Shown piece by piece: positions 1 to 64,000 of a stretch of 64,000 nt of DNA. Each line of letters opens with the position of its first letter. Positions within the stretch are counted from its first letter, which is position 1. This stretch comes from Cohnella algarum (lineage in GTDB: Bacteria > Bacillota > Bacilli > Paenibacillales > Paenibacillaceae): the NCBI RefSeq assembly GCF_016937515.1, contig NZ_JAFHKM010000002.1, positions 1,111,001-1,175,000 on the forward strand, in the 5' to 3' direction. Below the pieces are notes generated by a model that worked only from the letters and a program-made list of their open reading frames with translations, ran no database searches and had not been told where the DNA came from. The position numbers and the translations under genes are program-made.

Positions 1-486
1 CGCTTGGCGAATGTCCGCGATGACCGCTTCGTCCTCTTCATCCTTGAAATAACCGTTTCTCCGCCCGACGAAACGCACGCCCGGAAACTGCTTCGCCAGG
101 TTCGCCTCCGCGGCTTCCAGAACTTCCTGCGTCGAACCGAGCAAATACACGCCCCAGCGCCGCACGTCTCCCTCGCGAAGCAGCTCGTGCAGCAGGTCGA
201 AGCCCGCGACCCGCTCCTGCACCGGCTCTTTCAGGCGGCGGGCCGTCCAGACGATGCCCGAGCCGTCGGGCACGACCAGATCGGCGGTCGCCAGCACCCG
301 GCGATAGGCCGGATCGTCGAGCGCGGCCATCAGCATGACCGGATTGCCCGTCACGACGCGGTTCGGCCGCTTCGCCTCGATCTGCTCGGTCAGGTAACGA
401 ACGGTCGACTGCATGTCCATCTTGGAAAAAGGAACGCCGTATATAGAGACGGTTGGAAAGGCGCGGGAGTTGCTAGCGTTCGCCAA
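1..486 (-). CDS. WecG/TagA/CpsF-family glycosyltransferase (3' part missing)
   Basis: The visible part reads as a glycosyltransferase family 26 enzyme, the family that transfers N-acetylmannosamine to a lipid-linked acceptor in wall polymer synthesis. The family signature PDGSGIVWTARRL is visible near residue 75, preceded by the conserved TGNPVML stretch. I place the start at a TTG at 484-486 because the ribosome binding site GAAGGTGA lies just before it, overlapping the csaB stop. There are seven bases between the csaB stop and this start, so the two genes are probably co-transcribed and translationally coupled. The gene runs off the window edge after about 162 codons (the family is usually about 240-250 residues). 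Together with csaB and mnaA it suggests a ManNAc-containing secondary cell-wall polymer; that role is inferred. Confidence 0.85.
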   Translation of the reverse strand, partial: MANASNSRAFPTVSIYGVPFSKMDMQSTVRYLTEQIEAKRPNRVVTGNPVMLMAALDDPAYRRVLATADLVVPDGSGIVWTARRLKEPVQERVAGFDLLHELLREGDVRRWGVYLLGSTQEVLEAAEANLAKQFPGVRFVGRRNGYFKDEEDEAVIADIRQA

Positions 487-492
487 AAAATG

Positions 493-1680
493 TCACCTTC
501 CGTTTCGTTCTTGCAAAATTTGAAGGATCCGCGCGGCCGGCCGCAGCGCTTCCTCCCTGAGCCGGTCCAGCGCCCCTTGCGCTTCGCGCCGCCACTGGCC
601 GGGCATGTCCAGCAGCTCCTCCGCGCGGCTCGCGAAGCTTTCCGGATCGAGCGATTCGGTCGAGCCGACCGCCCGCTGGCCGAGGCGGGCCAGAAACTGG
701 TCGATCTTCGGATCGTAGGACAGACCGATCAGCGGCACTTCGCGATTGGCCGCGTAGATGAGCGAATGCAGCCGCATCCCGAACAGCAAATCGCAATTGC
801 CCACCTCGCGCAGCATGTCGCGCGGGGAGTCGTGCGCCGGGGCCAGCTCCGCGCCGGCCCCGAAGCGCCCGAGCCGTTCCATCACGTACCGCGAGGCCTC
901 CTCGTCGGAACCGCGATGGAACGGCAGCAGGCGCAGCCGGACGCTTCGCCGTCCGGCCAGCGCCGCCAGCGCAGCGGCCGCCCGGTCGAGATCCGACCGG
1001 TCGCCGCGCCAGAAGCGCACCGACACGCCCACGACCGGGGGCGTGCCGTGCGCCTCGCGCCCGGCGGCCGCGGCATCGCCGCCGCCCGCGCGCGCCGGGG
1101 ACGCTGCCGCCTCCGGCAGCGTCAAGCCCATGACCGGATCGGCGACGACGTCGATCCGGCCGACGCCGAACTTGCGCAGCAGTTCGGCCGATTCCGCGTC
1201 GCGCACGGACACGTACGCGGCTTTGCGGAACGCGCGGGCGATGATCGGGCGGAAGATCGCCCGATTCACCGGACCGATGCCCTGCGCGTAAACGAACGTC
1301 GGCTTCCCGCACCAGCGGGCGAGCTCGAGCACGCCGATATAATACGGGATGGACCCGAGCCCCGTCGCATCCTGGAGCAGGCTGCCCCCGCCGCTGATCA
1401 GCCCGTCGCTCGCGCGCAGCGCCCTTCGCATGTCGCCGAGCTTCATCCGGTTCACGGCGCGGACGCCGTACTGCTTCTCCGTCCAGGCCGGATCTCCGGA
1501 AAAGACGATCGGCTCGAACTTGAGGCCCTTATCCGCCGCCGCGTCTTCCAATGCCGTCAAGATGCTCTGCAGCACGGCCTCGTCACCGCTGTTCCGAAAG
1601 CCGTAGTAGCCGGACAGCGCCAGGCGGACGACGTTTTTTGCTTTTTCCTTCATTAGGGTACGCACCGCCCGTTTTTCCAT
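493..1680 (-). CDS. csaB: CsaB, polysaccharide pyruvyl transferase
   Basis: CsaB adds ketal-linked pyruvate to the secondary cell-wall polymer, creating the ligand for SLH domains of S-layer proteins. The N-terminal [14 protein letters not shown] motif (about residues 22-35), the GGGSLLQD motif and the FVYAQGIGP stretch are typical of the family, and the 395-residue length is normal. The start is uncertain: ATG at 1680 has no clear ribosome binding site, and the in-frame ATG at 1653 has a weak GGGCGG upstream and matches the usual family start better. The downstream TagA-type gene follows within 7 bases. The SLH-domain protease at 18.1-20.8 kb would be a client of this enzyme. Confidence 0.93.
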
Positions 1681-1995
1681 TCAAATCTAATTTTGTTCGA
1701 CGGGGTGTTCGGACAAATTTCGCAAGCCGGACGCGGCCCTGCCCTTGCGATTGACAGCGGACAGGTCCCGCCTTGCCGTTCGCGCATGAAGATGCGAAGT
1801 TCGTCCGGGCTAGGTTATCCTTCGGACCCGTTCGATATCGCCGACAGATACAGAGCCCCATTCGGACAAAAAAATTGGAACCTTGCGAATTATCGCATCA
1901 TGCGTGAGAGCAAGCAATCCGCTTTGTCGATCCGATTGTCCATGGCCCCCTAGGATTTATCATACCAAGCCGGACTGCCGGACGATTCGTGCCCA

Positions 1996-2279
1996 TTTTT
2001 GCATGATATTTCGCACAGACCTCTGCCAATTGCCGCCTCGGCGATGATATTTGTACGATTTTTCATACAAAACCGGCCAGCCAGACGGTTCCGCACTCAT
2101 TTTTGTACGATATTTCATACAAAACCTCTTCATTTGCCGCCTCGGCGATGACTTTTGTACGATTTTTCATACAAAAACGTCCTGCCGACGGCCCAACGCC
2201 CATTTTTGCATGATATTTCGCACAAACCTCTGCCAATTGCCGTCTCTGCAGGGACATTCGAACGACTTTTCATACAAAG
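1996..2279. repeat. Array of six palindromes with 52-bp spacing (array 1)
   Basis: Six copies of a dyad start at about 1997, 2050, 2101, 2153, 2204 and 2257, so spacings are 53, 51, 52, 51 and 53 bp. The best copies are TTTTGTA-N10-TACAAAA (2101-2124 and 2153-2176). Units alternate in their flanks: odd copies continue into CTCTGCCAATTGCCG-like sequence and even copies into GGCCAGCCAGACGG-like sequence, giving a real period of about 104 bp. The array sits between csaB and the DUF5693 gene, in an 800-bp gap with no convincing ORF. There are no cas genes, and the sequence between dyads is conserved, so it is not CRISPR. Confidence 0.85.
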
Positions 2280-2320
2280 TCGCCCTGCCAGGCGCCAGCT
2301 GCCGCTTTGCCCGTACGCGC

Positions 2321-2484
2321 CGTCGCATTTCGCGCGGGGAACGCTCGCCTGCCCTCATGCGTCGGTCGCGAACCGTCTGTTGGTTAAGTCGCACCTCGCG
2401 CGGAGAGCTGCCCGCCTCCCCCCTGCGTTTTGCCGGGGAGGCGACGGGCCGGCTGGTCTCGCACCCACGCGGGAAGCTGCTTCG
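2321..2484. repeat. Three degenerate ~66-70 bp repeats
   Basis: A stretch resembling GTCGCACCTCGCGCGGAGAG occurs at about 2323, 2389 and 2459, with spacings of 66 and 70 bp. The copies are imperfect. They fill the gap between array 1 and the end of the DUF5693 gene. I see no gene here. The rest of the gap (1681-1995) contains several copies of TTTGTCCGAA on the minus strand but nothing I can name. Confidence 0.45.
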
Positions 2485-4536
2485 CTACCCTTTCGCTGCC
2501 TTCGTCAGCCGCCCGCCGTAGCGGCGCCACAGCGACTCGCCGATTTGCCAGACGCCGATGGCGATCAGGCCGATCACCGCTCCAAGGCCCAAGCCGAGCA
2601 GCACGCGGATCAGCGAAAGCTTGAGCGGCGTATGAATGTGCGCGAACGTGTCGACCATCGACAGCTGGCCGATCGAAGCGGCCACGAGCAGCACCGTCGC
2701 CCAGCGATAGCGCAGGGAGAGGAACAGCCCGAGCAGGAGCGCCGGGTGCGCCAGCGCGAATTCCTTGAAACGCGGTCGAACGCCGAACGTGTTTTCGAGA
2801 TAGGAGCGGATCGTCAATTCAAGACTGCTCGCCTGTCCGCTGTTGCCGGTGCGCGTCAGGTAATAGTAGCCGACCCCCGCGATGACGACCGCGGCGACGA
2901 TCATGAGCACCGTGATCGGCATGCGCAGGATGCGAGCGACGTTATCCTTGACCGAACCGTCGGCCCCGTACAGGAACACGTAGATCGCCACGAGCCCGAT
3001 CGGCGCGAGATGCAGCAGGCTGACGCCGCGGAACTGCTGCAGCGCAAGGCTGTACGTAATGTCGTTCAGCAGCGCGACGACGAACGGGACGGCCGCAAGC
3101 GACAGCACCGACGTGCCGACGTACAGCACGGCGGCCTTGAGCAGCCGGGAAGCCGCGGACGCCGAGGCCTCCCGCCCGAGCTCGCGCTTGGCGCGAAGCC
3201 AGCGGACGGCCAGCACGAGGGCGGCGGTCGGCGCGGCGATCGCGACGAGCAGCGAGAGCGCCTGGTCGAGCAGCGAAGCTTGCAGCGCGACCACCCCCGC
3301 TCCGCCGATCGCGCCGAGGATCGTGATCGGCACGAGCAGCGAAGGAAGGAACAGGCCGGCCGTCAGCGCCACCAGGGCGACCGCCCCGGCCGTCGCCAGC
3401 GCGCGAAGCGCGTTTTCCGCGGGAGCATGGCGCACCGTGAACGAATGGGCTTCGCCGACGGTGAAGCCGAAGTGATTCAGCTGCTCGATCGCGCCGGCTT
3501 GCTCGCCGTCGCCTTTCAGCGCTTTGACGATCGTTTCGATCGGATTGTTGATCCGCACGTTCGCCGAATCCCTTACCGCGGCCGCATTCAAATAAATGAA
3601 GCGAATGTTGCGGTCCTTCACCGCCAGGACGATGCGATCCGCCAGCGTCGCCGGTTGGATGACGGACATTTCGGATTCCGAAATCGAGTGCAGCCGCGCC
3701 ACGTCGAAATCGAGCATCCGGGCGAGCGAGCCGAAGCCTTGCTGCGGAAGCTTCAGGTTTTCGATGGCGCCGATGCCGATGCCGGCGTCCTTGAGCTGCG
3801 AGGCGAACGCCTTCAGCGTTCCGTCCGTCGCCTCGTTGCCGAACCCGGTTACCGCGTCGCCGTCGAAAATAATATTTTTCACGCCGTACTCTCGGAACGA
3901 TTGCAGCCATTTTCCCATTTCCGTCTGATCGTACAGCTTGCCGCGATCGGACAGCCGGGGAACGATCATGAAGCCCTCGTCCCGCAGCTTTTCCATCGCG
4001 AGCGGGTTTGGCTGCATCGGTACCATATACGCGACTTCGGGCACCGTTTCCAACACGAGACCGCTACGCCCTTGCGCGCTCCATTCGCCCATGCCGATGC
4101 CGGCTTTTCCGAAGGCGTTTGCGATCAATTCCCGGATGACGCCCTCGTGCTCCGGCTTGTTGAAAAGCAAATACGTGCGATTGTCGCCGACCTCGGCAAG
4201 CTCGCCTTCCAGCAGCGCGGCTTGCGAGGCGTTATATACGTTCACTTCCCCGGACCAGATCAGTTCGTCCAAACTGCTTTCAAACACCGCCATGGCGTTG
4301 ACGCCGGCATCCTTCAGAACGGCCAGCTGGTCGTCGACAAAAGCTTCCGGATTGAGCTGGGTTGCGGACACCTGCAACAAATCCCGGTAGTCCATGATCA
4401 TTTCCACTTGATTCGCGGAATGCTCCGTGACCGAGCGGGCGTACATGACCGGCAGCGAGCCGATCAGACCGAGCAGCACGACCCACCATAACCACTTGGC
4501 CAATCTCCGGTTCCATTTTTCAAGCCAATGGGGCAC
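2485..4536 (-). CDS. DUF5693 family membrane protein
   Basis: This is a protein of about 683 residues with one N-terminal membrane segment (WLWWVVLLGLIGSLPVMY), an extracytoplasmic domain of about 330 residues, and a C-terminal half with many hydrophobic segments. The pattern fits the DUF5693 family, whose function is unknown and which often lies next to csaB in Paenibacillus and Bacillus relatives. I start it at the GTG at 4536 because AAGGAG sits eight bases upstream; the GTG at 4545 directly abuts that site and cannot use it. The extracytoplasmic part resembles polysaccharide-deacetylase-like barrels in flavour, but I see no clear catalytic motif. A role in cell-wall polymer export or modification is inferred from its neighbour csaB only. 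Confidence 0.75.
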   Translation of the reverse strand: MPHWLEKWNRRLAKWLWWVVLLGLIGSLPVMYARSVTEHSANQVEMIMDYRDLLQVSATQLNPEAFVDDQLAVLKDAGVNAMAVFESSLDELIWSGEVNVYNASQAALLEGELAEVGDNRTYLLFNKPEHEGVIRELIANAFGKAGIGMGEWSAQGRSGLVLETVPEVAYMVPMQPNPLAMEKLRDEGFMIVPRLSDRGKLYDQTEMGKWLQSFREYGVKNIIFDGDAVTGFGNEATDGTLKAFASQLKDAGIGIGAIENLKLPQQGFGSLARMLDFDVARLHSISESEMSVIQPATLADRIVLAVKDRNIRFIYLNAAAVRDSANVRINNPIETIVKALKGDGEQAGAIEQLNHFGFTVGEAHSFTVRHAPAENALRALATAGAVALVALTAGLFLPSLLVPITILGAIGGAGVVALQASLLDQALSLLVAIAAPTAALVLAVRWLRAKRELGREASASAASRLLKAAVLYVGTSVLSLAAVPFVVALLNDITYSLALQQFRGVSLLHLAPIGLVAIYVFLYGADGSVKDNVARILRMPITVLMIVAAVVIAGVGYYYLTRTGNSGQASSLELTIRSYLENTFGVRPRFKEFALAHPALLLGLFLSLRYRWATVLLVAASIGQLSMVDTFAHIHTPLKLSLIRVLLGLGLGAVIGLIAIGVWQIGESLWRRYGGRLTKAAKG

Positions 4537-4591
4537 AACATTCACTCCTTAAGTTATCAAGCATTGCGCTGTTGTTTGTCGGATGCGCCCG

Positions 4592-6301
4592 TCAGCTCAA
4601 GGCGTCCACTCGCTGCATGACCGCCGCGACCAGTTGGCCGAGGGCGGCTTCCGCCTTGTCCAGACCTTCGCCTCTAACGGCAAAGTACACTTTGATTTTC
4701 GGCTCGGTGCCGGACGGCCGGAGGCAGAACCAGGAGCCGTCCGCCAGCATGAATTTAAGCACGTTTTCCTTCGGCAAGCCGTCGAGTCCCGTTTCGTAAT
4801 CGAGCACCTTCGTTACGGAGATTCCCGCGACCGCGGCGGGGGGATTCGCGCGCCAGTCGTTCATGATGCCGGCGATTTTGGCGACGCCGTCCTTGCCCTT
4901 GAGCGTGCGGGACTCCAGCTTCTCCATATACGTTCCGTACTCGGCGTACAATTCGAGAAGCACGTCGTACAGCGTCTTTCCTTGCTCCTTGTAGTACGCG
5001 GCGGCCTCGCTAATCAGCAGCGAAGCGACGACCGCATCCTTGTCCCGCGCGTAAGCGCCCGTCAAATAGCCGTAGCTCTCCTCATAGCCGAACAGGAAGG
5101 AATGCTCGCCCGTCCGCTCGAACTCGGTTATTTTTTCGCCGATATATTTGAAGCCCGTCAGCGTGTTGATGACCGACATGCCGTACGATTTGGCGATGTC
5201 CGCGCCCATTTCGCTGGTGACGATCGTTTTGACGACGGCGCCATTCGCCGGTAGTTTGCCCACTTTTTTCAAATTGGACAGCAGATAGTGAACCATGATC
5301 GCTCCCGACTGGTTGCCGGAAAGCACCTCGTAGCGGCCCTCGTTGTTTTTGACGACGGCGCCCATCCGGTCGCAATCGGGATCCGTTCCGATGATCAGAT
5401 CCGCGCCGAGCTTTTCCCCGAGTTCGATCGCCAGCGCAAACGCTTCGCGCTCTTCCGGATTCGGCGACTTGACGGTCGAGAAGTAGCCGTCCGGCCGCTC
5501 CTGCTCGGGCACGACATGCACGTTTCCGAAGCCCGCCTTTGCAAGAGCTGCCCGCACCGGAACGTTGCCGGCCCCGTGAAGCGGCGTATACACGACGGTC
5601 AGCCGGTCGCCCGCTCCGCCGCGCAAAAACTCGGGCTGAACCGTCTGCGAGACGACGGCGCCGACAAACCGCTCGTCCGCCTCCTCGCCCAGCCATTCGA
5701 TCAGCCCTTTCGCTTCCGCTTCCTGCCGCGTCAGGCGCTTCACTTCGTCGAACGACGCCACCTCCCGGATCGCGGCAATGACCCGCTCGGCATCGTCCGG
5801 AATCAATTGCCCGCCGTCCGCGCCGTAAACTTTATATCCGTTATACTCGGGCGGGTTGTGGCTCGCGGTGACGACGATGCCGCCCGCGGCTTTCAAATCC
5901 CGCACCGCGAACGACAGCTGGGGCGTCGGGCGGAGCGATGGGTAGAGGTACGTTTTGATGCCGTTCGCGGCAAGAACGCACGCGGCTTCCAGCGCGAACG
6001 TATCGGATTGGTTGCGGGAATCGTGAGCGATGACGACCGAAGGCGAGGAAAACCGGGCAAGCAAATAGCGCGCGAAGCCCTGCGTCGCTTTGCCGACGAC
6101 GTAACGGTTCATCCGGTTCGTGCCCGCGCCCATGACGCCGCGAAGCCCCCCGGTTCCGAACTCCAGATCGCGGTAAAACCGGTCTTCGATTTCCGCGGGT
6201 TCGTCCGCGATCCGGCGCAGCTCGGCTTTCGTTTCTTCATCTACATTGGGATCGTTCAGCCAGGCGGTGTAAAGTTCTGTCGCTGTCGGTTGATTCGGCA
6301 T
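4592..6301 (-). CDS. pgcA: Phosphoglucomutase / phospho-sugar mutase PgcA
   Basis: This enzyme interconverts glucose 6-phosphate and glucose 1-phosphate, feeding UDP-glucose and cell-envelope glycan synthesis. The 569-residue length is that of alpha-D-phosphohexomutases. The active-site serine loop TASHNPPEYNGYK has Ser147, the metal-binding loop DPDCD spans about 307-311, the sugar-specificity loop GYEESYGYL lies near residue 400, and the phosphate-binding loop RPSGTEPKIK is near the C-terminus. The gene lies between fabZ and the DUF5693 gene, with short gaps on both sides. It could act on mannose phosphate as well, but PgcA is the usual assignment for a single-copy enzyme of this length in Bacillales. 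Confidence 0.93.
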   Translation of the reverse strand: MPNQPTATELYTAWLNDPNVDEETKAELRRIADEPAEIEDRFYRDLEFGTGGLRGVMGAGTNRMNRYVVGKATQGFARYLLARFSSPSVVIAHDSRNQSDTFALEAACVLAANGIKTYLYPSLRPTPQLSFAVRDLKAAGGIVVTASHNPPEYNGYKVYGADGGQLIPDDAERVIAAIREVASFDEVKRLTRQEAEAKGLIEWLGEEADERFVGAVVSQTVQPEFLRGGAGDRLTVVYTPLHGAGNVPVRAALAKAGFGNVHVVPEQERPDGYFSTVKSPNPEEREAFALAIELGEKLGADLIIGTDPDCDRMGAVVKNNEGRYEVLSGNQSGAIMVHYLLSNLKKVGKLPANGAVVKTIVTSEMGADIAKSYGMSVINTLTGFKYIGEKITEFERTGEHSFLFGYEESYGYLTGAYARDKDAVVASLLISEAAAYYKEQGKTLYDVLLELYAEYGTYMEKLESRTLKGKDGVAKIAGIMNDWRANPPAAVAGISVTKVLDYETGLDGLPKENVLKFMLADGSWFCLRPSGTEPKIKVYFAVRGEGLDKAEAALGQLVAAVMQRVDALS

Positions 6302-6363
6302 GATTCACTGCTCCTTCTCCAACATGATTTTTATATTGACAACGGCGCAAGCCTTGCGCGGGA

Positions 6364-6801
6364 TCAGCCTTTGGCCGGATCCGTCAGCGCGAACATCAGG
6401 ACGCCTTCCGCCACGACGCGGTCGCCGACCCTAGCCGTTGCTTGGCCTTTGCCCACAGGACCTTTTAACCGGATAATTTCCACTTCAAGCGTAAGCGTAT
6501 CGCCGGGAGTCACCTGGCCGCGCCAGCGAAATTCGTCCACGCCCGCGAAAAGTCCGATTTTGCCCTTGTTTTCCTCGACGGACAAAATGGCGGCGGCGCC
6601 GACCTGGGCCAGCGCTTCCAAAATAAGCACGCCCGGCATGACGGGATAACCGGGAAAATGCCCGACAAAGTAAGGCTCGTTCATCGTTACGTTTTTCAGG
6701 CCGACGGCCTTTTTGCCCGCATCGAGCTCCAGGATCCGGTCCACCAGCAAAAACGGGGGACGGTGCGGAATGATGTCCTGGATTTGCGTAATATCCAACA
6801 T
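6364..6801 (-). CDS. fabZ: (3R)-hydroxyacyl-ACP dehydratase FabZ
   Basis: FabZ removes water from 3-hydroxyacyl-ACP in the type II fatty acid elongation cycle, in the cytoplasm. The hot-dog fold signature [13 protein letters not shown] carries catalytic His48, and Glu62 follows in LILEALAQ. The length of 145 residues is normal. The ribosome binding site AGGAGG precedes the ATG. In B. subtilis the same gene (ywpB) lies near flhO/flhP and mbl, and that synteny is kept here. Confidence 0.95.
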
Positions 6802-6987
6802 AAAGCAACCTCCTGATCGTTCTTCGAATTCGGACGGCTTTTCGCCCGGTTTGCATGCATACGCAGCGCTTTTTCGGTCGATACTTAAAACGTCCCTTTG
6901 GCGAGCTGCAGTCGCCGAGGTTGATATAAGAGAGCTTGCCGCCGTTGGCCGTTCGCGTAAAACCGGTCCGGCGGCGAGTTCTTTTGT

Positions 6988-7512
6988 TTATTTCGCGTTC
7001 GTTTCCGGGACGCCGTTCAGGTTGCGGAATTTCATAAAATAGACGCCCGTCGCCACGAAGCTGAGCGCGATCGCGCACCATAATGCCGCCGTTCCGCCGG
7101 GAAGCCCGAGAAACAGCAGCAATATCGCCAAATAATAGACGAACGTGGTCACCTTTCCAAGCCCGTTCGCGGGAACGGTTTTCATGCCGCGAAAATAAAA
7201 ATAAGCGGAACTGGCGATCATGCCGATCTCCCGGAACGCCATAATGACCGCGGCCGACCACGGAATTTCCCTGCCGATGACAAGCGCCGCAACGACCGCC
7301 AGCATCATCAGCTTGTCCGCTAACGGATCGAGCATGATGCCGGTGACGGTCACCTGTCCGCTGCTGCGGGCAATGTAACCGTCGAGCAGGTCCGTAAGGC
7401 CCGCTAGTAAAACGATGCATAACGCCGCTACCGAATGGTCGTTGAAATACAGCGCCAAAAACAAGGGAATCATTACAAATCGGGACATCGTCAGCAAGTT
7501 AGGCAAGTTCAT
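6988..7512 (-). CDS. CDP-alcohol phosphatidyltransferase (PgsA-like)
   Basis: This is an integral membrane enzyme of 174 residues that would condense CDP-diacylglycerol with an alcohol such as glycerol 3-phosphate. The complete family motif is visible: Asp41, Asp44-Gly45, Ala48-Arg49, Gly58, Asp62 and Asp66, in the segment starting DLLDGYIARS. The rest is five or six hydrophobic helices. Phosphatidylglycerophosphate synthase is the most likely activity, but a paralogue using another alcohol cannot be excluded. The 186-bp gap to fabZ shows no clear terminator. Confidence 0.85.
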   Translation of the reverse strand: MNLPNLLTMSRFVMIPLFLALYFNDHSVAALCIVLLAGLTDLLDGYIARSSGQVTVTGIMLDPLADKLMMLAVVAALVIGREIPWSAAVIMAFREIGMIASSAYFYFRGMKTVPANGLGKVTTFVYYLAILLLFLGLPGGTAALWCAIALSFVATGVYFMKFRNLNGVPETNAK

Positions 7513-7600
7513 TCCCGATCCCCCATTTCTCCAAAGCTCCCATTATTATAACGCTCGGCCCATCGAGCGTAAACCTGACCGCCGCGAACGGCACAAATAA

Positions 7601-7621
7601 CCCCCCGGTTGAGCCGGGGGG
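7601..7621 (-). terminator. Rho-independent terminator after the EpuA-type gene
   Basis: CCCCCCGG pairs with CCGGGGGG around a five-base loop, followed on the minus strand by TTATTTGT. It lies downstream of the small membrane protein gene ending at 7656 and upstream of pgsA. Confidence 0.8.
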
Positions 7622-7655
7622 AGTCAAAGCCCGGTGGCCGGCGGCAGCCGAAGCC

Positions 7656-7907
7656 TCAGCCGCCTTGTGCGAAGACGAGGTCGTACATGTGCCGCCACGT
7701 TTCCCATTGGAACACATCGGCAAACTCTCTTTCACCGAGCACCACATATCCGAACGCCAGCCCTGCGGCCAAGGCGATCACGCAAACAATCGGAATAGCC
7801 AAAACTTTGAGGCACGTCCAGACGATCGATCTGAACGCTTTGCCTGCCGAACGTTTCTTGCCGTTCGCGGGCCGTTTCGGTTCCGGCGAACGGGTTGATG
7901 CCGTCAC
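7656..7907 (-). CDS. EpuA-type small membrane protein (annotated 'RNA polymerase subunit beta')
   Basis: The 83-residue protein has a basic N-terminus of about 30 residues, one transmembrane helix (about 34-55) and a short outer tail. The motif GLAFGYVVLGE after the helix is typical of the EpuA family (PF11772), which databases often label DNA-directed RNA polymerase subunit beta although the label has no clear functional basis. It lies just downstream of flhP (19-base gap), as small genes of this kind do in other Bacillales. Function unknown. Confidence 0.7.
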   Translation of the reverse strand: MTASTRSPEPKRPANGKKRSAGKAFRSIVWTCLKVLAIPIVCVIALAAGLAFGYVVLGEREFADVFQWETWRHMYDLVFAQGG

Positions 7908-7926
7908 TGATTAATTCCTCCTTATG

Positions 7927-8769
7927 TTACCCGCGAAGGTCGGTCGCCATCTGCATCATTTGGTCGCTGGAGGACAACGCTCTGGCGTTTAATTGATAGG
8001 CCCGCTGCACGGTTATCAGGTCGGCCATCTCGCTCGTCAGATCGACATTGGATTGCTCAAGGAAGCCTTGACGGATGGAGGCGCCCCCGTCTTGTCCCGG
8101 CATGGCGGCCACGACTTGGACGACGTCGCCTACGTCCACGTTGTCGGGGACGCCGTACAGGTTGTCGCCGACCGATTGGAGCAGGTCCGGCTTCGTCACT
8201 TCCACCAGCTTTAGTGTGCCGAGATCGAGCACGGTCAATCCGTCGCGGCTTTTCGCCATTATGCCGCCGTCTGCGCCGACGACCAATTCATAGTCGTCCG
8301 GCACTTCGACGAACGTGTCGGCCGTGCCGTTCGAGGCGACGACGGGATATCCCGTGTTCGTCATCAACATTCGGGTTCCGTTGCCGGTCGGCACGAGTTC
8401 GAAAGCGCCCTGGCGGGTGAAGACGCGGTCCCCGTTCAACGCATTGCCCGCCCGCAGCTCGAACAAGGCGTTGCCTTCGATGGCGACGTCGGTCGAGCTG
8501 TTCGTCTGCTGAAGCGGCCCCTGGGTCAGATCGAGCGTTTGCGAGACGATCCTCGCTCCCCATCCTTGCGTAAACCCGAGCGGACTGCGGCGTCCCGGCA
8601 GCAGAAAATCGTCCTTGTGCGGTTGGACGCTGGTCAAAATGTCTTCGAATACGGCATCCTTCCGCTTATAGCCGCTCGTATTCAGGTTGGCGATGTTGTC
8701 CGCCAAAATATCGAGCTTCTGCTGCAGGGAACCCATCGATGCCGCCGCGCTGATCATGGAGTTGTTCAT
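7927..8769 (-). CDS. flhP: Flagellar hook-basal body protein FlhP (FlgG-like)
   Basis: This is a 280-residue rod/hook-family protein. The N-terminal rod motif LDILADNIANLNTSGYKRKD (about 19-38) and the C-terminal helix AYQLNARALSSSDQMMQMAT are diagnostic of FlgG/FlgF-type distal rod proteins. It follows flhO in the same direction and lies in the conserved spoIIID-mbl-flhO-flhP cluster. In B. subtilis FlhO and FlhP are needed for hook-basal body completion. Confidence 0.92.
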   Translation of the reverse strand: MNNSMISAAASMGSLQQKLDILADNIANLNTSGYKRKDAVFEDILTSVQPHKDDFLLPGRRSPLGFTQGWGARIVSQTLDLTQGPLQQTNSSTDVAIEGNALFELRAGNALNGDRVFTRQGAFELVPTGNGTRMLMTNTGYPVVASNGTADTFVEVPDDYELVVGADGGIMAKSRDGLTVLDLGTLKLVEVTKPDLLQSVGDNLYGVPDNVDVGDVVQVVAAMPGQDGGASIRQGFLEQSNVDLTSEMADLITVQRAYQLNARALSSSDQMMQMATDLRG

Positions 8770-8816
8770 GCCGGTTCAACTTCCTCCTTCAATCTCTGGC
8801 TGATACGTCCGTTCGA

Positions 8817-9683
8817 TTAAACCTTGCCGACTTCGTTGACGGATTTGTCCAGGCTTCTATCCAAATATTGGACCATTTTCTGATTGGCTTCGTACGCGCG
8901 AAGCGCCGACATCATATCGACCATCGACTGCGAAGCGTCCACGTTCGAGCGCTCCAGATAGCCTTGGCGAATTTCCACGCGATCCCCCGCCTGCACCTGG
9001 GCGATGCCGGCATCCTCTCCGTCATAGCGAAACAGGCCGTTGCCTTCGCGCACGAGATCGTTCGGATTGTCGACCCGCGTCAGCATCAGCTGCGGATTGC
9101 CCGCAAGCGGCGCGTTCGTCGTCCTGTCGATCAGCAGGCCGTCGGTCGTGATGGCGACATTATCCCAGGAACCGTCATACGCAATGTTCTGGCCGTTCGC
9201 GCCGAGCACCGGCAAGCCCTCGGACGTAACGAGCGTGCCGTCGTCCGTCGTCTGGAAGCTGCCGTTGCGGGTATAGCGCTGCGTGCCGTCCGGCATGGCG
9301 ACCGTAAAGAACGCCTGCGGCTGATACGTGACGTTTCCGTCCGCGTTCACGAACTTGCCCGAGCCGTCGAACACGGCGCCGGGAACCGCGATATCGGAGA
9401 CGAGCGCCATATCCTGCGAGCGGTTCGTCTCCATCAGGTCGCCCTGCATCAGGCCGAGCAGGCTTTCTTCGGCGAAAACGCCCGTGTTCAGCTTGCCGAT
9501 CGACGAGCCGGACGGATCGCTCCCGCCCATCGCGTACAGGAGCACCTCCGGAAAGGCGCGGCTGACCGAGCTCGTTCCCTTGTAGCCGGGCGTATTGAGG
9601 TTGGCGATGTTGTTCGTCACCGTATCGTGGCGTCTTTGCTCCGCGATCATTCCCGATGCTGCCGTATACAGTCCTCTGATCAT
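8817..9683 (-). CDS. flhO: Flagellar hook-basal body protein FlhO (FlgF-like)
   Basis: This is a 288-residue paralogue of the following gene. It begins MIRGLYTAASGMIAEQRR, continues with the rod motif NNIANLNTPGYKG, and ends with the coiled-coil helix RAYEANQKMVQYLDRSLDKS. Between these lies the usual beta-rich central domain. The start is 12 bases beyond the mbl stop, so mbl, flhO and flhP probably share a transcript, linking rod/hook assembly to the cell-shape gene. Confidence 0.92.
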   Translation of the reverse strand: MIRGLYTAASGMIAEQRRHDTVTNNIANLNTPGYKGTSSVSRAFPEVLLYAMGGSDPSGSSIGKLNTGVFAEESLLGLMQGDLMETNRSQDMALVSDIAVPGAVFDGSGKFVNADGNVTYQPQAFFTVAMPDGTQRYTRNGSFQTTDDGTLVTSEGLPVLGANGQNIAYDGSWDNVAITTDGLLIDRTTNAPLAGNPQLMLTRVDNPNDLVREGNGLFRYDGEDAGIAQVQAGDRVEIRQGYLERSNVDASQSMVDMMSALRAYEANQKMVQYLDRSLDKSVNEVGKV

Positions 9684-9695
9684 GTTATCCCTCCG

Positions 9696-10694
9696 TCATC
9701 CCAGCTTGCGGGTCATTTTGTCCAGATGGTCCAGCATGATGCCGGTGCCTTTGACGACGCAGTGCATCGGGTCCTCCGCGATGAGAACGGGCACCTTCAG
9801 CTCGTCGGCGAGCAATGCGTCCAAACCGTCCAGAAGCGCGCCGCCGCCCGTCAGAATCACGCCGCGGTCGATAATGTCCGCCGACAGCTCCGGAGGCGTC
9901 CGTTCCAGCACCGACTTGGCCGCCGCCACGATATTCGACACCGGCTCCCAAAGCGCCTCGCGCACCTCGTCGGAATGAATCGTGACGGTGAGCGGCAAGC
10001 CCGACACCATGTCGCGCCCGCGAATATCCATCTCTTCGCGCCGGCCGTCCAGGTGGACCGTGCCGATTTTGATTTTGATGTCTTCGCTCGTCCTTTCTCC
10101 GATCAGCAGCTTGTATTTGCTTTTTATGTACTTCATGATCGCCGCGTCGAACTTGTCCCCCGCGACTTTAAGAGAAGAGGCGGTTACGACGTCGCCCATG
10201 GACAGGACGGCCACATCCGTCGTACCTCCGCCGATATCGACAACCATATTGCCGCTGGGCTGAAAAATATCCATCCCGGCGCCGATCGCGGCCGCCTTGG
10301 GCTCCTCTTCGAGGAACACCTCTTTGGCCCCGCTTCTTTCCGCCGCTTCGCGGATCGCTTTCTGTTCGACCGACGTAATATTGGTCGGCGCGCAAATCAA
10401 AATGCGGGGGCGGCTGTACCACGAGCGCCCGCCTACCCGTTGTATGAATGCCTTCAGCATCATATCCGTCACTTCGAAATCGGCGATGACCCCGTCCCTC
10501 AGCGGGCGGATGGCGACGATATTGCCCGGCGTCCGGCCGACCATCCGGTGCGCTTCCTCTCCGACGGCGAGCACCTTGCGCGTATCGCTTTCGATGGCAA
10601 CGACGGAAGGCTCGTCGAGCACGACTCCCTTGCCTTTAACGTGAATGGACACATTGGCGGTGCCCAGATCGATTCCGATGTCTTTGCTGAACAT
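9696..10694 (-). CDS. mbl: Rod-shape protein Mbl (MreB-like actin)
   Basis: Mbl forms membrane-associated filaments that guide lateral cell-wall synthesis. ATP-binding elements are visible: DLGTANVS (phosphate 1, about residue 8), VVDIGGGTTDVAV (phosphate 2, about 160) and LTGGGALLDG (adenosine motif). I choose the ATG at 10694, giving 332 residues beginning MFSKDIGIDLGTAN. An upstream in-frame ATG at 10739 would add 15 atypical residues, and GGGGGA precedes the chosen start. Position next to spoIIID distinguishes Mbl from MreB. Confidence 0.95.
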   Translation of the reverse strand: MFSKDIGIDLGTANVSIHVKGKGVVLDEPSVVAIESDTRKVLAVGEEAHRMVGRTPGNIVAIRPLRDGVIADFEVTDMMLKAFIQRVGGRSWYSRPRILICAPTNITSVEQKAIREAAERSGAKEVFLEEEPKAAAIGAGMDIFQPSGNMVVDIGGGTTDVAVLSMGDVVTASSLKVAGDKFDAAIMKYIKSKYKLLIGERTSEDIKIKIGTVHLDGRREEMDIRGRDMVSGLPLTVTIHSDEVREALWEPVSNIVAAAKSVLERTPPELSADIIDRGVILTGGGALLDGLDALLADELKVPVLIAEDPMHCVVKGTGIMLDHLDKMTRKLG

Positions 10695-10847
10695 GTTTCG
10701 AGAATCCCCCAGCGAGATGAAATGACGGCTGCTGCGCATATCGGCCTGTACTGCCCGGCTTTAGCGAAGAGTTCCGATAATACCGTAATGGTATAGTATT
10801 CGCCGTCTTTTATTAAAATCCTCTTTTTTGTCGAGGGATATCCAAAA

Positions 10848-11135
10848 TTATGCTTTTCCCGCTGTCAAAACTTCGCGTTTTTTGACCGTCGTCTTCTTGT
10901 ACTTGATTTTCGTCGCTTCCCCTCCCCTCAAATGGCGAATCGATTTGTGATATTCCAGAATGTGCTTTACCTGGTCCGCCAAATCCGGATTGATCTCCGG
11001 CAGCCGCTCGGTCAGGTCTTTATGCACCGTGCTTTTGGAGACGCCGAATTCCTTGGCGATCGTCCGTACCGTGTTGCGAGTTTCCACTATGCACCGGCCG
11101 ATCTTGATGGTGCGTTCCTTGATGTAATCGTGCAC
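10848..11135 (-). CDS. spoIIID: Sporulation transcription factor SpoIIID
   Basis: SpoIIID is the mother-cell regulator that adjusts the sigma-E regulon and helps switch on sigK. The 95-residue protein carries the helix-turn-helix TVRTIAKEFGVSKSTVHKDL (about 23-42) and the basic C-terminal tail KIKYKKTTVKKRE used for DNA binding. The start is GTG, seven bases after GGAGG. A sigma-E-like promoter lies 33-60 bases upstream. The 153-bp gap to mbl has AT-rich sequence but no clear hairpin terminator. Confidence 0.97.
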   Translation of the reverse strand: MHDYIKERTIKIGRCIVETRNTVRTIAKEFGVSKSTVHKDLTERLPEINPDLADQVKHILEYHKSIRHLRGGEATKIKYKKTTVKKREVLTAGKA

Positions 11136-11167
11136 GCTCCCGCCTCCCTGCTCGAATAGATTGGTAC

Positions 11168-11195
11168 ATTATATGAGGGGCGCGGTCACTTATTC
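11168..11195 (-). promoter_or_regulatory. Sigma-E-like promoter of spoIIID
   Basis: On the minus strand, GAATAAG (11189-11195) and CATATAAT (11168-11175) are separated by 13 bases. They resemble the sigma-E -35 (KMATATT) and -10 (CATACANT) elements, and spoIIID is sigma-E dependent in B. subtilis. This is a pattern match only. Confidence 0.5.
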
Positions 11196-11284
11196 TTTGT
11201 TCTCGGGGCTGACAAGCTCAAGAAAGATCAGCAGCGGCAAGTCTTGTAGGTCGAACGTCCAAGCGGCATGTCCCGAAAAGGCAT

Positions 11285-11311
11285 GAAAAAAGACGGAGTT
11301 TCCTCCGTCTT
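11285..11311 (-). terminator. Terminator after HD-GYP gene 1
   Basis: A perfect 9-bp stem (AAGACGGAG/CTCCGTCTT) with a four-base loop is followed on the minus strand by six T. It lies about 70 bases past the stop of the HD-GYP gene ending at 11383 and before the spoIIID promoter. Confidence 0.88.
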
Positions 11312-11382
11312 CGGCTGCATGCGCGTTCGTTTTGTCCTCCGCCAAGGCCTCGAAGGCCTTGTCCCGACATCCGCCCGCCAAC

Positions 11383-12528
11383 TTAAAATTGGGCATCGTC
11401 CTTCATGGACGCCTGAACGATCACGAGATCGTTGCGGTCCCGCAAATCGATTTCATACGGCGTCGTCACCCTCGTTCCGTCCGCTTCCCGCAAAATGCGG
11501 ACGACCGGCCGATAGTGCAAGCCGTTGTCCGCGTCGACGACCTTGCCGACCTGCCCGCTGCTCAGCTTCACCGTAACGGAAACCGGGAACATCGAAACGT
11601 TTCGCACGAAAAGCCGGACGAGCTCCAGATCGAAGTCGTAATTGCCGGAAGCGAACAAATACTCCATCGCCTCCCCGAGCGTATACGGCTTCCGGTAATG
11701 CCGCGGCGAAATAAGAGCGTCGTAAATGTCGGCGACCCCGACGATTTGCGCGTATTCGGGAATGTCCTTGTTTTTCAGGCCGAACGGGTACCCGGTGCCC
11801 CGGTACCGTTCATGGTGCAGCAGCGCGCATCTCGCGGCGGCCGGCGAGACGTCGGGAATGCTTGACAGCACTTCGTAGCCCTTGATCGTATGCTGCCGCA
11901 TCAGTTCCCGTTCCGAGTCGCTGAGCTCGCTGGTCGCCTTGACGATGCCGGGCGGAAGGCGCGTCATTCCGATATCGAACAAGAGCGCTCCCGTCGTCAA
12001 TTCGAACAGCCTGCTCTTGTCGTAATTTTTCGCGATGCCGATCAGGCAGGACAACAGACTCACCTGAAGGGAGTGCTCGAACAAAAATTTGTCCGTTTGC
12101 AGCAGCACGCCAAGCTCCTCCGCGATCGGCCGCTGCATGATGATTTCCAGCAGCACGTTCCGGTACTCCTTGCGGAACCGCTCTTCCAGTCCCGAATCGG
12201 CCACCCGTCCGATCGCATGCTCGGACTCCGCCAGCTTCGCCGCCGCGAGGGAAGCCTGCTTGCGCGCCTCGTCGTTGTTCCGCATCCGCTCCATGTCCGG
12301 CGGACTGTGCGGGATGTCCCGGAAGCCGAACGCGCTTTGGGCGGGGAGGGCGAACTCCTTCTCCTTCAAAGCGACGGTTCTCACGCCCAGATTTTTCAAA
12401 CGCCGGATATAAGACTCCGTCAGCACGGTGTTTTTTTCAAGCATGACGATGCCGTTATGGCTTTGAACCGACTTCGCCAGGACGTCTCCCGCCTCCAAAT
12501 CGCGAACGTCGACTTCCCTCCAACTCAT
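11383..12528 (-). CDS. HD-GYP domain protein with degenerate HD motif (copy 1)
   Basis: This is a 381-residue cytoplasmic protein. The N-terminal ~60 residues (DLEAGDVLAKSVQSHNGIVM) resemble the small domain that precedes many HD-GYP domains, and the HD-GYP domain follows from about residue 150. HD-GYP proteins normally hydrolyse cyclic di-GMP. Here the motif that should read LLHDIGK is LLFDIGM, so the metal-binding His and the Lys are replaced, while HSLQV, HHERYRGTGYP and VADIYDAL are kept. The start ATG follows GGAGGGGG. It lies 31 bases behind a paralogue with the same substitution. It may be a weak or non-catalytic sensor; this is inference. Confidence 0.88.
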   Translation of the reverse strand: MSWREVDVRDLEAGDVLAKSVQSHNGIVMLEKNTVLTESYIRRLKNLGVRTVALKEKEFALPAQSAFGFRDIPHSPPDMERMRNNDEARKQASLAAAKLAESEHAIGRVADSGLEERFRKEYRNVLLEIIMQRPIAEELGVLLQTDKFLFEHSLQVSLLSCLIGIAKNYDKSRLFELTTGALLFDIGMTRLPPGIVKATSELSDSERELMRQHTIKGYEVLSSIPDVSPAAARCALLHHERYRGTGYPFGLKNKDIPEYAQIVGVADIYDALISPRHYRKPYTLGEAMEYLFASGNYDFDLELVRLFVRNVSMFPVSVTVKLSSGQVGKVVDADNGLHYRPVVRILREADGTRVTTPYEIDLRDRNDLVIVQASMKDDAQF

Positions 12529-12559
12529 ATCTCTTCCCCCTCCCAGGCCGTCAAGCGCC

Positions 12560-13735
12560 CTACACTCGTTCCGGCACGAATGATTGTTCGGGCACGGCCC
12601 GAACGATGACGAGACGGCTGCTTTGGCTCAAATCAATCCGGTAGGGGACGGCGGCATCCGTTCCGTCCGCCTCCCGGATCACTCTCACGACGGGCCGATG
12701 GGCGAGCCGGCCGTTTACGCTTTCGACTACGCCAAGCTGACCGTTGCTAAGCAAAACCGCCGTCGAAACGGGGTACGCCGCGACATGGCGCAAAAACAGC
12801 TGGATCATTTCCATGCCGAAGTCGTAATTGCCGGCCGCGAACAAATACTCCATCGCCTCATGGTTCGAATACGGATTGCGGTGATGCCGTTTGGAAGTAA
12901 GCGCGTCGTAAACGTCGGATAGCCCGACGATTTGGGCCAGATCCGAGATCTCCTTCTTCTTCAATCCGTGCGGATAGCCGCTGCCGTTGAACCGCTCGTG
13001 ATGAAGCAGCGCGCAGCGGGCGGCTTGCTGGGGGACGTCCCGAATGCCGCTCAGCACCTGATAGCCGAACGTCGTATGCTTGCGCAGCGTGGCCTTTTCG
13101 GCGTCGGAAAGTTGGCGCTTCGCCTGGATGAGCTTTGTCGGCAGCCGCGTCATGCCCACGTCGAACAGAAGCGCGCCGACCGTCAACTCGTGCATCTTCG
13201 CCGGATCGAAGCCGTTCAGCAAGCCGATAACGTTCGACAAGAGCGTCACCTGAAGCGAGTGATCGAACATGTACGGATCCGTTTGCCGGATGACGGCCAG
13301 CTCCTCCGCGAGCGGACGGGTATGAACGATTTCCCGCAGGCGGTTCCGCAGCTCCTCGCGAAAGCGCCGGCGGTCTTCGTCCGGAAGCAGCAGCCGGGCG
13401 AACGTCTCGTCCGCTTCGGCGAATCGCACGATCGAATCGGAAGCGCCCCGGACGGCGGCCGGGTCGTCTTTGATCCTGTCGAATTCGGCGGTCCGCAGCC
13501 CTAATTCCTTGTCCGCCTCGTGCGCCGCGGTCCTTCCTCCGGCAGGAGCCGCCGCCGGCTGCGCTCCGCTCCTCGAACGAAGGGCGATTCTCGCAAATCC
13601 CAGCTTCCGCAATCTCTCTATGTAGGACTCCGACAAAACCGTGCCGGCTTCCAGCATGACAATTCCGTTTTTGGCGAGCACCGCCCGATCCAGCACGTCT
13701 CCGGAACGCAATTCATTTACATGAACTTCCAGCAT
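12560..13735 (-). CDS. HD-GYP domain protein with degenerate HD motif (copy 2)
   Basis: This is a paralogue of the next gene downstream, 391 residues from the chosen start. The architecture is the same: a short N-terminal domain (LRSGDVLDRAVLAKNGIVML), a linker, then HD-GYP. The HD site reads LLFDVGM instead of LLHDIGK, while HHERFNGSGYPHGLK and GLSDVYDAL are intact. I choose the ATG at 13735 because AAGGAAGGA lies six to eight bases before it; the ATG at 13756 has no ribosome binding site. The tandem pair shares about half of its residues by eye, which suggests local duplication. Confidence 0.88.
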   Translation of the reverse strand: MLEVHVNELRSGDVLDRAVLAKNGIVMLEAGTVLSESYIERLRKLGFARIALRSRSGAQPAAAPAGGRTAAHEADKELGLRTAEFDRIKDDPAAVRGASDSIVRFAEADETFARLLLPDEDRRRFREELRNRLREIVHTRPLAEELAVIRQTDPYMFDHSLQVTLLSNVIGLLNGFDPAKMHELTVGALLFDVGMTRLPTKLIQAKRQLSDAEKATLRKHTTFGYQVLSGIRDVPQQAARCALLHHERFNGSGYPHGLKKKEISDLAQIVGLSDVYDALTSKRHHRNPYSNHEAMEYLFAAGNYDFGMEMIQLFLRHVAAYPVSTAVLLSNGQLGVVESVNGRLAHRPVVRVIREADGTDAAVPYRIDLSQSSRLVIVRAVPEQSFVPERV

Positions 13736-13834
13736 GCCATATCCTTCCTTTTTCATCCATAGTCTTAACGCCCCAAGAAAGTATCTAGTAGTATACTATC
13801 ATAAACCGTTAAAAATTGGTCAAAAACTTATAGT

Positions 13835-13881
13835 AAAAAAGCACCCCCTCTCCGAAAATCAATTCTTCGGAGAGGGGGTGC
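13835..13881 (-). terminator. Terminator after spoIIQ
   Basis: CACCCCCTCTCCGAA pairs with TTCGGAGAGGGGGTG around a short AT-rich loop, and the minus strand continues with CTTTTTT. It directly follows the spoIIQ stop at 13903 and separates it from the HD-GYP pair. Confidence 0.9.
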
Positions 13882-13902
13882 CCTGCCGGCGGCTTATTTC
13901 GC

Positions 13903-14625
13903 TTAGTGCTCTTCCTTGATCAGCGTGTCCGGGTTGACGGATTGGCCGTTGTCGAGCACTTCGAAATGCACGTGCACGCCTTCGTCTTTCCCGATTTCGC
14001 TTTGTCCGGCCATCGCGATGACATCGCCCTGTTCGACCTCGTCGCCCGCTTGCACCTTGACGTCGGCCAGGCTTTGATAGACCGTGACCAGTCCGTTCGG
14101 ATGCTCGATTCGCACTTCATAGCCGTTGATCGTGTTTTGCTCGGCCACTTTTACCAGCCCGCTCATGGCGGCAAGCACTTCGAACGTCTCGTTGTCCTCG
14201 CGGCCGAGATCGACGGCCGTGTGCGGCATGAACGTGTCGTTGTATTGCACCATTGCGGCGGCGCGCTGCTCTTCCGACCCGCTTGCGTCGTAGAACGGCA
14301 GCTTGACGACCATCTCGTCCTTGTTGCTTACCGGCCAGCGGAGCGTTTCCCCGTTCGCCGCGGCTTCCTGGCCCTCGCTTCCCGCCTCCTCGCCGGCGAC
14401 CTCGGTCGGACTCGAAACGGTTTGCGACGCATCCTTGCCGTCGCCGCCCGAGTTCACCCAGAGGATCGTTACGATGATTGCTGCGGCGGCCATATAAGCG
14501 GCAGGGAAAACCCAACGTCTGGACAACAGTCTCTTCCAGCCCGTAGGTTTAACAGGGGTCGACGCTGCAACCGGCTTGATAGACTCTTCCACCTTGCGCG
14601 TGTTTTTGTTGTTTTGTTCATTCAT
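13903..14625 (-). CDS. spoIIQ: SpoIIQ-like M23 peptidase-fold sporulation protein
   Basis: SpoIIQ is the forespore membrane protein that pairs with SpoIIIAH to bridge the engulfing membranes. The 240-residue protein has a cytoplasmic N-terminus, a transmembrane helix at about 40-57, an acidic linker and a LytM/M23 domain. The zinc ligands appear present (HTAVD, His135/Asp139, and HVHFE, His218/His220), but the position of the second catalytic His, normally in a YxHL motif, reads VYQSL. So this copy keeps metal ligands that B. subtilis SpoIIQ partly lacks, yet is probably still poorly active. It lies downstream of spoIID behind a sigma-F-like promoter. Confidence 0.88.
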   Translation of the reverse strand: MNEQNNKNTRKVEESIKPVAASTPVKPTGWKRLLSRRWVFPAAYMAAAAIIVTILWVNSGGDGKDASQTVSSPTEVAGEEAGSEGQEAAANGETLRWPVSNKDEMVVKLPFYDASGSEEQRAAAMVQYNDTFMPHTAVDLGREDNETFEVLAAMSGLVKVAEQNTINGYEVRIEHPNGLVTVYQSLADVKVQAGDEVEQGDVIAMAGQSEIGKDEGVHVHFEVLDNGQSVNPDTLIKEEH

Positions 14626-14646
14626 TGTTTATCACCTCAGTAACCA

Positions 14647-14674
14647 AGTGTTACCGGATGATAGACTTTTATAC
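14647..14674 (-). promoter_or_regulatory. Sigma-F-like promoter of spoIIQ
   Basis: On the minus strand GTATA (14670-14674) and GGTAACACT (14647-14655) are separated by 14 bases. The -10 fits the forespore sigma consensus GGNNANANT exactly; the spacer is about one base shorter than usual. The spoIIQ start lies 22 bases beyond, after GAGGTGAT. Confidence 0.55.
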
Positions 14675-14736
14675 ACGCGCTTTGAAAGATTATACGAAAC
14701 GAATTTCGCCTGCGCCCGGGACGGCGAAGCTCCAAA

Positions 14737-16029
14737 CTATTTTCTGCGATCCGGATCGTTCAGAAACTCGGAAATTTCCTTTACTTCGGCTCCGGTATAG
14801 TAATGCTCCACGATATGCTCGGCGGTCAGCCCCTTGCGGGCCATGCCTTCCGCCCCCCACTGGCTCATTCCGACCCCGTGCCCGTTTCCGTATGTCGTAA
14901 TGACGGCGGTTCGCTTTTTCGCCGACCACGTAAACGAAGTCGACCGAAGCCCGAGCTTTTCTCTTATCGCAACCCCCGAGAAGGTTTTCGTTCCTACCGC
15001 CGCCGTGCGCACCCGGTTCCCCGGCGCCTTGTCTACGATTTTAAGCGAGAGATTGGACGAAGATAAGCGGGCGAAAGCCGGCTGCGTCTTGATGCCCAGC
15101 TTGCGATACAGGGACGATAGAGGCATTTCGACCGTTTCCTCGTAGCCCGGCGCGAGCTTGGCGTCCCAGGGACTCGCAACCGGACGCAAATACGGAAGCG
15201 CCTGGCCGAAAACCTCCTCGGAAGCTTCCGTATACCCGTTCGTAGAGGAGAAGAACAGCGCCTCTATCGGTTGATCGTCGTACGTAATGATCTTTCCTCG
15301 CGTGCGCTTCACGGCCTCCTCCAGCTTCGTCAACTGCTCGGGCTTCGCCGCCTTCAGCTCTTCCATTTGCTTGACGGATTTATAGACTTGATGCGCAACC
15401 GAATCGGTCACGTCCGCATAACGCGCCGGCACGCCGGAACGATCCTTCGTCCACAATCGGCGAATGATATACGTGCGGGCCGCCATCGCCTGCGCCTCCA
15501 GCGCGGCCGGCTGGAAATCGAGCGGCATTTCGGCCGCCACGACGCCGAGGACATACGTCTCGAGAGGCACCTGTTCGACCCGCTTTTCTTCCGATAAATA
15601 AACTTTGACGAGAAACTCCGCTTGCGCGGCCTCCTCCCGCCCGGCAGCGACCGCCGTGCCGGCCGATCCGCCCGATCCGCCCGTTTCGCCCGTTGCTCCC
15701 GCTCCTTCCGCTTCGGCTCCCGTCTCCTCCTGCCGGCCGGCCTTCGGGCCGCCGGCGTCATCCGCCGGCGCTTTTCCGTCGGCTTGTCCGCTCCGCGGCT
15801 CCGGCGCCGCCTCGCCTTTCGGTCCGGCGGGCGGATTCGCCGCCCCCCGTCCCGGATTTTCTCCCAGCGTCTCTACCGAAACGACCGCTTGTCCAGGTTC
15901 CGGAAGCGGCTGTCCGGAAGAACGGTGCTCCGCGATCCAGATGCATCCGGCAATTGCCGCTCCCGCCAAAAAAGCGGCGATTCCCGTCCGGTTTCCGCTC
16001 GCGGATCGGCTGCGGCCTCGTTTGTTCAT
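14737..16029 (-). CDS. spoIID: SpoIID, peptidoglycan lytic transglycosylase of engulfment
   Basis: SpoIID cleaves glycan strands and drives engulfment with SpoIIM and SpoIIP. The start is the ATG at 16029, eight bases after GGAGGGAG; the ORF opens further upstream without a site. The protein has an N-terminal membrane helix (about 16-33), a low-complexity Ala/Gly/Glu/Pro segment of about 100 residues, then the SpoIID domain starting near LVKVYLSEEKRVEQVPLETY. The C-terminal GNGHGVGMSQWGAEGMA motif with the conserved Gln/Trp is intact. The long linker is larger than in B. subtilis SpoIID (about 343 residues there, 430 here). Confidence 0.94.
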   Translation of the reverse strand: MNKRGRSRSASGNRTGIAAFLAGAAIAGCIWIAEHRSSGQPLPEPGQAVVSVETLGENPGRGAANPPAGPKGEAAPEPRSGQADGKAPADDAGGPKAGRQEETGAEAEGAGATGETGGSGGSAGTAVAAGREEAAQAEFLVKVYLSEEKRVEQVPLETYVLGVVAAEMPLDFQPAALEAQAMAARTYIIRRLWTKDRSGVPARYADVTDSVAHQVYKSVKQMEELKAAKPEQLTKLEEAVKRTRGKIITYDDQPIEALFFSSTNGYTEASEEVFGQALPYLRPVASPWDAKLAPGYEETVEMPLSSLYRKLGIKTQPAFARLSSSNLSLKIVDKAPGNRVRTAAVGTKTFSGVAIREKLGLRSTSFTWSAKKRTAVITTYGNGHGVGMSQWGAEGMARKGLTAEHIVEHYYTGAEVKEISEFLNDPDRRK

Positions 16030-16251
16030 CGTTTCTCCCTCCAGCTTGTCCTGTTCGGGCAGCAAGCGCGGACGCCGCCGTCCGAGTCTTACAATCTATG
16101 ACGAAGCCGGCGAAGATAGAACCGCAGGGCGATCCGTATGGAAGGCAAACGAAAAACGGCCCCCGCGATGCTGCCGCGCATGAAGGCGGCGATACATCGG
16201 CGGGAGCCGAACGATGGAAAGGATAATGGCTTTCTCGAACGCCAGGCAACG

Positions 16252-17628
16252 TTAGGCCAGCGTCGGCTGAGCGTGAATGAGCGGAACTTCGGCGGGCGCG
16301 CGCTCTTCCTTGGCGAACCCGGAAGCGCGGCGGGAAACCGGCTCGACCGCTTCCGTCGCGGCTTTCTGCGCTTCCGGAAGCCGGCAAATGTCGGCCCCGA
16401 GCGCGGCCAGCTTTCCGACGATGTCCATATAGCCCCGCTCGATATGATGAACGCCGTTGACTTCCGTAACCCCGTCCGCCGCAAGGCCGGCGCAAATCAG
16501 CGCGGCCCCGGCGCGCAAATCGGTCGCGCAGACGGGAGCGCCGACGAGCCGCATGCCGCCCTTGACGATGGCGGTGCGTCCGTCGACCTTGATTTCGGCG
16601 CCCATTTTGACAAGTTCTTCGACATGCATGAACCGGTTTTCGAATACGGTTTCCGTGACGATGCCCGTGCCTTCGGCCACCATCAGCAGCGCCATCATCT
16701 GAGCCTGCATATCGGTCGGAAAGCCGGGATAAGGCAGCGTCTTCACGTCGACCGCTTTCAGCGGATTTCTGGCCGCGACGCGAATCCCGTTTTCGTCGCT
16801 TTCCACCAGCGCGCCCATCTCTTCCAGCTTGGCGACGATCGGACCGAGATGATCCCGGATCGCGCCTTCCACATAGACGTCGCCGCCCGTAATGGCCGCG
16901 GCGATCATGTACGTTCCGGCCTCTACCCGGTCGGGAATGACGGAATATTCGACGCCGGTCAATTTGTCGACGCCTTCAATCCGGATCATGCCGGTGCCGG
17001 CGCCTCGGACCTTGGCTCCCATGGCATTGAGGAAATTCGCCAAATCCACGATTTCCGGCTCTTTGGCCGCGTTTTCGATGGTGGTCGTTCCGACGGCCGT
17101 AGCCGCCGCCATCATAATATTTTCCGTAGCGCCGACGCTCGCGATATCGAGATAAATTTTGGCGCCTTTCAATTTTCCGTTGACTTTGGCCTCGATCGAG
17201 CCTTGGCCGAATCCGATCTCGGCGCCCATGGCCTCAAAGCCCTTCAGATGCTGATCGATCGGCCTGGTGCCGATGGCGCAGCCGCCGGGAAGCGAGATCC
17301 GCACGCGCCCGAAACGGGCAAGCAGCGGCCCCATGACCAGAAACGAGGCGCGCATTTTGCGAACCAGTTCATAAGGCGCGTCATAAGACGTCAGCCTTTC
17401 CGCGCGAAGCTGCACGCTTCCCCTGCTTTGTTTGGCGCGCACGCCAAGAACCCCGAGCACCTGCAAAATGTTGGTCACATCGTCCAGAGCGGGCACGTCA
17501 TGAATGACGCATGATCCTTGTTCCGCAAGCAAGGAAGCGGCCAGGATCGGCAAGACAGAATTTTTGGCGCCGTGCACGCGAACCGTTCCCGTAAGTGGAC
17601 GGCCGCCGCGGACGATGATTTTGCTCAT
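16252..17628 (-). CDS. murA: UDP-N-acetylglucosamine 1-carboxyvinyltransferase MurA
   Basis: MurA transfers enolpyruvate from PEP to UDP-GlcNAc, the first committed step of peptidoglycan synthesis. The start [12 protein letters not shown] at 17628 follows GGAGGGAACACCC; 34 upstream codons in the open frame have no site. Lys22 (GAKNS) and the fosfomycin-target Cys117 (PGGCAIGTR) are present. The protein is 458 residues, about 40 longer than usual, because of an extra tail after ALGADI (from about residue 415) rich in Ala, Glu and Arg. The position upstream of spoIID matches murAA of B. subtilis. Confidence 0.95.
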
Positions 17629-17857
17629 GGGTGTTCCCTCCGCGGGTATAGAATCATTCCGATGGCTCATATTGGTAGCAGCCCAAAAAACCCAATCTCC
17701 ATAATACCACCGCTCGCGCAATTGGCACAAGCGGCAACTTTTGACAACCGCTCCGCATTTTCGCCAGATTTCGCGTCCGTTCGATTCCGATTCACCGTAT
17801 TATTCAGTGTGGTCGATCCGCATTTTCGTTATGCAGGCGTAAACCGGCCGCGCTTCG

Positions 17858-18112
17858 CTAAGAACGGAAAAGCCATTTCAGCGACTCGGTCCAACCCCAA
17901 TAATCCAGCACGAAACGAGCGAGCGAATGGCCGACGACAACGGCGATAATCAGCTGCAGCACCCGGGCTCTAGGGCTGCGGGGATGGCGAAACCACGCCT
18001 CCCACTTCACTTCCTGCAGCAAAAACCAGGAGACGGCAATCATGCCCAGCGTGACGACGATCGCAAATAAACTGTCCAACCCGATCGAGCTATAGCCGTT
18101 TAACGTGTCCAT
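17858..18112 (-). CDS. ywzB: YwzB, DUF1146 membrane protein
   Basis: This 84-residue protein has two predicted membrane helices (about 12-32 and 50-70) and the tail DYWGWTESLKWLF. It fits the YwzB/DUF1146 family of Bacillales, of unknown function, normally found between the atp operon and murAA. The start lies 19 bases after the stop of the SLH protease, with AAGGAG upstream, so the two may be co-transcribed. The 229-bp gap to murA (17629-17857) shows no clear site. Confidence 0.85.
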   Translation of the reverse strand: MDTLNGYSSIGLDSLFAIVVTLGMIAVSWFLLQEVKWEAWFRHPRSPRARVLQLIIAVVVGHSLARFVLDYWGWTESLKWLFRS

Positions 18113-18131
18113 ATCGATTTCGGCTCCTTAT

Positions 18132-20822
18132 TTACGCCAATCTTGCCAGCAAGGCCGCCCATTCGGCTCGGCTGATCGGCCGATCGGGCCTGAAGGTGCC
18201 GTCCCCGAATCCGGACAGCCAGCCTTTTTCAACCAGCGCCGCCGCTGCCCCCGCCGCGAAATGATCCGCCGGCAAATCGGAAAACCGCTTTGCCGGCGAA
18301 GCCGGCTCGTTCAGCCCGGCCGCCCGAGCAAACAGGGCAACCGCCTCCGCGCGCGTCATCAGCGCATCGGGTTCGAACCGCGAGCCGTCGGCCCAATAGA
18401 GCCAGCCCGCCGTTTCGGCCCGCGCGATCGCGCCGTATGCCCAATTGCCGGCCGTTACGTCTTCGTAGCCGGAACCGGCCTTGGCTTCATTCGGCTGGAA
18501 AGCCCGCACGGCGATGACGGCCGCCTCGGCCCGTGTCAAGTTCCGGTCCGGCCGGAATCGGCCGTTGCCGTAGCCCGCCATCCAGCCGGCTTCCGTAACG
18601 GCCGCAATCGCCCGTTCGGCCCAATGTCCCGTCGCGTCCGTAAAGGACGTATAAGCCGGTTCGCCTTCGAATTTCAGCTTGTAGAACGTTTCGCCGTAGA
18701 CGCCGTCGGCCGTTAGCGTCACGTAATACGTTCCGGGCTCGACGACGCGCGAACCGCTCAAGGAAGAACTTCCCCCGCTCCGATTCCAACCGCCGACCTG
18801 CTCCAGTTGCTTGTCGGACAGCCGCATCCGCACCGAAGCGCCTTCGGGAAGATTGTCGAGCTGCAAACGAACGAGGGTTCGGGAGCTGACCGTGAATTTG
18901 TACCAATCGGCGTCGTCCCCCGACCCGAACAGGCCGTTGCGCGTTTCCGAAGGATTCAAGCTGACCGGCGTAGCGGTCAAAGCGGTGTCGTTCGGCTCGT
19001 TGGGATCCTCATTCGGAATAATATATTCCAAATCGACCGTATACGTCCCGATTACCGCTTCCGGGCGCGCATTCACGGCGTTGCGGATTTTTATGTAATA
19101 TTTGCCCGCGGCCGCGTTGGGCACAATCAGCTCTTCGCTTTCCCCGCTGCCGTTGATGTCCGTTTCCTTCGCTTTCTCGCCGGCTTTTTGCAGCGTGATC
19201 GACGGATCGATCCGGGTCGTATCCGGACTGACTTTTAATTTTAGGGTGCCCGATTTGGGCAATTCCACTACGGTCCAATCCTCGTCTCCCTTGACGTGAA
19301 AGGTCCCCGTCCACTGTTGGCTGCGAGGGGCAAGCGTATAGGCCGCGAGCGCCGAGTCGTTCGGTTCCATGGCGTCCTCCGCCATTTGAAATCCGGAAAC
19401 GAGGCGATAGGCGCGGGGAGCGGCTTGCGTCCCTTCCGGATGCTTGGCCTGCAAATAATAGCGGCCTTTCTTCACTTTCCACTGCATCGAGGAAGCTCCG
19501 GAAACTTCGGCGGCAATCGCCGCAGTCGAATTGGACGCGTACAAAGCCAAGCTGCCGGTAGCTTTCGGATTTTCGTCCGAAACCTCGATTCGAAGCCTCC
19601 CGTCATAGGCGACGTCCAGCGCGTACCAGTCGCTGTCCGTTCCGGACGACCAGTTTGCCGCCACTTCCTTCCCGACGGGGAACGCGTATGCCGTCCCTTT
19701 CGAATCGTTCGGCTCGCGCCAATCTTCGTTGGCCGCGGCCGCCAGCGCCTTGTCCGCGCGCACGAGTCCGTACCCGGTGTCCCGGTCCCAGCCTTTCGCG
19801 CCGATATCCTCCGCCGTTCGGCGGAGGGTCTCCCGCAGCCGGACGGGCGTCCAGTCCGGATGCGCCGCCCGCAGCATAGCCGCCGCCGCGGCGACCTGGG
19901 GCGCTCCCATCGAAGTGCCTTCCATCTCGGTCGTGCCGCCGCCGGGTTCGAGCGTCTCCACGCTCCACATCGCGGCCAAATCCACCTCCGGCCCGGACGT
20001 CGAAGCGCTGTCCCGGCTTCTGCCGTCCGTGCCCGCCACCCCGAGCACGGTAGGATAGACGGCCGGATAGGATACCGCCGCCTTATCGCCGAACTCGAGG
20101 GCGTCGTTTCCGCTCGCCGCAACGAGCAGCACGCCTTTGGCTTCGGCATAGGCTGCCGCTTCCCGCATTTCGGGAACGTCGCGGTGAAGGCCGAGCGAAA
20201 GCACGACGATATTCGCCCCGTGATCCACCGCATAGCGGACGCCGCGGACAAGGTCGGCGTCGGTGCCCGCGCCGGTTTCGTCCAACGCTTTGACGGGCAT
20301 GATTTTCATGTTCCAGTTCGCCGTGCCGCCTTTGCCGGCCGCCGCAATCCGGGCGACGATTCCCGCGACTGCCGTACCGTGGCCGTTATCGTCCTCCGGC
20401 GGCTTGCGCTTATTCAATAAATTGATCCCTTCGGTCAAATACGGAACCAGCTCGGGATGATCCAGATCGGCCCCCGTATCGACGATCGCGATCGTGCCTT
20501 CCACGTCGCGCTCCAGCATCCGCCACGCCTCGGGAAAGCCGACGGCGTTCAAATAGCCGGAATCCGCCGATGGCGCCACATTAGAAGATTCGGCGTAAGC
20601 GAACGCTTTATGTCCGTAGGCCGCCGAAATTTCGACATTTTTCTCTATTTTGAGCTTGTCTGCGGTTTCTGCCGCATCGGTCAGCCCTTCCGCCACGGCT
20701 TCCGAAGCGAAGCCGAGAAGCATGCCTCCCGCCAGCAATGCGCAGCCGGCCCAAGCTGCAATCGTCCGCTTGCCGATATTGCCGGCAGTTCGAGCGAGCA
20801 TGACCATCAGCACCTTTGCCAT
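18132..20822 (-). CDS. Secreted subtilase (S8) with PPC and three SLH domains
   Basis: This is an 896-residue cell-surface serine protease. A signal peptide covers about 1-44 (cleavage near AVA-EG). The S8 domain has Asp115 (VDTGAD), His148 (NGHGT), Asn239 (AASGND) and Ser304 (GTSMGAPQ). Three pre-peptidase C-terminal-like segments follow (about 385-480, 485-600, 605-720; each starts with an EPNDS-like motif). Three SLH domains close the protein, with LTRAEAA, MTRAEAV and ISRAEWA. SLH domains bind pyruvylated wall polymer, the product of CsaB in this window. The start could be ATG 20801, which has AAAGGTG at a better distance. No SLH repeat or catalytic residue is missing. Confidence 0.92.
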   Translation of the reverse strand: MAKVLMVMLARTAGNIGKRTIAAWAGCALLAGGMLLGFASEAVAEGLTDAAETADKLKIEKNVEISAAYGHKAFAYAESSNVAPSADSGYLNAVGFPEAWRMLERDVEGTIAIVDTGADLDHPELVPYLTEGINLLNKRKPPEDDNGHGTAVAGIVARIAAAGKGGTANWNMKIMPVKALDETGAGTDADLVRGVRYAVDHGANIVVLSLGLHRDVPEMREAAAYAEAKGVLLVAASGNDALEFGDKAAVSYPAVYPTVLGVAGTDGRSRDSASTSGPEVDLAAMWSVETLEPGGGTTEMEGTSMGAPQVAAAAAMLRAAHPDWTPVRLRETLRRTAEDIGAKGWDRDTGYGLVRADKALAAAANEDWREPNDSKGTAYAFPVGKEVAANWSSGTDSDWYALDVAYDGRLRIEVSDENPKATGSLALYASNSTAAIAAEVSGASSMQWKVKKGRYYLQAKHPEGTQAAPRAYRLVSGFQMAEDAMEPNDSALAAYTLAPRSQQWTGTFHVKGDEDWTVVELPKSGTLKLKVSPDTTRIDPSITLQKAGEKAKETDINGSGESEELIVPNAAAGKYYIKIRNAVNARPEAVIGTYTVDLEYIIPNEDPNEPNDTALTATPVSLNPSETRNGLFGSGDDADWYKFTVSSRTLVRLQLDNLPEGASVRMRLSDKQLEQVGGWNRSGGSSSLSGSRVVEPGTYYVTLTADGVYGETFYKLKFEGEPAYTSFTDATGHWAERAIAAVTEAGWMAGYGNGRFRPDRNLTRAEAAVIAVRAFQPNEAKAGSGYEDVTAGNWAYGAIARAETAGWLYWADGSRFEPDALMTRAEAVALFARAAGLNEPASPAKRFSDLPADHFAAGAAAALVEKGWLSGFGDGTFRPDRPISRAEWAALLARLA

Positions 20823-21289
20823 TTCTTAAGTCGGTATGGATACGGAACGAAGGTCCCGCTTGCTTGCCTGAAATCCGTCTTACCCGTCGCTAAACACTTA
20901 CACGTCAACTTGAGATTCGTAACATTAAATATTTCGAGAGGCTCGCGCGTTTCCCCTTCCTGACCGCGAAAAAACAGTACTTTTGTCACAATGCGCAGCG
21001 AAGAAGCCATCAAGCGGCACCGGGTTGACAGAGGAATGCCCGCAAAAATGCAGGCTTTGCCGGAGGTGAAAGGCCCTCGGGGGCGCGTTCGTTCTGAAAA
21101 AAACCGCATATTCGTATGAACGCTTCGAAGATCGGCCAATTGGGGAGGAAAAGCCTCCGCATTTGCAGGCTTTTACGTGCAGAGTTGGTGTGGTAACACG
21201 ATAGAAAAGAGATGGCCGGGCGGTTTTCTTAACGGCTGAAACGCCGGTTCGCGAAAGTGCTCGGCCGCATGCATAGGGTTCGCCGAGAT
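20823..21289. other. Non-coding upstream region of the protease, two GCCTGCA hairpins
   Basis: I see no gene here. Two related hairpin sequences lie at 21039-21056 (GCCTGCA with TGCGGGC) and 21153-21170, and an AT-rich TTGACG-containing stretch near 20910 on the minus strand could be part of the protease promoter. Nothing here matches a riboswitch that I recognise. Confidence 0.4.
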
Positions 21290-21824
21290 GAGTCGCCACG
21301 ACTCAAATGGATTGGCAGCTTGGTGCGGAGGCGGTGAGATGGGTCATTTTTACTCAAATGCGTATGGCCGTGTGCGTTTGGCGGGTCAAGATGAATCGCC
21401 ACGACTCAAATGGATTGGCAGCAAGCGTTCGGAGGCGGCGAAATGGGTCATTTTTACTCAATTGCGTATGGCTGTGTGCGTTTGGCGGGTCAAGATGAGT
21501 CGCCACGACTCAAATGGATTGGCAGCTTGGTGCGGAGGCGGTGAGATGAGTCATTTTTACTCAAATGCGTATGGCTGTGTGTGTATGGCGGGTCGAGATG
21601 AGTCGCCACGACTCAACTGGATTGGCAGCAAGCGTGCGGACGCGGTGAAATGAGTCATTTTTACTCAAATGCGTGCGGCCATCTGCGTTTGACGCGTCGA
21701 GATGAGTCACCACGACTCAAATGGATCGGTAGTAAGCGTGCGGACGCGGTGAAATGAGTCATTTTTACTCAACTGCGTGCGGCTATATGCGTATGGCGCT
21801 TCGAGATGAGTCGCCACGACTCAA
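21290..21824. repeat. Alternating palindrome array, 52-bp spacing, 104-bp period (array 2)
   Basis: Two palindromes alternate. Type A, GAGTCGCCACGACTC, starts at 21290, 21393, 21497, 21600, 21704 and 21808. Type B, GAGTCATTTTTACTC (GGG replaces GAG in two copies), starts at 21341, 21445, 21548, 21652 and 21756. A-to-A and B-to-B distances are 103-104 bp, and A-to-B distances 51-52 bp. The sequence between them is also conserved (for example AAATGGATTGGCAGC after A and AAATGCGTATGGC after B). The array lies between nuoN and the protease gene. It is the same family as the array at 61.2 kb. Confidence 0.93.
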
Positions 21825-21924
21825 ATGGATTGGCAGCTTGCGTACAAAGGCGGTGTGCGTATGGCTGTTCGACTCGGTTTTGCCTGGTTTGCTCTCGACC
21901 CGTCCCCCTATTGCGCCCGAATCT

Positions 21925-22010
21925 AGCCCGGTTCGCCTCCGATTAGGCGGGCTCGCGCCCGGTTCGCTTCCCATTATGCAGGCTCGCGCCCGGTTCGCCT
22001 ACCGACTTCG
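21925..22010. repeat. 31-bp tandem repeat, about 2.8 copies
   Basis: CCCGGTTCGC recurs with GGTTCGC at 21930, 21961 and 21992, an exact 31-bp step. The copies also share GGCTCG before each core. It lies between array 2 and the 3' end of nuoN, in a region with no gene that I can support (21850-22181). Confidence 0.65.
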
Positions 22011-22181
22011 CCGACCGCCTCCCGCCCCCTTTCTCCTCTTCACCTTATTCCCTCCTGTTTCGACGCCAATACCGATCGCGCCCAACAGTCTACAACCCCA
22101 TCCGCGGCGGCCGGCACGGCGACGAGCAGCGAGAAGCGCGCCCCCAACCCGCTCCCGCTTCGCCCGCGCCCGCATTCCCGC

Positions 22182-23721
22182 TCATCCCGCCAACAAATCC
22201 GTGCCGACTTCGAACAGGCGGTCGATCAGGCCGAGCAGCGGACCGGGAAACGCGCCGAGCGCGACCGTCCCTGCCGCGCACAGCCAAATGACGAAGCCCG
22301 CGGGCACCGGCAAGCGGACGGCAGGCTCCTCTTCCCCAGGCCGCATATACATTTGGCGGATGATTTTGAAGTAGACGTAGTACGAGACCGCGGTCGTCGC
22401 CACGATGATCGCCGCCAGCCCGTACGCTCCCGTCCGCACCGCCCCGAACAGGATGAACAGCTTTCCGGTAAAGCCCCCCGTAACCGGCAAGCCCGCGAGC
22501 GAGCAGAGCAGCACGGTCATCGCGACGGCCGTCCGGGGCGCCCGGTGATACAGGCCGGCAAAGGCGGACAGATCTTCTTTTTGCGAGGATTGCGACACGA
22601 CGGTCAGCACGGCGAACGCGCCGATGTTCATCAACGCGTACGCGATCAAATAGAACAGGAATTCCGCAAAAAAGGAGGCGTGCAGGTCGGTTTTGTCCAG
22701 GGCAAGCGGCACCAGCAGCATTCCGGCGTTCGCGACGCCCGACAGGGCGAGCAGCCGTTTCGCGTTTTGTTGCCGCAGCGCCCCGACCGTGCCCGCGATC
22801 GCGGCGGCGGCGGCCAATGCGGCAAGCGCCAAAAAGACGTCCCCGGTCAGATGCGGATCGCTCCCGGCCGCGAAATAAGCCGTATTCATGAAAACGCGGT
22901 ATACCATCGCCAGCGCGGCGCCCTTCGCGACGACGGCCAGAAAGGCGGTCACCGGCGTCGGCGCTCCCTGGTACACGTCGGGGCCCAGGCATGAAACGGA
23001 GCCAAAGCCAGCTTGACCGCGAACCCGGCAACGAGAAGAAAAAAGGCGACGTAAACGAGCGTCCGGAAATCCCCCGCCCCCCGCTCCAACCCTCGCGCGA
23101 TCTCGTCCAGCCGCGTCGAGCCGGTCACCCCGTACAAGAACGACATGCCGTACAAAATAAACGCCGAAGCCGTCCCTCCCGTCACGACGTACTTGAACGC
23201 CGCCTCGCTCGCAAGTCCGCTGCTTTTGCGCGCTCCGACGAGAACGTACGAGGCGATGCCAAGCAGCTCCAGGCCGATGAACAAGGTCATCAGATCGGCC
23301 GAGGAGGCCATTACCATGGCGCCGGCAACCGCCGGAAGCACCAAATAGTAAAACTCGCCCTTGATCGGGACGTCTTTCGGGCGAACCGTCCCGAGCGAAG
23401 CCAAAACGATGAGCGCCGATGCGCCGAGAAACGACAGCTTCAGCAGATGACCGAAGTCGTCCAGCCTCAAGCTGCCGTTCAGCAGGCTGTGCGTTCCTTC
23501 CCCCCGGCCGCCGCGGCCTGATGAAAATCGTACAGGTGCCAGCAGACGAACGCAGCCGCGGCGGCGAGGCCGAGCACGGTCCCCGCCCCGATCCAGTCGC
23601 GGTTAACCCGATCCGGCAGCAGCAGATCGAGCGCGGCGAGCGCAAGGGCGAAGCCGACGAGAACAAGCTCGGGGGCCAAATACCAGGCGTCGCTCCACGT
23701 TAACGTTTGCACCGTTTCCAT
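22182..23721 (-). pseudogene. nuoN: NuoN, NADH-quinone oxidoreductase subunit N, two frameshifts
   Basis: NuoN is one of the three antiporter-like proton-pumping subunits of complex I. The protein is recognisable along its whole length but in three frames. The N-terminus runs from 23721 (METVQTLTWSDAW) to about 23505. The middle runs from there to about 22980 (LLKLSFLGASALIV to KLALAPFHAWAP). The rest runs to 22182 (DVYQGAPTPVTAFLAVVAKG to the end). Adding one base in the six-C run at 23500-23505 (plus strand) and one at about 22979 restores a single reading frame with a good family sequence. Either the gene is inactivated or these are sequencing errors in G/C runs; I favour errors because the rest is conserved. 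Confidence 0.85.
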
Positions 23722-23724
23722 CGC

Positions 23725-25332
23725 TTAGCCCCCCATCCTCGTCCGAAGTTCCCGTACCAGCCCGTCGAACCCGTGCTGCAGCAGATCGGTGACCAGCGAC
23801 GGATAAACGCCGAGCAGCACGATCAGCCCCGTCAGCGCCGCCATCGGCAGCGCCTCGACGAACCTCGCCTCCTTGAGGCCCGCAAACCGCTCCGGCAGCG
23901 GGCCGTACGTCATCGCCAGCACGCTGCGGAGGATATAGACGGCCGACAGCAGCACGCCGAGGACGCCGAGCGCGGTCAGCCACCGCATCGAGCCGAACAG
24001 GCCGAGAAACGACAGCAGCTCGCCGACAAAGCCGGACAGCCCCGGCAAGCCGAGCGCGGCAAGTCCGCCCGTCAGCAAAATGCCGGACGTGAACGGCAAG
24101 CTGCGCGCCAGCCCCCCCAGCTCGTCGATCCGCGTCGTGCCCGTGCGCTCGTGCAGGCATCCAACGACGAGAAAAAGAAGCGCCGCGATCAGGCCGTGCG
24201 AAACCGCTTGGAATACCGCGCCGGCGAAGCCGATTTCGCTAAGCGAAGCAAGGCCGAGCAGCACGATGCCCATATGGCTGATGCTGGCGTAGCCGAGCAC
24301 GAGCCGGAACTCTTTTTGCGCGCAGGCCAAAATCGCCCCGTACAAAATATTGACGACGCCGAGCGCCGCCAGCGCCGGAGCCCATGCTTCCAGTTGCGAG
24401 GGAAGGAGAAATCCCGCAAACCGAAGGAGGCCGTACACGCCCAGCTTCAACAGGATCCCGGCATGAATCATCGCGACCGGCGCCGGAGCTTCCGCGTGAA
24501 CCTTCAGCATCCAGGCGTGAAAAGGAAAAACCGGCACCTTGATCCCGAAGGCGACAAGCAGCAGGACAAACGCGATTTCCTTCATCCCCTCGGACGGAAG
24601 CGGCACCCCCAGGGCGTTAGCCGCGGCCGGGTCGGCCAAATGGGCAAGCATCGCGTCATAGTTGCCGCTATAGGTCAGCAGCGTGCCTCTCCCCGTTTCC
24701 TCGGCGCCGAACCCGATCGTGGAGACGAGCAGCAAAAAGGCGAACAGCATCGCCGCCGAGCCCAGCCCGTTGTAGACCAGGAAGCGGTTCGCGGCTTTTT
24801 CCCGTCCGAATGCTCCCCAAATGCCGATCAGGAAAAACGTCGGAAGGAGGGTTAACTCGTAAAAGATGAAAAAGAGCCCGACGTCCCGCGCCAGAAACGC
24901 GCCGTACATGCCCGTTTGCAGCAGCAGAAGAAGAACGTAGTACGTTTTGCGGCGCTTGCGGACATGCACGGATGCGAGAACCGCCATCAGCGACACGACG
25001 CCGGTCAGCAGCACGAGCGGCAGCGAAATGCCGTCCACGGCCAGATGGTAGTCGAAGAGAAGGCGGAAGGAAACGACGCCTTGCTCCTTAAGTTCCGCAT
25101 CCACGCCTAGCGGAACCGACAGCCAGGTCGCATGCTCCGTATAGCGCTCCCCGCCGAACGCCGGCTCGTAGTCCATGTACAGGCCGACCGCCGCCAGCAA
25201 GGGCAGCCCCGTAAACCCGATCGCCGCCCCCCGAATCAGACGCCCGTTCTCGCGCGGGAGCAGAAGCAGGAGCAGGGAACCTGCGAGCGGAAGGAGCGCG
25301 ATGATCGACAAAACCGGAAGCGCCTCCAGCAT
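23725..25332 (-). CDS. nuoM: NuoM, NADH-quinone oxidoreductase subunit M
   Basis: This is a 535-residue antiporter-like subunit with about 14 membrane helices. The ATG at 25332 shares one base with the nuoL stop (TAATG) and follows AGGAGG at eight bases; the longer open frame upstream is the shadow of nuoL. Conserved stretches are FFIFYELTLLPTFFLIGIWG (with the key Glu), KVPVFPFHAWMLKVHAEAP (key Lys and the His loop) and YASISHMGIV. It pumps protons coupled to quinone reduction in the membrane arm. Confidence 0.94.
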   Translation of the reverse strand: MLEALPVLSIIALLPLAGSLLLLLLPRENGRLIRGAAIGFTGLPLLAAVGLYMDYEPAFGGERYTEHATWLSVPLGVDAELKEQGVVSFRLLFDYHLAVDGISLPLVLLTGVVSLMAVLASVHVRKRRKTYYVLLLLLQTGMYGAFLARDVGLFFIFYELTLLPTFFLIGIWGAFGREKAANRFLVYNGLGSAAMLFAFLLLVSTIGFGAEETGRGTLLTYSGNYDAMLAHLADPAAANALGVPLPSEGMKEIAFVLLLVAFGIKVPVFPFHAWMLKVHAEAPAPVAMIHAGILLKLGVYGLLRFAGFLLPSQLEAWAPALAALGVVNILYGAILACAQKEFRLVLGYASISHMGIVLLGLASLSEIGFAGAVFQAVSHGLIAALLFLVVGCLHERTGTTRIDELGGLARSLPFTSGILLTGGLAALGLPGLSGFVGELLSFLGLFGSMRWLTALGVLGVLLSAVYILRSVLAMTYGPLPERFAGLKEARFVEALPMAALTGLIVLLGVYPSLVTDLLQHGFDGLVRELRTRMGG

Positions 25333-27212
25333 TACCAGAACCTCCTTCCGGCGATGGCGAGCGCCAGGACGACGACGGCGATGACGGCCGCGAGGGCGTA
25401 AACCTGCATTTGGCCGTTCAGCAGGCGGGAATGCAGCCGGCCGAGCGCCTGGACGGAACTGGCGGCAAGCCGGCCCGCCCCGTCCACGACCGCTTCGTCG
25501 AACAGACGCAGCGCCCGGCCGAGCCCCTGCAACGGCTTCGCGAACAAGAACCCGAGCGCCTCGTCCACGTAAAATTTTCGCTCGGCGAGCCGAATCGGCC
25601 AGGCGAAGGTTCGCTCGATCCCGTCCTTGTTCAGCGAGCCTTTGCCGTAGACCATCCAGCCCAGAAAAAGTCCGAGCGCGGCAGCGGCCGCGGAAACCGC
25701 CATGATCCAGAGGCCGTGCCCATGTCCCGTCTCCTCCCCGCTCAGCCACGACTCGAGCCCGCCCCCGAACGGCGACTGCGCAAAGCCGGCAACCGCGGCG
25801 GGCACGGCCAGCACGAGCAGCGGCACGGTCATGACCGCCGGAGCTTCCTTCGCCCGGACGAAAATTTCCGCATTGCCGCGAAACTTGCCCGCAAACGCGA
25901 GAAAGAACAACCGCGCCATGTAACAGGCGGTCAAAAACACGGTTCCCGCCGCCGCCGCGAACAGCAGCGGATGGCGATCCGCCGCCGCGGCCAGCACGGC
26001 GTCCTTGGACCAGAAGCCCGCCAGCGGCGGAATGCCCGTCAGCGCCAGGGCGCCGATGCCGAACGTCCAGGCGGTCGTTTTCATCCGTCCGCCGATGCCT
26101 CCCATTCGGCGAAGATCGCGGGTATGCAGCGCGCGGATGACGTTGCCGGCGCCCAAAAAGAGCAGCGCCTTGAAGAAGGCGTGCGTGAACAGATGAAAAA
26201 TCGCCGCCGTCCACGAACCGCTGCCAAGCGCGAGCATCATATAGCCCAATTGGCTGACGGTCGAATAGGCGAGCACGCGCTTGATGTCGTGCTGCTTCAA
26301 CGCGATCGCGGCCGCGAGCCCCGCCGTCAACGCCCCGATATAGGCTACCGCGTTCATGGCGAAGGCGGAGGCTTCGAAAATGTCGTACGTCCGGGCGACG
26401 AGAAATACGCCCGCCGCCACCATCGTTGCGGCGTGTATGAGGGCGCTGACCGGCGTCGGCCCCTCCATCGCGTCCGGCAGCCAAATATGCAGCGGGAACT
26501 GGCCCGACTTGCCCGCCGCGCCGAGAAAGAGGAGCAGCGCGACGACGGTCGCGAGCTCCTGCGAGACGACGCCGGCCTGGGAATCGAACACGTTGTGCAG
26601 CGTCACGAAATCGAGCGCGTGGCCGGGCATGTAGCGAAAGAGCAGCAGGATCGCGATCAATAGGCCAAGGTCGCCGACCCGGGTGACGATGAACGCTTTT
26701 TTGGCCGCCGCCGCGGCTTCCGGCTTCCGGTACCAGAATCCGATCAGCAGGAACGAGCTGACGCCGACAAGCTCCCAACCTATGTACAGGAGCAGCAGAT
26801 TGTCCGCCAGCACAAGCCCGAGCATGGAGGCGGCAAACAGGGAGACGTAGGCGAAAAACAGGTTTTTCCGTTCGTCGTCCCGCATATAGCCGAGCGAGTA
26901 GATCAGAACAAGGACGGAGACGAAGGAGACGACGGCGAGCATGAGCGAAGTAAGGTTCGTCACTTCAAAGCCCGCGCGCAGCGACGCTTCTCCGACCGTC
27001 AGCCAACGGAATCCTGCGCTGTAGTCCTCGGCATCGCCCCCGAGCCGTCCGAAAACGATAAGCAGCGATAAAACAAGCGAAGCAAGCGAGGCGGCGATCG
27101 CAACCGCCGGACCGGCCCGCTTCAGATGGCGGCTCAGCGCCGTCAGCGCGGCGAACGCCGCGAGCGGGAACAGCGGCGCCAAAAAGGCGTATTGGGAAAA
27201 CGCGGCCGGCAT
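25332..27212 (-). CDS. nuoL: NuoL, NADH-quinone oxidoreductase subunit L
   Basis: This is a 626-residue subunit at the distal end of the membrane arm, with a C-terminal amphipathic lateral helix expected near residues 540-590. Family stretches seen are LLYIGWELVGVSSFLLIGFW, KSGQFPLHIWLPDAMEGPTP and LTHAFFKA-like FTHAFFKALLFLGAG. The start ATG has AAGGGGTGAG upstream and lies four bases after the nuoK stop. The gene ends by overlapping nuoM. Confidence 0.95.
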   Translation of the reverse strand: MPAAFSQYAFLAPLFPLAAFAALTALSRHLKRAGPAVAIAASLASLVLSLLIVFGRLGGDAEDYSAGFRWLTVGEASLRAGFEVTNLTSLMLAVVSFVSVLVLIYSLGYMRDDERKNLFFAYVSLFAASMLGLVLADNLLLLYIGWELVGVSSFLLIGFWYRKPEAAAAAKKAFIVTRVGDLGLLIAILLLFRYMPGHALDFVTLHNVFDSQAGVVSQELATVVALLLFLGAAGKSGQFPLHIWLPDAMEGPTPVSALIHAATMVAAGVFLVARTYDIFEASAFAMNAVAYIGALTAGLAAAIALKQHDIKRVLAYSTVSQLGYMMLALGSGSWTAAIFHLFTHAFFKALLFLGAGNVIRALHTRDLRRMGGIGGRMKTTAWTFGIGALALTGIPPLAGFWSKDAVLAAAADRHPLLFAAAAGTVFLTACYMARLFFLAFAGKFRGNAEIFVRAKEAPAVMTVPLLVLAVPAAVAGFAQSPFGGGLESWLSGEETGHGHGLWIMAVSAAAAALGLFLGWMVYGKGSLNKDGIERTFAWPIRLAERKFYVDEALGFLFAKPLQGLGRALRLFDEAVVDGAGRLAASSVQALGRLHSRLLNGQMQVYALAAVIAVVVLALAIAGRRFW

Positions 27213-27216
27213 ACGC

Positions 27217-27525
27217 TCACCCCTTCAGCTTGTCGTATTCGTCGACGTTTACCGTCGCTCTGCCGCGGTACAGGACGATGAGCACCGCAATGCCGACGGC
27301 GGCCTCCGCCGCGGCGACCGTCATCGAAAACAGGGAAAAAATTTGGCCGGAAAGCGAAGGAACGACGCCGTACCTGGCGAAAGCGATCAAGTTCAAATGG
27401 GCCGCGTTCAGCATGAGCTCGATGCAGAGCAGCACGATGACGGCATTGCGCTTCGTCAACACCCCGTACAGCCCGATGCAGAACAGAACGGCCGCCAGCG
27501 TCAAATAGGAACCGAGCAGGCTCAT
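27217..27525 (-). CDS. nuoK: NuoK, NADH-quinone oxidoreductase subunit K
   Basis: This is a 102-residue three-helix subunit. The conserved Glu in [15 protein letters not shown] and the second Glu in [11 protein letters not shown] are present; both belong to the proton path. The start at 27525 overlaps the nuoJ stop by four bases (ATGA) and follows GGAGG. The longer open frame that extends upstream is not coding. Confidence 0.94.
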
Positions 27526-28046
27526 GCCGAATCCGCCTCCCTTTTGGCCAGCGCCACCGCCCCGATGAACGCCACGGTCAGCAGCACCGACACGAGCTCG
27601 AACGGAACGGCATACCGCGTGAACAACAGCAGCCCGATTTCCAGCGTGTTGTCTTCCGGCAGCGCCGCCTCCGGAGCGGGAAAGCCAGAACCTCGGATCG
27701 CGTAAAACAAAATGCCGAACAAGCACAGGCAAGCGACGGCGGCCAGCGTTTCCCGCAGCGGCCTCCCGCGCCCGGCGCCTTCCTCCCGATGGTTCGTCAT
27801 CATGATGCCGAAAATCATCAAGATCGTGACCGCCCCGACGTAGAGCAGCACTTGCACGAAAGCGACGAACTCGGCTCCGAGCAAAATAAACAGCCCGGCC
27901 AGCGAAACGAACGCAAACGCCATCGACAGCGTCGCGTGCACGACCTTGACGAAGCTTAATGCCATGACCGCTCCCGTAACCGCGCAAACGGCAAGGGCGA
28001 AAAACGCGACGAACTCGCCGTTCGCCTGCCATGTTCCGTCCAGCAT
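27522..28046 (-). CDS. nuoJ: NuoJ, NADH-quinone oxidoreductase subunit J
   Basis: This is a 174-residue membrane subunit with five helices. The conserved [20 protein letters not shown] stretch, including the pi-bulge helix, is clear. The start lies directly after the nuoI stop with GGAGGCGGC upstream, and the stop overlaps nuoK. Confidence 0.92.
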
Positions 28047-28502
28047 CTATTTGCCGCCTCCTCTCTGCGGAGCGCCGATGTTGTTGTTGTCCCGGCGGAC
28101 GTTCCGATCGTTGCCCGCAAGCCACTCCCGATCCTTGAACAGCTCGTCGCGGCTGTAGGACGCCAGCTCGAAGTTGCCGGTCATGACGATCGCTTCGGTC
28201 GGACAGACCTCGGTGCACAAATCGCACAGGATGCAAATTTCGAAATTGAGGTCGAACGTGTCGATGACCTTGCCTTTCTTTTCCGGGTCGGGGTTCGGCT
28301 TGCCCGTCAGCGAGATGCAGTCGGTCGGGCAAATGCGGGCGCACTGATTGCAGACGATGCACAAGTCCGGCTCGAAATATTGGATGCCGCGGAAGCGGTC
28401 GGGCATCCGGATCGGGATGTCCGGGTACGCATACGTCGCTTTTTTCGAGACGAGCGTCTTGAGCGTCACGCCGAACCCTTTTGCCATGCCTGAGCCTTTC
28501 AT
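28047..28502 (-). CDS. nuoI: NuoI, 2x[4Fe-4S] ferredoxin-type subunit
   Basis: NuoI carries the two tetranuclear clusters N6a and N6b that pass electrons to NuoB. Both motifs are intact: [12 protein letters not shown] and [13 protein letters not shown] start at the ATG at 28502 (151 residues), because AAGGAGG lies eight bases before it and the gene then begins just after the nuoH stop; the longer frame from 28538 would overlap nuoH. The basic C-terminal tail is longer than in E. coli. Confidence 0.94.
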
Positions 28503-28515
28503 TTCGCCAGCCTCC

Positions 28516-29523
28516 TTAGCCGAGCCATTCGATGCCAAGCGCCGTCAAAAAAATGTTCGCGATCGCGGCCGGCAGCAGCACCTTCCACGCAAGGCCCATC
28601 AACTGATCGACCCGAAGCCGCGGCAGCGTGGCGCGAATCCAGACCAGCGCAAAGACGACCGCCGCGAATTTGAGCGCAAACCAGACGAGTCCGGGAACAA
28701 AATCGAGCTGCGGCAGCGGCGCGTTCCAGCCTCCGAGGAACAGGACGGTCGCCAGGCACGCGATCGCGTAAATGTAGACATACTCCGCCAGCATGAAAAA
28801 CGCGAAGCGAAAGCCGCTGTACTCGACGTGGTAGCCGGCGACGAGCTCGGATTCGGCTTCCGGCAGGTCGAACGGCGTCCGGTTCAATTCGGAGATGGCC
28901 GCGACGGCGAACACGGCGAATCCGACGATTTGGGGGAACAAGTTCCAATGCCAGAAGTACCCTTGCTGATGCAGCACGATTTCGCGCAAATTCAGGCTTT
29001 CCGTCATCATCGCCACGCCGACGACGGACAGCACGAGCGGCACCTCGTAGCTGATCATCTGCGCCGCCGAACGCATGCCGCCGAGCAGCGCGTACTTGTT
29101 GTTGGAAGCCCACCCGGCGATGACGATCGCGATCGTCGTGATGCCGGACAGCGCGATGTAATACAGGAAGCCGACGTTGAGGTCGGCGAATTGCAAATTC
29201 AATCCGTAAGGGATAACCGCCAGCACCGTAAAAGAGGGGATGAACGCCAGCGCGGGCGCGAGCACGAACAGCGCTTTGTCGGCTTTCGCGGGAATGGTGT
29301 CTTCCTTGATGAGGAGCTTCGCGACGTCCGCGACCGTCTGCAGCAGACCCAGCGGTCCGGTGCGGTTCGGGCCGTGCCGGAATTGCATCCAGCCGATGAC
29401 CTTGCGCTCGAAGTAGATGGCGTACGTGACGAAAACGATGACGACGGCAAGAAGCAAAAGCGTGTACAGCACGTACGTTCCCGCCGTCCCCCAGGAGACG
29501 GGATCGTCCCAGAAACGCTGCAT
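28516..29523 (-). CDS. nuoH: NuoH, NADH-quinone oxidoreductase subunit H
   Basis: This is a 335-residue membrane subunit that forms part of the quinone site. Typical stretches are YFERKVIGWMQFRHGPNRTG near residue 40 and ELNRTPFDLPEAESELVAGY near residue 200. The start overlaps the nuoD stop by ATGA and GGAGGTGG lies upstream. The upstream extension of the open frame is a shadow of nuoD. Confidence 0.95.
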   Translation of the reverse strand: MQRFWDDPVSWGTAGTYVLYTLLLLAVVIVFVTYAIYFERKVIGWMQFRHGPNRTGPLGLLQTVADVAKLLIKEDTIPAKADKALFVLAPALAFIPSFTVLAVIPYGLNLQFADLNVGFLYYIALSGITTIAIVIAGWASNNKYALLGGMRSAAQMISYEVPLVLSVVGVAMMTESLNLREIVLHQQGYFWHWNLFPQIVGFAVFAVAAISELNRTPFDLPEAESELVAGYHVEYSGFRFAFFMLAEYVYIYAIACLATVLFLGGWNAPLPQLDFVPGLVWFALKFAAVVFALVWIRATLPRLRVDQLMGLAWKVLLPAAIANIFLTALGIEWLG

Positions 29524-30623
29524 CAGCAATCCACCTCCCCGAGCACGATGTCGATGCCGCCGAGGATCGTCACCAGGTTGGTCATGCTCTCGCCGACGAG
29601 CAGCTTGGGCAGAATTTGCAGATTGACGAACGACGGCCGCCGAAACTTGAGCCGGTACGGCTCCGCCTTGCCGGTCGAAACGATGTAGCAGCCGATTTCG
29701 CCGCGCGGCGATTCGATGCGTACGTAGATTTCGCCGGCCGGCGGCCGGATCACTCTCGGCACCTTGCCCATCGTCTCCCCTTCGGCCGGAAATCGTTCGA
29801 GCGCCTGTTCCAGAATGCGCAGGCTTTGCCGAATTTCCGCAAGCCGGACGAGGTAGCGGTCGTAGCAATCTCCGCTCGCGCCGACCGGGACGTCGAATTC
29901 GAACCTCTCGTACAGGCTGTAGGGCTCGTTTTTGCGCAAATCCCATTTGACGCCCGTCGATCTTAAATTCGCCCCCGACAACCCGTAGGCGATCGCCGTC
30001 TCGGCATCGTAGGCGCCGACCCCTTTGATCCGGGACAGGAAAATTTCGTTTCCGCTGACGAGGCCGTCGTACTCCTCCAGCTTGCCGTACATCGAGCGGA
30101 CGAACCGTTTGACCCGGTCGATCCAGCCTTCGGGAGCATCCCATTTGACGCCGCCCACCCGCATATAGTTATAGGTTAATCTCGCCCCGCACAGCTCGTT
30201 GAACAGCTGAAGAATCCGTTCCCGGTCGTTGAAGGCGTACAGAAACGGACTGAGCGCCCCGATGTCGAGCAAGTACGTCCCCCACCAGACGAGGTGGCTC
30301 GCGATTCGCTGGAGCTCCATGACGATGAGGCGAAGAAATTCCGCCCGCTCCGGGACTTGAAGGCCCATCATTTTCTCGACGGCGTGAACGAGCACGTAAT
30401 TGTTGGTCATCGCGGACACGTAATCCATCCGGTCGGTGTAAGGAATGATCTGCGTGTAGTTCAGGCTTTCCGCCAGCTTTTCCGTTCCGCGGTGCAAATA
30501 GCCCATGACCGGCGTCGCTTCGGTGATGATTTCCCCGTCCAGCTTGACGATAATCCGAAATACGCCGTGAGTGCTCGGATGCTGGGGACCTACGTTCAAG
30601 AGCAGCTCTTCGGTCCGTATCAC
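29523..30623 (-). CDS. nuoD: NuoD, 49-kDa-type catalytic subunit
   Basis: NuoD forms the quinone cavity together with NuoB. The 366-residue length is normal. Motifs include NVGPQHPSTHGVFR (the quinone-site His), ESLNYTQIIPYTDRMDY, and the C-terminal GGIDIVLGEVD. The start is a GTG with GGAGGTG upstream, six bases after nuoC. As in other Bacillales, NuoC and NuoD are separate proteins. Confidence 0.95.
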   Translation of the reverse strand: MIRTEELLLNVGPQHPSTHGVFRIIVKLDGEIITEATPVMGYLHRGTEKLAESLNYTQIIPYTDRMDYVSAMTNNYVLVHAVEKMMGLQVPERAEFLRLIVMELQRIASHLVWWGTYLLDIGALSPFLYAFNDRERILQLFNELCGARLTYNYMRVGGVKWDAPEGWIDRVKRFVRSMYGKLEEYDGLVSGNEIFLSRIKGVGAYDAETAIAYGLSGANLRSTGVKWDLRKNEPYSLYERFEFDVPVGASGDCYDRYLVRLAEIRQSLRILEQALERFPAEGETMGKVPRVIRPPAGEIYVRIESPRGEIGCYIVSTGKAEPYRLKFRRPSFVNLQILPKLLVGESMTNLVTILGGIDIVLGEVDC

Positions 30624-30629
30624 GCCGGC

Positions 30630-31238
30630 TCACACCTCCGGATCGAGCGGTACGTAGTCTTTGCGAAGCGGATGGCCCTCCCAGTCGTCGGGCATCATAA
30701 TGCGCCGAAGGTCCGGATGGCCGGGAAAATCGATGCCGAGCAGATCGTAAATTTCGCGCTCGTTCCAGTTCGCGGTTTCCCACACCGGCGTCGCCGACGG
30801 AACGGACGGCGCCTCCCGGCCGGTGCGGACTTTGACGGCGTAGTTGTGTCCGCTGGCCATATTGAGCAAATAGTAGACGACTTCCATGTGCGTCTCGTAA
30901 TCGACGCCCGCCACGTTCCGGAGGTAGTTCGCGTTCAGCTCGCCATGGCTTCGGAACAGGCGGGCGGCTTGCGGCCAGCGCTCGTTTTTGACGACGATCG
31001 TCGGCAAATGGCCGTTCGCCTCGTTGATCGAAGCCGCCTCGACCGCGTCCTCGGCGACGAGCTCGCGCAGCAGCCGTACGGCCCGGTCGAGCCTCTCCTG
31101 ACCCGGCGAGGGCGGCTTCGGCGGCGGGGCTTCCGCCTGCGGCCCGCTATTTGCCGCCCCGGTTGCGCCCGCGCGCTCGGATTCGCTGTTCGCCCCCACT
31201 TGCCGCCGTTTCGCTTCGTTTTGCTCCTCCCCGCTCAT
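30630..31238 (-). CDS. nuoC: NuoC, 30-kDa-type subunit with N-terminal extension
   Basis: This is a peripheral-arm subunit. The conserved core starts near residue 50 and contains [24 protein letters not shown] and the GHPLRKDY end. Residues 1-47 form a Glu/Ala/Pro-rich extension (PPPKPPSP) of the kind seen in some Paenibacillus and Bacillus NuoC proteins. The start overlaps the nuoB stop by four bases. Confidence 0.93.
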
Positions 31239-31753
31239 CCGCTCGTCACCCGCTTCCCGGTTCTCGCCTCGTAGCGGATTTTCTCCTGAAGCTTGTTAAT
31301 GCCGTAAATGAGCGCCGCCGGATTCGGCGGACAGCCGGGGATGTAGACGTCGACGGGAACGATTTGGTCCACCCCTTTGATGACCGAGTAGGACTTCACG
31401 TACGGGCCGCCGGCCGTCGCGCAGGACCCCATCGCGATGACCCATTTCGGCTCCGGCATCTGGTCGTACAGACGGCGAAGCAGCGGGCCCATCTTCTTCG
31501 TCACCGTTCCGGAGACGATCATGACGTCCGCCTGGCGCGGCGACGTCCGGAACATGACGCCGAACCGATCGAGATCGTAATGAGGCGCGCCGGCCGCCAT
31601 CATCTCGATCGCGCAGCAGGCGAGGCCGAACGTGAGCGGCCACAGGGAATTGCTGCGGACCCAGCCTTTGAGCGTTTCCAGACTGCCGATAAACACGTTC
31701 CGCTCCAGCTCCCGGATGTCCTCCGGGGAGACGTTCGCTAGATTGAATTCCAC
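31235..31753 (-). CDS. nuoB: NuoB, subunit carrying cluster N2
   Basis: This 172-residue subunit holds the terminal [4Fe-4S] cluster N2. All four ligands are seen: the tandem Cys in LACCAIEMM, the Cys in MGSCATAGG and the Cys in IPGCPPNP. The start overlaps the end of nuoA by 16 bases. Confidence 0.96.
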
Positions 31754-32109
31754 TGCAGCACCTTCTTTCTCCAGGCGTAGACGAGGCCGATCAGCAGCAG
31801 GCCGGCGAAAATCGCCATCTCGACCAACGCAAAAAGACCGAGCTTCTTATACGCTACGGCCCACGGGTACAGGAAGACGGTCTCCACATCGAATATGACA
31901 AACATCAAAGCGTACAAATAATACCGGACGTTGAAGCGAATCTGGCTTTCGCCCACGGGATCGTTCCCGCTCTCGTAGGCGATTTCCTTTTCCGTCGTCG
32001 GCTTGGCGGGGCGCAGCCTTTTGCCGAGCTGCAGCACGACGATCGGAAACGCGATTCCAACAATCAGGAAGACGGCAACTATGACGTACTGATTGGCGTA
32101 ATGCTCCAC
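31738..32109 (-). CDS. nuoA: NuoA, NADH-quinone oxidoreductase subunit A
   Basis: This three-helix subunit is the first gene of the operon. I start it at GTG 32109 because GGAGG lies seven bases upstream, giving 123 residues beginning [16 protein letters not shown]. The ATG at 32175 that opens the frame overlaps the promoter -10 box and has no site. The conserved stretch [20 protein letters not shown] and the [12 protein letters not shown] helix are intact. Confidence 0.93.
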
Positions 32110-32174
32110 ATCATCGCCTCCGTACGGCGGGACGGAACGTTCCCGAGCCCCCGGCCTAATCGTTTCCTTTTGCA

Positions 32175-32203
32175 ATTATAGCAAAGGCTTCCAGCGGCGT
32201 CCA
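32175..32203 (-). promoter_or_regulatory. Promoter of the nuo operon
   Basis: On the minus strand TGGACG (32198-32203) and TATAAT (32175-32180) are 17 bases apart. This gives a leader of about 60 bases before nuoA. The nuo and marR genes are divergent from this 200-bp region, but there is no evidence that MarR controls nuo. Confidence 0.7.
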
Positions 32204-32296
32204 CGGTAAAAGCGTTTTCATTTGTCGACAACAACCGCGCTCCTGTTCGATGAAAATATAGTGTTAGACGCCCATGCCGCTAACGCGGCACCATCA

Positions 32297-32311
32297 TGCT
32301 ATAATGATTAC
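32297..32311 (+). promoter_or_regulatory. Extended -10 promoter directly before marR (leaderless)
   Basis: TGCTATAAT (32297-32305) is an extended -10 box that ends six bases before the marR ATG, and there is no Shine-Dalgarno sequence. Transcription would start at or next to the start codon. A 14-bp dyad, GCCGC-TAAC-GCGGC (32276-32289), covers the -35 position and could be an operator. Confidence 0.55.
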
Positions 32312-32782
32312 ATGAATAAGAGCGAACTGAACGAAGAAGAAATTCAATTATGGTATAAGTGGAAAGGCTCCTTTCACAGCATCTTCGGTCGCGTAATCAA
32401 AGAGATGTCCGATCGCACCGGACTATCAGAGGGCGATTATGGAGTCCTGGACCGGTTAGACCTTCTGGGGGACGGCAGCCTACGCCAACAGGAACTCGCG
32501 GAATCTATGGACTGGGATAAGAGCCGATTGTCTCATCATCTAACGCGGATGGAGAAACGCAGGCTGGTGATGCGGAAGCCATTAGACACCGATCGCGGTG
32601 TTCAGGTCATCATTACTCCCACTGGCAAATCAGCCTTAAATGATGCACGTCCCATCGTCTCCATGGCCATACGCAAACATTTTCTGGATCAATTAACCGA
32701 TCAAGACGTGGAGTCGATTACGAAGCTGGCGGAAAGAACAAAAAAAGGGTCTTCAGCATCTTATACTGACCCGACGCCATGA
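32312..32782 (+). CDS. MarR-family transcriptional regulator
   Basis: This 156-residue protein has the winged-helix fold: LRQQELAESMDWDKSRLSHH is the recognition region (about 62-81) and MEKRRLVMRKPLDTDRGVQV the wing. N- and C-terminal helices would form the dimer interface. I start at 32312 (MNKSELNEEE), because the upstream part of the open frame overlaps the promoter and does not look like protein. The gene has clearly lower GC than the operons around it and uses many AAA/GAA/ATT codons, which suggests recent transfer. The regulated target is not evident, since the adjacent genes are nuo and a surface protein; MarR proteins usually repress themselves. Confidence 0.88.
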   Translation: MNKSELNEEEIQLWYKWKGSFHSIFGRVIKEMSDRTGLSEGDYGVLDRLDLLGDGSLRQQELAESMDWDKSRLSHHLTRMEKRRLVMRKPLDTDRGVQVIITPTGKSALNDARPIVSMAIRKHFLDQLTDQDVESITKLAERTKKGSSASYTDPTP

Positions 32783-32844
32783 CTGTGTATTTTTAAGCAG
32801 ATATTGAACGTGAATTAATCCGGCCCCTTCCACCAAAACGATGG

Positions 32845-32880
32845 AGGGGGATTTTGCTTTTCAATAGCAAAATCCCCTCT
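32845..32880. terminator. Hairpin between marR and the convergent surface-protein gene
   Basis: GGGGATTTTGCT (32847-32858) pairs perfectly with AGCAAAATCCCC (32866-32877) around a seven-base loop, but no U tract follows on either strand. It probably acts as a terminator or transcript-end stabiliser for marR. A role in terminating the opposite gene is less likely, because that gene has its own terminator at 32992-33046. Confidence 0.5.
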
Positions 32881-32991
32881 AGGTACCGCAACATTCTCTG
32901 ACTTTAAAAGCAAGCAGTTGCTATTGAAATTTTATAATACACATGCTTCAAGTTCCGTGAGGATTTTGTCCGAACGTTATGCTTTCCGGCG

Positions 32992-33046
32992 AAAAAAACG
33001 GACCGCCCCGGCGAGTTTCGGCGATTCGAAACGCGCTTGGGCGGCC
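32992..33046 (-). terminator. Terminator of the surface-protein pair
   Basis: GGCCGCCC pairs with GGGGCGGTCC at the base of a longer stem that includes GTTTCGAATCGCCGAAAC, and the minus strand continues with GTTTTTTTCG. It follows the stop at 33076. Confidence 0.75.
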
Positions 33047-33075
33047 ATTGCTGTTGCATCCGGTCAGATAGCCTT

Positions 33076-36000
33076 CTAGGACGTCGTCCCTCCGATAAAC
33101 GCGAGCGTTATCGGATACATGTACTGATTGCCTGCCGAATCCGTCAAAACCAGATGGTACAGAAGTTGATTGCCTTCCGCCGATTCGGCCGCGTTGAAGG
33201 AGATCGGAATCGATACCTGGAGCGTTTGCGGATCGGGCATTCCTTGCCAGATGACGGTGTTCCCGGTCCCGTCGTACAGTTCGGCCGTCGAACCGGAAGC
33301 AAGCTGGAACGAAACCTCGGCGTCGGTGATGCCGGCTTGAGGATACGCCATCCATACTTGGCCCCATTCATTCGTTGTGCTCAAACTCGCCTCCGCCGCC
33401 TGATCGACCCCATATTTTATCGACAAGCCAGGGATCGTTACGTTTTCCTTCCAGGTTCCGTCGCGCCACAGATGCAAATAGTAAACCGCTTCCCGTCCGG
33501 TTCCGTCCGCAATTCGGAATTCGTACACATTGTCGCCCTCGACCAGGCCTGCGAAATTGAATGCGTCCATCGGCGTGCCGTCGATCGTATAGCTGTAGTT
33601 TTCCTGGCCGCCCGAGTTGACGACCATTCTCACGGTCTCCGTCCCCTCGTTCCAGTTGTTCCAATACGTATTCCCGAAACGATACGGATACGTCCCGGTA
33701 AAGCTGCCCTCGTCCCCGTACCTGAGCATCAACCCTACCTCGGGGAGGAAAGGAGCTCGCTGTAGCGTGATTTCATGCGACAACAAGCGACCGTTCGCTT
33801 GCACCGCCGCGAAAGCGGTCGTGAAGTCGGAAACGAGCGGAACGCGATACGCCCCCGATCCCGCTGCCGGTTCCGCCTGCACAAGGTCGCCGTTCTCGTC
33901 GTAATACAGCACGCCGGCAATCGTTCCTTCGCCTTCGGCTACCGGGGCGATATCCGCGTACGCCGCTCCCTGGACGAAAGCGTTCCAGTCCAACGCTCCG
34001 GCTTCCGACCGAACGAATTGAATCGGACTGCCGGTTTCGTCGGCGCCGTCGATGGCCGCAAGGCCCAGGCCTTCCGGTTGCGAAGCCCCCGCCCAAACCT
34101 GCAGCTCGTACGTATTCGCCAACGTTCCGTCCACCGGATGGTACAATTTGAACTCGATCGTGTTCCAGCCTTCCGCAAGATCGGCGAAATACGGTCCGTC
34201 CGGATAAATCTGTATCCCGTTCACGTACACTCCCAAATCCCCGCTAGTCGGGTATGCCCCGATGAGAAGCCTTTCTTCGGGATTCGCTACGACTGCCGAG
34301 AAAGTATTGGCGCCGGTCGGATTGACGTCCACGGGAGTCATTTGATCGTCATCCAGGTAAACGGAAAATTCGCTCAGCTCCGGATAGCCGGCGTATACGG
34401 TTAAGCCGAGATAAACCGATTTCAGCACCCCGCCGCTTCCGTCCGCAATATCGTAATTGACGTCAAACTGGGTAGCCTCGCCTTCCCGGATCCACTGGGA
34501 CAGGTCGACCGGGATGCCGGAAGCGATCGAAATCGTCTGGTCCGATACGACGATCTCGGCGTTCGCCACATTTTCGTCGAATTCGAACGTCATCGTGAAA
34601 ACATCCGGAATCGACTCGATCTTCATCCCGTAATAACGTTCTTCGAACGTTTCACCCGGATAGGCATCTTCCAGCGTCCAAAACGCTTCTTCGCCGTCGA
34701 TCTCGGTCGACCAGTTCACAAGCCCTTGCAGCGGTCCGGCCTCCCGCTCGATTGCCACGGCATGGGCCAAAACCCGGTCGCCCGTTTTCAACAATACGAC
34801 CGCAAACGCCGACTCTTCCGTAAACGGGATGCGATATTTGCCGTTTTGCAGAGGGGCCGACGAGTAGCTTTCCGTTTCCGCATCCACGACCAGCACGTCT
34901 TCGATGGACGTCCCCTGGGGAGCCAAGGGCTCGATATCGACATAAGTCGCCTCGTAGCTCGCCATGCCGTACCAATAGGGAAGGATGTCATGGAGACGCT
35001 CGAACGCGAACACTTTCGTTCCGTCCGATCCTTTGACTCCGTCCAGCCTCAATCCGTAGAGCCCCGGATCGCCGGCCAAAATCGTGACCGCGTAGGCGTT
35101 CTTTAATTCCCCGGTTACCGGATTGTAAACTTCGATCTCCAAAACGTTCCAGCCTTCGTTCAATTCGATGCCGTCGAACGAGCCGTCCATGCCTTCCGCT
35201 TCCGCGCCGTTGACCTTGAGCTTGACACTGCCCATCGCCGCGCTCGCGCGAACCATAAGCGGATAGGAGGTGTCGGGCACGGTGCCGGTATACGTACCGT
35301 TGCCCGAAGGGTAAAGATCGACGCGCAACTCGCTGGCAAGCCTGACCTCCAAGTGGGACAGTCCGAAATCGTTCCCGACATAAACGGTCAAGTAAAGCGT
35401 TACGTATTTTACGATATTTTCGCCTTCGTCCACGATTCCGTATTCGACTCTGGCGTCGTTCGGTCCTTCGTGCCAAGTCGGCACCGAGATCGGTCCGGGA
35501 GTCGTTTCGAGATCGATCGCTTGATCGAACATGTACAATACGGGATCGACCACGTTTTCCTCGAATTCGAAGCCGACCTCGAATGTTCCGGGAGCCGTCT
35601 CGTAATATAGGGCGTAATCTTGATAAAGGGATTCGGGATATCCGGGCTCGCCCGGATAAACCGTTTCGTCCGTTAACGTCCAAGCGGTTTCTTGTCCATT
35701 GGCTTTCGTCACCCAACCCGTGACGCCGACCGGGTTCGGAGGCGGTTCGCGATTTACCGTGACGGTATACGTTCGGGTCGTTTCCCCGTCGGCGGCGATG
35801 ACCGTGATTTCAATGACGTTGGCGCCGGCGTTTAAAATGACCGTGGTGCCCGAAACGCCATTCACGGTGCCATTCAATAGCAGTTGGGCCGAAGCCCCCG
35901 GATCGTTGGCCGCGAAATCCACCGTCAGGGTTGACGTGCCCGCCGGCACGGTCACGATATAATTCGTCGTGCCCGGATCGAATGCGGGATTAAGTTCTCC

Positions 36001-39000
36001 CGCCGACAGGCCCAGGGTGGCGAGGCTCGCATCCGTCGACGGCGGCTCCGACGAAACCGCGATCGTTCCCGCCGCCGATACCGGGGGCGCCGATCCGTCG
36101 TCAACGGTATACGTAAACGAGTCCGTGCCGGAGAAGCCCGCATTCGGCGTGTACTTATACGTGCGGCCTTCATACGGCTCAAGCGTGCCGTTCGCCGGGC
36201 CCGCGATTTCGTAGTCCAGCTCGTCTCCGTCCGCGTCGTCGCCCAGCAGCTCCACCAGAGCCCATTCTCCGGCAGTCGTCGACGCTTCCACCGCTTGCGC
36301 GGTCGGCGCCCGGTTCACTACGATCTCGTACGTCTTCTCGGCCACGCCGTTCTCGGCCGCGACCACGACCGATACCGTGTTCCTCGTCCCCGCGGCCAGC
36401 GCAACCGAATGGCCGTCCACGCCTTCCTCGGAACCGTTCAGCAGCAGCTTGGCCGTTGCGCCGTGATGGCTCTTCTCGAACTGCAGCGTCAGGCTTTCCG
36501 TCCCGGCCGGCACGTTGGCCGCATAATCCGTGACATCGGCATGAAAGACGGGCGACTGCTCTCCGAGCGACAGCGACAACCCGCTCAAGTTCGCGTCTGC
36601 GGACGGCACAGGCGAAACGTCCTCGACGACGACCGTGCCCGCGGCCGCTTCCGATTCGGCCAGCCCGTCGCTGACCGTATACGTAAACGAATCCGTGCCG
36701 GAGAAGCCCTCGTTGGGCACGTACTTATAGGCGCTTCCTTCATACGGCTCAAGCGTGCCGTTCGCCGGACCCGCGATCTCGTAGCTCAGCTCGTCTCCGT
36801 CCGCGTCGTCGCCCAACAGTTCCACCAGAACCCATTCTCCGGCAGTCGTCGACGCTTTCACCGCTTGCGCGGTCGGCGCCCGGTTCACTACGATCTCGTA
36901 CGTCTTCTGGGCCAAGCCGTTTTCGGCCGTGACGACGACCGATACCGTGTTTCTCGTCCCCGCGGCCAGCGAAACCGAATGGCCGTTTACGCCTTCCTCG
37001 GAACCGTTAAGCAACAGCTTGGCCGAAGCTCCGCCATCATTGGCTTCATACCCGATCGTCAAGCTCTCGGTTCCGGCCGTCACGATCGCCGTGTAGCCCG
37101 TCGTTTCCGGGGCAAATGCCGGAGCCAACTGCTGCCCTTCGATCGCCAGCGACTTCAGCGTCGCGTCGTCGGACGGCGTTTCCCCGTTCGGCAGCGCCCG
37201 GTTCGCGTACAAGGTGTATGTCTTCGAAACGCCGCCGATCGTCGCCGTCAGCTTGATTTCGTTGCTGCCGGGGCTCAGCGGGATCCTATATTTCCAGGCA
37301 ATCTGGCCCGGAACCACGGTCAGCGCCGCCATCATTACCGGCTCCGGCATGATTTCGTTCCCGTTTGCCGCAACCGCGAGCGCGGGCCCGTCGCTCGGAA
37401 CGCTGAGCGTCAGCCGCTCCTCTTCTTCCGGAACGTCGAACTGCTGCACCGGATTCGGAGACGTAAAATCGATATTGAGCGACGAACCCGAACCGAACGA
37501 AAAGCTTACCGAGTTCAGCAGCTCCCGCGTTACCTTCACCGTATAGGTTTTCTTCGACGAACCGTCGGCGGCCGTCACTTCCACGTCGATCGCGTTTTCG
37601 CCGTACTTCAGTTCGACGGTTTGGCTGCCGCTCGCGAGCGTTTGGCCGTTCACCTTAACGGCCGCTCCGGCATCTTCGGCCGTCGGCGTCACCGTAAGCG
37701 ACGAGACTGCGTTTCCGACGACCGCCGAATAGTCGGTATGGTCTTTTGCGAAAGCAGGCGCCAGCGTTCCCGCGGACAGCGCCAGCCCGCTCAAGTTTGC
37801 GTTCGCGGACGGCGGAACGATAACCGGGGAAGTCGTCGTTCGGCCGTTTCTTTCTGCAAGGTAGGCGGCGCGCTGCTCCGGCGTCAGGGTGGCCAAGTAT
37901 TTGGCTTCGCTTGCCGCCTTCATCTGATCCAGGGCCTGCTGGTTTTGCGTTTGCTGGTTAGCCAGACGCTGCTGAAGAGTTTGCAACATATTTCCGGGCA
38001 AGGCGTCCAACCTGTCCTGCTCTTGCTTTTTCCGGGCCAGGGCTTGCCGGGCGGCTTCTTCCATCAACTCCATCATTCGGTCGATTTTGTCCTGATCGTC
38101 CTCGTCCAGGATCAATTTGGTATTTTCCAGATCGATCTCTTGGCCGGTCTGGTCCTTGACTTTTTTGACCGTATCTTCGGCCTGCTGCCGGTTAATGGTC
38201 CCCTGACGTAGCGCTTCGCTTATGACGGCGCCGAATACGTTTTGCAAATTCCTTGCAAATCGCTCCAGATCCTCCTGGGTGCCGGTCAGCGATTCCGGGT
38301 ACCCCTCGTTCTCGAACTGGTTTAAATATTCGATATTTTCCTGGGTGATCTGCACCCCGTTTTCCAAAATCGCCTGGATGATCTTGGGGGAAGCCTGCGA
38401 AATAAATTGCTGCACGTCAAGCAACGTGATGGCGTCGGGCAGCTCCTCTCGCTGCATTCCCGGCAGCAGCGTCCCCATGTAACCCGGGTAGATCAACTGG
38501 GTCGGGGAAGGATTCGGAAGCCGTGTTTGCACGATGCCGGCCAACACGACGACGCGGGTCGTGCCCGAAACGGGATCGACCGCGACGCCCAAATGCGTGC
38601 CGCGAACGCCCATGATCGCCGTCGGCGTCTCCAGCTCGAATTCGTCGTCCCCGCCCGCGATCGACTTGACGTCCACCCAGGCCGAGCCCTTCAGCATGCT
38701 GATTTTCGTGCGCGTTCCCTTTTTGTCCGATAACTTGGAAAACGTAAGCGTCGTCCCGGCGTCCACCGTCATCAGATCGTCCTCGGACGTGCCGTTGGCG
38801 AACTGGAGAACAGCCGAACTGTCGGCGCCGACGGTCAGAATGTCCCCTTCGTTCAGGCTCATTTTCGTATACGCTTTAAACGTCTTCGAGCCGCCGGACT
38901 TTTTGACCGTAACGTCTCCCTCGTATTCCTTCACGATCGCCACCCGGCTGGAGGCGGCACCCGCATCGTCTGCCAAAACGCCCAGCAAGGGCAAAGCAAT

Positions 39001-39042
39001 CAGCAGCGCGGCGATAAAATGCATCAGGCCTTTGCGAATCAC
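33076..39042 (-). CDS. Giant secreted protein: FecR domain, cadherin-like repeats, tandem Ig-like modules
   Basis: This is a 1988-residue exported protein. It has a signal peptide (about 1-30), a FecR-type domain (about 35-200; GDVTVKKSGG to MGVRGTHLGV), a helical Gln/Lys-rich segment (about 205-400), then cadherin-like beta-sandwich modules recognised by TDYSAVVGNAVSSLTVTP-type motifs. Two near-identical blocks contain the cadherin-like unit plus a module ending GFSGTDSFTYTV (roughly 650-850 and 850-1050). The last 900 residues are beta-rich with no domain that I can name. The GTG start overlaps the stop of the NHL gene by four bases and has AAGGAGG upstream. No SLH, LPXTG or clear anchor is seen, so it may stay bound through its partner or be released. 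Confidence 0.8.
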   Translation of the reverse strand: MIRKGLMHFIAALLIALPLLGVLADDAGAASSRVAIVKEYEGDVTVKKSGGSKTFKAYTKMSLNEGDILTVGADSSAVLQFANGTSEDDLMTVDAGTTLTFSKLSDKKGTRTKISMLKGSAWVDVKSIAGGDDEFELETPTAIMGVRGTHLGVAVDPVSGTTRVVVLAGIVQTRLPNPSPTQLIYPGYMGTLLPGMQREELPDAITLLDVQQFISQASPKIIQAILENGVQITQENIEYLNQFENEGYPESLTGTQEDLERFARNLQNVFGAVISEALRQGTINRQQAEDTVKKVKDQTGQEIDLENTKLILDEDDQDKIDRMMELMEEAARQALARKKQEQDRLDALPGNMLQTLQQRLANQQTQNQQALDQMKAASEAKYLATLTPEQRAAYLAERNGRTTTSPVIVPPSANANLSGLALSAGTLAPAFAKDHTDYSAVVGNAVSSLTVTPTAEDAGAAVKVNGQTLASGSQTVELKYGENAIDVEVTAADGSSKKTYTVKVTRELLNSVSFSFGSGSSLNIDFTSPNPVQQFDVPEEEERLTLSVPSDGPALAVAANGNEIMPEPVMMAALTVVPGQIAWKYRIPLSPGSNEIKLTATIGGVSKTYTLYANRALPNGETPSDDATLKSLAIEGQQLAPAFAPETTGYTAIVTAGTESLTIGYEANDGGASAKLLLNGSEEGVNGHSVSLAAGTRNTVSVVVTAENGLAQKTYEIVVNRAPTAQAVKASTTAGEWVLVELLGDDADGDELSYEIAGPANGTLEPYEGSAYKYVPNEGFSGTDSFTYTVSDGLAESEAAAGTVVVEDVSPVPSADANLSGLSLSLGEQSPVFHADVTDYAANVPAGTESLTLQFEKSHHGATAKLLLNGSEEGVDGHSVALAAGTRNTVSVVVAAENGVAEKTYEIVVNRAPTAQAVEASTTAGEWALVELLGDDADGDELDYEIAGPANGTLEPYEGRTYKYTPNAGFSGTDSFTYTVDDGSAPPVSAAGTIAVSSEPPSTDASLATLGLSAGELNPAFDPGTTNYIVTVPAGTSTLTVDFAANDPGASAQLLLNGTVNGVSGTTVILNAGANVIEITVIAADGETTRTYTVTVNREPPPNPVGVTGWVTKANGQETAWTLTDETVYPGEPGYPESLYQDYALYYETAPGTFEVGFEFEENVVDPVLYMFDQAIDLETTPGPISVPTWHEGPNDARVEYGIVDEGENIVKYVTLYLTVYVGNDFGLSHLEVRLASELRVDLYPSGNGTYTGTVPDTSYPLMVRASAAMGSVKLKVNGAEAEGMDGSFDGIELNEGWNVLEIEVYNPVTGELKNAYAVTILAGDPGLYGLRLDGVKGSDGTKVFAFERLHDILPYWYGMASYEATYVDIEPLAPQGTSIEDVLVVDAETESYSSAPLQNGKYRIPFTEESAFAVVLLKTGDRVLAHAVAIEREAGPLQGLVNWSTEIDGEEAFWTLEDAYPGETFEERYYGMKIESIPDVFTMTFEFDENVANAEIVVSDQTISIASGIPVDLSQWIREGEATQFDVNYDIADGSGGVLKSVYLGLTVYAGYPELSEFSVYLDDDQMTPVDVNPTGANTFSAVVANPEERLLIGAYPTSGDLGVYVNGIQIYPDGPYFADLAEGWNTIEFKLYHPVDGTLANTYELQVWAGASQPEGLGLAAIDGADETGSPIQFVRSEAGALDWNAFVQGAAYADIAPVAEGEGTIAGVLYYDENGDLVQAEPAAGSGAYRVPLVSDFTTAFAAVQANGRLLSHEITLQRAPFLPEVGLMLRYGDEGSFTGTYPYRFGNTYWNNWNEGTETVRMVVNSGGQENYSYTIDGTPMDAFNFAGLVEGDNVYEFRIADGTGREAVYYLHLWRDGTWKENVTIPGLSIKYGVDQAAEASLSTTNEWGQVWMAYPQAGITDAEVSFQLASGSTAELYDGTGNTVIWQGMPDPQTLQVSIPISFNAAESAEGNQLLYHLVLTDSAGNQYMYPITLAFIGGTTS

Positions 39043-40637
39043 TGAGCGGCACCTCCTTCGAACGATTTATGCCGAATGACGACCGTCCTGGCCGTGCCGT
39101 CCCATTGAATATCCAAATCCGCTTCCGCCGCGAAAAACCGCACAGGCACGAACATCCGGCCGTCCTTGAAGACGGGAGCGCCGTTCAATTCGAGCGAGAG
39201 GGCGAGTCCGTCCGCCGTTTTCGATACGGTTTTTTCGCCCAGCTTGATTTCGTACGTCGTCGATTCCTTGCTTAGCTTGCCCGTCTTCGATTGGCCGTCG
39301 TAGCCGACCTCGTAGCCGAGCGCCTCGCCGACGCTCCGCAGCGGCAGCAGCACCGCGCCGTCCTGAACGTAGGCGGCCGCGTCCGTTCGAACCGGCGAAC
39401 CGTCCAGAAGCGTCGTCACCGTGCCGTCGGCAGCAGCCGGGCCGGCTCCGCGGTATTTGGCCAGCAGGCGGATTTTGTTGCCGGACTCGTCGGCGATCGC
39501 CAGTCTTCCGTCCTTCAAAATCGCCACGTCCGTCGGGCGGTTGAAATGCGCGGCGTACGTGACGCCGTCGTTCGCGCCGAATTCCGCGCCCTCTCCGGCC
39601 AGCGTCGCGACGACGCCGTCCTTGAGCAGCCGAATCGCGTGATTGAGGCTGTCGGCGATGACCAGCGTGCCGTCCGGGGCTACGGCCAAGCCCTCCGGCG
39701 CGTAGAAGCGCGCCGCGAGCGCGTCCCCGTCCGCGAACTCGCCTTCGGCGTACAGGCTGTCCGCCGCATACGCCGGCGCGGTTCCCGCTACCGTCGTCAC
39801 GGTTCCGGCCGCAAAATCGATGTAGCGAATACGCTGGTTGCCGCGGTCGCTTACGTACAAATTGCCTTTCGCGTCGATCGCGAGCCCGCTCGGCTCGTTG
39901 AACTTCGCTTCGGCGATCGCTCCGTCCATATAGTCGCCGGACGACTCGATCGTCCCCGGCCCCATTTGGACCGTACGCGTCGATTCGGCCGTCAGCGTCG
40001 TCGCGTTTCCTTCGGCGTCGATCTTCCGAATGACGTGATTGAGCGTATCGGCCACGTAAACGTTGCCCGACGCGTCGACCGCCACGTCCGAAGGATGGTA
40101 GAAGCGCGCGGTCTCTCCCTGCCCGTCCGTTTTCCCGATCAATCCGTTGCCCGCAAGCGTGGATACGGTCCCGTCGGCGGAAATTTTGCGAATCGCGTTG
40201 TTGCCCGCATCCGCCACGTAAATGGTGCCGGCGGCGTCGACGGCCAGTCCCGAAGGCTGTTGAAACGCCGAGTTGGGCAGGTTATCGTCGTTATAACCGC
40301 CTACCGGCAGCCCGAGCTCGTCCTCGCCCACGATCAATCCGCCGTATGTGGCGACCTGATCGGTCGTCAGAACGCGCAGCAGGTGATTGCCCGCCTCCGC
40401 TACCAGCAGACGCCCGTCCGCCAGCTGGGCGACCGAATGCGGATACAACAGCGTCGCTTCCCGTACCGCGCCGTCTTCATTTCCCCATTCGGCTTGTCCG
40501 GCCCAGGTCCGGATCTCGTAAAGCTTCCCCGATTCCGTCCAGCCCGTCTCCGCCGACGCCAAGGACGCGAACGGAAAAGCGGCCAGCAGAATGGAGGCCA
40601 TCCCGGCGGCGCGCAGCCTTCGACCTTTTTTCTCCAT
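39039..40637 (-). CDS. Secreted NHL-repeat propeller with stalk (copper amine oxidase N-terminal-like) domain
   Basis: This is a 532-residue exported protein. A signal peptide covers about 1-29. Residues about 60-400 are six or so NHL-type blades (SGLAVDAAGTIYVADAGNNAIRK, PSDVAVDASGNVYVADTLNH and similar), predicted to form a beta-propeller. The C-terminal ~110 residues (GAVLLPLRSVGEALGYEV to GRMFVPVRFFAAEAD) are the stalk domain that binds cell-wall polymer or protein in many Paenibacillus proteins. The gene is translationally coupled to the giant FecR/cadherin-like gene, so the two products probably work together at the cell surface. Substrate or ligand is unknown. Confidence 0.83.
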   Translation of the reverse strand: MEKKGRRLRAAGMASILLAAFPFASLASAETGWTESGKLYEIRTWAGQAEWGNEDGAVREATLLYPHSVAQLADGRLLVAEAGNHLLRVLTTDQVATYGGLIVGEDELGLPVGGYNDDNLPNSAFQQPSGLAVDAAGTIYVADAGNNAIRKISADGTVSTLAGNGLIGKTDGQGETARFYHPSDVAVDASGNVYVADTLNHVIRKIDAEGNATTLTAESTRTVQMGPGTIESSGDYMDGAIAEAKFNEPSGLAIDAKGNLYVSDRGNQRIRYIDFAAGTVTTVAGTAPAYAADSLYAEGEFADGDALAARFYAPEGLAVAPDGTLVIADSLNHAIRLLKDGVVATLAGEGAEFGANDGVTYAAHFNRPTDVAILKDGRLAIADESGNKIRLLAKYRGAGPAAADGTVTTLLDGSPVRTDAAAYVQDGAVLLPLRSVGEALGYEVGYDGQSKTGKLSKESTTYEIKLGEKTVSKTADGLALSLELNGAPVFKDGRMFVPVRFFAAEADLDIQWDGTARTVVIRHKSFEGGAAQ

Positions 40638-40790
40638 AAAAACACTCAGCTCCCATGCTTCTTATGTAATCGATTCTATGTAAAATTCCGGATTAACGAT
40701 GTCCGGGCAAAGCCTACAACAGTATACCTTCGCCAGTTTAAAATCGGGTAAAAAATGCCGATTTTCCTAGGCATAAAGACGGATTTTTGC

Positions 40791-40828
40791 AAAAAAAGCC
40801 GGCCATTCTTTCGCGAAGAATGACCGGC
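40791..40828 (-). terminator. Terminator of ypdA
   Basis: GCCGGTCATTCTT pairs with AAGAATGGCCGGC (one mismatch) around CGCG, and the minus strand continues with seven T. It lies ten bases past the ypdA stop. Confidence 0.9.
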
Positions 40829-40837
40829 AGCCCAAGC

Positions 40838-41836
40838 TTATCCGTTCGGATCGATTTTCCCTGCCAAATGCGCGGCGATTTTGCGCCCGTGGAGCCTTCC
40901 GGATTCGATAAAAATTTCGTTCGCGTCGCGTCCGGTCGAAACGACTCCCGCCAAATACAGCCCCGGCACGTTCGTTTCCATCGTTTCCTCGTCATGCGTC
41001 GGCGGAATGACGCCGTCCGGCGCTTCGACACCCATCGCCCTCAGAAAGGCGCGGTCCGGCCGAAAGCCGGTTAACGCCAGGACGAAGTCGGTCGGCAGCG
41101 TCGTCCGCTCGCGGTCCGGGCTTTCCGAAACCGGCTCGATTTCCGTTTCCGCCGGTCCGATTCGCACGACCCGGCTTTCCAGCAGCAGCGATATTTTCCC
41201 CTTGGCGACTTTGCCGTCGAAGATCGGCCGGACCCACGGCTTGATGTTGGCGGAAACCGACGGTCCGCGGTAGACGACGGTGACGGCAGCGCCGACCCTC
41301 TCCAGCTCTAGCGCGGCATCGACCGCGGAGTTGCTTCCGCCGATGATGACGACCCGCGTGCCCGCATACGGATGCGCCTCCCGGAAAAAGTGGCTCACAT
41401 GCGGCAAATCCTCGCCCGGAATGCCGATCCGGTTCGGGTGGTCGAAGTAGCCGGTCGCCACGACGACCGCTTGCGCGCGCGTCTCTTTGCGCTCTCCGGC
41501 ACGCGTGTGCGACACGATCCGAAAGCCGCCGCCCTCCTTGACCACCTCGGTCACTTTCTCATACCTTCGGATCCGGAACGAGCGGCGTTCGGCCACCGTC
41601 CGGTAATAGTGCAGCGCTTCGAGCCGGGACGGCTTCTCGTTGGGCGTGACGAACGGCACGCCCGCGATTTCCAGCAGCTCCGGCGTGCTGAAAAACTGCA
41701 TATTGACCGGATAACACGTAATCGAATGAACGATGTTCTCCTTCTCGATAATAAGCGGATCGAATCCCCGGTCCTGCAGCTCGGCGGCGGCCGACAACCC
41801 GCACGGACCGGCCCCGATAATGACGACCTGTTCCAA
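40838..41836 (-). CDS. ypdA: YpdA-type FAD/NADPH oxidoreductase (bacillithiol disulfide reductase)
   Basis: YpdA reduces oxidised bacillithiol disulfide in low-GC Gram-positives. The 332-residue flavoprotein has the FAD motif VVIIGAGPCGLSAAAEL at the N-terminus, the NADPH motif VVIIGGSNSAVDAALELE (about 160) and the family stretch ITCYPVNMQFFSTPELLEI, which contains the conserved Cys proposed for the mechanism. ATGYFDHPN and YLAGVVSTGRDANEIF are also typical. It sits between the atp operon terminator and its own terminator. Confidence 0.9.
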   Translation of the reverse strand: MEQVVIIGAGPCGLSAAAELQDRGFDPLIIEKENIVHSITCYPVNMQFFSTPELLEIAGVPFVTPNEKPSRLEALHYYRTVAERRSFRIRRYEKVTEVVKEGGGFRIVSHTRAGERKETRAQAVVVATGYFDHPNRIGIPGEDLPHVSHFFREAHPYAGTRVVIIGGSNSAVDAALELERVGAAVTVVYRGPSVSANIKPWVRPIFDGKVAKGKISLLLESRVVRIGPAETEIEPVSESPDRERTTLPTDFVLALTGFRPDRAFLRAMGVEAPDGVIPPTHDEETMETNVPGLYLAGVVSTGRDANEIFIESGRLHGRKIAAHLAGKIDPNG

Positions 41837-41861
41837 CTCTATTCCCTCCTTTGCGAAAACG

Positions 41862-41909
41862 GAAAAATCGCCGGGAAGCGCGCCCGACAGGGCTTCGCTT
41901 CCCGGCGAT
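41862..41909 (-). terminator. Terminator of the atp operon
   Basis: A perfect 14-bp stem (ATCGCCGGGAAGCG with CGCTTCCCGGCGAT) is followed on the minus strand by TTTTTCC. It starts about 20 bases past the atpC stop. Confidence 0.95.
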
Positions 41910-41930
41910 CGGATATAAGCGATGCGAAAA

Positions 41931-42332
41931 TCAACGTTTGGACGCCGCTTGCAGACGAATCATCGCCCGCTGCAGCGCCAGTTCGGCCCGCTTGGCGTCA
42001 TATTCTTCCTTTTGACTGGCCAGACGGCGCTCGGCGCGCTCTTTCGCCTGCTGAGCGCGGAACTGATCGATGTCCGAGCCGACTTCGGCCGCTTCGGCCA
42101 AAATGACGACTTTTTCCTTGCGGATTTCGACGAAGCCGCCGTGAACGGCAACCCATTCTTCCCGGTTGCCCTTCTTGACTCTGGCCACCGCGATGTTCAG
42201 GGGGGACACGAGCGGAATATGATTGGGCAAAATGCCCATCTCGCCGTTTACCCCTTGAACGATCACCATATCGACGTCCTGTTCGTATATCTTTCGTTCG
42301 GGCGTAACGATCTCAAGCCGTAAGGTGCTCAC
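41931..42332 (-). CDS. atpC: ATP synthase epsilon subunit
   Basis: This is a central-stalk subunit of 133 residues, with the N-terminal beta-sandwich (LEIVTPERKIYEQDVDMVIV, GEMGILPNHIPLVSPL) and a C-terminal helical hairpin that can inhibit ATP hydrolysis. The start is GTG, seven bases after GGAGG. Confidence 0.96.
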   Translation of the reverse strand: MSTLRLEIVTPERKIYEQDVDMVIVQGVNGEMGILPNHIPLVSPLNIAVARVKKGNREEWVAVHGGFVEIRKEKVVILAEAAEVGSDIDQFRAQQAKERAERRLASQKEEYDAKRAELALQRAMIRLQAASKR

Positions 42333-42355
42333 CTGTATTCCTCCTTAGCGGCGGA

Positions 42356-43786
<1,431 letters not shown>

Positions 43787-44659
43787 TTATGCCAATGCGT
43801 TCGCGCCGCCGACGATTTCCGCGATTTCCTGCGTAATCGCTGCCTGGCGGGCACGGTTATAGTGCAATGTCAGCTGGTCGATCCGTTTCGACGCGTTTTT
43901 CGTCGCGCTTCCCATTGCGGTCATCCGCGAGCCGAACTCGCTCGCCTTGTTCTCGATCAGGCCGTTGAAGATGAGCGTTTCCGCGTATTTGGGCAAAAGA
44001 ACGCCAAGCACGGCCTCCGGGGACGGCTCGTATTCGTAGCTGGCCGTCGGTCCGCCGGACTTGGATTCGAATTGCGACGCGTCGAGCGGCAGCAGCAGCT
44101 TGAGCGTCGGAATTTGCGTAATCGCGTTGATGAACTTGTTGTAAACGAGATATACCTCGTCGTACGATCCGTCCTCGAAGCCTTTAACCGCTTCGGACGC
44201 GATATGCTTCACGTCGATGAACTTCGGCGAATCCGGAATGCCCGTGACCGCTTCGACGATCGGGTAGTCCCGCCGCGCAAGAAAATCGCGTCCTTTGCTG
44301 CCGATCACAAAAATCCCGTACTCGGATTTGGACGCGTGCTTTTCCTTGATCGCGTTCGTCAGCTTCCGCAGAAGGTTGCTGTTCAAGCCTCCGGCAAGCC
44401 CGCGGTCCGAAGTGATGACGAGGTAAGCGGTTTTCTTGACCGGACGTTTCTCCAGCATCGGATGGGAAAAGCCGCCCCCGCTTGTCGCGATGCTCGAAAC
44501 GACTTCCTTCAGCGTGTCCGCGTAAGGTCGGCCGGCGAGCGCCGCGTTTTGGGCGCGTCTCAGGTTCGAGGCCGCGACCATCTCCATCGCCTTCGTGATT
44601 TGCTTCATGTTCTGCGTGCTCTTGATCTGGCGCTTGATCTCGCGCATGCCTTTAGCCAT
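43787..44659 (-). CDS. atpG: ATP synthase gamma subunit
   Basis: This is the rotor shaft, 290 residues. The N-terminal helix REIKRQIKSTQNMKQITKAMEMVAASNLRRA and the C-terminal RMTAMGSATKNASKRIDQL are the two coiled-coil strands, and TSDRGLAGGLNSN is the conserved middle motif. AAGGTGG precedes the start. Confidence 0.97.
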   Translation of the reverse strand: MAKGMREIKRQIKSTQNMKQITKAMEMVAASNLRRAQNAALAGRPYADTLKEVVSSIATSGGGFSHPMLEKRPVKKTAYLVITSDRGLAGGLNSNLLRKLTNAIKEKHASKSEYGIFVIGSKGRDFLARRDYPIVEAVTGIPDSPKFIDVKHIASEAVKGFEDGSYDEVYLVYNKFINAITQIPTLKLLLPLDASQFESKSGGPTASYEYEPSPEAVLGVLLPKYAETLIFNGLIENKASEFGSRMTAMGSATKNASKRIDQLTLHYNRARQAAITQEIAEIVGGANALA

Positions 44660-44734
44660 TCATGTCACCACCTTATTGCCGGGACCGGCCGATTCTGGCC
44701 GGCCCCGCTCAGCTTTATCGCGCGTCTTGGGCGC

Positions 44735-46264
<1,530 letters not shown>

Positions 46265-46810
46265 CTAATTTGCCGAAGTTTGGAGGCTTTTCTCCAGGCG
46301 TTCCAGTTTGCCGCGGAGACTGCCGTCGTAGAGCGTGTCGCCGATGCGGACCGTCAGTCCCCCGAGCAGAGTCGGATCGACCGTTTCGTTCACCCGCACC
46401 GTCTTGCCGAGCAGGGCGCCGAACTTGGCGGCCAGTTGTTCCTTTTCGCCTTCCGTAAGCGGCTTCGGAGTCGCGACGTGGGCTTCCGCCCGGCCGAGCG
46501 CTTCTCCGGCAACCTTAACGTAGGCATCCAAAATCGCCGGCAGTTCCGTTTGGCGGTCCCGTTCGATCAGCAAGCTGATCGTATCGAGCACGGCCTGGGA
46601 CACCGCCTGGCCGAAAATAGCTTTGAACGCTGCGATCTTCTTGCTCGTGTCGATGTTCGGAAACGTCATGAAGGCGCGGAAGTCCGCATTTTGCTTGAGC
46701 GCGTCGACAATCGCCTTCAGTTCGGTTTCCGTCTCGGAGACGATCCCCTTTTCCGAGGAAAGGTCGAACAGAGCCTTGGCATATCTCTTCGCTACAGCGG
46801 AGCCGCTCAT
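46265..46810 (-). CDS. atpH: ATP synthase delta subunit
   Basis: This is the peripheral-stalk subunit linking F1 to the b subunits, 181 residues. The family pattern VAKRYAKALFDLSSEKG and the C-terminal VDPTLLGGLTVRIGDTLYDGSL are present. Its start overlaps the atpF stop by four bases. Confidence 0.96.
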   Translation of the reverse strand: MSGSAVAKRYAKALFDLSSEKGIVSETETELKAIVDALKQNADFRAFMTFPNIDTSKKIAAFKAIFGQAVSQAVLDTISLLIERDRQTELPAILDAYVKVAGEALGRAEAHVATPKPLTEGEKEQLAAKFGALLGKTVRVNETVDPTLLGGLTVRIGDTLYDGSLRGKLERLEKSLQTSAN

Positions 46811-47292
46811 GATTTCGTCCCTACTTCTTTAAGATAATGGTCGACAAGCTCCTGCTGCGCTTTTTCGTCAACCTGCTTCTCGATGATTTTCGAAGCGATC
46901 AGAACGGACAGGCCGCTCACTTGCGCCTTCAGCGCGGATACGGCTTTGTTTTTCTCGCTTTCGATTTCCTTGACGGCTTCGTCTTTCAGGCGAACCGCTT
47001 CGTTGCGAGCTTGAAGAAGAATTTCCTCGGCCTGCTTGCTGCCGGTCGTCTTGGCCTGGCCGATAATGTCGGCGGCTTCCTGGCGAACCTGCTGCAGCGC
47101 CTGCTTTTGCTCTTCGAGCAAACGCTCGGCTTCCGCGCGGTTTTTGGCGGCGCTGTCCATCTGCTCGGCGACGAGCTGGCGGCGCTTCTCCATAATGCCG
47201 AACAACGGTCCGAAGGCGTATTTGTTCAACAGCCAGTACAAAATCAAAAACGCCAAAATCGCGATTACTGTCGATTCCCAGTTAAAAGTCAT
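46807..47292 (-). CDS. atpF: ATP synthase b subunit
   Basis: This is a 161-residue stalk subunit with one N-terminal membrane helix (about 8-28) and a long charged coiled coil (about 30-140, for example AKNRAEAERLLEEQKQ). The start ATG follows AAGGAGT. A hairpin with a U tract lies between atpE and this gene. Confidence 0.95.
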   Translation of the reverse strand: MTFNWESTVIAILAFLILYWLLNKYAFGPLFGIMEKRRQLVAEQMDSAAKNRAEAERLLEEQKQALQQVRQEAADIIGQAKTTGSKQAEEILLQARNEAVRLKDEAVKEIESEKNKAVSALKAQVSGLSVLIASKIIEKQVDEKAQQELVDHYLKEVGTKS

Positions 47293-47330
47293 GGTCGCAC
47301 TCCTTTCCGCACGCTGATCTTTTCGCGGTC

Positions 47331-47369
47331 AAAAAACATGGCGTGGAGGGCTGAAGCCTTCCCCGCCAT
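47331..47369 (-). terminator. Hairpin with U tract between atpE and atpF (attenuator or processing site)
   Basis: ATGGCG...GGCT pairs with AGCC...CGCCAT with two mismatches, and on the minus strand is followed by GTTTTTTG. Because it lies inside the operon, it may partly end transcription or protect the upstream atpB-atpE mRNA, raising c-subunit output; this is inference. Confidence 0.55.
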
Positions 47370-47388
47370 AACTTGTTCAGGTATCCGA

Positions 47389-47637
<249 letters not shown>

Positions 47638-47689
47638 TTAGAAACCGGCAATACCGCGAGGCGCTCGCGCCCATGCGGCGGTTGCGGCC

Positions 47690-48457
47690 TTAATGCTCGT
47701 GCTCGTGTTCCTCGTGAACGATCGATTGCGAAATGTACACCATCGTGAGAATCGTGAACAGGAACGCCTGAATGGCGCCGACAAAAATACTGAAGCCTTG
47801 CCATACCGCCATGAACGGAAGCCCGATCCAGGAAAGCATCAGGATCGTCGTCAGCAGCACTTCGCCCGCGAAAATGTTGGCGAACAGCCGGATCGCCAGC
47901 GTAAGCGGCTTGACCAGCGTTTCGATCAGGTTCAACGGGAAGAAAATCGGGTACGGCTTGAAGTAGTGCGCCAGATAATGCTTGCGGTTCAGTTTCAATC
48001 CCAGGAAGTGAATCAGGAAGAAGACGATGAGCGCAAGTCCCGCCGTAACGGACAGATCGGCCGTCGGCGACTTCCACCAGGCGATTTCGTAATGGCCGTG
48101 GGCTTCATCCAGAACGGCCTGCGTAATGCCGAGCCATTCGATCGGATGGTGCACCTCGGTTACGATCCCGAACGGCAATCCGAGAAGGTTGGAAATGAAG
48201 ATGAACATGATCAGGGTCATCCCCAGCGCCACAAACTGCTTGACGCGATTGAGCGGCATCGTGCTGGCGATCGTGTTGTGAATAAACTCGACGACCCATT
48301 CCATAAAGTTTTGCAGCTTGGACGGGTTTTCGACCGACAAATTCCGCACCGCCAGCCTAGCCACCACAAACGTGATAAGCGCAGAAACGACGATCGCAAT
48401 AACGGTAGATAGGTCGATCTCCAAGCCTGCGACCGTCACTATCGGAAACTCATGCAT
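47690..48457 (-). CDS. atpB: ATP synthase a subunit
   Basis: This is the proton-channel subunit, 255 residues with five or six helices. The essential Arg is in LTLAIRLFANIFAGEVLL. The C-terminus is His/Glu-rich (HEEHEHEH), which is unusual but seen in some Bacillales. A GGGGGGGAA run upstream is the likely ribosome binding site. Confidence 0.95.
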   Translation of the reverse strand: MHEFPIVTVAGLEIDLSTVIAIVVSALITFVVARLAVRNLSVENPSKLQNFMEWVVEFIHNTIASTMPLNRVKQFVALGMTLIMFIFISNLLGLPFGIVTEVHHPIEWLGITQAVLDEAHGHYEIAWWKSPTADLSVTAGLALIVFFLIHFLGLKLNRKHYLAHYFKPYPIFFPLNLIETLVKPLTLAIRLFANIFAGEVLLTTILMLSWIGLPFMAVWQGFSIFVGAIQAFLFTILTMVYISQSIVHEEHEHEH

Positions 48458-48481
48458 AGCTGTGTAGTTCCCCCCCTTTCT

Positions 48482-48856
48482 TCAGGATTGACGTTTGTTG
48501 CTCACAAATGCGCAAAACAACAAAACGATGGGCATAAAGAAACAAGAGAACAGGACGGATGGCAGATGAAACTGGTCCGGAAAGCGGTATGCGGCCATCG
48601 TCGCGATCAGAACCGTCGCCAATCGGCTGGCCATCCCCATTCCGACTCTACGCGGCGGTTCGGAATCGTTTTTGAAAACGGTTCCGATGAAATTCACCCT
48701 CCTGCGGAGGAGATAAGAGTTCACCAGACTCGCCGCCACTCCGAGCGTCACTCCCGCGGTGTAAATGCGCCACTCGGGAACGACGGCCCACACGAGCAAG
48801 CAGATTGCCAGAAAAAAAAGCGCAAGCCGCGTAGCCCTTTGCAAAATTTCATCCAT
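48482..48856 (-). CDS. atpI: ATP synthase-associated subunit AtpI
   Basis: This is a 124-residue four-helix membrane protein of the AtpI family, involved in c-ring assembly. I start at the ATG at 48856 (MDEILQRATRLALFFLA), with GGAG upstream; the start overlaps the atpZ stop. Confidence 0.85.
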   Translation of the reverse strand: MDEILQRATRLALFFLAICLLVWAVVPEWRIYTAGVTLGVAASLVNSYLLRRRVNFIGTVFKNDSEPPRRVGMGMASRLATVLIATMAAYRFPDQFHLPSVLFSCFFMPIVLLFCAFVSNKRQS

Positions 48857-49073
48857 TTTTGTTCTCCAGAGCTTTCTTGACAAGTAAAATCGCAATCAGG
48901 AGTCCGACGATCAGACCCGTGAAAACGCCCGCAATCTTCCAGCCGGAAGAAGAGGGGGCGATCCAACTGCCAATAAAGTAACCCGCCGCCGTACTCAGAC
49001 CGACCTCGAAGCCCAGCGCGCCGACCATCGCGAGCGCGTGCCACGGGTTGCCCTCGTTGCCCTTTTTATTCAT
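48849..49073 (-). CDS. atpZ: AtpZ-like small membrane protein
   Basis: This is a 74-residue protein with two helices (WHALAMVGALGFEVGLSTAAGY and VFTGLIVGLLIAILLV) and a conserved Gly-rich glycine-zipper first helix. It fits the AtpZ family that begins many Bacillales atp operons; AtpZ has been linked to Mg/Ca transport. It is the first gene of the operon, with GAGGT upstream. Confidence 0.85.
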   Translation of the reverse strand: MNKKGNEGNPWHALAMVGALGFEVGLSTAAGYFIGSWIAPSSSGWKIAGVFTGLIVGLLIAILLVKKALENKNG

Positions 49074-49100
49074 AGTTTGTACCTCTGCCAGTCCTCATAC

Positions 49101-49130
49101 ATTTTATCGAAGTCGCAGAAGGTTTGTCAA
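49101..49130 (-). promoter_or_regulatory. Promoter of the atp operon
   Basis: TTGACA (49125-49130) and TAAAAT (49101-49106) are 18 bases apart on the minus strand, giving a short leader of about 20 bases before atpZ. It is a near-consensus sigma-A promoter. Confidence 0.9.
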
Positions 49131-49205
49131 TTCAAAGAAATCAAAATTTGTGTGAACGCAGCTTTGAAAATTCGCGTCATTACGCGCTTTGCAGCCAACA
49201 TTAAC

Positions 49206-49231
49206 CATACAGCTCAACTGTATGCTGTATG
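49206..49231. repeat. 26-bp dyad upstream of the atp promoter
   Basis: CATACAGC and GCTGTATG are separated by ten bases, 75-100 bp upstream of the atp -35 box. It could be a regulator site, but no candidate protein is evident. Confidence 0.35.
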
Positions 49232-49384
49232 CCGCCGCTTCCGCGTTGTCCGCAAACTCGACACGATTCGCGGCGGCGGTTCCGGGATAACCGTCCGAAC
49301 CCGCCGTCGTTTCCATTATTCCCTTGTTAAAAAAATGCATCCCCGCTCGCCTGCTGCCTCGATCGCGCCGCTTGATCGGGGAGC

Positions 49385-49505
49385 CCTCTTCGCGGGTCTC
49401 GTCGTCCGAATTGAGACATCCCTTCGCGAAACCATCGTCCAACCGGGAATACCCTTCGCGAATCCTCCGTCGCCTGATCGAAAACGCCCTTCGCGAGCGC
49501 TCCGT
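49385..49505. repeat. ~34-bp tandem repeat, four copies
   Basis: CCCTTCGCG-type cores with TTCGCG at 49389, 49423, 49455 and 49490 give steps of 34, 32 and 35 bp, with related sequence CCTCCGTCGCCTGATCG between some copies. The repeats directly precede palindrome array 4 and contain no gene. Confidence 0.55.
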
Positions 49506-49627
49506 CGCCTTCGTTGGATTTCATCCAATCAAGAGCGGCTCTTTTGCGAATATCGCTGCCTTCATTGGATTTTATCCAATCCGGCAACGCTTTTTCTATG
49601 AAATCTAGCATAATCCCCGTTTTTCGT

Positions 49628-49640
49628 TGGATAAAATCCA
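49628..49640. repeat. Left target-site duplication (13 bp)
   Basis: TGGATAAAATCCA stands immediately before the left end of the IS element and is repeated directly after its right end at 51137-51149. The target lies inside the palindrome of array 4. Confidence 0.88.
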
Positions 49641-51136
49641 CTACGTATGCAAAAAACCTGACATGAAGCTAGCCAAAATAAAAAAAGTCTCCTAATGTAG
49701 AGGAAGCAGACAAAATTGCCCATTTCCCTACAAAGGAGAACTAACCCATGGGCAATATACACCAAAAAACGGTTATGCGCAAGTGTTTAAAAGAACTTAA
49801 GCTCCATATGGGAAAACTTCCTTTGGCGGATCGCTATGCGAAGAAATTGACGATCACCGCGGCCATCCTGTTATGTATCGAGGGGGAAATTCAGCAGCGA
49901 AGGACCTTGGAAGATATTCAGCTCCATTTGACTACAGATCCTTATCTTCAAAAACTGGCTGGCGTGTCTTCCGTTCATGCCTCGACGCTGAATCGAAAGC
50001 TGGCGAAACTGCCCTTGGATTACTTGCAGTGCATCTTCGAACGGTTAGCCTCCCGACTGCAACAACTGATGCCAGGCGCCAAGGGAGTTGGTCATTTGGG
50101 TAAACTGGCCCCTATCGATTCAAGCAGTTTCCTTCTTCCGTTTGTGTTTGGCGATTGGGCCTTTTATCAGGATCGAACCAAGGGGGTGAAGATGCACACT
50201 CGGCTGCTATGCTTGGACGAAGAAAATCCCTTTCCGGACCGGATCGTCTTGTCCACGGTTGGGGTCTCTGATCAGATGGCGGTTGATGAGCTCGTGACAC
50301 GCAAGGATCTGACCTACATTTTGGACCGGGGCTACGTGAATTACACGCGCTTTTGTGCATGGGCGAAAGACGGCATTACCTTTGTGGCCCGACTTAAAAC
50401 GACCAACACGTTCACGGTATTGCAGGAGCACCCTGTGAAGGCCGACACGCCGATCCTGCGGGATGCAACCGTCACGATCTACGACAAGAAGACGAAAACC
50501 CATCGGCCGTTTCGCTTGGTGGAGTTCCAGGACGAGAAGGGTCGGACCTACAGGCTGCTGACCAACCGCTTCGATCTTAGCGCCGCGGACGTAGGGGAAG
50601 TCTATCGCTGCAGATGGCAAATTGAGTTGTTTTTTAAGTGGATCAAGCAACACCTGACGACGATCACCTTTCACAACCATGATCCGAATGCCGTATGGGC
50701 TCAGTTGTATCTGGGCGTCATTAGCTATCTGTTGTGCCAGCTCGTGCATCGGCAAACGCCGAACAAGTTGACCCTGTTTAACTTTGTTCGTTATTTGCGT
50801 CATTACAGCCAATACCCGTGGAAGCGGTTCGTCGCCATCTTGAATAAACCTACGGAACGAACCAGTCGGGGAAGGCAAAAGCGAAAACAAGCCAAGACCG
50901 TCCCTCGGATTCAACCTGGCAGAGGCAAAAATGAACGTGAGGTTGTGAAGATTCTAGTCCCGTAACGAAACCATTTGGATCCAAACCTTTTTTTGGCAAT
51001 TTTTTCTGCGATTCCTCCCCTGTTGCTCGTTTTTCCTCTCCCCATCCAAACGACATGTAAAATATTAGGTCAAAGGAAATAATAATGACAAACCAACTCG
51101 GTACTGGATTTCGCGTTAGGTTTATTGCATGTATAG
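49641..51136 (+). mobile_element. IS4-family insertion sequence, 1496 bp, apparently intact
   Basis: The element begins CTACGTATGCAAAAAACCT and ends in the reverse complement of CTATACATGCAATAAACCT, giving imperfect terminal inverted repeats of about 27 bp with two-thirds identity. It carries one transposase gene in the plus direction and is flanked by a 13-bp direct repeat, which fits the long target duplications (about 9-13 bp) known for the IS4 family. GC content is lower than in neighbouring genes. The lack of decay suggests recent insertion. Confidence 0.9.
49748..50965 (+). CDS. IS4-family transposase (DDE)
   Basis: This is a 405-residue transposase. The catalytic residues are probably the Asp of LAPIDSSSF, the Asp of YILDRGYVNYT and the Glu of the IS4 signature Y-x2-R-x3-E-x6-K, visible as YRCRWQIELFFKWIK. 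A good ribosome binding site (AAGGAG) lies nine bases before the ATG. The basic C-terminal tail is common in this family. No frameshift is seen. Confidence 0.95.
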   Translation: MGNIHQKTVMRKCLKELKLHMGKLPLADRYAKKLTITAAILLCIEGEIQQRRTLEDIQLHLTTDPYLQKLAGVSSVHASTLNRKLAKLPLDYLQCIFERLASRLQQLMPGAKGVGHLGKLAPIDSSSFLLPFVFGDWAFYQDRTKGVKMHTRLLCLDEENPFPDRIVLSTVGVSDQMAVDELVTRKDLTYILDRGYVNYTRFCAWAKDGITFVARLKTTNTFTVLQEHPVKADTPILRDATVTIYDKKTKTHRPFRLVEFQDEKGRTYRLLTNRFDLSAADVGEVYRCRWQIELFFKWIKQHLTTITFHNHDPNAVWAQLYLGVISYLLCQLVHRQTPNKLTLFNFVRYLRHYSQYPWKRFVAILNKPTERTSRGRQKRKQAKTVPRIQPGRGKNEREVVKILVP

Positions 51137-51149
51137 TGGATAAAATCCA
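51137..51149. repeat. Right target-site duplication (13 bp)
   Basis: TGGATAAAATCCA follows the right end of the IS element; see the left copy at 49628-49640. Confidence 0.88.
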
Positions 51150-51328
51150 ACGTAGAGCGATATGACACGTCCTTTTCGCCCGCCGATTGGACAAAATCCA
51201 ACCTGGTCTCGCTCCGGCCGGGCGCACCTTCGAGCTCTTCTCGCGCCGGCCGCTGAATCGCCGGCAAGCGAACCCAAACGCTCTCGACGCCGAAGGCAGC
51301 GCGGCGATGCCGGCATTGGCCGGCCAAC

Positions 51329-51353
51329 GCCGGCGAGCCCCTGGCTCGCCGGC
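51329..51353. other. GC-rich hairpin downstream of mnaA
   Basis: GCCGGCGAGCC pairs perfectly with GGCTCGCCGGC around a three-base loop, and a second inverted stretch, CCGGCATTGG/CCAACGCCGG, lies just before it. There is no U tract on the minus strand, so termination for mnaA is possible but not secure. Confidence 0.4.
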
Positions 51354-51379
51354 CCGCAAACGTCCGGAGCGTCCCGGCG

Positions 51380-52525
51380 TCAGTTCCCCGCGCGAAACGG
51401 CTCCGGTCTTTCCCCGCGCCCGAAGTGGTGCAAAATCGCCTGCGCGATTCGCTTCGAAGCTTGCCCGTCTCCGTACGGATTGGCCGCCTTGCTCATCCGG
51501 TCGTAAAGGTTCGAATCGGTGAGCAGCGCCTTCGCCCGTCCGTAAACGGCTTCTTCGTCCGTTCCGGCAAGCTCCAGCGTGCCCGCGTCGACGCCCTCCG
51601 GACGCTCCGTCGTGTCGCGGAGGACGAGCACCGGAACGCCGTACGACGGCGCTTCCTCCTGCAAGCCGCCCGAATCGGTCAAAATGAGGTGCGCGTGCGG
51701 ATAAAAATTGTGCAGCTCCACGACGTCGAGCGGGTCGATCAGCTTGATGCGCGGATGGCCGCCCAAAATCTCCCGCGCCGGCTCCAGCACGGCCGGATTC
51801 GGGTGAACCGGGTAGACGACCGCGATATCCTCGAATTCGTCGACCAGCCGCCGGACCGCCCGAAAGACGCGGCGATGCGGCTCGCCTTGCGATTCCCGCC
51901 GGTGCGCGGTCATGAGCACGAGCCGTTTGCCGGCGGCCCATTCGAGCACCGGATGGGAAAAGTCGGACTTCACCGTATATTGGAAAACGTCCGTGATCGT
52001 GTTGCCCGTAATATAAATATCTTTTTCGGGTTTGTTTTCCTTGCGGAGATTTCCCGCCGACCAGTCCGTCGGGGCGAAGTGCAGGTCGGCCAGCACGCCG
52101 GTCAGCTGGCGGTTCATTTCCTCCGGGTACGGCGACAGCTTGTTCCAGGTGCGCAGGCCCGCTTCCACGTGCCCGACCTTGATCTGCTGCATGAACGACG
52201 CATAGCTGGCGAGGAACGTCGTCAGCGTATCGCCGTGCACGAGCACGATATCGGGCTTCGCTTCCCGGAGCACCGGCTCCAGCCCCTGCAGCACGCGAAT
52301 CGAAATGTCGTTCAGCGTCTGGTTCGCCTGCATGATATCGAGGTCGTAGTCCGGCTTGATCCGAAACACTTCAAGCACCTGGTCCAGCATTTGCCGGTGC
52401 TGCGCGGTCACGCAGACGATCGGTTCGATCTCCCCGGGATACTTCTGCAGCTCGAGAATGAGAGGCGCCATTTTAATCGCTTCAGGGCGCACCCCGAAGA
52501 CGGTCATTACTTTTACCGCGCTCAC
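51380..52525 (-). CDS. mnaA: UDP-N-acetylglucosamine 2-epimerase (MnaA/WecB)
   Basis: This enzyme interconverts UDP-GlcNAc and UDP-ManNAc, supplying ManNAc for secondary wall polymers. The 381-residue protein begins VKVMTVFGVRPEAIKMAPL, has the catalytic-region motifs HVEAGLRTWNK and YPEEMNRQ, the TAHRRESQG stretch and the UDP-site LTDSGGLQEEAP. The start is GTG; GGAGGGGG lies upstream at a longer than usual distance. The position between upp and the atp operon is as in B. subtilis. Confidence 0.93.
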   Translation of the reverse strand: MSAVKVMTVFGVRPEAIKMAPLILELQKYPGEIEPIVCVTAQHRQMLDQVLEVFRIKPDYDLDIMQANQTLNDISIRVLQGLEPVLREAKPDIVLVHGDTLTTFLASYASFMQQIKVGHVEAGLRTWNKLSPYPEEMNRQLTGVLADLHFAPTDWSAGNLRKENKPEKDIYITGNTITDVFQYTVKSDFSHPVLEWAAGKRLVLMTAHRRESQGEPHRRVFRAVRRLVDEFEDIAVVYPVHPNPAVLEPAREILGGHPRIKLIDPLDVVELHNFYPHAHLILTDSGGLQEEAPSYGVPVLVLRDTTERPEGVDAGTLELAGTDEEAVYGRAKALLTDSNLYDRMSKAANPYGDGQASKRIAQAILHHFGRGERPEPFRAGN

Positions 52526-52567
52526 GTTGTTCGATTTCCCCCTCCAAGACCTTTCTTTTCCCCGCGG

Positions 52568-53221
<654 letters not shown>

Positions 53222-53378
53222 TCACTGCCCGTCCATTATATCATTGTCTCCCCCCGCGCGCACTCCATCCTTCCCGGAGATAAAGGACGAATTTTGCGGG
53301 CCGTTCGCCGGACCCGGGCGCGCACCCATTCGCGTCCGGCCGCATAGCATACTGCAACAAGCGCTGGGAGGAATGCTC

Positions 53379-53687
53379 ATGAGCGTCGGCTCGCCGAATA
53401 GCGGCCAAACCGTTGTTTACAGGGCGGAACAGCAATGGTGCGATTACGCGAAAAAGACGAGGCAGCGGCTAAGCGATATTTGCGGCAAATGCATGAACCG
53501 CCCCGTCCGCGTCCAGACGATCGACGGCCATACGTACGAGGGAACCGTTGTCGGAAGCGACTCCGGACACCTTCACCTGATGGTCCGTCCGATGCCGAAC
53601 GACTACCGGTTTTTCGGACCGTTCGCCGCGGGCGCCATTATTCCGCTCGTCCTGTACGAACTGCTGGTCATTACGCTGCTCATCTGA
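53379..53687 (+). CDS. Small unknown protein with LSm-like strands and a C-terminal hydrophobic segment
   Basis: I do not recognise this 102-residue protein. The start (MSVGSPNSGQ) is chosen because GGGAGG lies seven bases upstream. The middle (NRPVRVQTIDGHTYEGTVVG followed by SDSGHLHLMV) has the strand-turn-strand look of Sm/LSm-like or KOW-type beta barrels: charged strand, Asp-Gly turn, Tyr-Glu-Gly-Thr. The end (FFGPFAAGAIIPLVLYELLVITLLI split by an Ala/Gly turn) is hydrophobic and could anchor it to the membrane. A CxxC-like pair (ICGKC) sits near residue 34. It could be a spore-associated or RNA-binding membrane protein; both are speculation. Confidence 0.65.
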   Translation: MSVGSPNSGQTVVYRAEQQWCDYAKKTRQRLSDICGKCMNRPVRVQTIDGHTYEGTVVGSDSGHLHLMVRPMPNDYRFFGPFAAGAIIPLVLYELLVITLLI

Positions 53688-53882
53688 CGAAAACCGCGTC
53701 CGGGCTCGCCGGTTTCGCCCCGCTTCCCGGGCGCGCTTTCCCCGCCCCGCCGCTTTGGCCGGGCATGCAATTTCTGGTATTGCGATTGCGGTTCATGATT
53801 TTCTCCGTTCTGACAAACCTTATGAGAGTTGCTGCAGCGCAGCGCGCCGCCTCGGCAGCTCATCAGCAAAGGAGGAACGGAA

Positions 53883-55178
53883 ATGGCCGATGGAACCCGG
53901 CAATCTTCGGCGAGTTTGCGGGACGCGCGGCAGGAATGGCTGCTCCTTGGAGTGAACGGACTGTTCGTCAGCGCCAACGCGCTCTCGTCCACTTTCGTCA
54001 ACGTCTATTTATGGAAAATAAAAAACGACCTCACGATGATCGGCTGGTTTGCCGTCGTCCACCAGATCGTGATGGCTTTGACGTTCTGGCTGGCGGGGAA
54101 ATGGGTGAAGGAAGGGGACAAGCTTGGCGCGATAAGGATCGGCATCGCCGTTGCCGCCGCCTTTTACGGCCTTGTGCTGCTGCTCGGCCCGAGCGCCGTC
54201 CGCTTCATCCCGCTGCTCGGAACGGTGCAGGGCATTTCGTCCGGCTTATTCTGGCTCGCCTACAACATCATTTACTTCGAGGCCACCAACCGCGATTCCC
54301 GGGACCGCTTCAACGGCCGGGCGGGTCTCCTGGGCTCGGGATCGAGCATGCTTGCGCCGTGGCTTTCGGGGATCGTCATCGCCCGTCTGGGCGGCACGTA
54401 CGGCTACCGGCTTATTTTTTCCATATCGGTCGGCGTTTTCATCGCGGGGGTGCTGCTGTCTTTTTTGCTGAAAAGGCGTCCCAGGCTCGGCAGCTACGAG
54501 TGGTCGCTCGGCCTCAAGCGCCTGCGGGATCGGAGCAATCCATGGAGGACCGTCACTCTCGCCATGGTCGCCCAAGGCTTGCGCGAAGGCATCTTCGGCT
54601 TTATGATCACGCTGCTTGTGTATATCTCCACCGGAAGCGAGCTTCGTCTGGGCAATTATACGCTGTATACGTCCGCCGTCGGACTCGTCAGCTTCTGGCT
54701 CATCGGTCGAATGTACAAGCCCGCGTATCGAAAATGGGGGTTGTTTTCGGGAGCGCTGATGCTCAGCCTGGCGATTTTGCCCCTGTTCTGGAACGTCGGA
54801 TACGCGACGCTGCTCGTCTTCGGGATCGCCACCTCGCTGTTTATGCCGCTGTATACGATACCGGTCGTCTCGTTCGTGTTCGATTTGATCGGCCAGGACA
54901 AGGAAAGCGCCGAACGCCGGGTGGAATCGGTCATCACCCGCGAACTCGCCCTCAATGCCGGTCGGTTGATCGGGACGATCGCGTTTATCGCCGTCGTTTC
55001 CTACCGTCCCTCTCCGCTTGCGGTCAACTGCCTGCTGCTCGTCTTCGGCAGCTCCCCGCTGCTCGTCTGGTGGCTGCTGCGCGGCAAGCTGGGCCAGCCG
55101 GCGGCGCCCGCCCCGTACCGGCGGACAAGGTCCGAGAAGCCGGAACGCCGGCGTTCCCGCCTCCCGAGTCCCGGCTAA
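53883..55178 (+). CDS. MFS-family membrane transporter
   Basis: This 431-residue protein has about 12 membrane helices. The start is ATG 53883 (MADGTRQSSASLR), 8 bases after AAAGGAGG; the frame opens earlier without a site. Loops carry MFS-like features (YNIIYFEATNRDSRDRFNGR between helices 4-5; GLLGSGSSMLAPW). Substrate unknown. It is convergent with the pspA operon, which faces it across a terminator. Confidence 0.8.
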   Translation: MADGTRQSSASLRDARQEWLLLGVNGLFVSANALSSTFVNVYLWKIKNDLTMIGWFAVVHQIVMALTFWLAGKWVKEGDKLGAIRIGIAVAAAFYGLVLLLGPSAVRFIPLLGTVQGISSGLFWLAYNIIYFEATNRDSRDRFNGRAGLLGSGSSMLAPWLSGIVIARLGGTYGYRLIFSISVGVFIAGVLLSFLLKRRPRLGSYEWSLGLKRLRDRSNPWRTVTLAMVAQGLREGIFGFMITLLVYISTGSELRLGNYTLYTSAVGLVSFWLIGRMYKPAYRKWGLFSGALMLSLAILPLFWNVGYATLLVFGIATSLFMPLYTIPVVSFVFDLIGQDKESAERRVESVITRELALNAGRLIGTIAFIAVVSYRPSPLAVNCLLLVFGSSPLLVWWLLRGKLGQPAAPAPYRRTRSEKPERRRSRLPSPG

Positions 55179-55185
55179 AAAACGC

Positions 55186-55223
55186 AAAAAACCTCCTAAT
55201 CCGCTTCATGACGGACTAGAAGG
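55186..55223 (-). terminator. Terminator of the pspA operon
   Basis: CCTTCTAGTCCG pairs with CGGATTAGGAGG (two mismatches) around a short loop, and the minus strand continues with TTTTTTGCG and then another T run. It follows the DUF4247 gene; on the other strand it lies just after the MFS gene, where it might also help. Confidence 0.75.
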
Positions 55224-55249
55224 CAAGGCGAATGGCCGCCGGCACCGGG

Positions 55250-56029
55250 TCACCTTCGCTTGACCCGGCCGAAGCCGCCTATCTTCGTCTTCGGAGCTTT
55301 CGACTTCCGGGGTTTCGTCCAGCTCGACGACGACTTGCCGCTGCTGCCGCTTCCTTCGCTTCCTCTCGTAATGGTTCCCGCGGAGCCCGAGGAAGACGAC
55401 GAACCGTCGCTCTTTTTGCTGAACAGCCCTCCGGAGCCGACGCCTCCCGTATCTGCGGTCGCGCTTCGCTTGAAAATCGACCCTTTCTTCTCCACGGTCA
55501 ACGGCGGTGCCGCTTTCGTATCGTTTGCGGTCGGCGCGCGATACGAGCCGCTCGCGGGCGGGTTCGTCGTTTTGCTTGAATATCCCCGATAGTTGCCGTA
55601 ACTTCTCGTTTTCGAGTCGAAAAGATCGCCGATCAGGCTCGCAAGCAGGTACCCCTCCAGAAAGGACGGGCTGTAATTTTGGCGGACGTACTCGGCGCTG
55701 TCCACTTCGACCAGCGTATCGTCGGGTTGATCCGGGTCCTGCTGCACGTGGATGATCTGGTCGGCGTAAACGAGGAACATGCGCTCCGCATCCTCCGCCG
55801 ACATTTGCTGCGGCTTCTTTTGCTCCGCGAGCGCATTCGCGACTTCGGGCACGGTTTCCCCCGCGGCGCGGTATACGTAGGACGTTTGGTTGCCTTCCCC
55901 GCTGACCGACTCGAGCGGATACGTCTGCTCGACGTTGACGCTGCCGCAAGCGGACAAGAGCCCGATCGCAAGGCTGAGGATGACGGCCAGGTTCAAGTAC
56001 CGCGTCCACCGCGGGAGGGACGCGTTCAT
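55250..56029 (-). CDS. DUF4247 lipoprotein
   Basis: This is a 259-residue lipoprotein. I start at the ATG at 56029 (MNASLPRW), which gives a normal signal with lipobox LLSAC. The DUF4247 core (about residues 40-140; YVYRAAGETVPEVANALA, YADQIIHVQQDPDQPDDTLVEVD) is followed by a Ser/Gly-rich, basic tail (SSSSSGSAGTI, KPRKSKAPKTK). It overlaps the DUF4178 gene by four bases, so the two are translated together. Confidence 0.82.
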   Translation of the reverse strand: MNASLPRWTRYLNLAVILSLAIGLLSACGSVNVEQTYPLESVSGEGNQTSYVYRAAGETVPEVANALAEQKKPQQMSAEDAERMFLVYADQIIHVQQDPDQPDDTLVEVDSAEYVRQNYSPSFLEGYLLASLIGDLFDSKTRSYGNYRGYSSKTTNPPASGSYRAPTANDTKAAPPLTVEKKGSIFKRSATADTGGVGSGGLFSKKSDGSSSSSGSAGTITRGSEGSGSSGKSSSSWTKPRKSKAPKTKIGGFGRVKRR

Positions 56030-56541
56030 TGCGCCGTCCCCCGAAGCCACTCGACATCGGCCGGAAGGACGCTTTCACCCTCGTAAAGCATAAACCGGCC
56101 GTCCTGCCACTCGACGCGCAGCAGCTTGCGGTTGTCGGATTGATATTGCCACACGTACAGCTCCCCGCCCGTTTCGGAAAAAGGCGTTTGGCCGGCTGCC
56201 GAAATCCGGGACGAGTAGCGCTCTTCCAAATGATAATGAATGCCGTCGAGCTCGATTTCGGTCGGCACCTCGTCGATCGAATCGAGCCGCCCGTCAATCG
56301 CCGAGTAAAGGCCGAATTGCCGGGTCGCCCGCTCCTCGACGGACAAATAACGGACGGCCGCCCCGTCCCGCAGCGTCAGCCACACCGCATTGCGGCTAAG
56401 CGGCTTCGTTCGGCCCGCCACCTGGTACGTGACAAGCGATACTTCGCAAACGTCGCCCGGCCCGAGCGACAGCACGCTTTTTTCCGCTTTCGGCGGCTCC
56501 GGCTTGCGAATCAGGTTTTTCACGCGTTTCAACAAGCTCAT
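56026..56541 (-). CDS. DUF4178 domain protein
   Basis: This 171-residue cytoplasmic protein has the beta-rich DUF4178 core (GDVCEVSLVTYQVAGRTKPL, WLTLRDGAAVRYLSVE). The family is often found next to PspA and DUF350 genes and polyamine-related genes in bacteria, and the same gene order is kept here. Function unknown. Confidence 0.82.
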   Translation of the reverse strand: MSLLKRVKNLIRKPEPPKAEKSVLSLGPGDVCEVSLVTYQVAGRTKPLSRNAVWLTLRDGAAVRYLSVEERATRQFGLYSAIDGRLDSIDEVPTEIELDGIHYHLEERYSSRISAAGQTPFSETGGELYVWQYQSDNRKLLRVEWQDGRFMLYEGESVLPADVEWLRGTAQ

Positions 56542-56566
56542 CGCTGGCAGCCTCCTTTCTTATCCA

Positions 56567-56971
56567 TTATAGGCAGGCTCCGATAATAAGCGCTCCGACC
56601 GCATGCAGCGTGCCGGCGATCAGCCCGTGGCCGACGATTCCGTTCTTGACGCCTTCCGCCAAACGCAAATCGCCGATCGCCCCGAGCGCCCATTCGACCA
56701 CCCGTTCCAGCACGAACAAGATGAGGAAAGATACGACGGACACGAGCAAAGCTTCCGCCAAATGATCGGACGTCGCGATCGAACGGGACAGAATATACCC
56801 TTGCGCTCCCAGCTTCATGACAAAGCGAACGATGACGGCGTTGTTCCCCTTCTTCATTTCTTCCATGTCCTTGTACTTCGTCAGCAGGGAGTCGGCCCCC
56901 ATCAAGACGAACAGCAGAACGGCGCCTGCCGCCGTCCAAATCAGCGTCCCTACGATTTCGTTGAACGTCAA
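56567..56971 (-). CDS. DUF350 family (YjfL-type) membrane protein
   Basis: This is a 134-residue protein with four hydrophobic helices. The pattern VGTLIWTAAGAVLLFVLMGADSL and the repeated helix pair is typical of DUF350. It probably partners with PspA at the inner membrane. It follows pspA after a 90-base gap holding a small hairpin. Confidence 0.8.
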   Translation of the reverse strand: MTFNEIVGTLIWTAAGAVLLFVLMGADSLLTKYKDMEEMKKGNNAVIVRFVMKLGAQGYILSRSIATSDHLAEALLVSVVSFLILFVLERVVEWALGAIGDLRLAEGVKNGIVGHGLIAGTLHAVGALIIGACL

Positions 56972-57027
56972 CGTTCCGTCTCTCCTTCCGATTGGCGAAC
57001 TTGCGCATCGGTTTATTCAGGGCGATA

Positions 57028-57052
57028 AAAAGAAGGAACCCCTCGAGGGGGC
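57028..57052 (-). terminator. Small hairpin between pspA and the DUF350 gene
   Basis: CCCCTCGAGGGG (57039-57050) is a self-complementary hairpin followed on the minus strand by TTCCTTCTTTTT. It may reduce read-through so that pspA is made in excess. Confidence 0.45.
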
Positions 57053-57060
57053 TTTTACCT

Positions 57061-57726
57061 TCATTCGTACTTTTTCAGCAGCGCCGCCAACTCGTCTTCG
57101 ACCTCTTTGTCTTTCCCGAGAGCCGCAATTTCTTCGTCAAGCGACTTGCCTTTCGCGCCGTTGAGCTCCTCGGTCGCTTCGGCGTGGGCTTCCATTTGCA
57201 TAACCTTGTCTTCCATGCGCTTGAGCCCCGCGAGCGCCGTATCGGAACCGAAGCCCGCCATCGCTTTGTTGATTTCGGCCTGCGCTTTGGCTGCGTTCGC
57301 CCGGGCGACGAGCGTTTCGCGGCGGTTTTTCAGGTCGGTGTACTGCTTGCGCATCTCGTCGAGCTTCTCGCGCAGGCGGTCGGCCGAGGCCTTGTTTTGA
57401 TCGTAGCTTGCCTTGTACTCGGCAGCCTTCTGGGCCGCGGCTTTCTTCTCCTCGAGCGCCCGGCGGGCAAGATCGACGTTCTTCGCCTGAGCGGCGATGT
57501 TCGCTTGCTCTTCGCGTTTCTGAACGAGCGCTTCCTGCTCCTCGTACAGCTGCTTGAATTTCTTTTCCAGGGCGATTTGGGCGGCTACCGCTTTCTCCGC
57601 GTCCTCCAGATCGTCCTGCATATCGCGCAGGTATTGGTCCGTCATCTTTACCGGATCTTCAGCCTTTTCGATCAATGCGTACACGTTGGACAGCGTCAAG
57701 TCGCGAAGCCTTTTGAAAATGGACAT
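57061..57726 (-). CDS. pspA: PspA/IM30 family membrane-stress protein
   Basis: PspA is an ESCRT-III-like membrane-stabilising protein. The 221-residue sequence starts with an amphipathic helix (MSIFKRLRDLTLSNVYALIE) and continues as long coiled-coil helices (LEDAEKAVAAQIALEKKFKQ, LREKLDEMRKQYTDLKNRRE). It leads the operon with DUF350, DUF4178 and DUF4247 and follows a sigma-W-like promoter, so the set is probably an envelope-stress response. Confidence 0.92.
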   Translation of the reverse strand: MSIFKRLRDLTLSNVYALIEKAEDPVKMTDQYLRDMQDDLEDAEKAVAAQIALEKKFKQLYEEQEALVQKREEQANIAAQAKNVDLARRALEEKKAAAQKAAEYKASYDQNKASADRLREKLDEMRKQYTDLKNRRETLVARANAAKAQAEINKAMAGFGSDTALAGLKRMEDKVMQMEAHAEATEELNGAKGKSLDEEIAALGKDKEVEDELAALLKKYE

Positions 57727-57773
57727 ATTCGCGTTTCCTCCTTAGGGGGTTCCCCGTGCCTTATAACCAATAG

Positions 57774-57798
57774 TACGTGGGGGAGGACTTTGGTTTCA
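57774..57798 (-). promoter_or_regulatory. Sigma-W-like ECF promoter of pspA
   Basis: On the minus strand TGAAAC (57793-57798) and CGTA (57774-57777) are separated by 15 bases, one short of the B. subtilis sigma-W spacing. B. subtilis pspA is sigma-W dependent, which supports the call. Confidence 0.6.
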
Positions 57799-57820
57799 TG
57801 CCAGGACGGCCCTTCGACAG

Positions 57821-57857
57821 AAAAACGGCTTTCTCCGCCGCCGTACGGAGAAAGCCG
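57821..57857 (-). terminator. Terminator of the kamA-like gene
   Basis: CGGCTTTCTCCG pairs perfectly with CGGAGAAAGCCG around eight bases and is followed on the minus strand by TTTTTCTG. It lies 27 bases beyond the stop at 57884. Confidence 0.9.
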
Positions 57858-57883
57858 CCGATCGGAACGACGATTCGCTGCCG

Positions 57884-59037
57884 TCAATCCGCGATGATGT
57901 GGTTGGCCTGACGCCGGGCCGCGTCTCCCGGGCTGTCGTCGAAACGCTTCCCGGGCGCGGCCGTTTCGGGAACCGGCCAATACCGCTCGCTTCCGGGAAG
58001 ATCGTCGAACCAGACCGCCGAGGGCGGACACTCCAGCATCATGAACTTGCCGTATGGGTAGTGCTTGGACTGGTGGTATTTCAAGTAAGCCTTGCGGTTT
58101 TCGACCGCGAGGATTTCGATTTTGCCGGACGGATGGTTCATCGCCAGCTTCACGCTCTTGCCCGGGACGCTGGTCGAGGCCTTGGCCCCTTCCACAAGCT
58201 CGTATACCCGGCCGAGCGGCAGCGAGAAGCGGTTGTCGCGATCCGGCGGATAAATATAAAACCCGTCCGGCGCGACGCCGGCGCCTGCCAGCCGGTCGAG
58301 CAGCGACCGGAGCGTTCCCGAACTGTCGTTCACGCCCCTGAGAATCGGCACGTGGCCCATGACGATCGCATGAGCTTCCCGAAGCGCCTGGAAAGCCCGG
58401 CTCGCCTCGGGGTCACCTCGCGCGGATGATGAACCGTCGCCATCACGAAAATACGCCGCTCCGGCTTGGAATATTCGCCGATCAGTTGCAGCAGCGCCTC
58501 GTTCTCGCTGATCCGCTTCGGATTGAACAGCGGCAGTTTGGAATGGATGCGAATGACGCGAACGTGATCGATGCGGCAAAGCCGTTCCAGCACGTCGCGA
58601 AGCGCCGCGCTCCCGATCGCGAGACCGTCGCCCCCGGCCAGCGCCACGTTGTCGATTTCTTTGCGCCGGGCGATGTAGTCGATTCCCGCCGCGATCTCGG
58701 ACAGCGCATCCGCGGGCTCGCCCCGCAGCTCGCGCACGCGAACGGCATCCGGCATGCGAAGCAGCGCCGTATTGCGGTAGATGTGCCGGCAGCCCGGCGC
58801 GTCGTACCTGGCATCGTCGCAGGATCCGTCCGATCCGCCGCAAAATTTGAGCTGACCGGTCGAAGGAACGATCAATCGCCGCAAAGGATCCGCCGGATCC
58901 TTCCAATCGATAAGGCTCATGTAATATTCGTTCAGACGAACGCCTAGCTTGCCGAGAATGGGGGGCAGCGTTCGATTCTCTTGGCCGGGAACGGCTGCGG
59001 CGCTGCCGACGTTGTGAAAAGATCTGGACGATGACAT
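57884..59037 (-). pseudogene. KamA-like (lysine 2,3-aminomutase family) protein, one frameshift
   Basis: The first ~200 residues (MSSSRSFHNVG to HHPREVT) lie in one frame and the rest (RAFQALREAHAIVMGHVPIL onward) in another. One extra base at about 58408 (CCCCGA to CCCCGGA on the minus strand) joins them into one protein of about 384 residues. Family features are MSLIDWKDPADPLRRL, ALAGGDGLAIG (compare LLSGGDPLL), VIRIHSKLPLFNPKRI, VHHPREVTP and PILRGVND. But where KamA has the CxxxCxxC iron-sulfur motif, this protein reads LRMPDAVRVRELRG. Three Cys occur earlier as C-x6-C-x9-C, so radical SAM chemistry is doubtful. The start ATG has AAGGAGG upstream. It is under a c-di-AMP riboswitch. Confidence 0.75.
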
Positions 59038-59086
59038 CCGAATTCCTCCTTCTCCCAGTGTATAGGCTCCGGCCGGCAGGGGACGC

Positions 59087-59106
59087 AAAAACCCCTTGCG
59101 GCAAGG
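59087..59106 (-). terminator. Possible second terminator in the kamA-like leader
   Basis: CCTTG and CAAGG form a short stem followed by GGTTTTTGCG on the minus strand, about 50 bases before the start codon. A longer pairing of GACCCCT (about 59130) with AAGGGGT is also possible. Confidence 0.4.
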
Positions 59107-59137
59107 CGGAAAGCACGCTTAGCCAGCGAGGGGTCGC

Positions 59138-59167
59138 AAAAGACAGAAAAGACCCTCTAACAGGGTC
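59138..59167 (-). terminator. Riboswitch expression-platform terminator
   Basis: GACCCT-GTTAG-AGGGTC is followed on the minus strand by TTTTCTGTCTTTT. It competes with an alternative helix in which GGGTCAAT pairs with ATTGACCC (59163-59200); both need the same GACCC bases, as expected for a ligand-controlled switch. Confidence 0.75.
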
Positions 59168-59202
59168 AATAAGTACGATGTATGCAAGATGCATTGACCC
59201 AT

Positions 59203-59327
59203 CCACTGCAGACGAGGTTAGCTGACGGACTCGGGCAAGATGGTACCCTATGACGCCTCATCGGCGCCAATTAGCCCCAAAAGATTGGTTCCCCCGCTTC
59301 CCGGCCGTTACGCGCGGGAATTAAGCG
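59203..59327 (-). promoter_or_regulatory. ydaO/yuaA-type cyclic di-AMP riboswitch
   Basis: Read on the minus strand, the element begins CGCTTAATTCCCGCG, continues AAGCGGGGGAACCAATC, GGGGCTAATTGG, AGGGTACC, and ends GTCCGTCAGCTAACCTCGTC. These match the conserved stretches of the ydaO aptamer, including the strongly conserved CCGTCAGCTAACCTCGT end. A terminator follows, so ligand binding would lower expression of the KamA-like gene. In this family c-di-AMP usually controls potassium transport, wall hydrolases and osmolyte functions. Confidence 0.92.
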
Positions 59328-59334
59328 TATTATC

Positions 59335-59364
59335 AGTATACACGGCATCATGAAGAAAGGTCAA
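59335..59364 (-). promoter_or_regulatory. Promoter of the riboswitch transcript
   Basis: TTGACC (59359-59364) and TATACT (59335-59340) are 18 bases apart on the minus strand. The predicted start falls at the first base of the riboswitch. Confidence 0.8.
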
Positions 59365-59365
59365 A

Positions 59366-59393
59366 ATTTTTTTTGCAAAAAGGCCTGCGCCTT
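59366..59393 (-). terminator. Terminator of dedA
   Basis: AAGGC pairs with GCCTT around GCAG, followed on the minus strand by TTT and an A/T-rich stretch. It lies just past the dedA stop and before the riboswitch promoter. Confidence 0.65.
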
Positions 59394-59399
59394 GAAATT

Positions 59400-60008
59400 T
59401 TATGATTTTTTCCGTCTTTTGAACCACCATACGGCGACGGCCAGGCAGCCGAGGGCCAGCAGCGCGTACACGACATTGGAATATACGTCCATGTAACCGA
59501 CGATCGTCTCCCAGGAAGCCCCCACGGCGGCGCCGATCAGGACGAGGGCGACGTTCCAAATAAGCGAGCCGACGGTCGTCAAAAAAAGAAACAGGCTGAA
59601 ATTCATCCGGGTGCTTCCGGCGGGGATGGAGATCAGGCTGCGGAGCAGCGGAACCATCCGGCAAAGGAAAACCGTCCATACCCCGTATTTGGCAAACCAG
59701 TCGTACGATTTGTGCACGTCGGCGGGAGTCAGCCGCAAGATGCGTCCCCACTTGACGATAATGCGCTCCATCCGGTCGCGGTCGATGATAAAGCCGATGT
59801 AGTACAGGAGGACGGCCCCGACGACGGAACCGATCGTGGAGGCGATGACGACGCCTACGACGGTCAGGTTCGTGTAAGTCGTCATAAACCCGCCGAACGT
59901 CAAAATCACTTCCGAAGGAATCGGCGGGAAAAGATTTTCAAGCGCGATCAAAAGAAAGACGCCGAAATAGCCGAAATCGTTCATCATATTGGTAATCCAA
60001 TTTTCCAT
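59400..60008 (-). CDS. DedA/VTT-family membrane protein
   Basis: This 202-residue integral membrane protein has the DedA signature: ENLFPPIPSEVILTFGGF (re-entrant loop), a helix pair, then WFAKYGVWTVFLCRMVPLLRSLISIPAG with the conserved Arg residues. DedA proteins are linked to lipid-carrier flipping and membrane homeostasis. The C-terminal KRRKKS tail is cytoplasmic. It ends a three-gene unit with padR. Confidence 0.92.
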   Translation of the reverse strand: MENWITNMMNDFGYFGVFLLIALENLFPPIPSEVILTFGGFMTTYTNLTVVGVVIASTIGSVVGAVLLYYIGFIIDRDRMERIIVKWGRILRLTPADVHKSYDWFAKYGVWTVFLCRMVPLLRSLISIPAGSTRMNFSLFLFLTTVGSLIWNVALVLIGAAVGASWETIVGYMDVYSNVVYALLALGCLAVAVWWFKRRKKS

Positions 60009-60032
60009 AGGTTTCTCCCCTTGCTCCGTATA

Positions 60033-60674
60033 CTAGAATAAATGCTTTCGCAACGTTCGATAAATAAAGGCGTCGAGCAGCTTATAGACGAAAAACAGGC
60101 AGACGAACGACGCGCCGTAAGCGGCAGCGATCGATTCCGCGAGGAGGATGGCCAGCGATTCGGACGGAAACACCCCCTTCGTCAGTTCGATCAGAAGAAC
60201 AAGGAGCGCCGCGCATGCTGTCCATCCAAACAAATAATAGTGAGCGTGCAGTTGAAACAGATCCGTATGCTTGGACAGCCTCAGCAATTCTTTTACCTGA
60301 AACTGCGAGATGGCCTCCGCCGTCGCCTGCCGTTCGGATTTTCCCTGACGGATCAAATCCTGCGCGTAATCCTCCAAGTAGTTCCTTAATTCCGCCTTGT
60401 CCTCGGCGCCCATCGCCAGCTGTTCCACATACGCTCCGATATCGTTCATCTTCCGGTACATCGCGGCAAGGCGAATGTGGCCGACGTAGTTGACGCCGCT
60501 CCACAATACGGCGAGACCGAACGCGACGGCATACCCGACCGCCAGCCAGAACTGATCCTCCGGATTGTCGACGAGGTCGATGTAGCCAACCGCGGCGCAG
60601 ACGGCCAGGGACACCAGCAAAATCCAGCCGAATTTCAGATCGCCGATGCTGAACGCTTTTCTTAGCCAAACCAT
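60033..60674 (-). CDS. HAAS-like domain membrane protein
   Basis: This is a 213-residue protein with two N-terminal helices (WILLVSLAVCAAVGYI, LAVGYAVAFGLAVLWSGVNY), a cytoplasmic helical segment (AELRNYLEDYAQDLIRQGKSERQATAEAI, resembling the HAAS/DUF1700 N-terminal region) and two further membrane helices. HAAS-type proteins often sit beside padR genes and transmit a signal to them. The start lies 15 bases past the padR stop. Confidence 0.6.
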   Translation of the reverse strand: MVWLRKAFSIGDLKFGWILLVSLAVCAAVGYIDLVDNPEDQFWLAVGYAVAFGLAVLWSGVNYVGHIRLAAMYRKMNDIGAYVEQLAMGAEDKAELRNYLEDYAQDLIRQGKSERQATAEAISQFQVKELLRLSKHTDLFQLHAHYYLFGWTACAALLVLLIELTKGVFPSESLAILLAESIAAAYGASFVCLFFVYKLLDAFIYRTLRKHLF

Positions 60675-60689
60675 GCCCCTTCATTCCCC

Positions 60690-61004
60690 TCAAATAAATC
60701 GACTGACGATTTCGTTGGTCTGGCGCCAATCCTCGATATACTTGTTCAAAAGCGCCCTTCCTTCGTCGGTGATCGAATAATATTTCCGCCTGCCCCCGTG
60801 GGTCTGGTCTCCCCAGTAGGAAGATACCGCGCGCTGCTTCTCCAGCCGTTTCAGCGACAAATACAGCGTCGCCTCCTGCAGTTCGAACGCTCCCGCCGTG
60901 CGTTCCTTGATCGCCTTGGAAATTTCGTAGCCGTAGTTGTCCTGGTTCTGGATAATCGAAAGGATGAGAAGATCGACGGTCCCCTTCAACATTTCCGTGT
61001 TCAA
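60690..61004 (-). CDS. PadR-family transcriptional regulator
   Basis: This small winged-helix repressor of about 104 residues has the PadR pattern EMLKGTVDLLILSIIQNQDNYG, LQEATLYLSLKRLEKQRAVS and the wing GGRRKYYSITDEG. I prefer the TTG at 61004 (LNTEMLKGT) because GGGGG lies nine bases upstream and the family normally starts there; an ATG at 61028 has no ribosome binding site. The C-terminal helix (LLNKYIEDWRQTNEIV) forms the dimer. GTAC half-sites around the promoter may be its operator. Confidence 0.88.
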   Translation of the reverse strand: MNTEMLKGTVDLLILSIIQNQDNYGYEISKAIKERTAGAFELQEATLYLSLKRLEKQRAVSSYWGDQTHGGRRKYYSITDEGRALLNKYIEDWRQTNEIVSRFI

Positions 61005-61054
61005 AATGGCGTGCCCCCGCCCAAACATTACTTAATATATTTAGGTACATGGCT

Positions 61055-61092
61055 ATCATAAGGGAAAGTACTTAAAAATGCAAGGTACTTAT
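61055..61092 (-). promoter_or_regulatory. Promoter of padR with possible PadR operator
   Basis: TTGCAT (61078-61083) and TATGAT (61055-61060) are exactly 17 bases apart on the minus strand. AAGTAC-type half-sites occur on both sides (AAGTACCTTGCAT and AAGTACTTTCC), and GTACCT again just downstream, which could be PadR binding sites. Confidence 0.7.
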
Positions 61093-61104
61093 TTCGGGCC
61101 GCGG

Positions 61105-61127
61105 TAAAAAAAAGGGGCTGCCCCTTT
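61105..61127 (-). terminator. Minus-strand terminator before padR
   Basis: AAAGGGG and CCCCTTT pair around a three-base loop and are followed on the minus strand by five or more T. It blocks transcription coming from array 3 and glyA into padR. Confidence 0.75.
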
Positions 61128-61191
61128 CGGCCTGTCGCGACCTTGGGACAACCCGATCGAGGGCGGCTTGTTGCGAATGGCAGGTCGAGAT

Positions 61192-61578
61192 GAGTCGTCA
61201 CGACTCAACTGGATCGTTCGCATGCGTGCGGGGACGGAGAGATGAGTCATGGTTACTCAAATGAGTGCGATGAGGGCGGCTTGTTTCGCTGGCCGTTCGA
61301 GTTGAGTCGTCACGACTCAACTGGATCGTTCGCGTGCGAGCGGAGGCGGCGAGATGAGTCGTGGTTGCTCAAATGAGGGCGGCTTGTTGCGAATGGCGGG
61401 TCGAGATGAGTCGCCACGACTCAACTGGATCGTTCGCGTTCGTGCGGAGGCGGCGAGATGAGCCGTGGTTGCTCAAATGAGGGCGGCTTGTTGCGAATGG
61501 CGGGTCGAGATGAGTCGTCACGACTCAACTGGATCGTTCGCGTGCGTGCGGAGGCGGCGAGATGAGTCATGGTTACTC
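61192..61578. repeat. Alternating palindrome array, 52-bp spacing (array 3)
   Basis: Type A, GAGTCGTCACGACTC (one copy with CCA loop), starts at 61192, 61304, 61408 and 61512. Type B, GAGTCATGGTTACTC (related copies with CGTGGTTGCTC), starts at 61244, 61356, 61460 and 61564. A-to-B steps are 52 bp every time; B-to-A steps are 60, 52 and 52 bp, the first lengthened by an extra 8 bp. It is the same family as array 2 with diverged spacers (ACTGGATCGTTCGC after A). It lies between the glyA and padR terminators. Confidence 0.93.
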
Positions 61579-61623
61579 AAATGAGGGCAGATAGGCTTGC
61601 TCGGGCTCTCTGTCACGCGGGTG

Positions 61624-61653
61624 AAAAAAAGGCGGCCCGCCGGGCCGCCTTTG
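61624..61653 (-). terminator. Terminator of glyA
   Basis: GGCGGCCCG pairs with CGGGCCGCC and AAA/TTT continue the stem; seven T follow on the minus strand. It lies 15 bases past the glyA stop. Confidence 0.95.
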
Positions 61654-61667
61654 AGGCATCAATCGAA

Positions 61668-62915
61668 TCAGTATTTCAAATTCGGATAAAGCGGGAATTG
61701 CTCCGTCAACTCCGTAACCATCGCGCGCGCCTTGTCCAGAACGGCTGAGTCGTCCTTGTTCTTCAGCGTCAGGGCGATGACCTCGCCGATCGTTTTCATC
61801 GCTTCGGCGTCCATGCCGCGCGAAGTGACGGCCGGGGTGCCGATCCGGATGCCGCTCGTGACGAACGGGCTCGTCGGGTCGAACGGGATGGCGTTTTTGT
61901 TGACGGTAATGCCGACCGAATCGAGCACGTGCTCGGCATCTTTGCCGGTGATGTTCAGGTTGCGCGTATCCACCAGCATGAGGTGGTTGTCGGTGCCGCC
62001 GGACACCAGGTTCAGCCCTTGCGACAGCAGCTCGTCGGCGAGCGCTTTCGCGTTCGCGACGACGTTGGCCGCGTAGTCTTTGAACGAAGGCTGCAGCGCT
62101 TCGCCGAGCGCGACCGCCTTGGCCGCGATGATGTGCATGAGCGGGCCGCCCTGCGAACCCGGGAATACCGCTTTGTCGATCGCGGCCGCCCAAGGCTTGC
62201 GGGTCAAAATCATGCCGCCGCGCGGTCCGCGCAGCGTTTTGTGCGTCGTCGTCGTCACGAAATGGGCGTGCGGCACCGGGCTCGGATGCTGGCCGCCGGC
62301 GACGAGGCCCGCGATGTGCGCCATATCGACCATGAACAGCGCGCCGATGTCGTTGGCGATCTGGCCGAGCGCTTCAAAGTCGATAATCCGCGGGTAGGCG
62401 CTGGCGCCGGCCACGATCAGGCGCGGGCGGTGCTTGAACGCCGCTTTGCGCACTTCGTCGTAATCGATCGTGAACGTCTGCTCGTTGACGCCGTAGGCGA
62501 CGAAGTTGTACAGCAGGCCGGACGCGTTGACCGGGCTTCCGTGCGTCAGGTGGCCGCCGTGGGCCAGGTTCATGCCGAGCACCGTGTCGCCGGGCTGCAG
62601 CGCGGCCAAATAAACGGCCATGTTCGCTTGCGCGCCGGAATGCGGCTGTACGTTGGCATGCTCCGCTCCGAACAGCTCCTTGGCGCGGTTGCGGGCGATC
62701 TCTTCCGGAATGTCGACGTATTCGCAGCCGCCGTAATAGCGTTTGCCCGGATAGCCTTCCGCATACTTGTTCGTAAGCACGGTGCCCATCGTTTCCAGCA
62801 CGGCTTCGCTGACGATGTTCTCGGAAGCGATCAGTTCCAGGTTATTGCGTTGACGGTTAAGCTCCAGGTTTAACGCATTGACGATTTCCGGATCTTGATT
62901 GCGCAATTGTGACAT
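61668..62915 (-). CDS. glyA: Serine hydroxymethyltransferase
   Basis: GlyA makes glycine and 5,10-methylene-tetrahydrofolate from serine. The PLP-binding Lys226 lies in [15 protein letters not shown], and ENIVSEAVL and the [15 protein letters not shown] stretch are typical. The 415-residue length is normal, and AAGGAGG precedes the ATG. Confidence 0.97.
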
Positions 62916-62998
62916 TTTGCATCCTCCTTTGGATTATGGAGCGGTTCGGTTTATAAAAATCGTTGGCGCAGCGCCATCTAGCTTTTTTTAAAAAATGC

Positions 62999-63685
62999 TC
63001 AATCGCAAGTTCGGGAGGCCGAGGAATCGGCCGGCAGTTCGTACACCGCCCGCTCCCCGCCGATCAGCTTGGGCCGGGCGTAGGCCATCGTGACCCGGGC
63101 TTCCCCGACCCACGGAACGGACGGGCGAACCGGCACTGCAACCGGACGCAAATGCATGCCGATCAGCGTTTCGCCGATGTCGATGCCCGCATCCGCCTGC
63201 ACCGCTTCGACCAGACACGGATCGGACAACCGGCGGTACGCGTAAGCCGCCATCGAGCCGCCCGCTTTCGGCACGGGCACCGCGGAAACGATCGTCCACC
63301 CTTGAGCCTCGGCCAACGCCCGCTCGGCGACGAGCGCGCGGTTCAAATGCTCGCAGCACTGCCAAAGCGCGTGCAAGCCCGCCCGCTCGCAAACCCGGCG
63401 AACCCCTTCGTAAATCTGCTCCGCCACTTCGGCCGCGCCCGCGGTGCCGATGCGCAGGCCGCGCACCTCGCTCGTGCTGACGCCCGCGACCAGCTTCTGT
63501 CCCGGACGAAGCTTGCCCGCCGCGACCAGCTCGGCCAGCGCCCGCTCCACCCGGTCCGCCAAAGGCTCGCCGCCGTTTCGCCCGGCTTCGTTTCGTCCGG
63601 TTTCCGCCGTCTGTTCCTCCGCCGGCCGCCCCGGTTGCGCGGGCGACCCGGATCCGGACACGGCTTCCGATCCCGTTTCCGTCAT
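62999..63685 (-). CDS. ywlG: YwlG, TIGR01440-family protein
   Basis: This is a 228-residue protein of unknown function. The conserved core starts near residue 43 (LVAGVSTSEVRGLRIGTAGA), with CEHLNRALVAE and DAGIDIGETLIGMHLRPVAVP. The N-terminal ~40 residues are Gly/Ser/Glu-rich and look disordered. The rpiB-ywlG-glyA order is the same as in B. subtilis. Confidence 0.88.
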   Translation of the reverse strand: MTETGSEAVSGSGSPAQPGRPAEEQTAETGRNEAGRNGGEPLADRVERALAELVAAGKLRPGQKLVAGVSTSEVRGLRIGTAGAAEVAEQIYEGVRRVCERAGLHALWQCCEHLNRALVAERALAEAQGWTIVSAVPVPKAGGSMAAYAYRRLSDPCLVEAVQADAGIDIGETLIGMHLRPVAVPVRPSVPWVGEARVTMAYARPKLIGGERAVYELPADSSASRTCD

Positions 63686-63725
63686 GCCTCATTCCTCCCC
63701 GGCTCGAAGCCGCTTTGCGAATTTA

Positions 63726-64000
63726 TTAGGGATGAAGGGAATACTGCGATTCGATCGCTTTGACCTTGTTGATCCGTCCCGCATGGCGCTCGCCCTGCGA
63801 GAACGGCGTTTCCAGCCAAACCCGGACGATTTCTTCCGCCAGGCCCGGGCCGATAATGCGTTCGCCCATCGCCAGCACGTTCGTGTCGTTATGCTCGCGA
63901 GTCGCTTTCGCCGAGAACAAGTCGTGAACGAGCGCGCAGCGAATGCCCGGCGTCTTGTTGGCGGCGATCGACATGCCGATGCCGGTTCCGCAAATCAGAA
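63726..64000 (-). CDS. rpiB: Ribose-5-phosphate isomerase B, C-terminal part
   Basis: The visible C-terminal part contains GTGIGMSIAANKTPGIRCAL, DLFSAKATREHNDTNVLAMG and the GRINKVKAIE end of RpiB, which interconverts ribose 5-phosphate and ribulose 5-phosphate. The N-terminus lies beyond the window edge. Confidence 0.92.
   Translation of the reverse strand, partial: LICGTGIGMSIAANKTPGIRCALVHDLFSAKATREHNDTNVLAMGERIIGPGLAEEIVRVWLETPFSQGERHAGRINKVKAIESQYSLHP

Follow-up and report, generated by a model that had tools for sequence, protein, structure and literature searches.

The palindrome arrays of the Cohnella algarum genome follow a length rule, in that their units measure 51–52 bp while their sequences vary, and the strand orientation of one family (F1) is set by the direction of replication and not by the neighboring genes. 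The arrays were described from a stretch of 64,000 nucleotides, here called the window (C2:1,111,001-1,175,000; genome 6.21 Mb), and those of the window are almost certainly members of the 52-nt tandem repeat class, on which an earlier paper by Subirana and Messeguer reportedly appeared in J Bacteriol. The same authors describe such 52-nt repeats, constant in size but variable in sequence, from Bacillus, and state that they are abundant in Paenibacillus (PMC8161180); the preliminary description of the window, which knew of no named family with this layout, is corrected on this point. To the known class these arrays add strand polarity, the phasing of dyads over half-units of unrelated sequence, and step changes of one turn. 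Searches of an open-access library, PMC13155455 included, turned up nothing on replication polarity of 52-bp arrays.

Layout of the arrays in the window

The four intergenic palindrome arrays of the preliminary description are all present where it placed them, and most of their dyad steps measure 51–52 bp, with one further step of 60 and one of 62. Array 1 (1997..2279, plus strand) consists of six F2 dyads (TTTTGTACGATWTTTCATACAAAA) of two alternating types with a period of 103 and dyad-centre steps of 52, 52, 52, 51 and 52. Array 2 (21284..21855, plus strand) holds eleven F1 dyads, which span 21289-21823 and in which the units A (TGAGTCGCCACGACTCA) and B (TGAGTCATTTTTACTCA) alternate with a period of 104 and each of the ten steps is 51 or 52. 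Array 4 (61159..61588, plus strand) holds eight F1 dyads spanning 61191-61579, again with A and B alternating, at steps of 52, 60, 52, 52, 52, 52 and 52. Both F1 arrays are in anti-leading orientation. The period of 103–104 in arrays 1, 2 and 4 arises because two dyad types alternate, as had been proposed for three of the arrays. Array 4 lies downstream of glyA (61668-62915, minus strand), from which it is separated by a terminator-like hairpin that was judged by eye.

Array 3 has four dyads and has been interrupted by an insertion sequence, and is not one continuous 1.7-kb array; of the array first described at 49514-51201 the dyads stand and the continuity does not, as a transposase gene (49748..50965, plus strand; Pfam DDE_Tnp_1) lies in the gap. 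The left part (49514..49641, unstranded) contains three F3 dyads (TTGGATNNNATCCAA) at 49514, 49565 and 49627 with steps of 51 and 62, while the right part (51136..51201, unstranded) contains a duplicated dyad at 51136 and one further dyad at 51187, a step of 51. The insert spans about 49642-51135. Its two flanks each carry the core of the third dyad, a direct repeat of 13 bases (TGGATAAAATCCA) that looks like a target duplication. The transposase is a gene of this element and stands outside the array system. Within array 3 the F3 dyads face both ways.

With the transposase gene set aside, all the window arrays lie between minus-strand genes in our own gene calls. The proposed placement between operons of the same direction is true of the window. 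It fails for the genome as a whole, in which 18 of the 46 classed F1 arrays are at convergent sites. The arrays are non-coding according to a home-made gene caller.

Unit length, sequence and distribution

Four families were distinguished in the C. algarum genome, F1 (GAGTCG), F2 (TTTTGTACGA), F3 (TTGGAT) and F4 (GTGCGCTACATGG), with F5 as a possible relative of F4; other array sequences occur in Cohnella relatives. Over 99 arrays with periods of 40–160, a count that includes CRISPR-like arrays as well as five glyA/wecB loci taken without a coding filter, the copy-to-copy step is predominantly 52 (185) or 51 (92), followed by 50 (12) and 53 (5), and most of the remaining steps are the 64–69 of CRISPR-like arrays. 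Among the odd steps, those of 62 (6), 42 (1) and 93 (1; 52 + 41) are off by about one turn, whereas those of 60 (1 in the 99-array count) and 45–46 (8) do not correspond to whole turns. Helical phasing of the dyads is plausible. The constancy of spacing under changing sequence, first noticed in the window, is stronger across the genome and the genus than the window alone reveals.

Spacers carry the length rule at closer range. The A-to-B and B-to-A spacers of F1 are unrelated to each other (28.1% ungapped identity, versus 29.6% after shuffling), and yet both mostly measure 32 bp (96 of 111 A-to-B spacers, 101 of 104 B-to-A spacers). Spacers of either kind are 90–92% alike within an array and only 67–68% alike between arrays. 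Length changes per substitution amount to about 0.014 in spacers versus 0.057 in an intergenic control, a rough comparison because array copies share descent and one in which the control is a single small intergenic region downstream of glyA in six species. One array was assembled twice (see below) and enters the spacer, step, terminator and flank-end counts in both copies.

A chance origin of the arrays is ruled out by random and shuffled sequences. In 20 Markov-1 random windows, TRF returned seven arrays with a period of at least 20 and none above 24. In the intergenic DNA of an 864-kb sample of the C. algarum genome (20-kb pieces on a near-regular grid, a piece at dnaA, and the window), 28 dyad pairs are 50–54 bp apart, compared with a mean of 2.3 in 10 mononucleotide shuffles, and the dyad-pair distances peak at 52 (22) and 104 (23). 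Of the 45 mostly non-coding TRF arrays in this sample, 23 have 52 (21) or 104 (2) as their shortest period, and eight more are at 65–67, seven of them CRISPR-like; here and below, arrays covered over more than half their length by called genes were excluded from the non-coding counts. By extrapolation the whole genome may contain roughly 165 arrays. The preliminary description had named genome-wide enrichment of 51–53 bp spacing as the test of its finding, and the finding survived when this was run on genome samples.

The period recurs in related genomes. In 22 Cohnella relatives (1.04 Mb), 18 of 29 mostly non-coding arrays are at 50–52 bp. By this count nine of the 22 showed such an array and 13 showed none, the sample being at most 40 kb for 12 of these 13. 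Among the 13, G010, G014, G034 and G032 showed an array at glyA or wecB, loci taken irrespective of coding, and G020 has an F1-like array in locus L036. For 12 genomes from other families of the same order (560 kb) the proportion is 2 of 7; the two other Paenibacillales with arrays of this period are G037 and G057. Across 117 loci of diverse other bacteria (852 kb), none of 59 arrays, coding and non-coding pooled, is at 50–54 bp.

A comparison of one site across genomes separates length from sequence. Downstream of glyA, 4 of 30 genomes (C. algarum, G014, G010 and G034) carry 51–52 bp arrays with four different sequences, so the length rule outlasts any single sequence. One genome (G009) has a 48-bp array in this position and one (G012) a 52-bp array on the upstream side of glyA; TRF detected no array of such size at the remaining glyA loci, including that of G028, which is the nearest genome by glyA (95%). 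These differences and absences indicate that the site is permissive and that arrays are gained and lost there. At the wecB locus an array is present in 1 of 30 genomes.

Strand polarity and replication

F1 arrays have opposite orientations in the two replichores, the orientation switching close to dnaA and again in the terminus region. Of the 86 exact F1 cores, those between 17,927 and 1,677,762 lie on the plus strand, those between 1,800,641 and 4,537,119 on the minus strand (one array of three cores excepted) and those beyond, beginning at 5,187,016, on the plus strand. dnaA is at C2:1,706,405, close to one sign change of the GC skew; the other sign change, at 4.71–4.87 Mb, falls within the interval of the second F1 switch (4.54 to 5.02 Mb). 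The array at C2:17,716 is the same as that at C2:6,190,930, as the contig ends overlap and a 200-base piece containing most of the array is identical; one F1 array was therefore counted twice, and the polarity counts are given less that copy. The anti-leading strand carries 82 of 85 exact F1 cores, 293 of 304 F1 array units and, with one-unit arrays set aside, 46 of 47 merged F1 arrays of at least two units (p 6.8e-13, treating arrays as independent although loci of a family share descent). At the level of exact-core loci, 39 of 40 are polar, or 40 of 41 with the doubled array.

Neighboring transcription does not explain this polarity. Genes are on the leading strand in 78% of cases (624/804, own gene caller), but F1 arrays whose flanking genes are not both leading are polar in 23 of 24 cases (p 3.0e-6, under the same assumption of independence), and the polarity holds in convergent (17/18), divergent (5/5) and lagging tandem (1/1) contexts. 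The one reversed F1 array, at C2:2,528,832, has 9 units and is normal and well kept. Orientation as a by-product of GC skew was considered and rejected: F1 is mostly C-rich on the leading strand, which runs against the genome skew, and the other families are not. Negative skew is found in 40 of 54 C. algarum arrays (one doubly assembled) versus 5 of 11 in relatives, and with its sign mixed among families skew gives no general orientation rule.

Other families are polar to varying degrees. For F4, 13 of 15 multi-copy loci are polar among the matches listed (the first 100 of 206), the single-copy matches at 89885 and 5814145 being set aside. For F2 the count is 11 of 15 loci in our own grouping (p 0.12), or 11 of 16 when the terminus-adjacent locus at 4.86 Mb is included. 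TTT is on the leading strand in 23 of 32 TTT- or AAA-centred F3 dyads among the matches listed. In the relatives G016 and G006, which share one family, 7 of 8 array loci are polar; their chromosome arms were assigned from dnaA position and skew, and scattered single matches of G016 were pooled with an array if they lay no more than about 3 kb from it. Other single matches were kept out of the locus counts (three in G016, two in G006, one in G024 and two in G010). Three loci of G013 agree in orientation and are all on one arm, which makes this a weak test. Strand polarity had not featured in the preliminary description.

Known systems and competing explanations

The Cohnella arrays share with the 52-nt satellites of Firmicutes a unit of 51–53 nt, variable sequence and a non-coding position, as well as several species-specific families per genome and mostly 4–10 units. 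They differ in their strand polarity relative to replication, in carrying an inverted repeat every 52 bp, with two unrelated half-units taking turns, and in occasional steps that are one turn longer. Subirana and Messeguer remark that one repeat contains short sequences 'and their reverse' (PMC8161180), and by our own reading several consensus units in Table 1 of that paper also hold inverted repeats; its text has no 'palindrom', 'hairpin' or 'Cohnella', and 'replication' occurs once, in another context. The 52-nt repeats, a puzzle in their fixed length and free sequence, have no known function; nucleoid stabilization and small RNAs are the proposed roles (PMC8161180; PMC8625621). Fork-relative strand polarity is a new constraint on any explanation of these satellites. 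It weighs against roles that are transcriptional only and suggests a replication-coupled origin or use.

The best explanation overall (probability roughly 0.45) is that the arrays are phased scaffolds at the DNA level, spread between sites by a single-strand route at the replication fork. The arrays are 52-bp satellites whose unit length of 51–52 bp (five turns of B-DNA) is fixed and whose sequence is free. On this explanation they would work as DNA and not as RNA, forming a scaffold with one contact per five turns, and an oligomeric protein that reads the dyads or small hairpins would be the likeliest cause of the fixed spacing. We know of no binding protein for the arrays and found none, which counts against a scaffold, the chances of which are about even. 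Copies may reach new sites in single-stranded form, by annealing at the replication fork, and orientation relative to the fork would thereby be kept. Single-stranded pieces of the lagging strand could anneal at another fork with no need of a repeat-specific enzyme; fork-borne spread of this kind we put at somewhat below even. Since the orientation of a symmetric dyad should be irrelevant to a dimeric binder, polarity and spacing may differ in cause. A more specific version, in which a replication-polar repeat system copies itself to new intergenic sites as fork single strands under a five-turn protein ruler, would have unit length and fork orientation inherited while the sequence drifts freely, and is doubtful. 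Counted against the best explanation are the weak polarity of F2, the F3 dyads that face both ways, the steps of 60 and 45–46, the shared descent of loci within a family, and the lack of conserved ends in 46 F1 arrays.

An RNA-level role is one of several ideas of Subirana and Messeguer (PMC8161180), and would have read-through from the upstream gene yield hairpin RNAs, small RNAs or 3′ end structures. The 3′ sides of genes are indeed favored, as the 18 of 46 classed F1 arrays at convergent sites compare with 61 of 358 gaps of at least 100 bp, an excess that shrinks against gaps of at least 300 bp (31/119), and B. coagulans satellites are reported in RNA-seq (PMC8161180; PMC8625621). We nevertheless judge it unlikely, given the replication-tracking orientation of the 23 of 24 arrays with flanking genes not both leading, a fixed 52-nt step that has no evident role in RNA, and the start of array 4 beyond its hairpin. 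Such terminator-like hairpins precede 13 of 47 arrays versus 49 of 257 array-free gaps. Stem mismatches on the F1 strand give no consistent one-strand G-T preference, with 29 G-T and 52 A-C in A units and 46 G-T and 12 A-C in B units. A known RNA family was also sought, and the sole Rfam match at gathering scores is a c-di-AMP riboswitch in another part of the window. SpoIIIE and FtsK are guided by directional sequences, and arrays that served as directional marks for a translocase or fork protein would have their orientation selected, not acquired as a by-product of spreading. The near-perfect polarity of F1 in both replichores, over the whole chromosome, speaks for such marks; the lower polarity of other families, the different sequences in other species, unlike a recognition signal, and the well-kept reversed array at C2:2,528,832 make this explanation improbable.

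REP/BIME elements with RAYT resemble the arrays in being dispersed intergenic palindromes of alternating unit types, on the 3′ side of genes and targeted by insertion sequences; the Cohnella arrays differ in lacking a conserved sequence, in their fixed five-turn period and in the absence of Y1 from 25 of 37 genus genomes. Movement of palindrome-based repeats by a Y1 transposase (RAYT or IS200/IS605-type) would account for arrays that are dispersed in trans, palindromic, intergenic and fork-polar, since IS200/IS605 elements prefer the lagging-strand template, and the C. algarum genome contains two full-length Y1_Tnp matches. Y1_Tnp is found in only 12 of the 37 genomes and is missing from the array-bearing G003, G006, G010, G012, G016, G024, G034 and G035, and Y1/RAYT elements were rejected on this ground as the general cause; with unit length constant where sequence is not, and no conserved ends marking a transposition product in 46 F1 arrays, such movement is very improbable here. 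An insertion sequence or MITE with conserved ends was likewise rejected, as no flank 8-mer is common to more than five of the 46. CRISPR shares regular repeats and partly palindromic units with the arrays, which differ in repeating the whole array unit at a step of 51–52 and in having no unique spacers, the 90–92% likeness of F1 AB and BA spacers within arrays excluding this identity; CRISPR-like arrays with steps of 64–69 occur separately in the genome. Ordinary slippage minisatellites, which would leave the shared period to coincidence or to a founder effect, are scarcely credible: the length histogram contradicts them, as do the 50–52 peak in C. algarum and related genomes despite different sequences, the 0 of 59 arrays at 50–54 in 852 kb of other bacteria, and alternating spacers that are unrelated yet equal in length. 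What speaks for slippage is that copies within an array are 90–92% alike, and local duplication therefore does occur.

Array steps other than 52 bp

An intergenic array near the terminus region (L187, G000:C2:4873913-4874123, on the chromosome contig of C. algarum) has a unit of 62 bp, which exceeds the 52-bp unit by one extra helical turn. In a relative's genome (G024), steps of 62 and 52 bp alternate (L209). Non-coding arrays with steps of 45-46 bp, which correspond to no whole number of helical turns, are found in C. algarum (L313, G000:C2 about 5320272) and in another relative, G034 (L319).

Dyads outside and inside the arrays

The dyad TTGGATTTTATCCAA occurs in arrays and also as many scattered single copies (about 50 sites in G000:C2 among the matches listed). 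The leading strand reads TTT in 23 of the 32 dyads of this type with TTT or AAA centres among the matches listed, a count that includes array copies. An array dyad of the window was the insertion site of an insertion sequence encoding a DDE_Tnp_1 transposase (window 49627-51150), with duplication of the 13-base dyad core TGGATAAAATCCA. The window also contains a c-di-AMP riboswitch (59192-59337, minus strand; Rfam RF00379, 72.5 bits).

Contig ends and CRISPR-like arrays

The assembled chromosome contig overlaps itself at its two ends (G000:C2:16427-19441, L001, and 6186001-6194500, L315). One array appears at both ends with a shift of 6,173,214, and the two ends differ outside this shared array.

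Several CRISPR-like arrays are located at positions of about 2057-13644 within locus L174 (G000:C2:2850001-2870000). Their copy-to-copy steps are 64-69, and their repeats come in three or more related forms (GTTTCAATCCACGCA...GATGCGAC). A 52-bp array of sequence family F4 lies near them.
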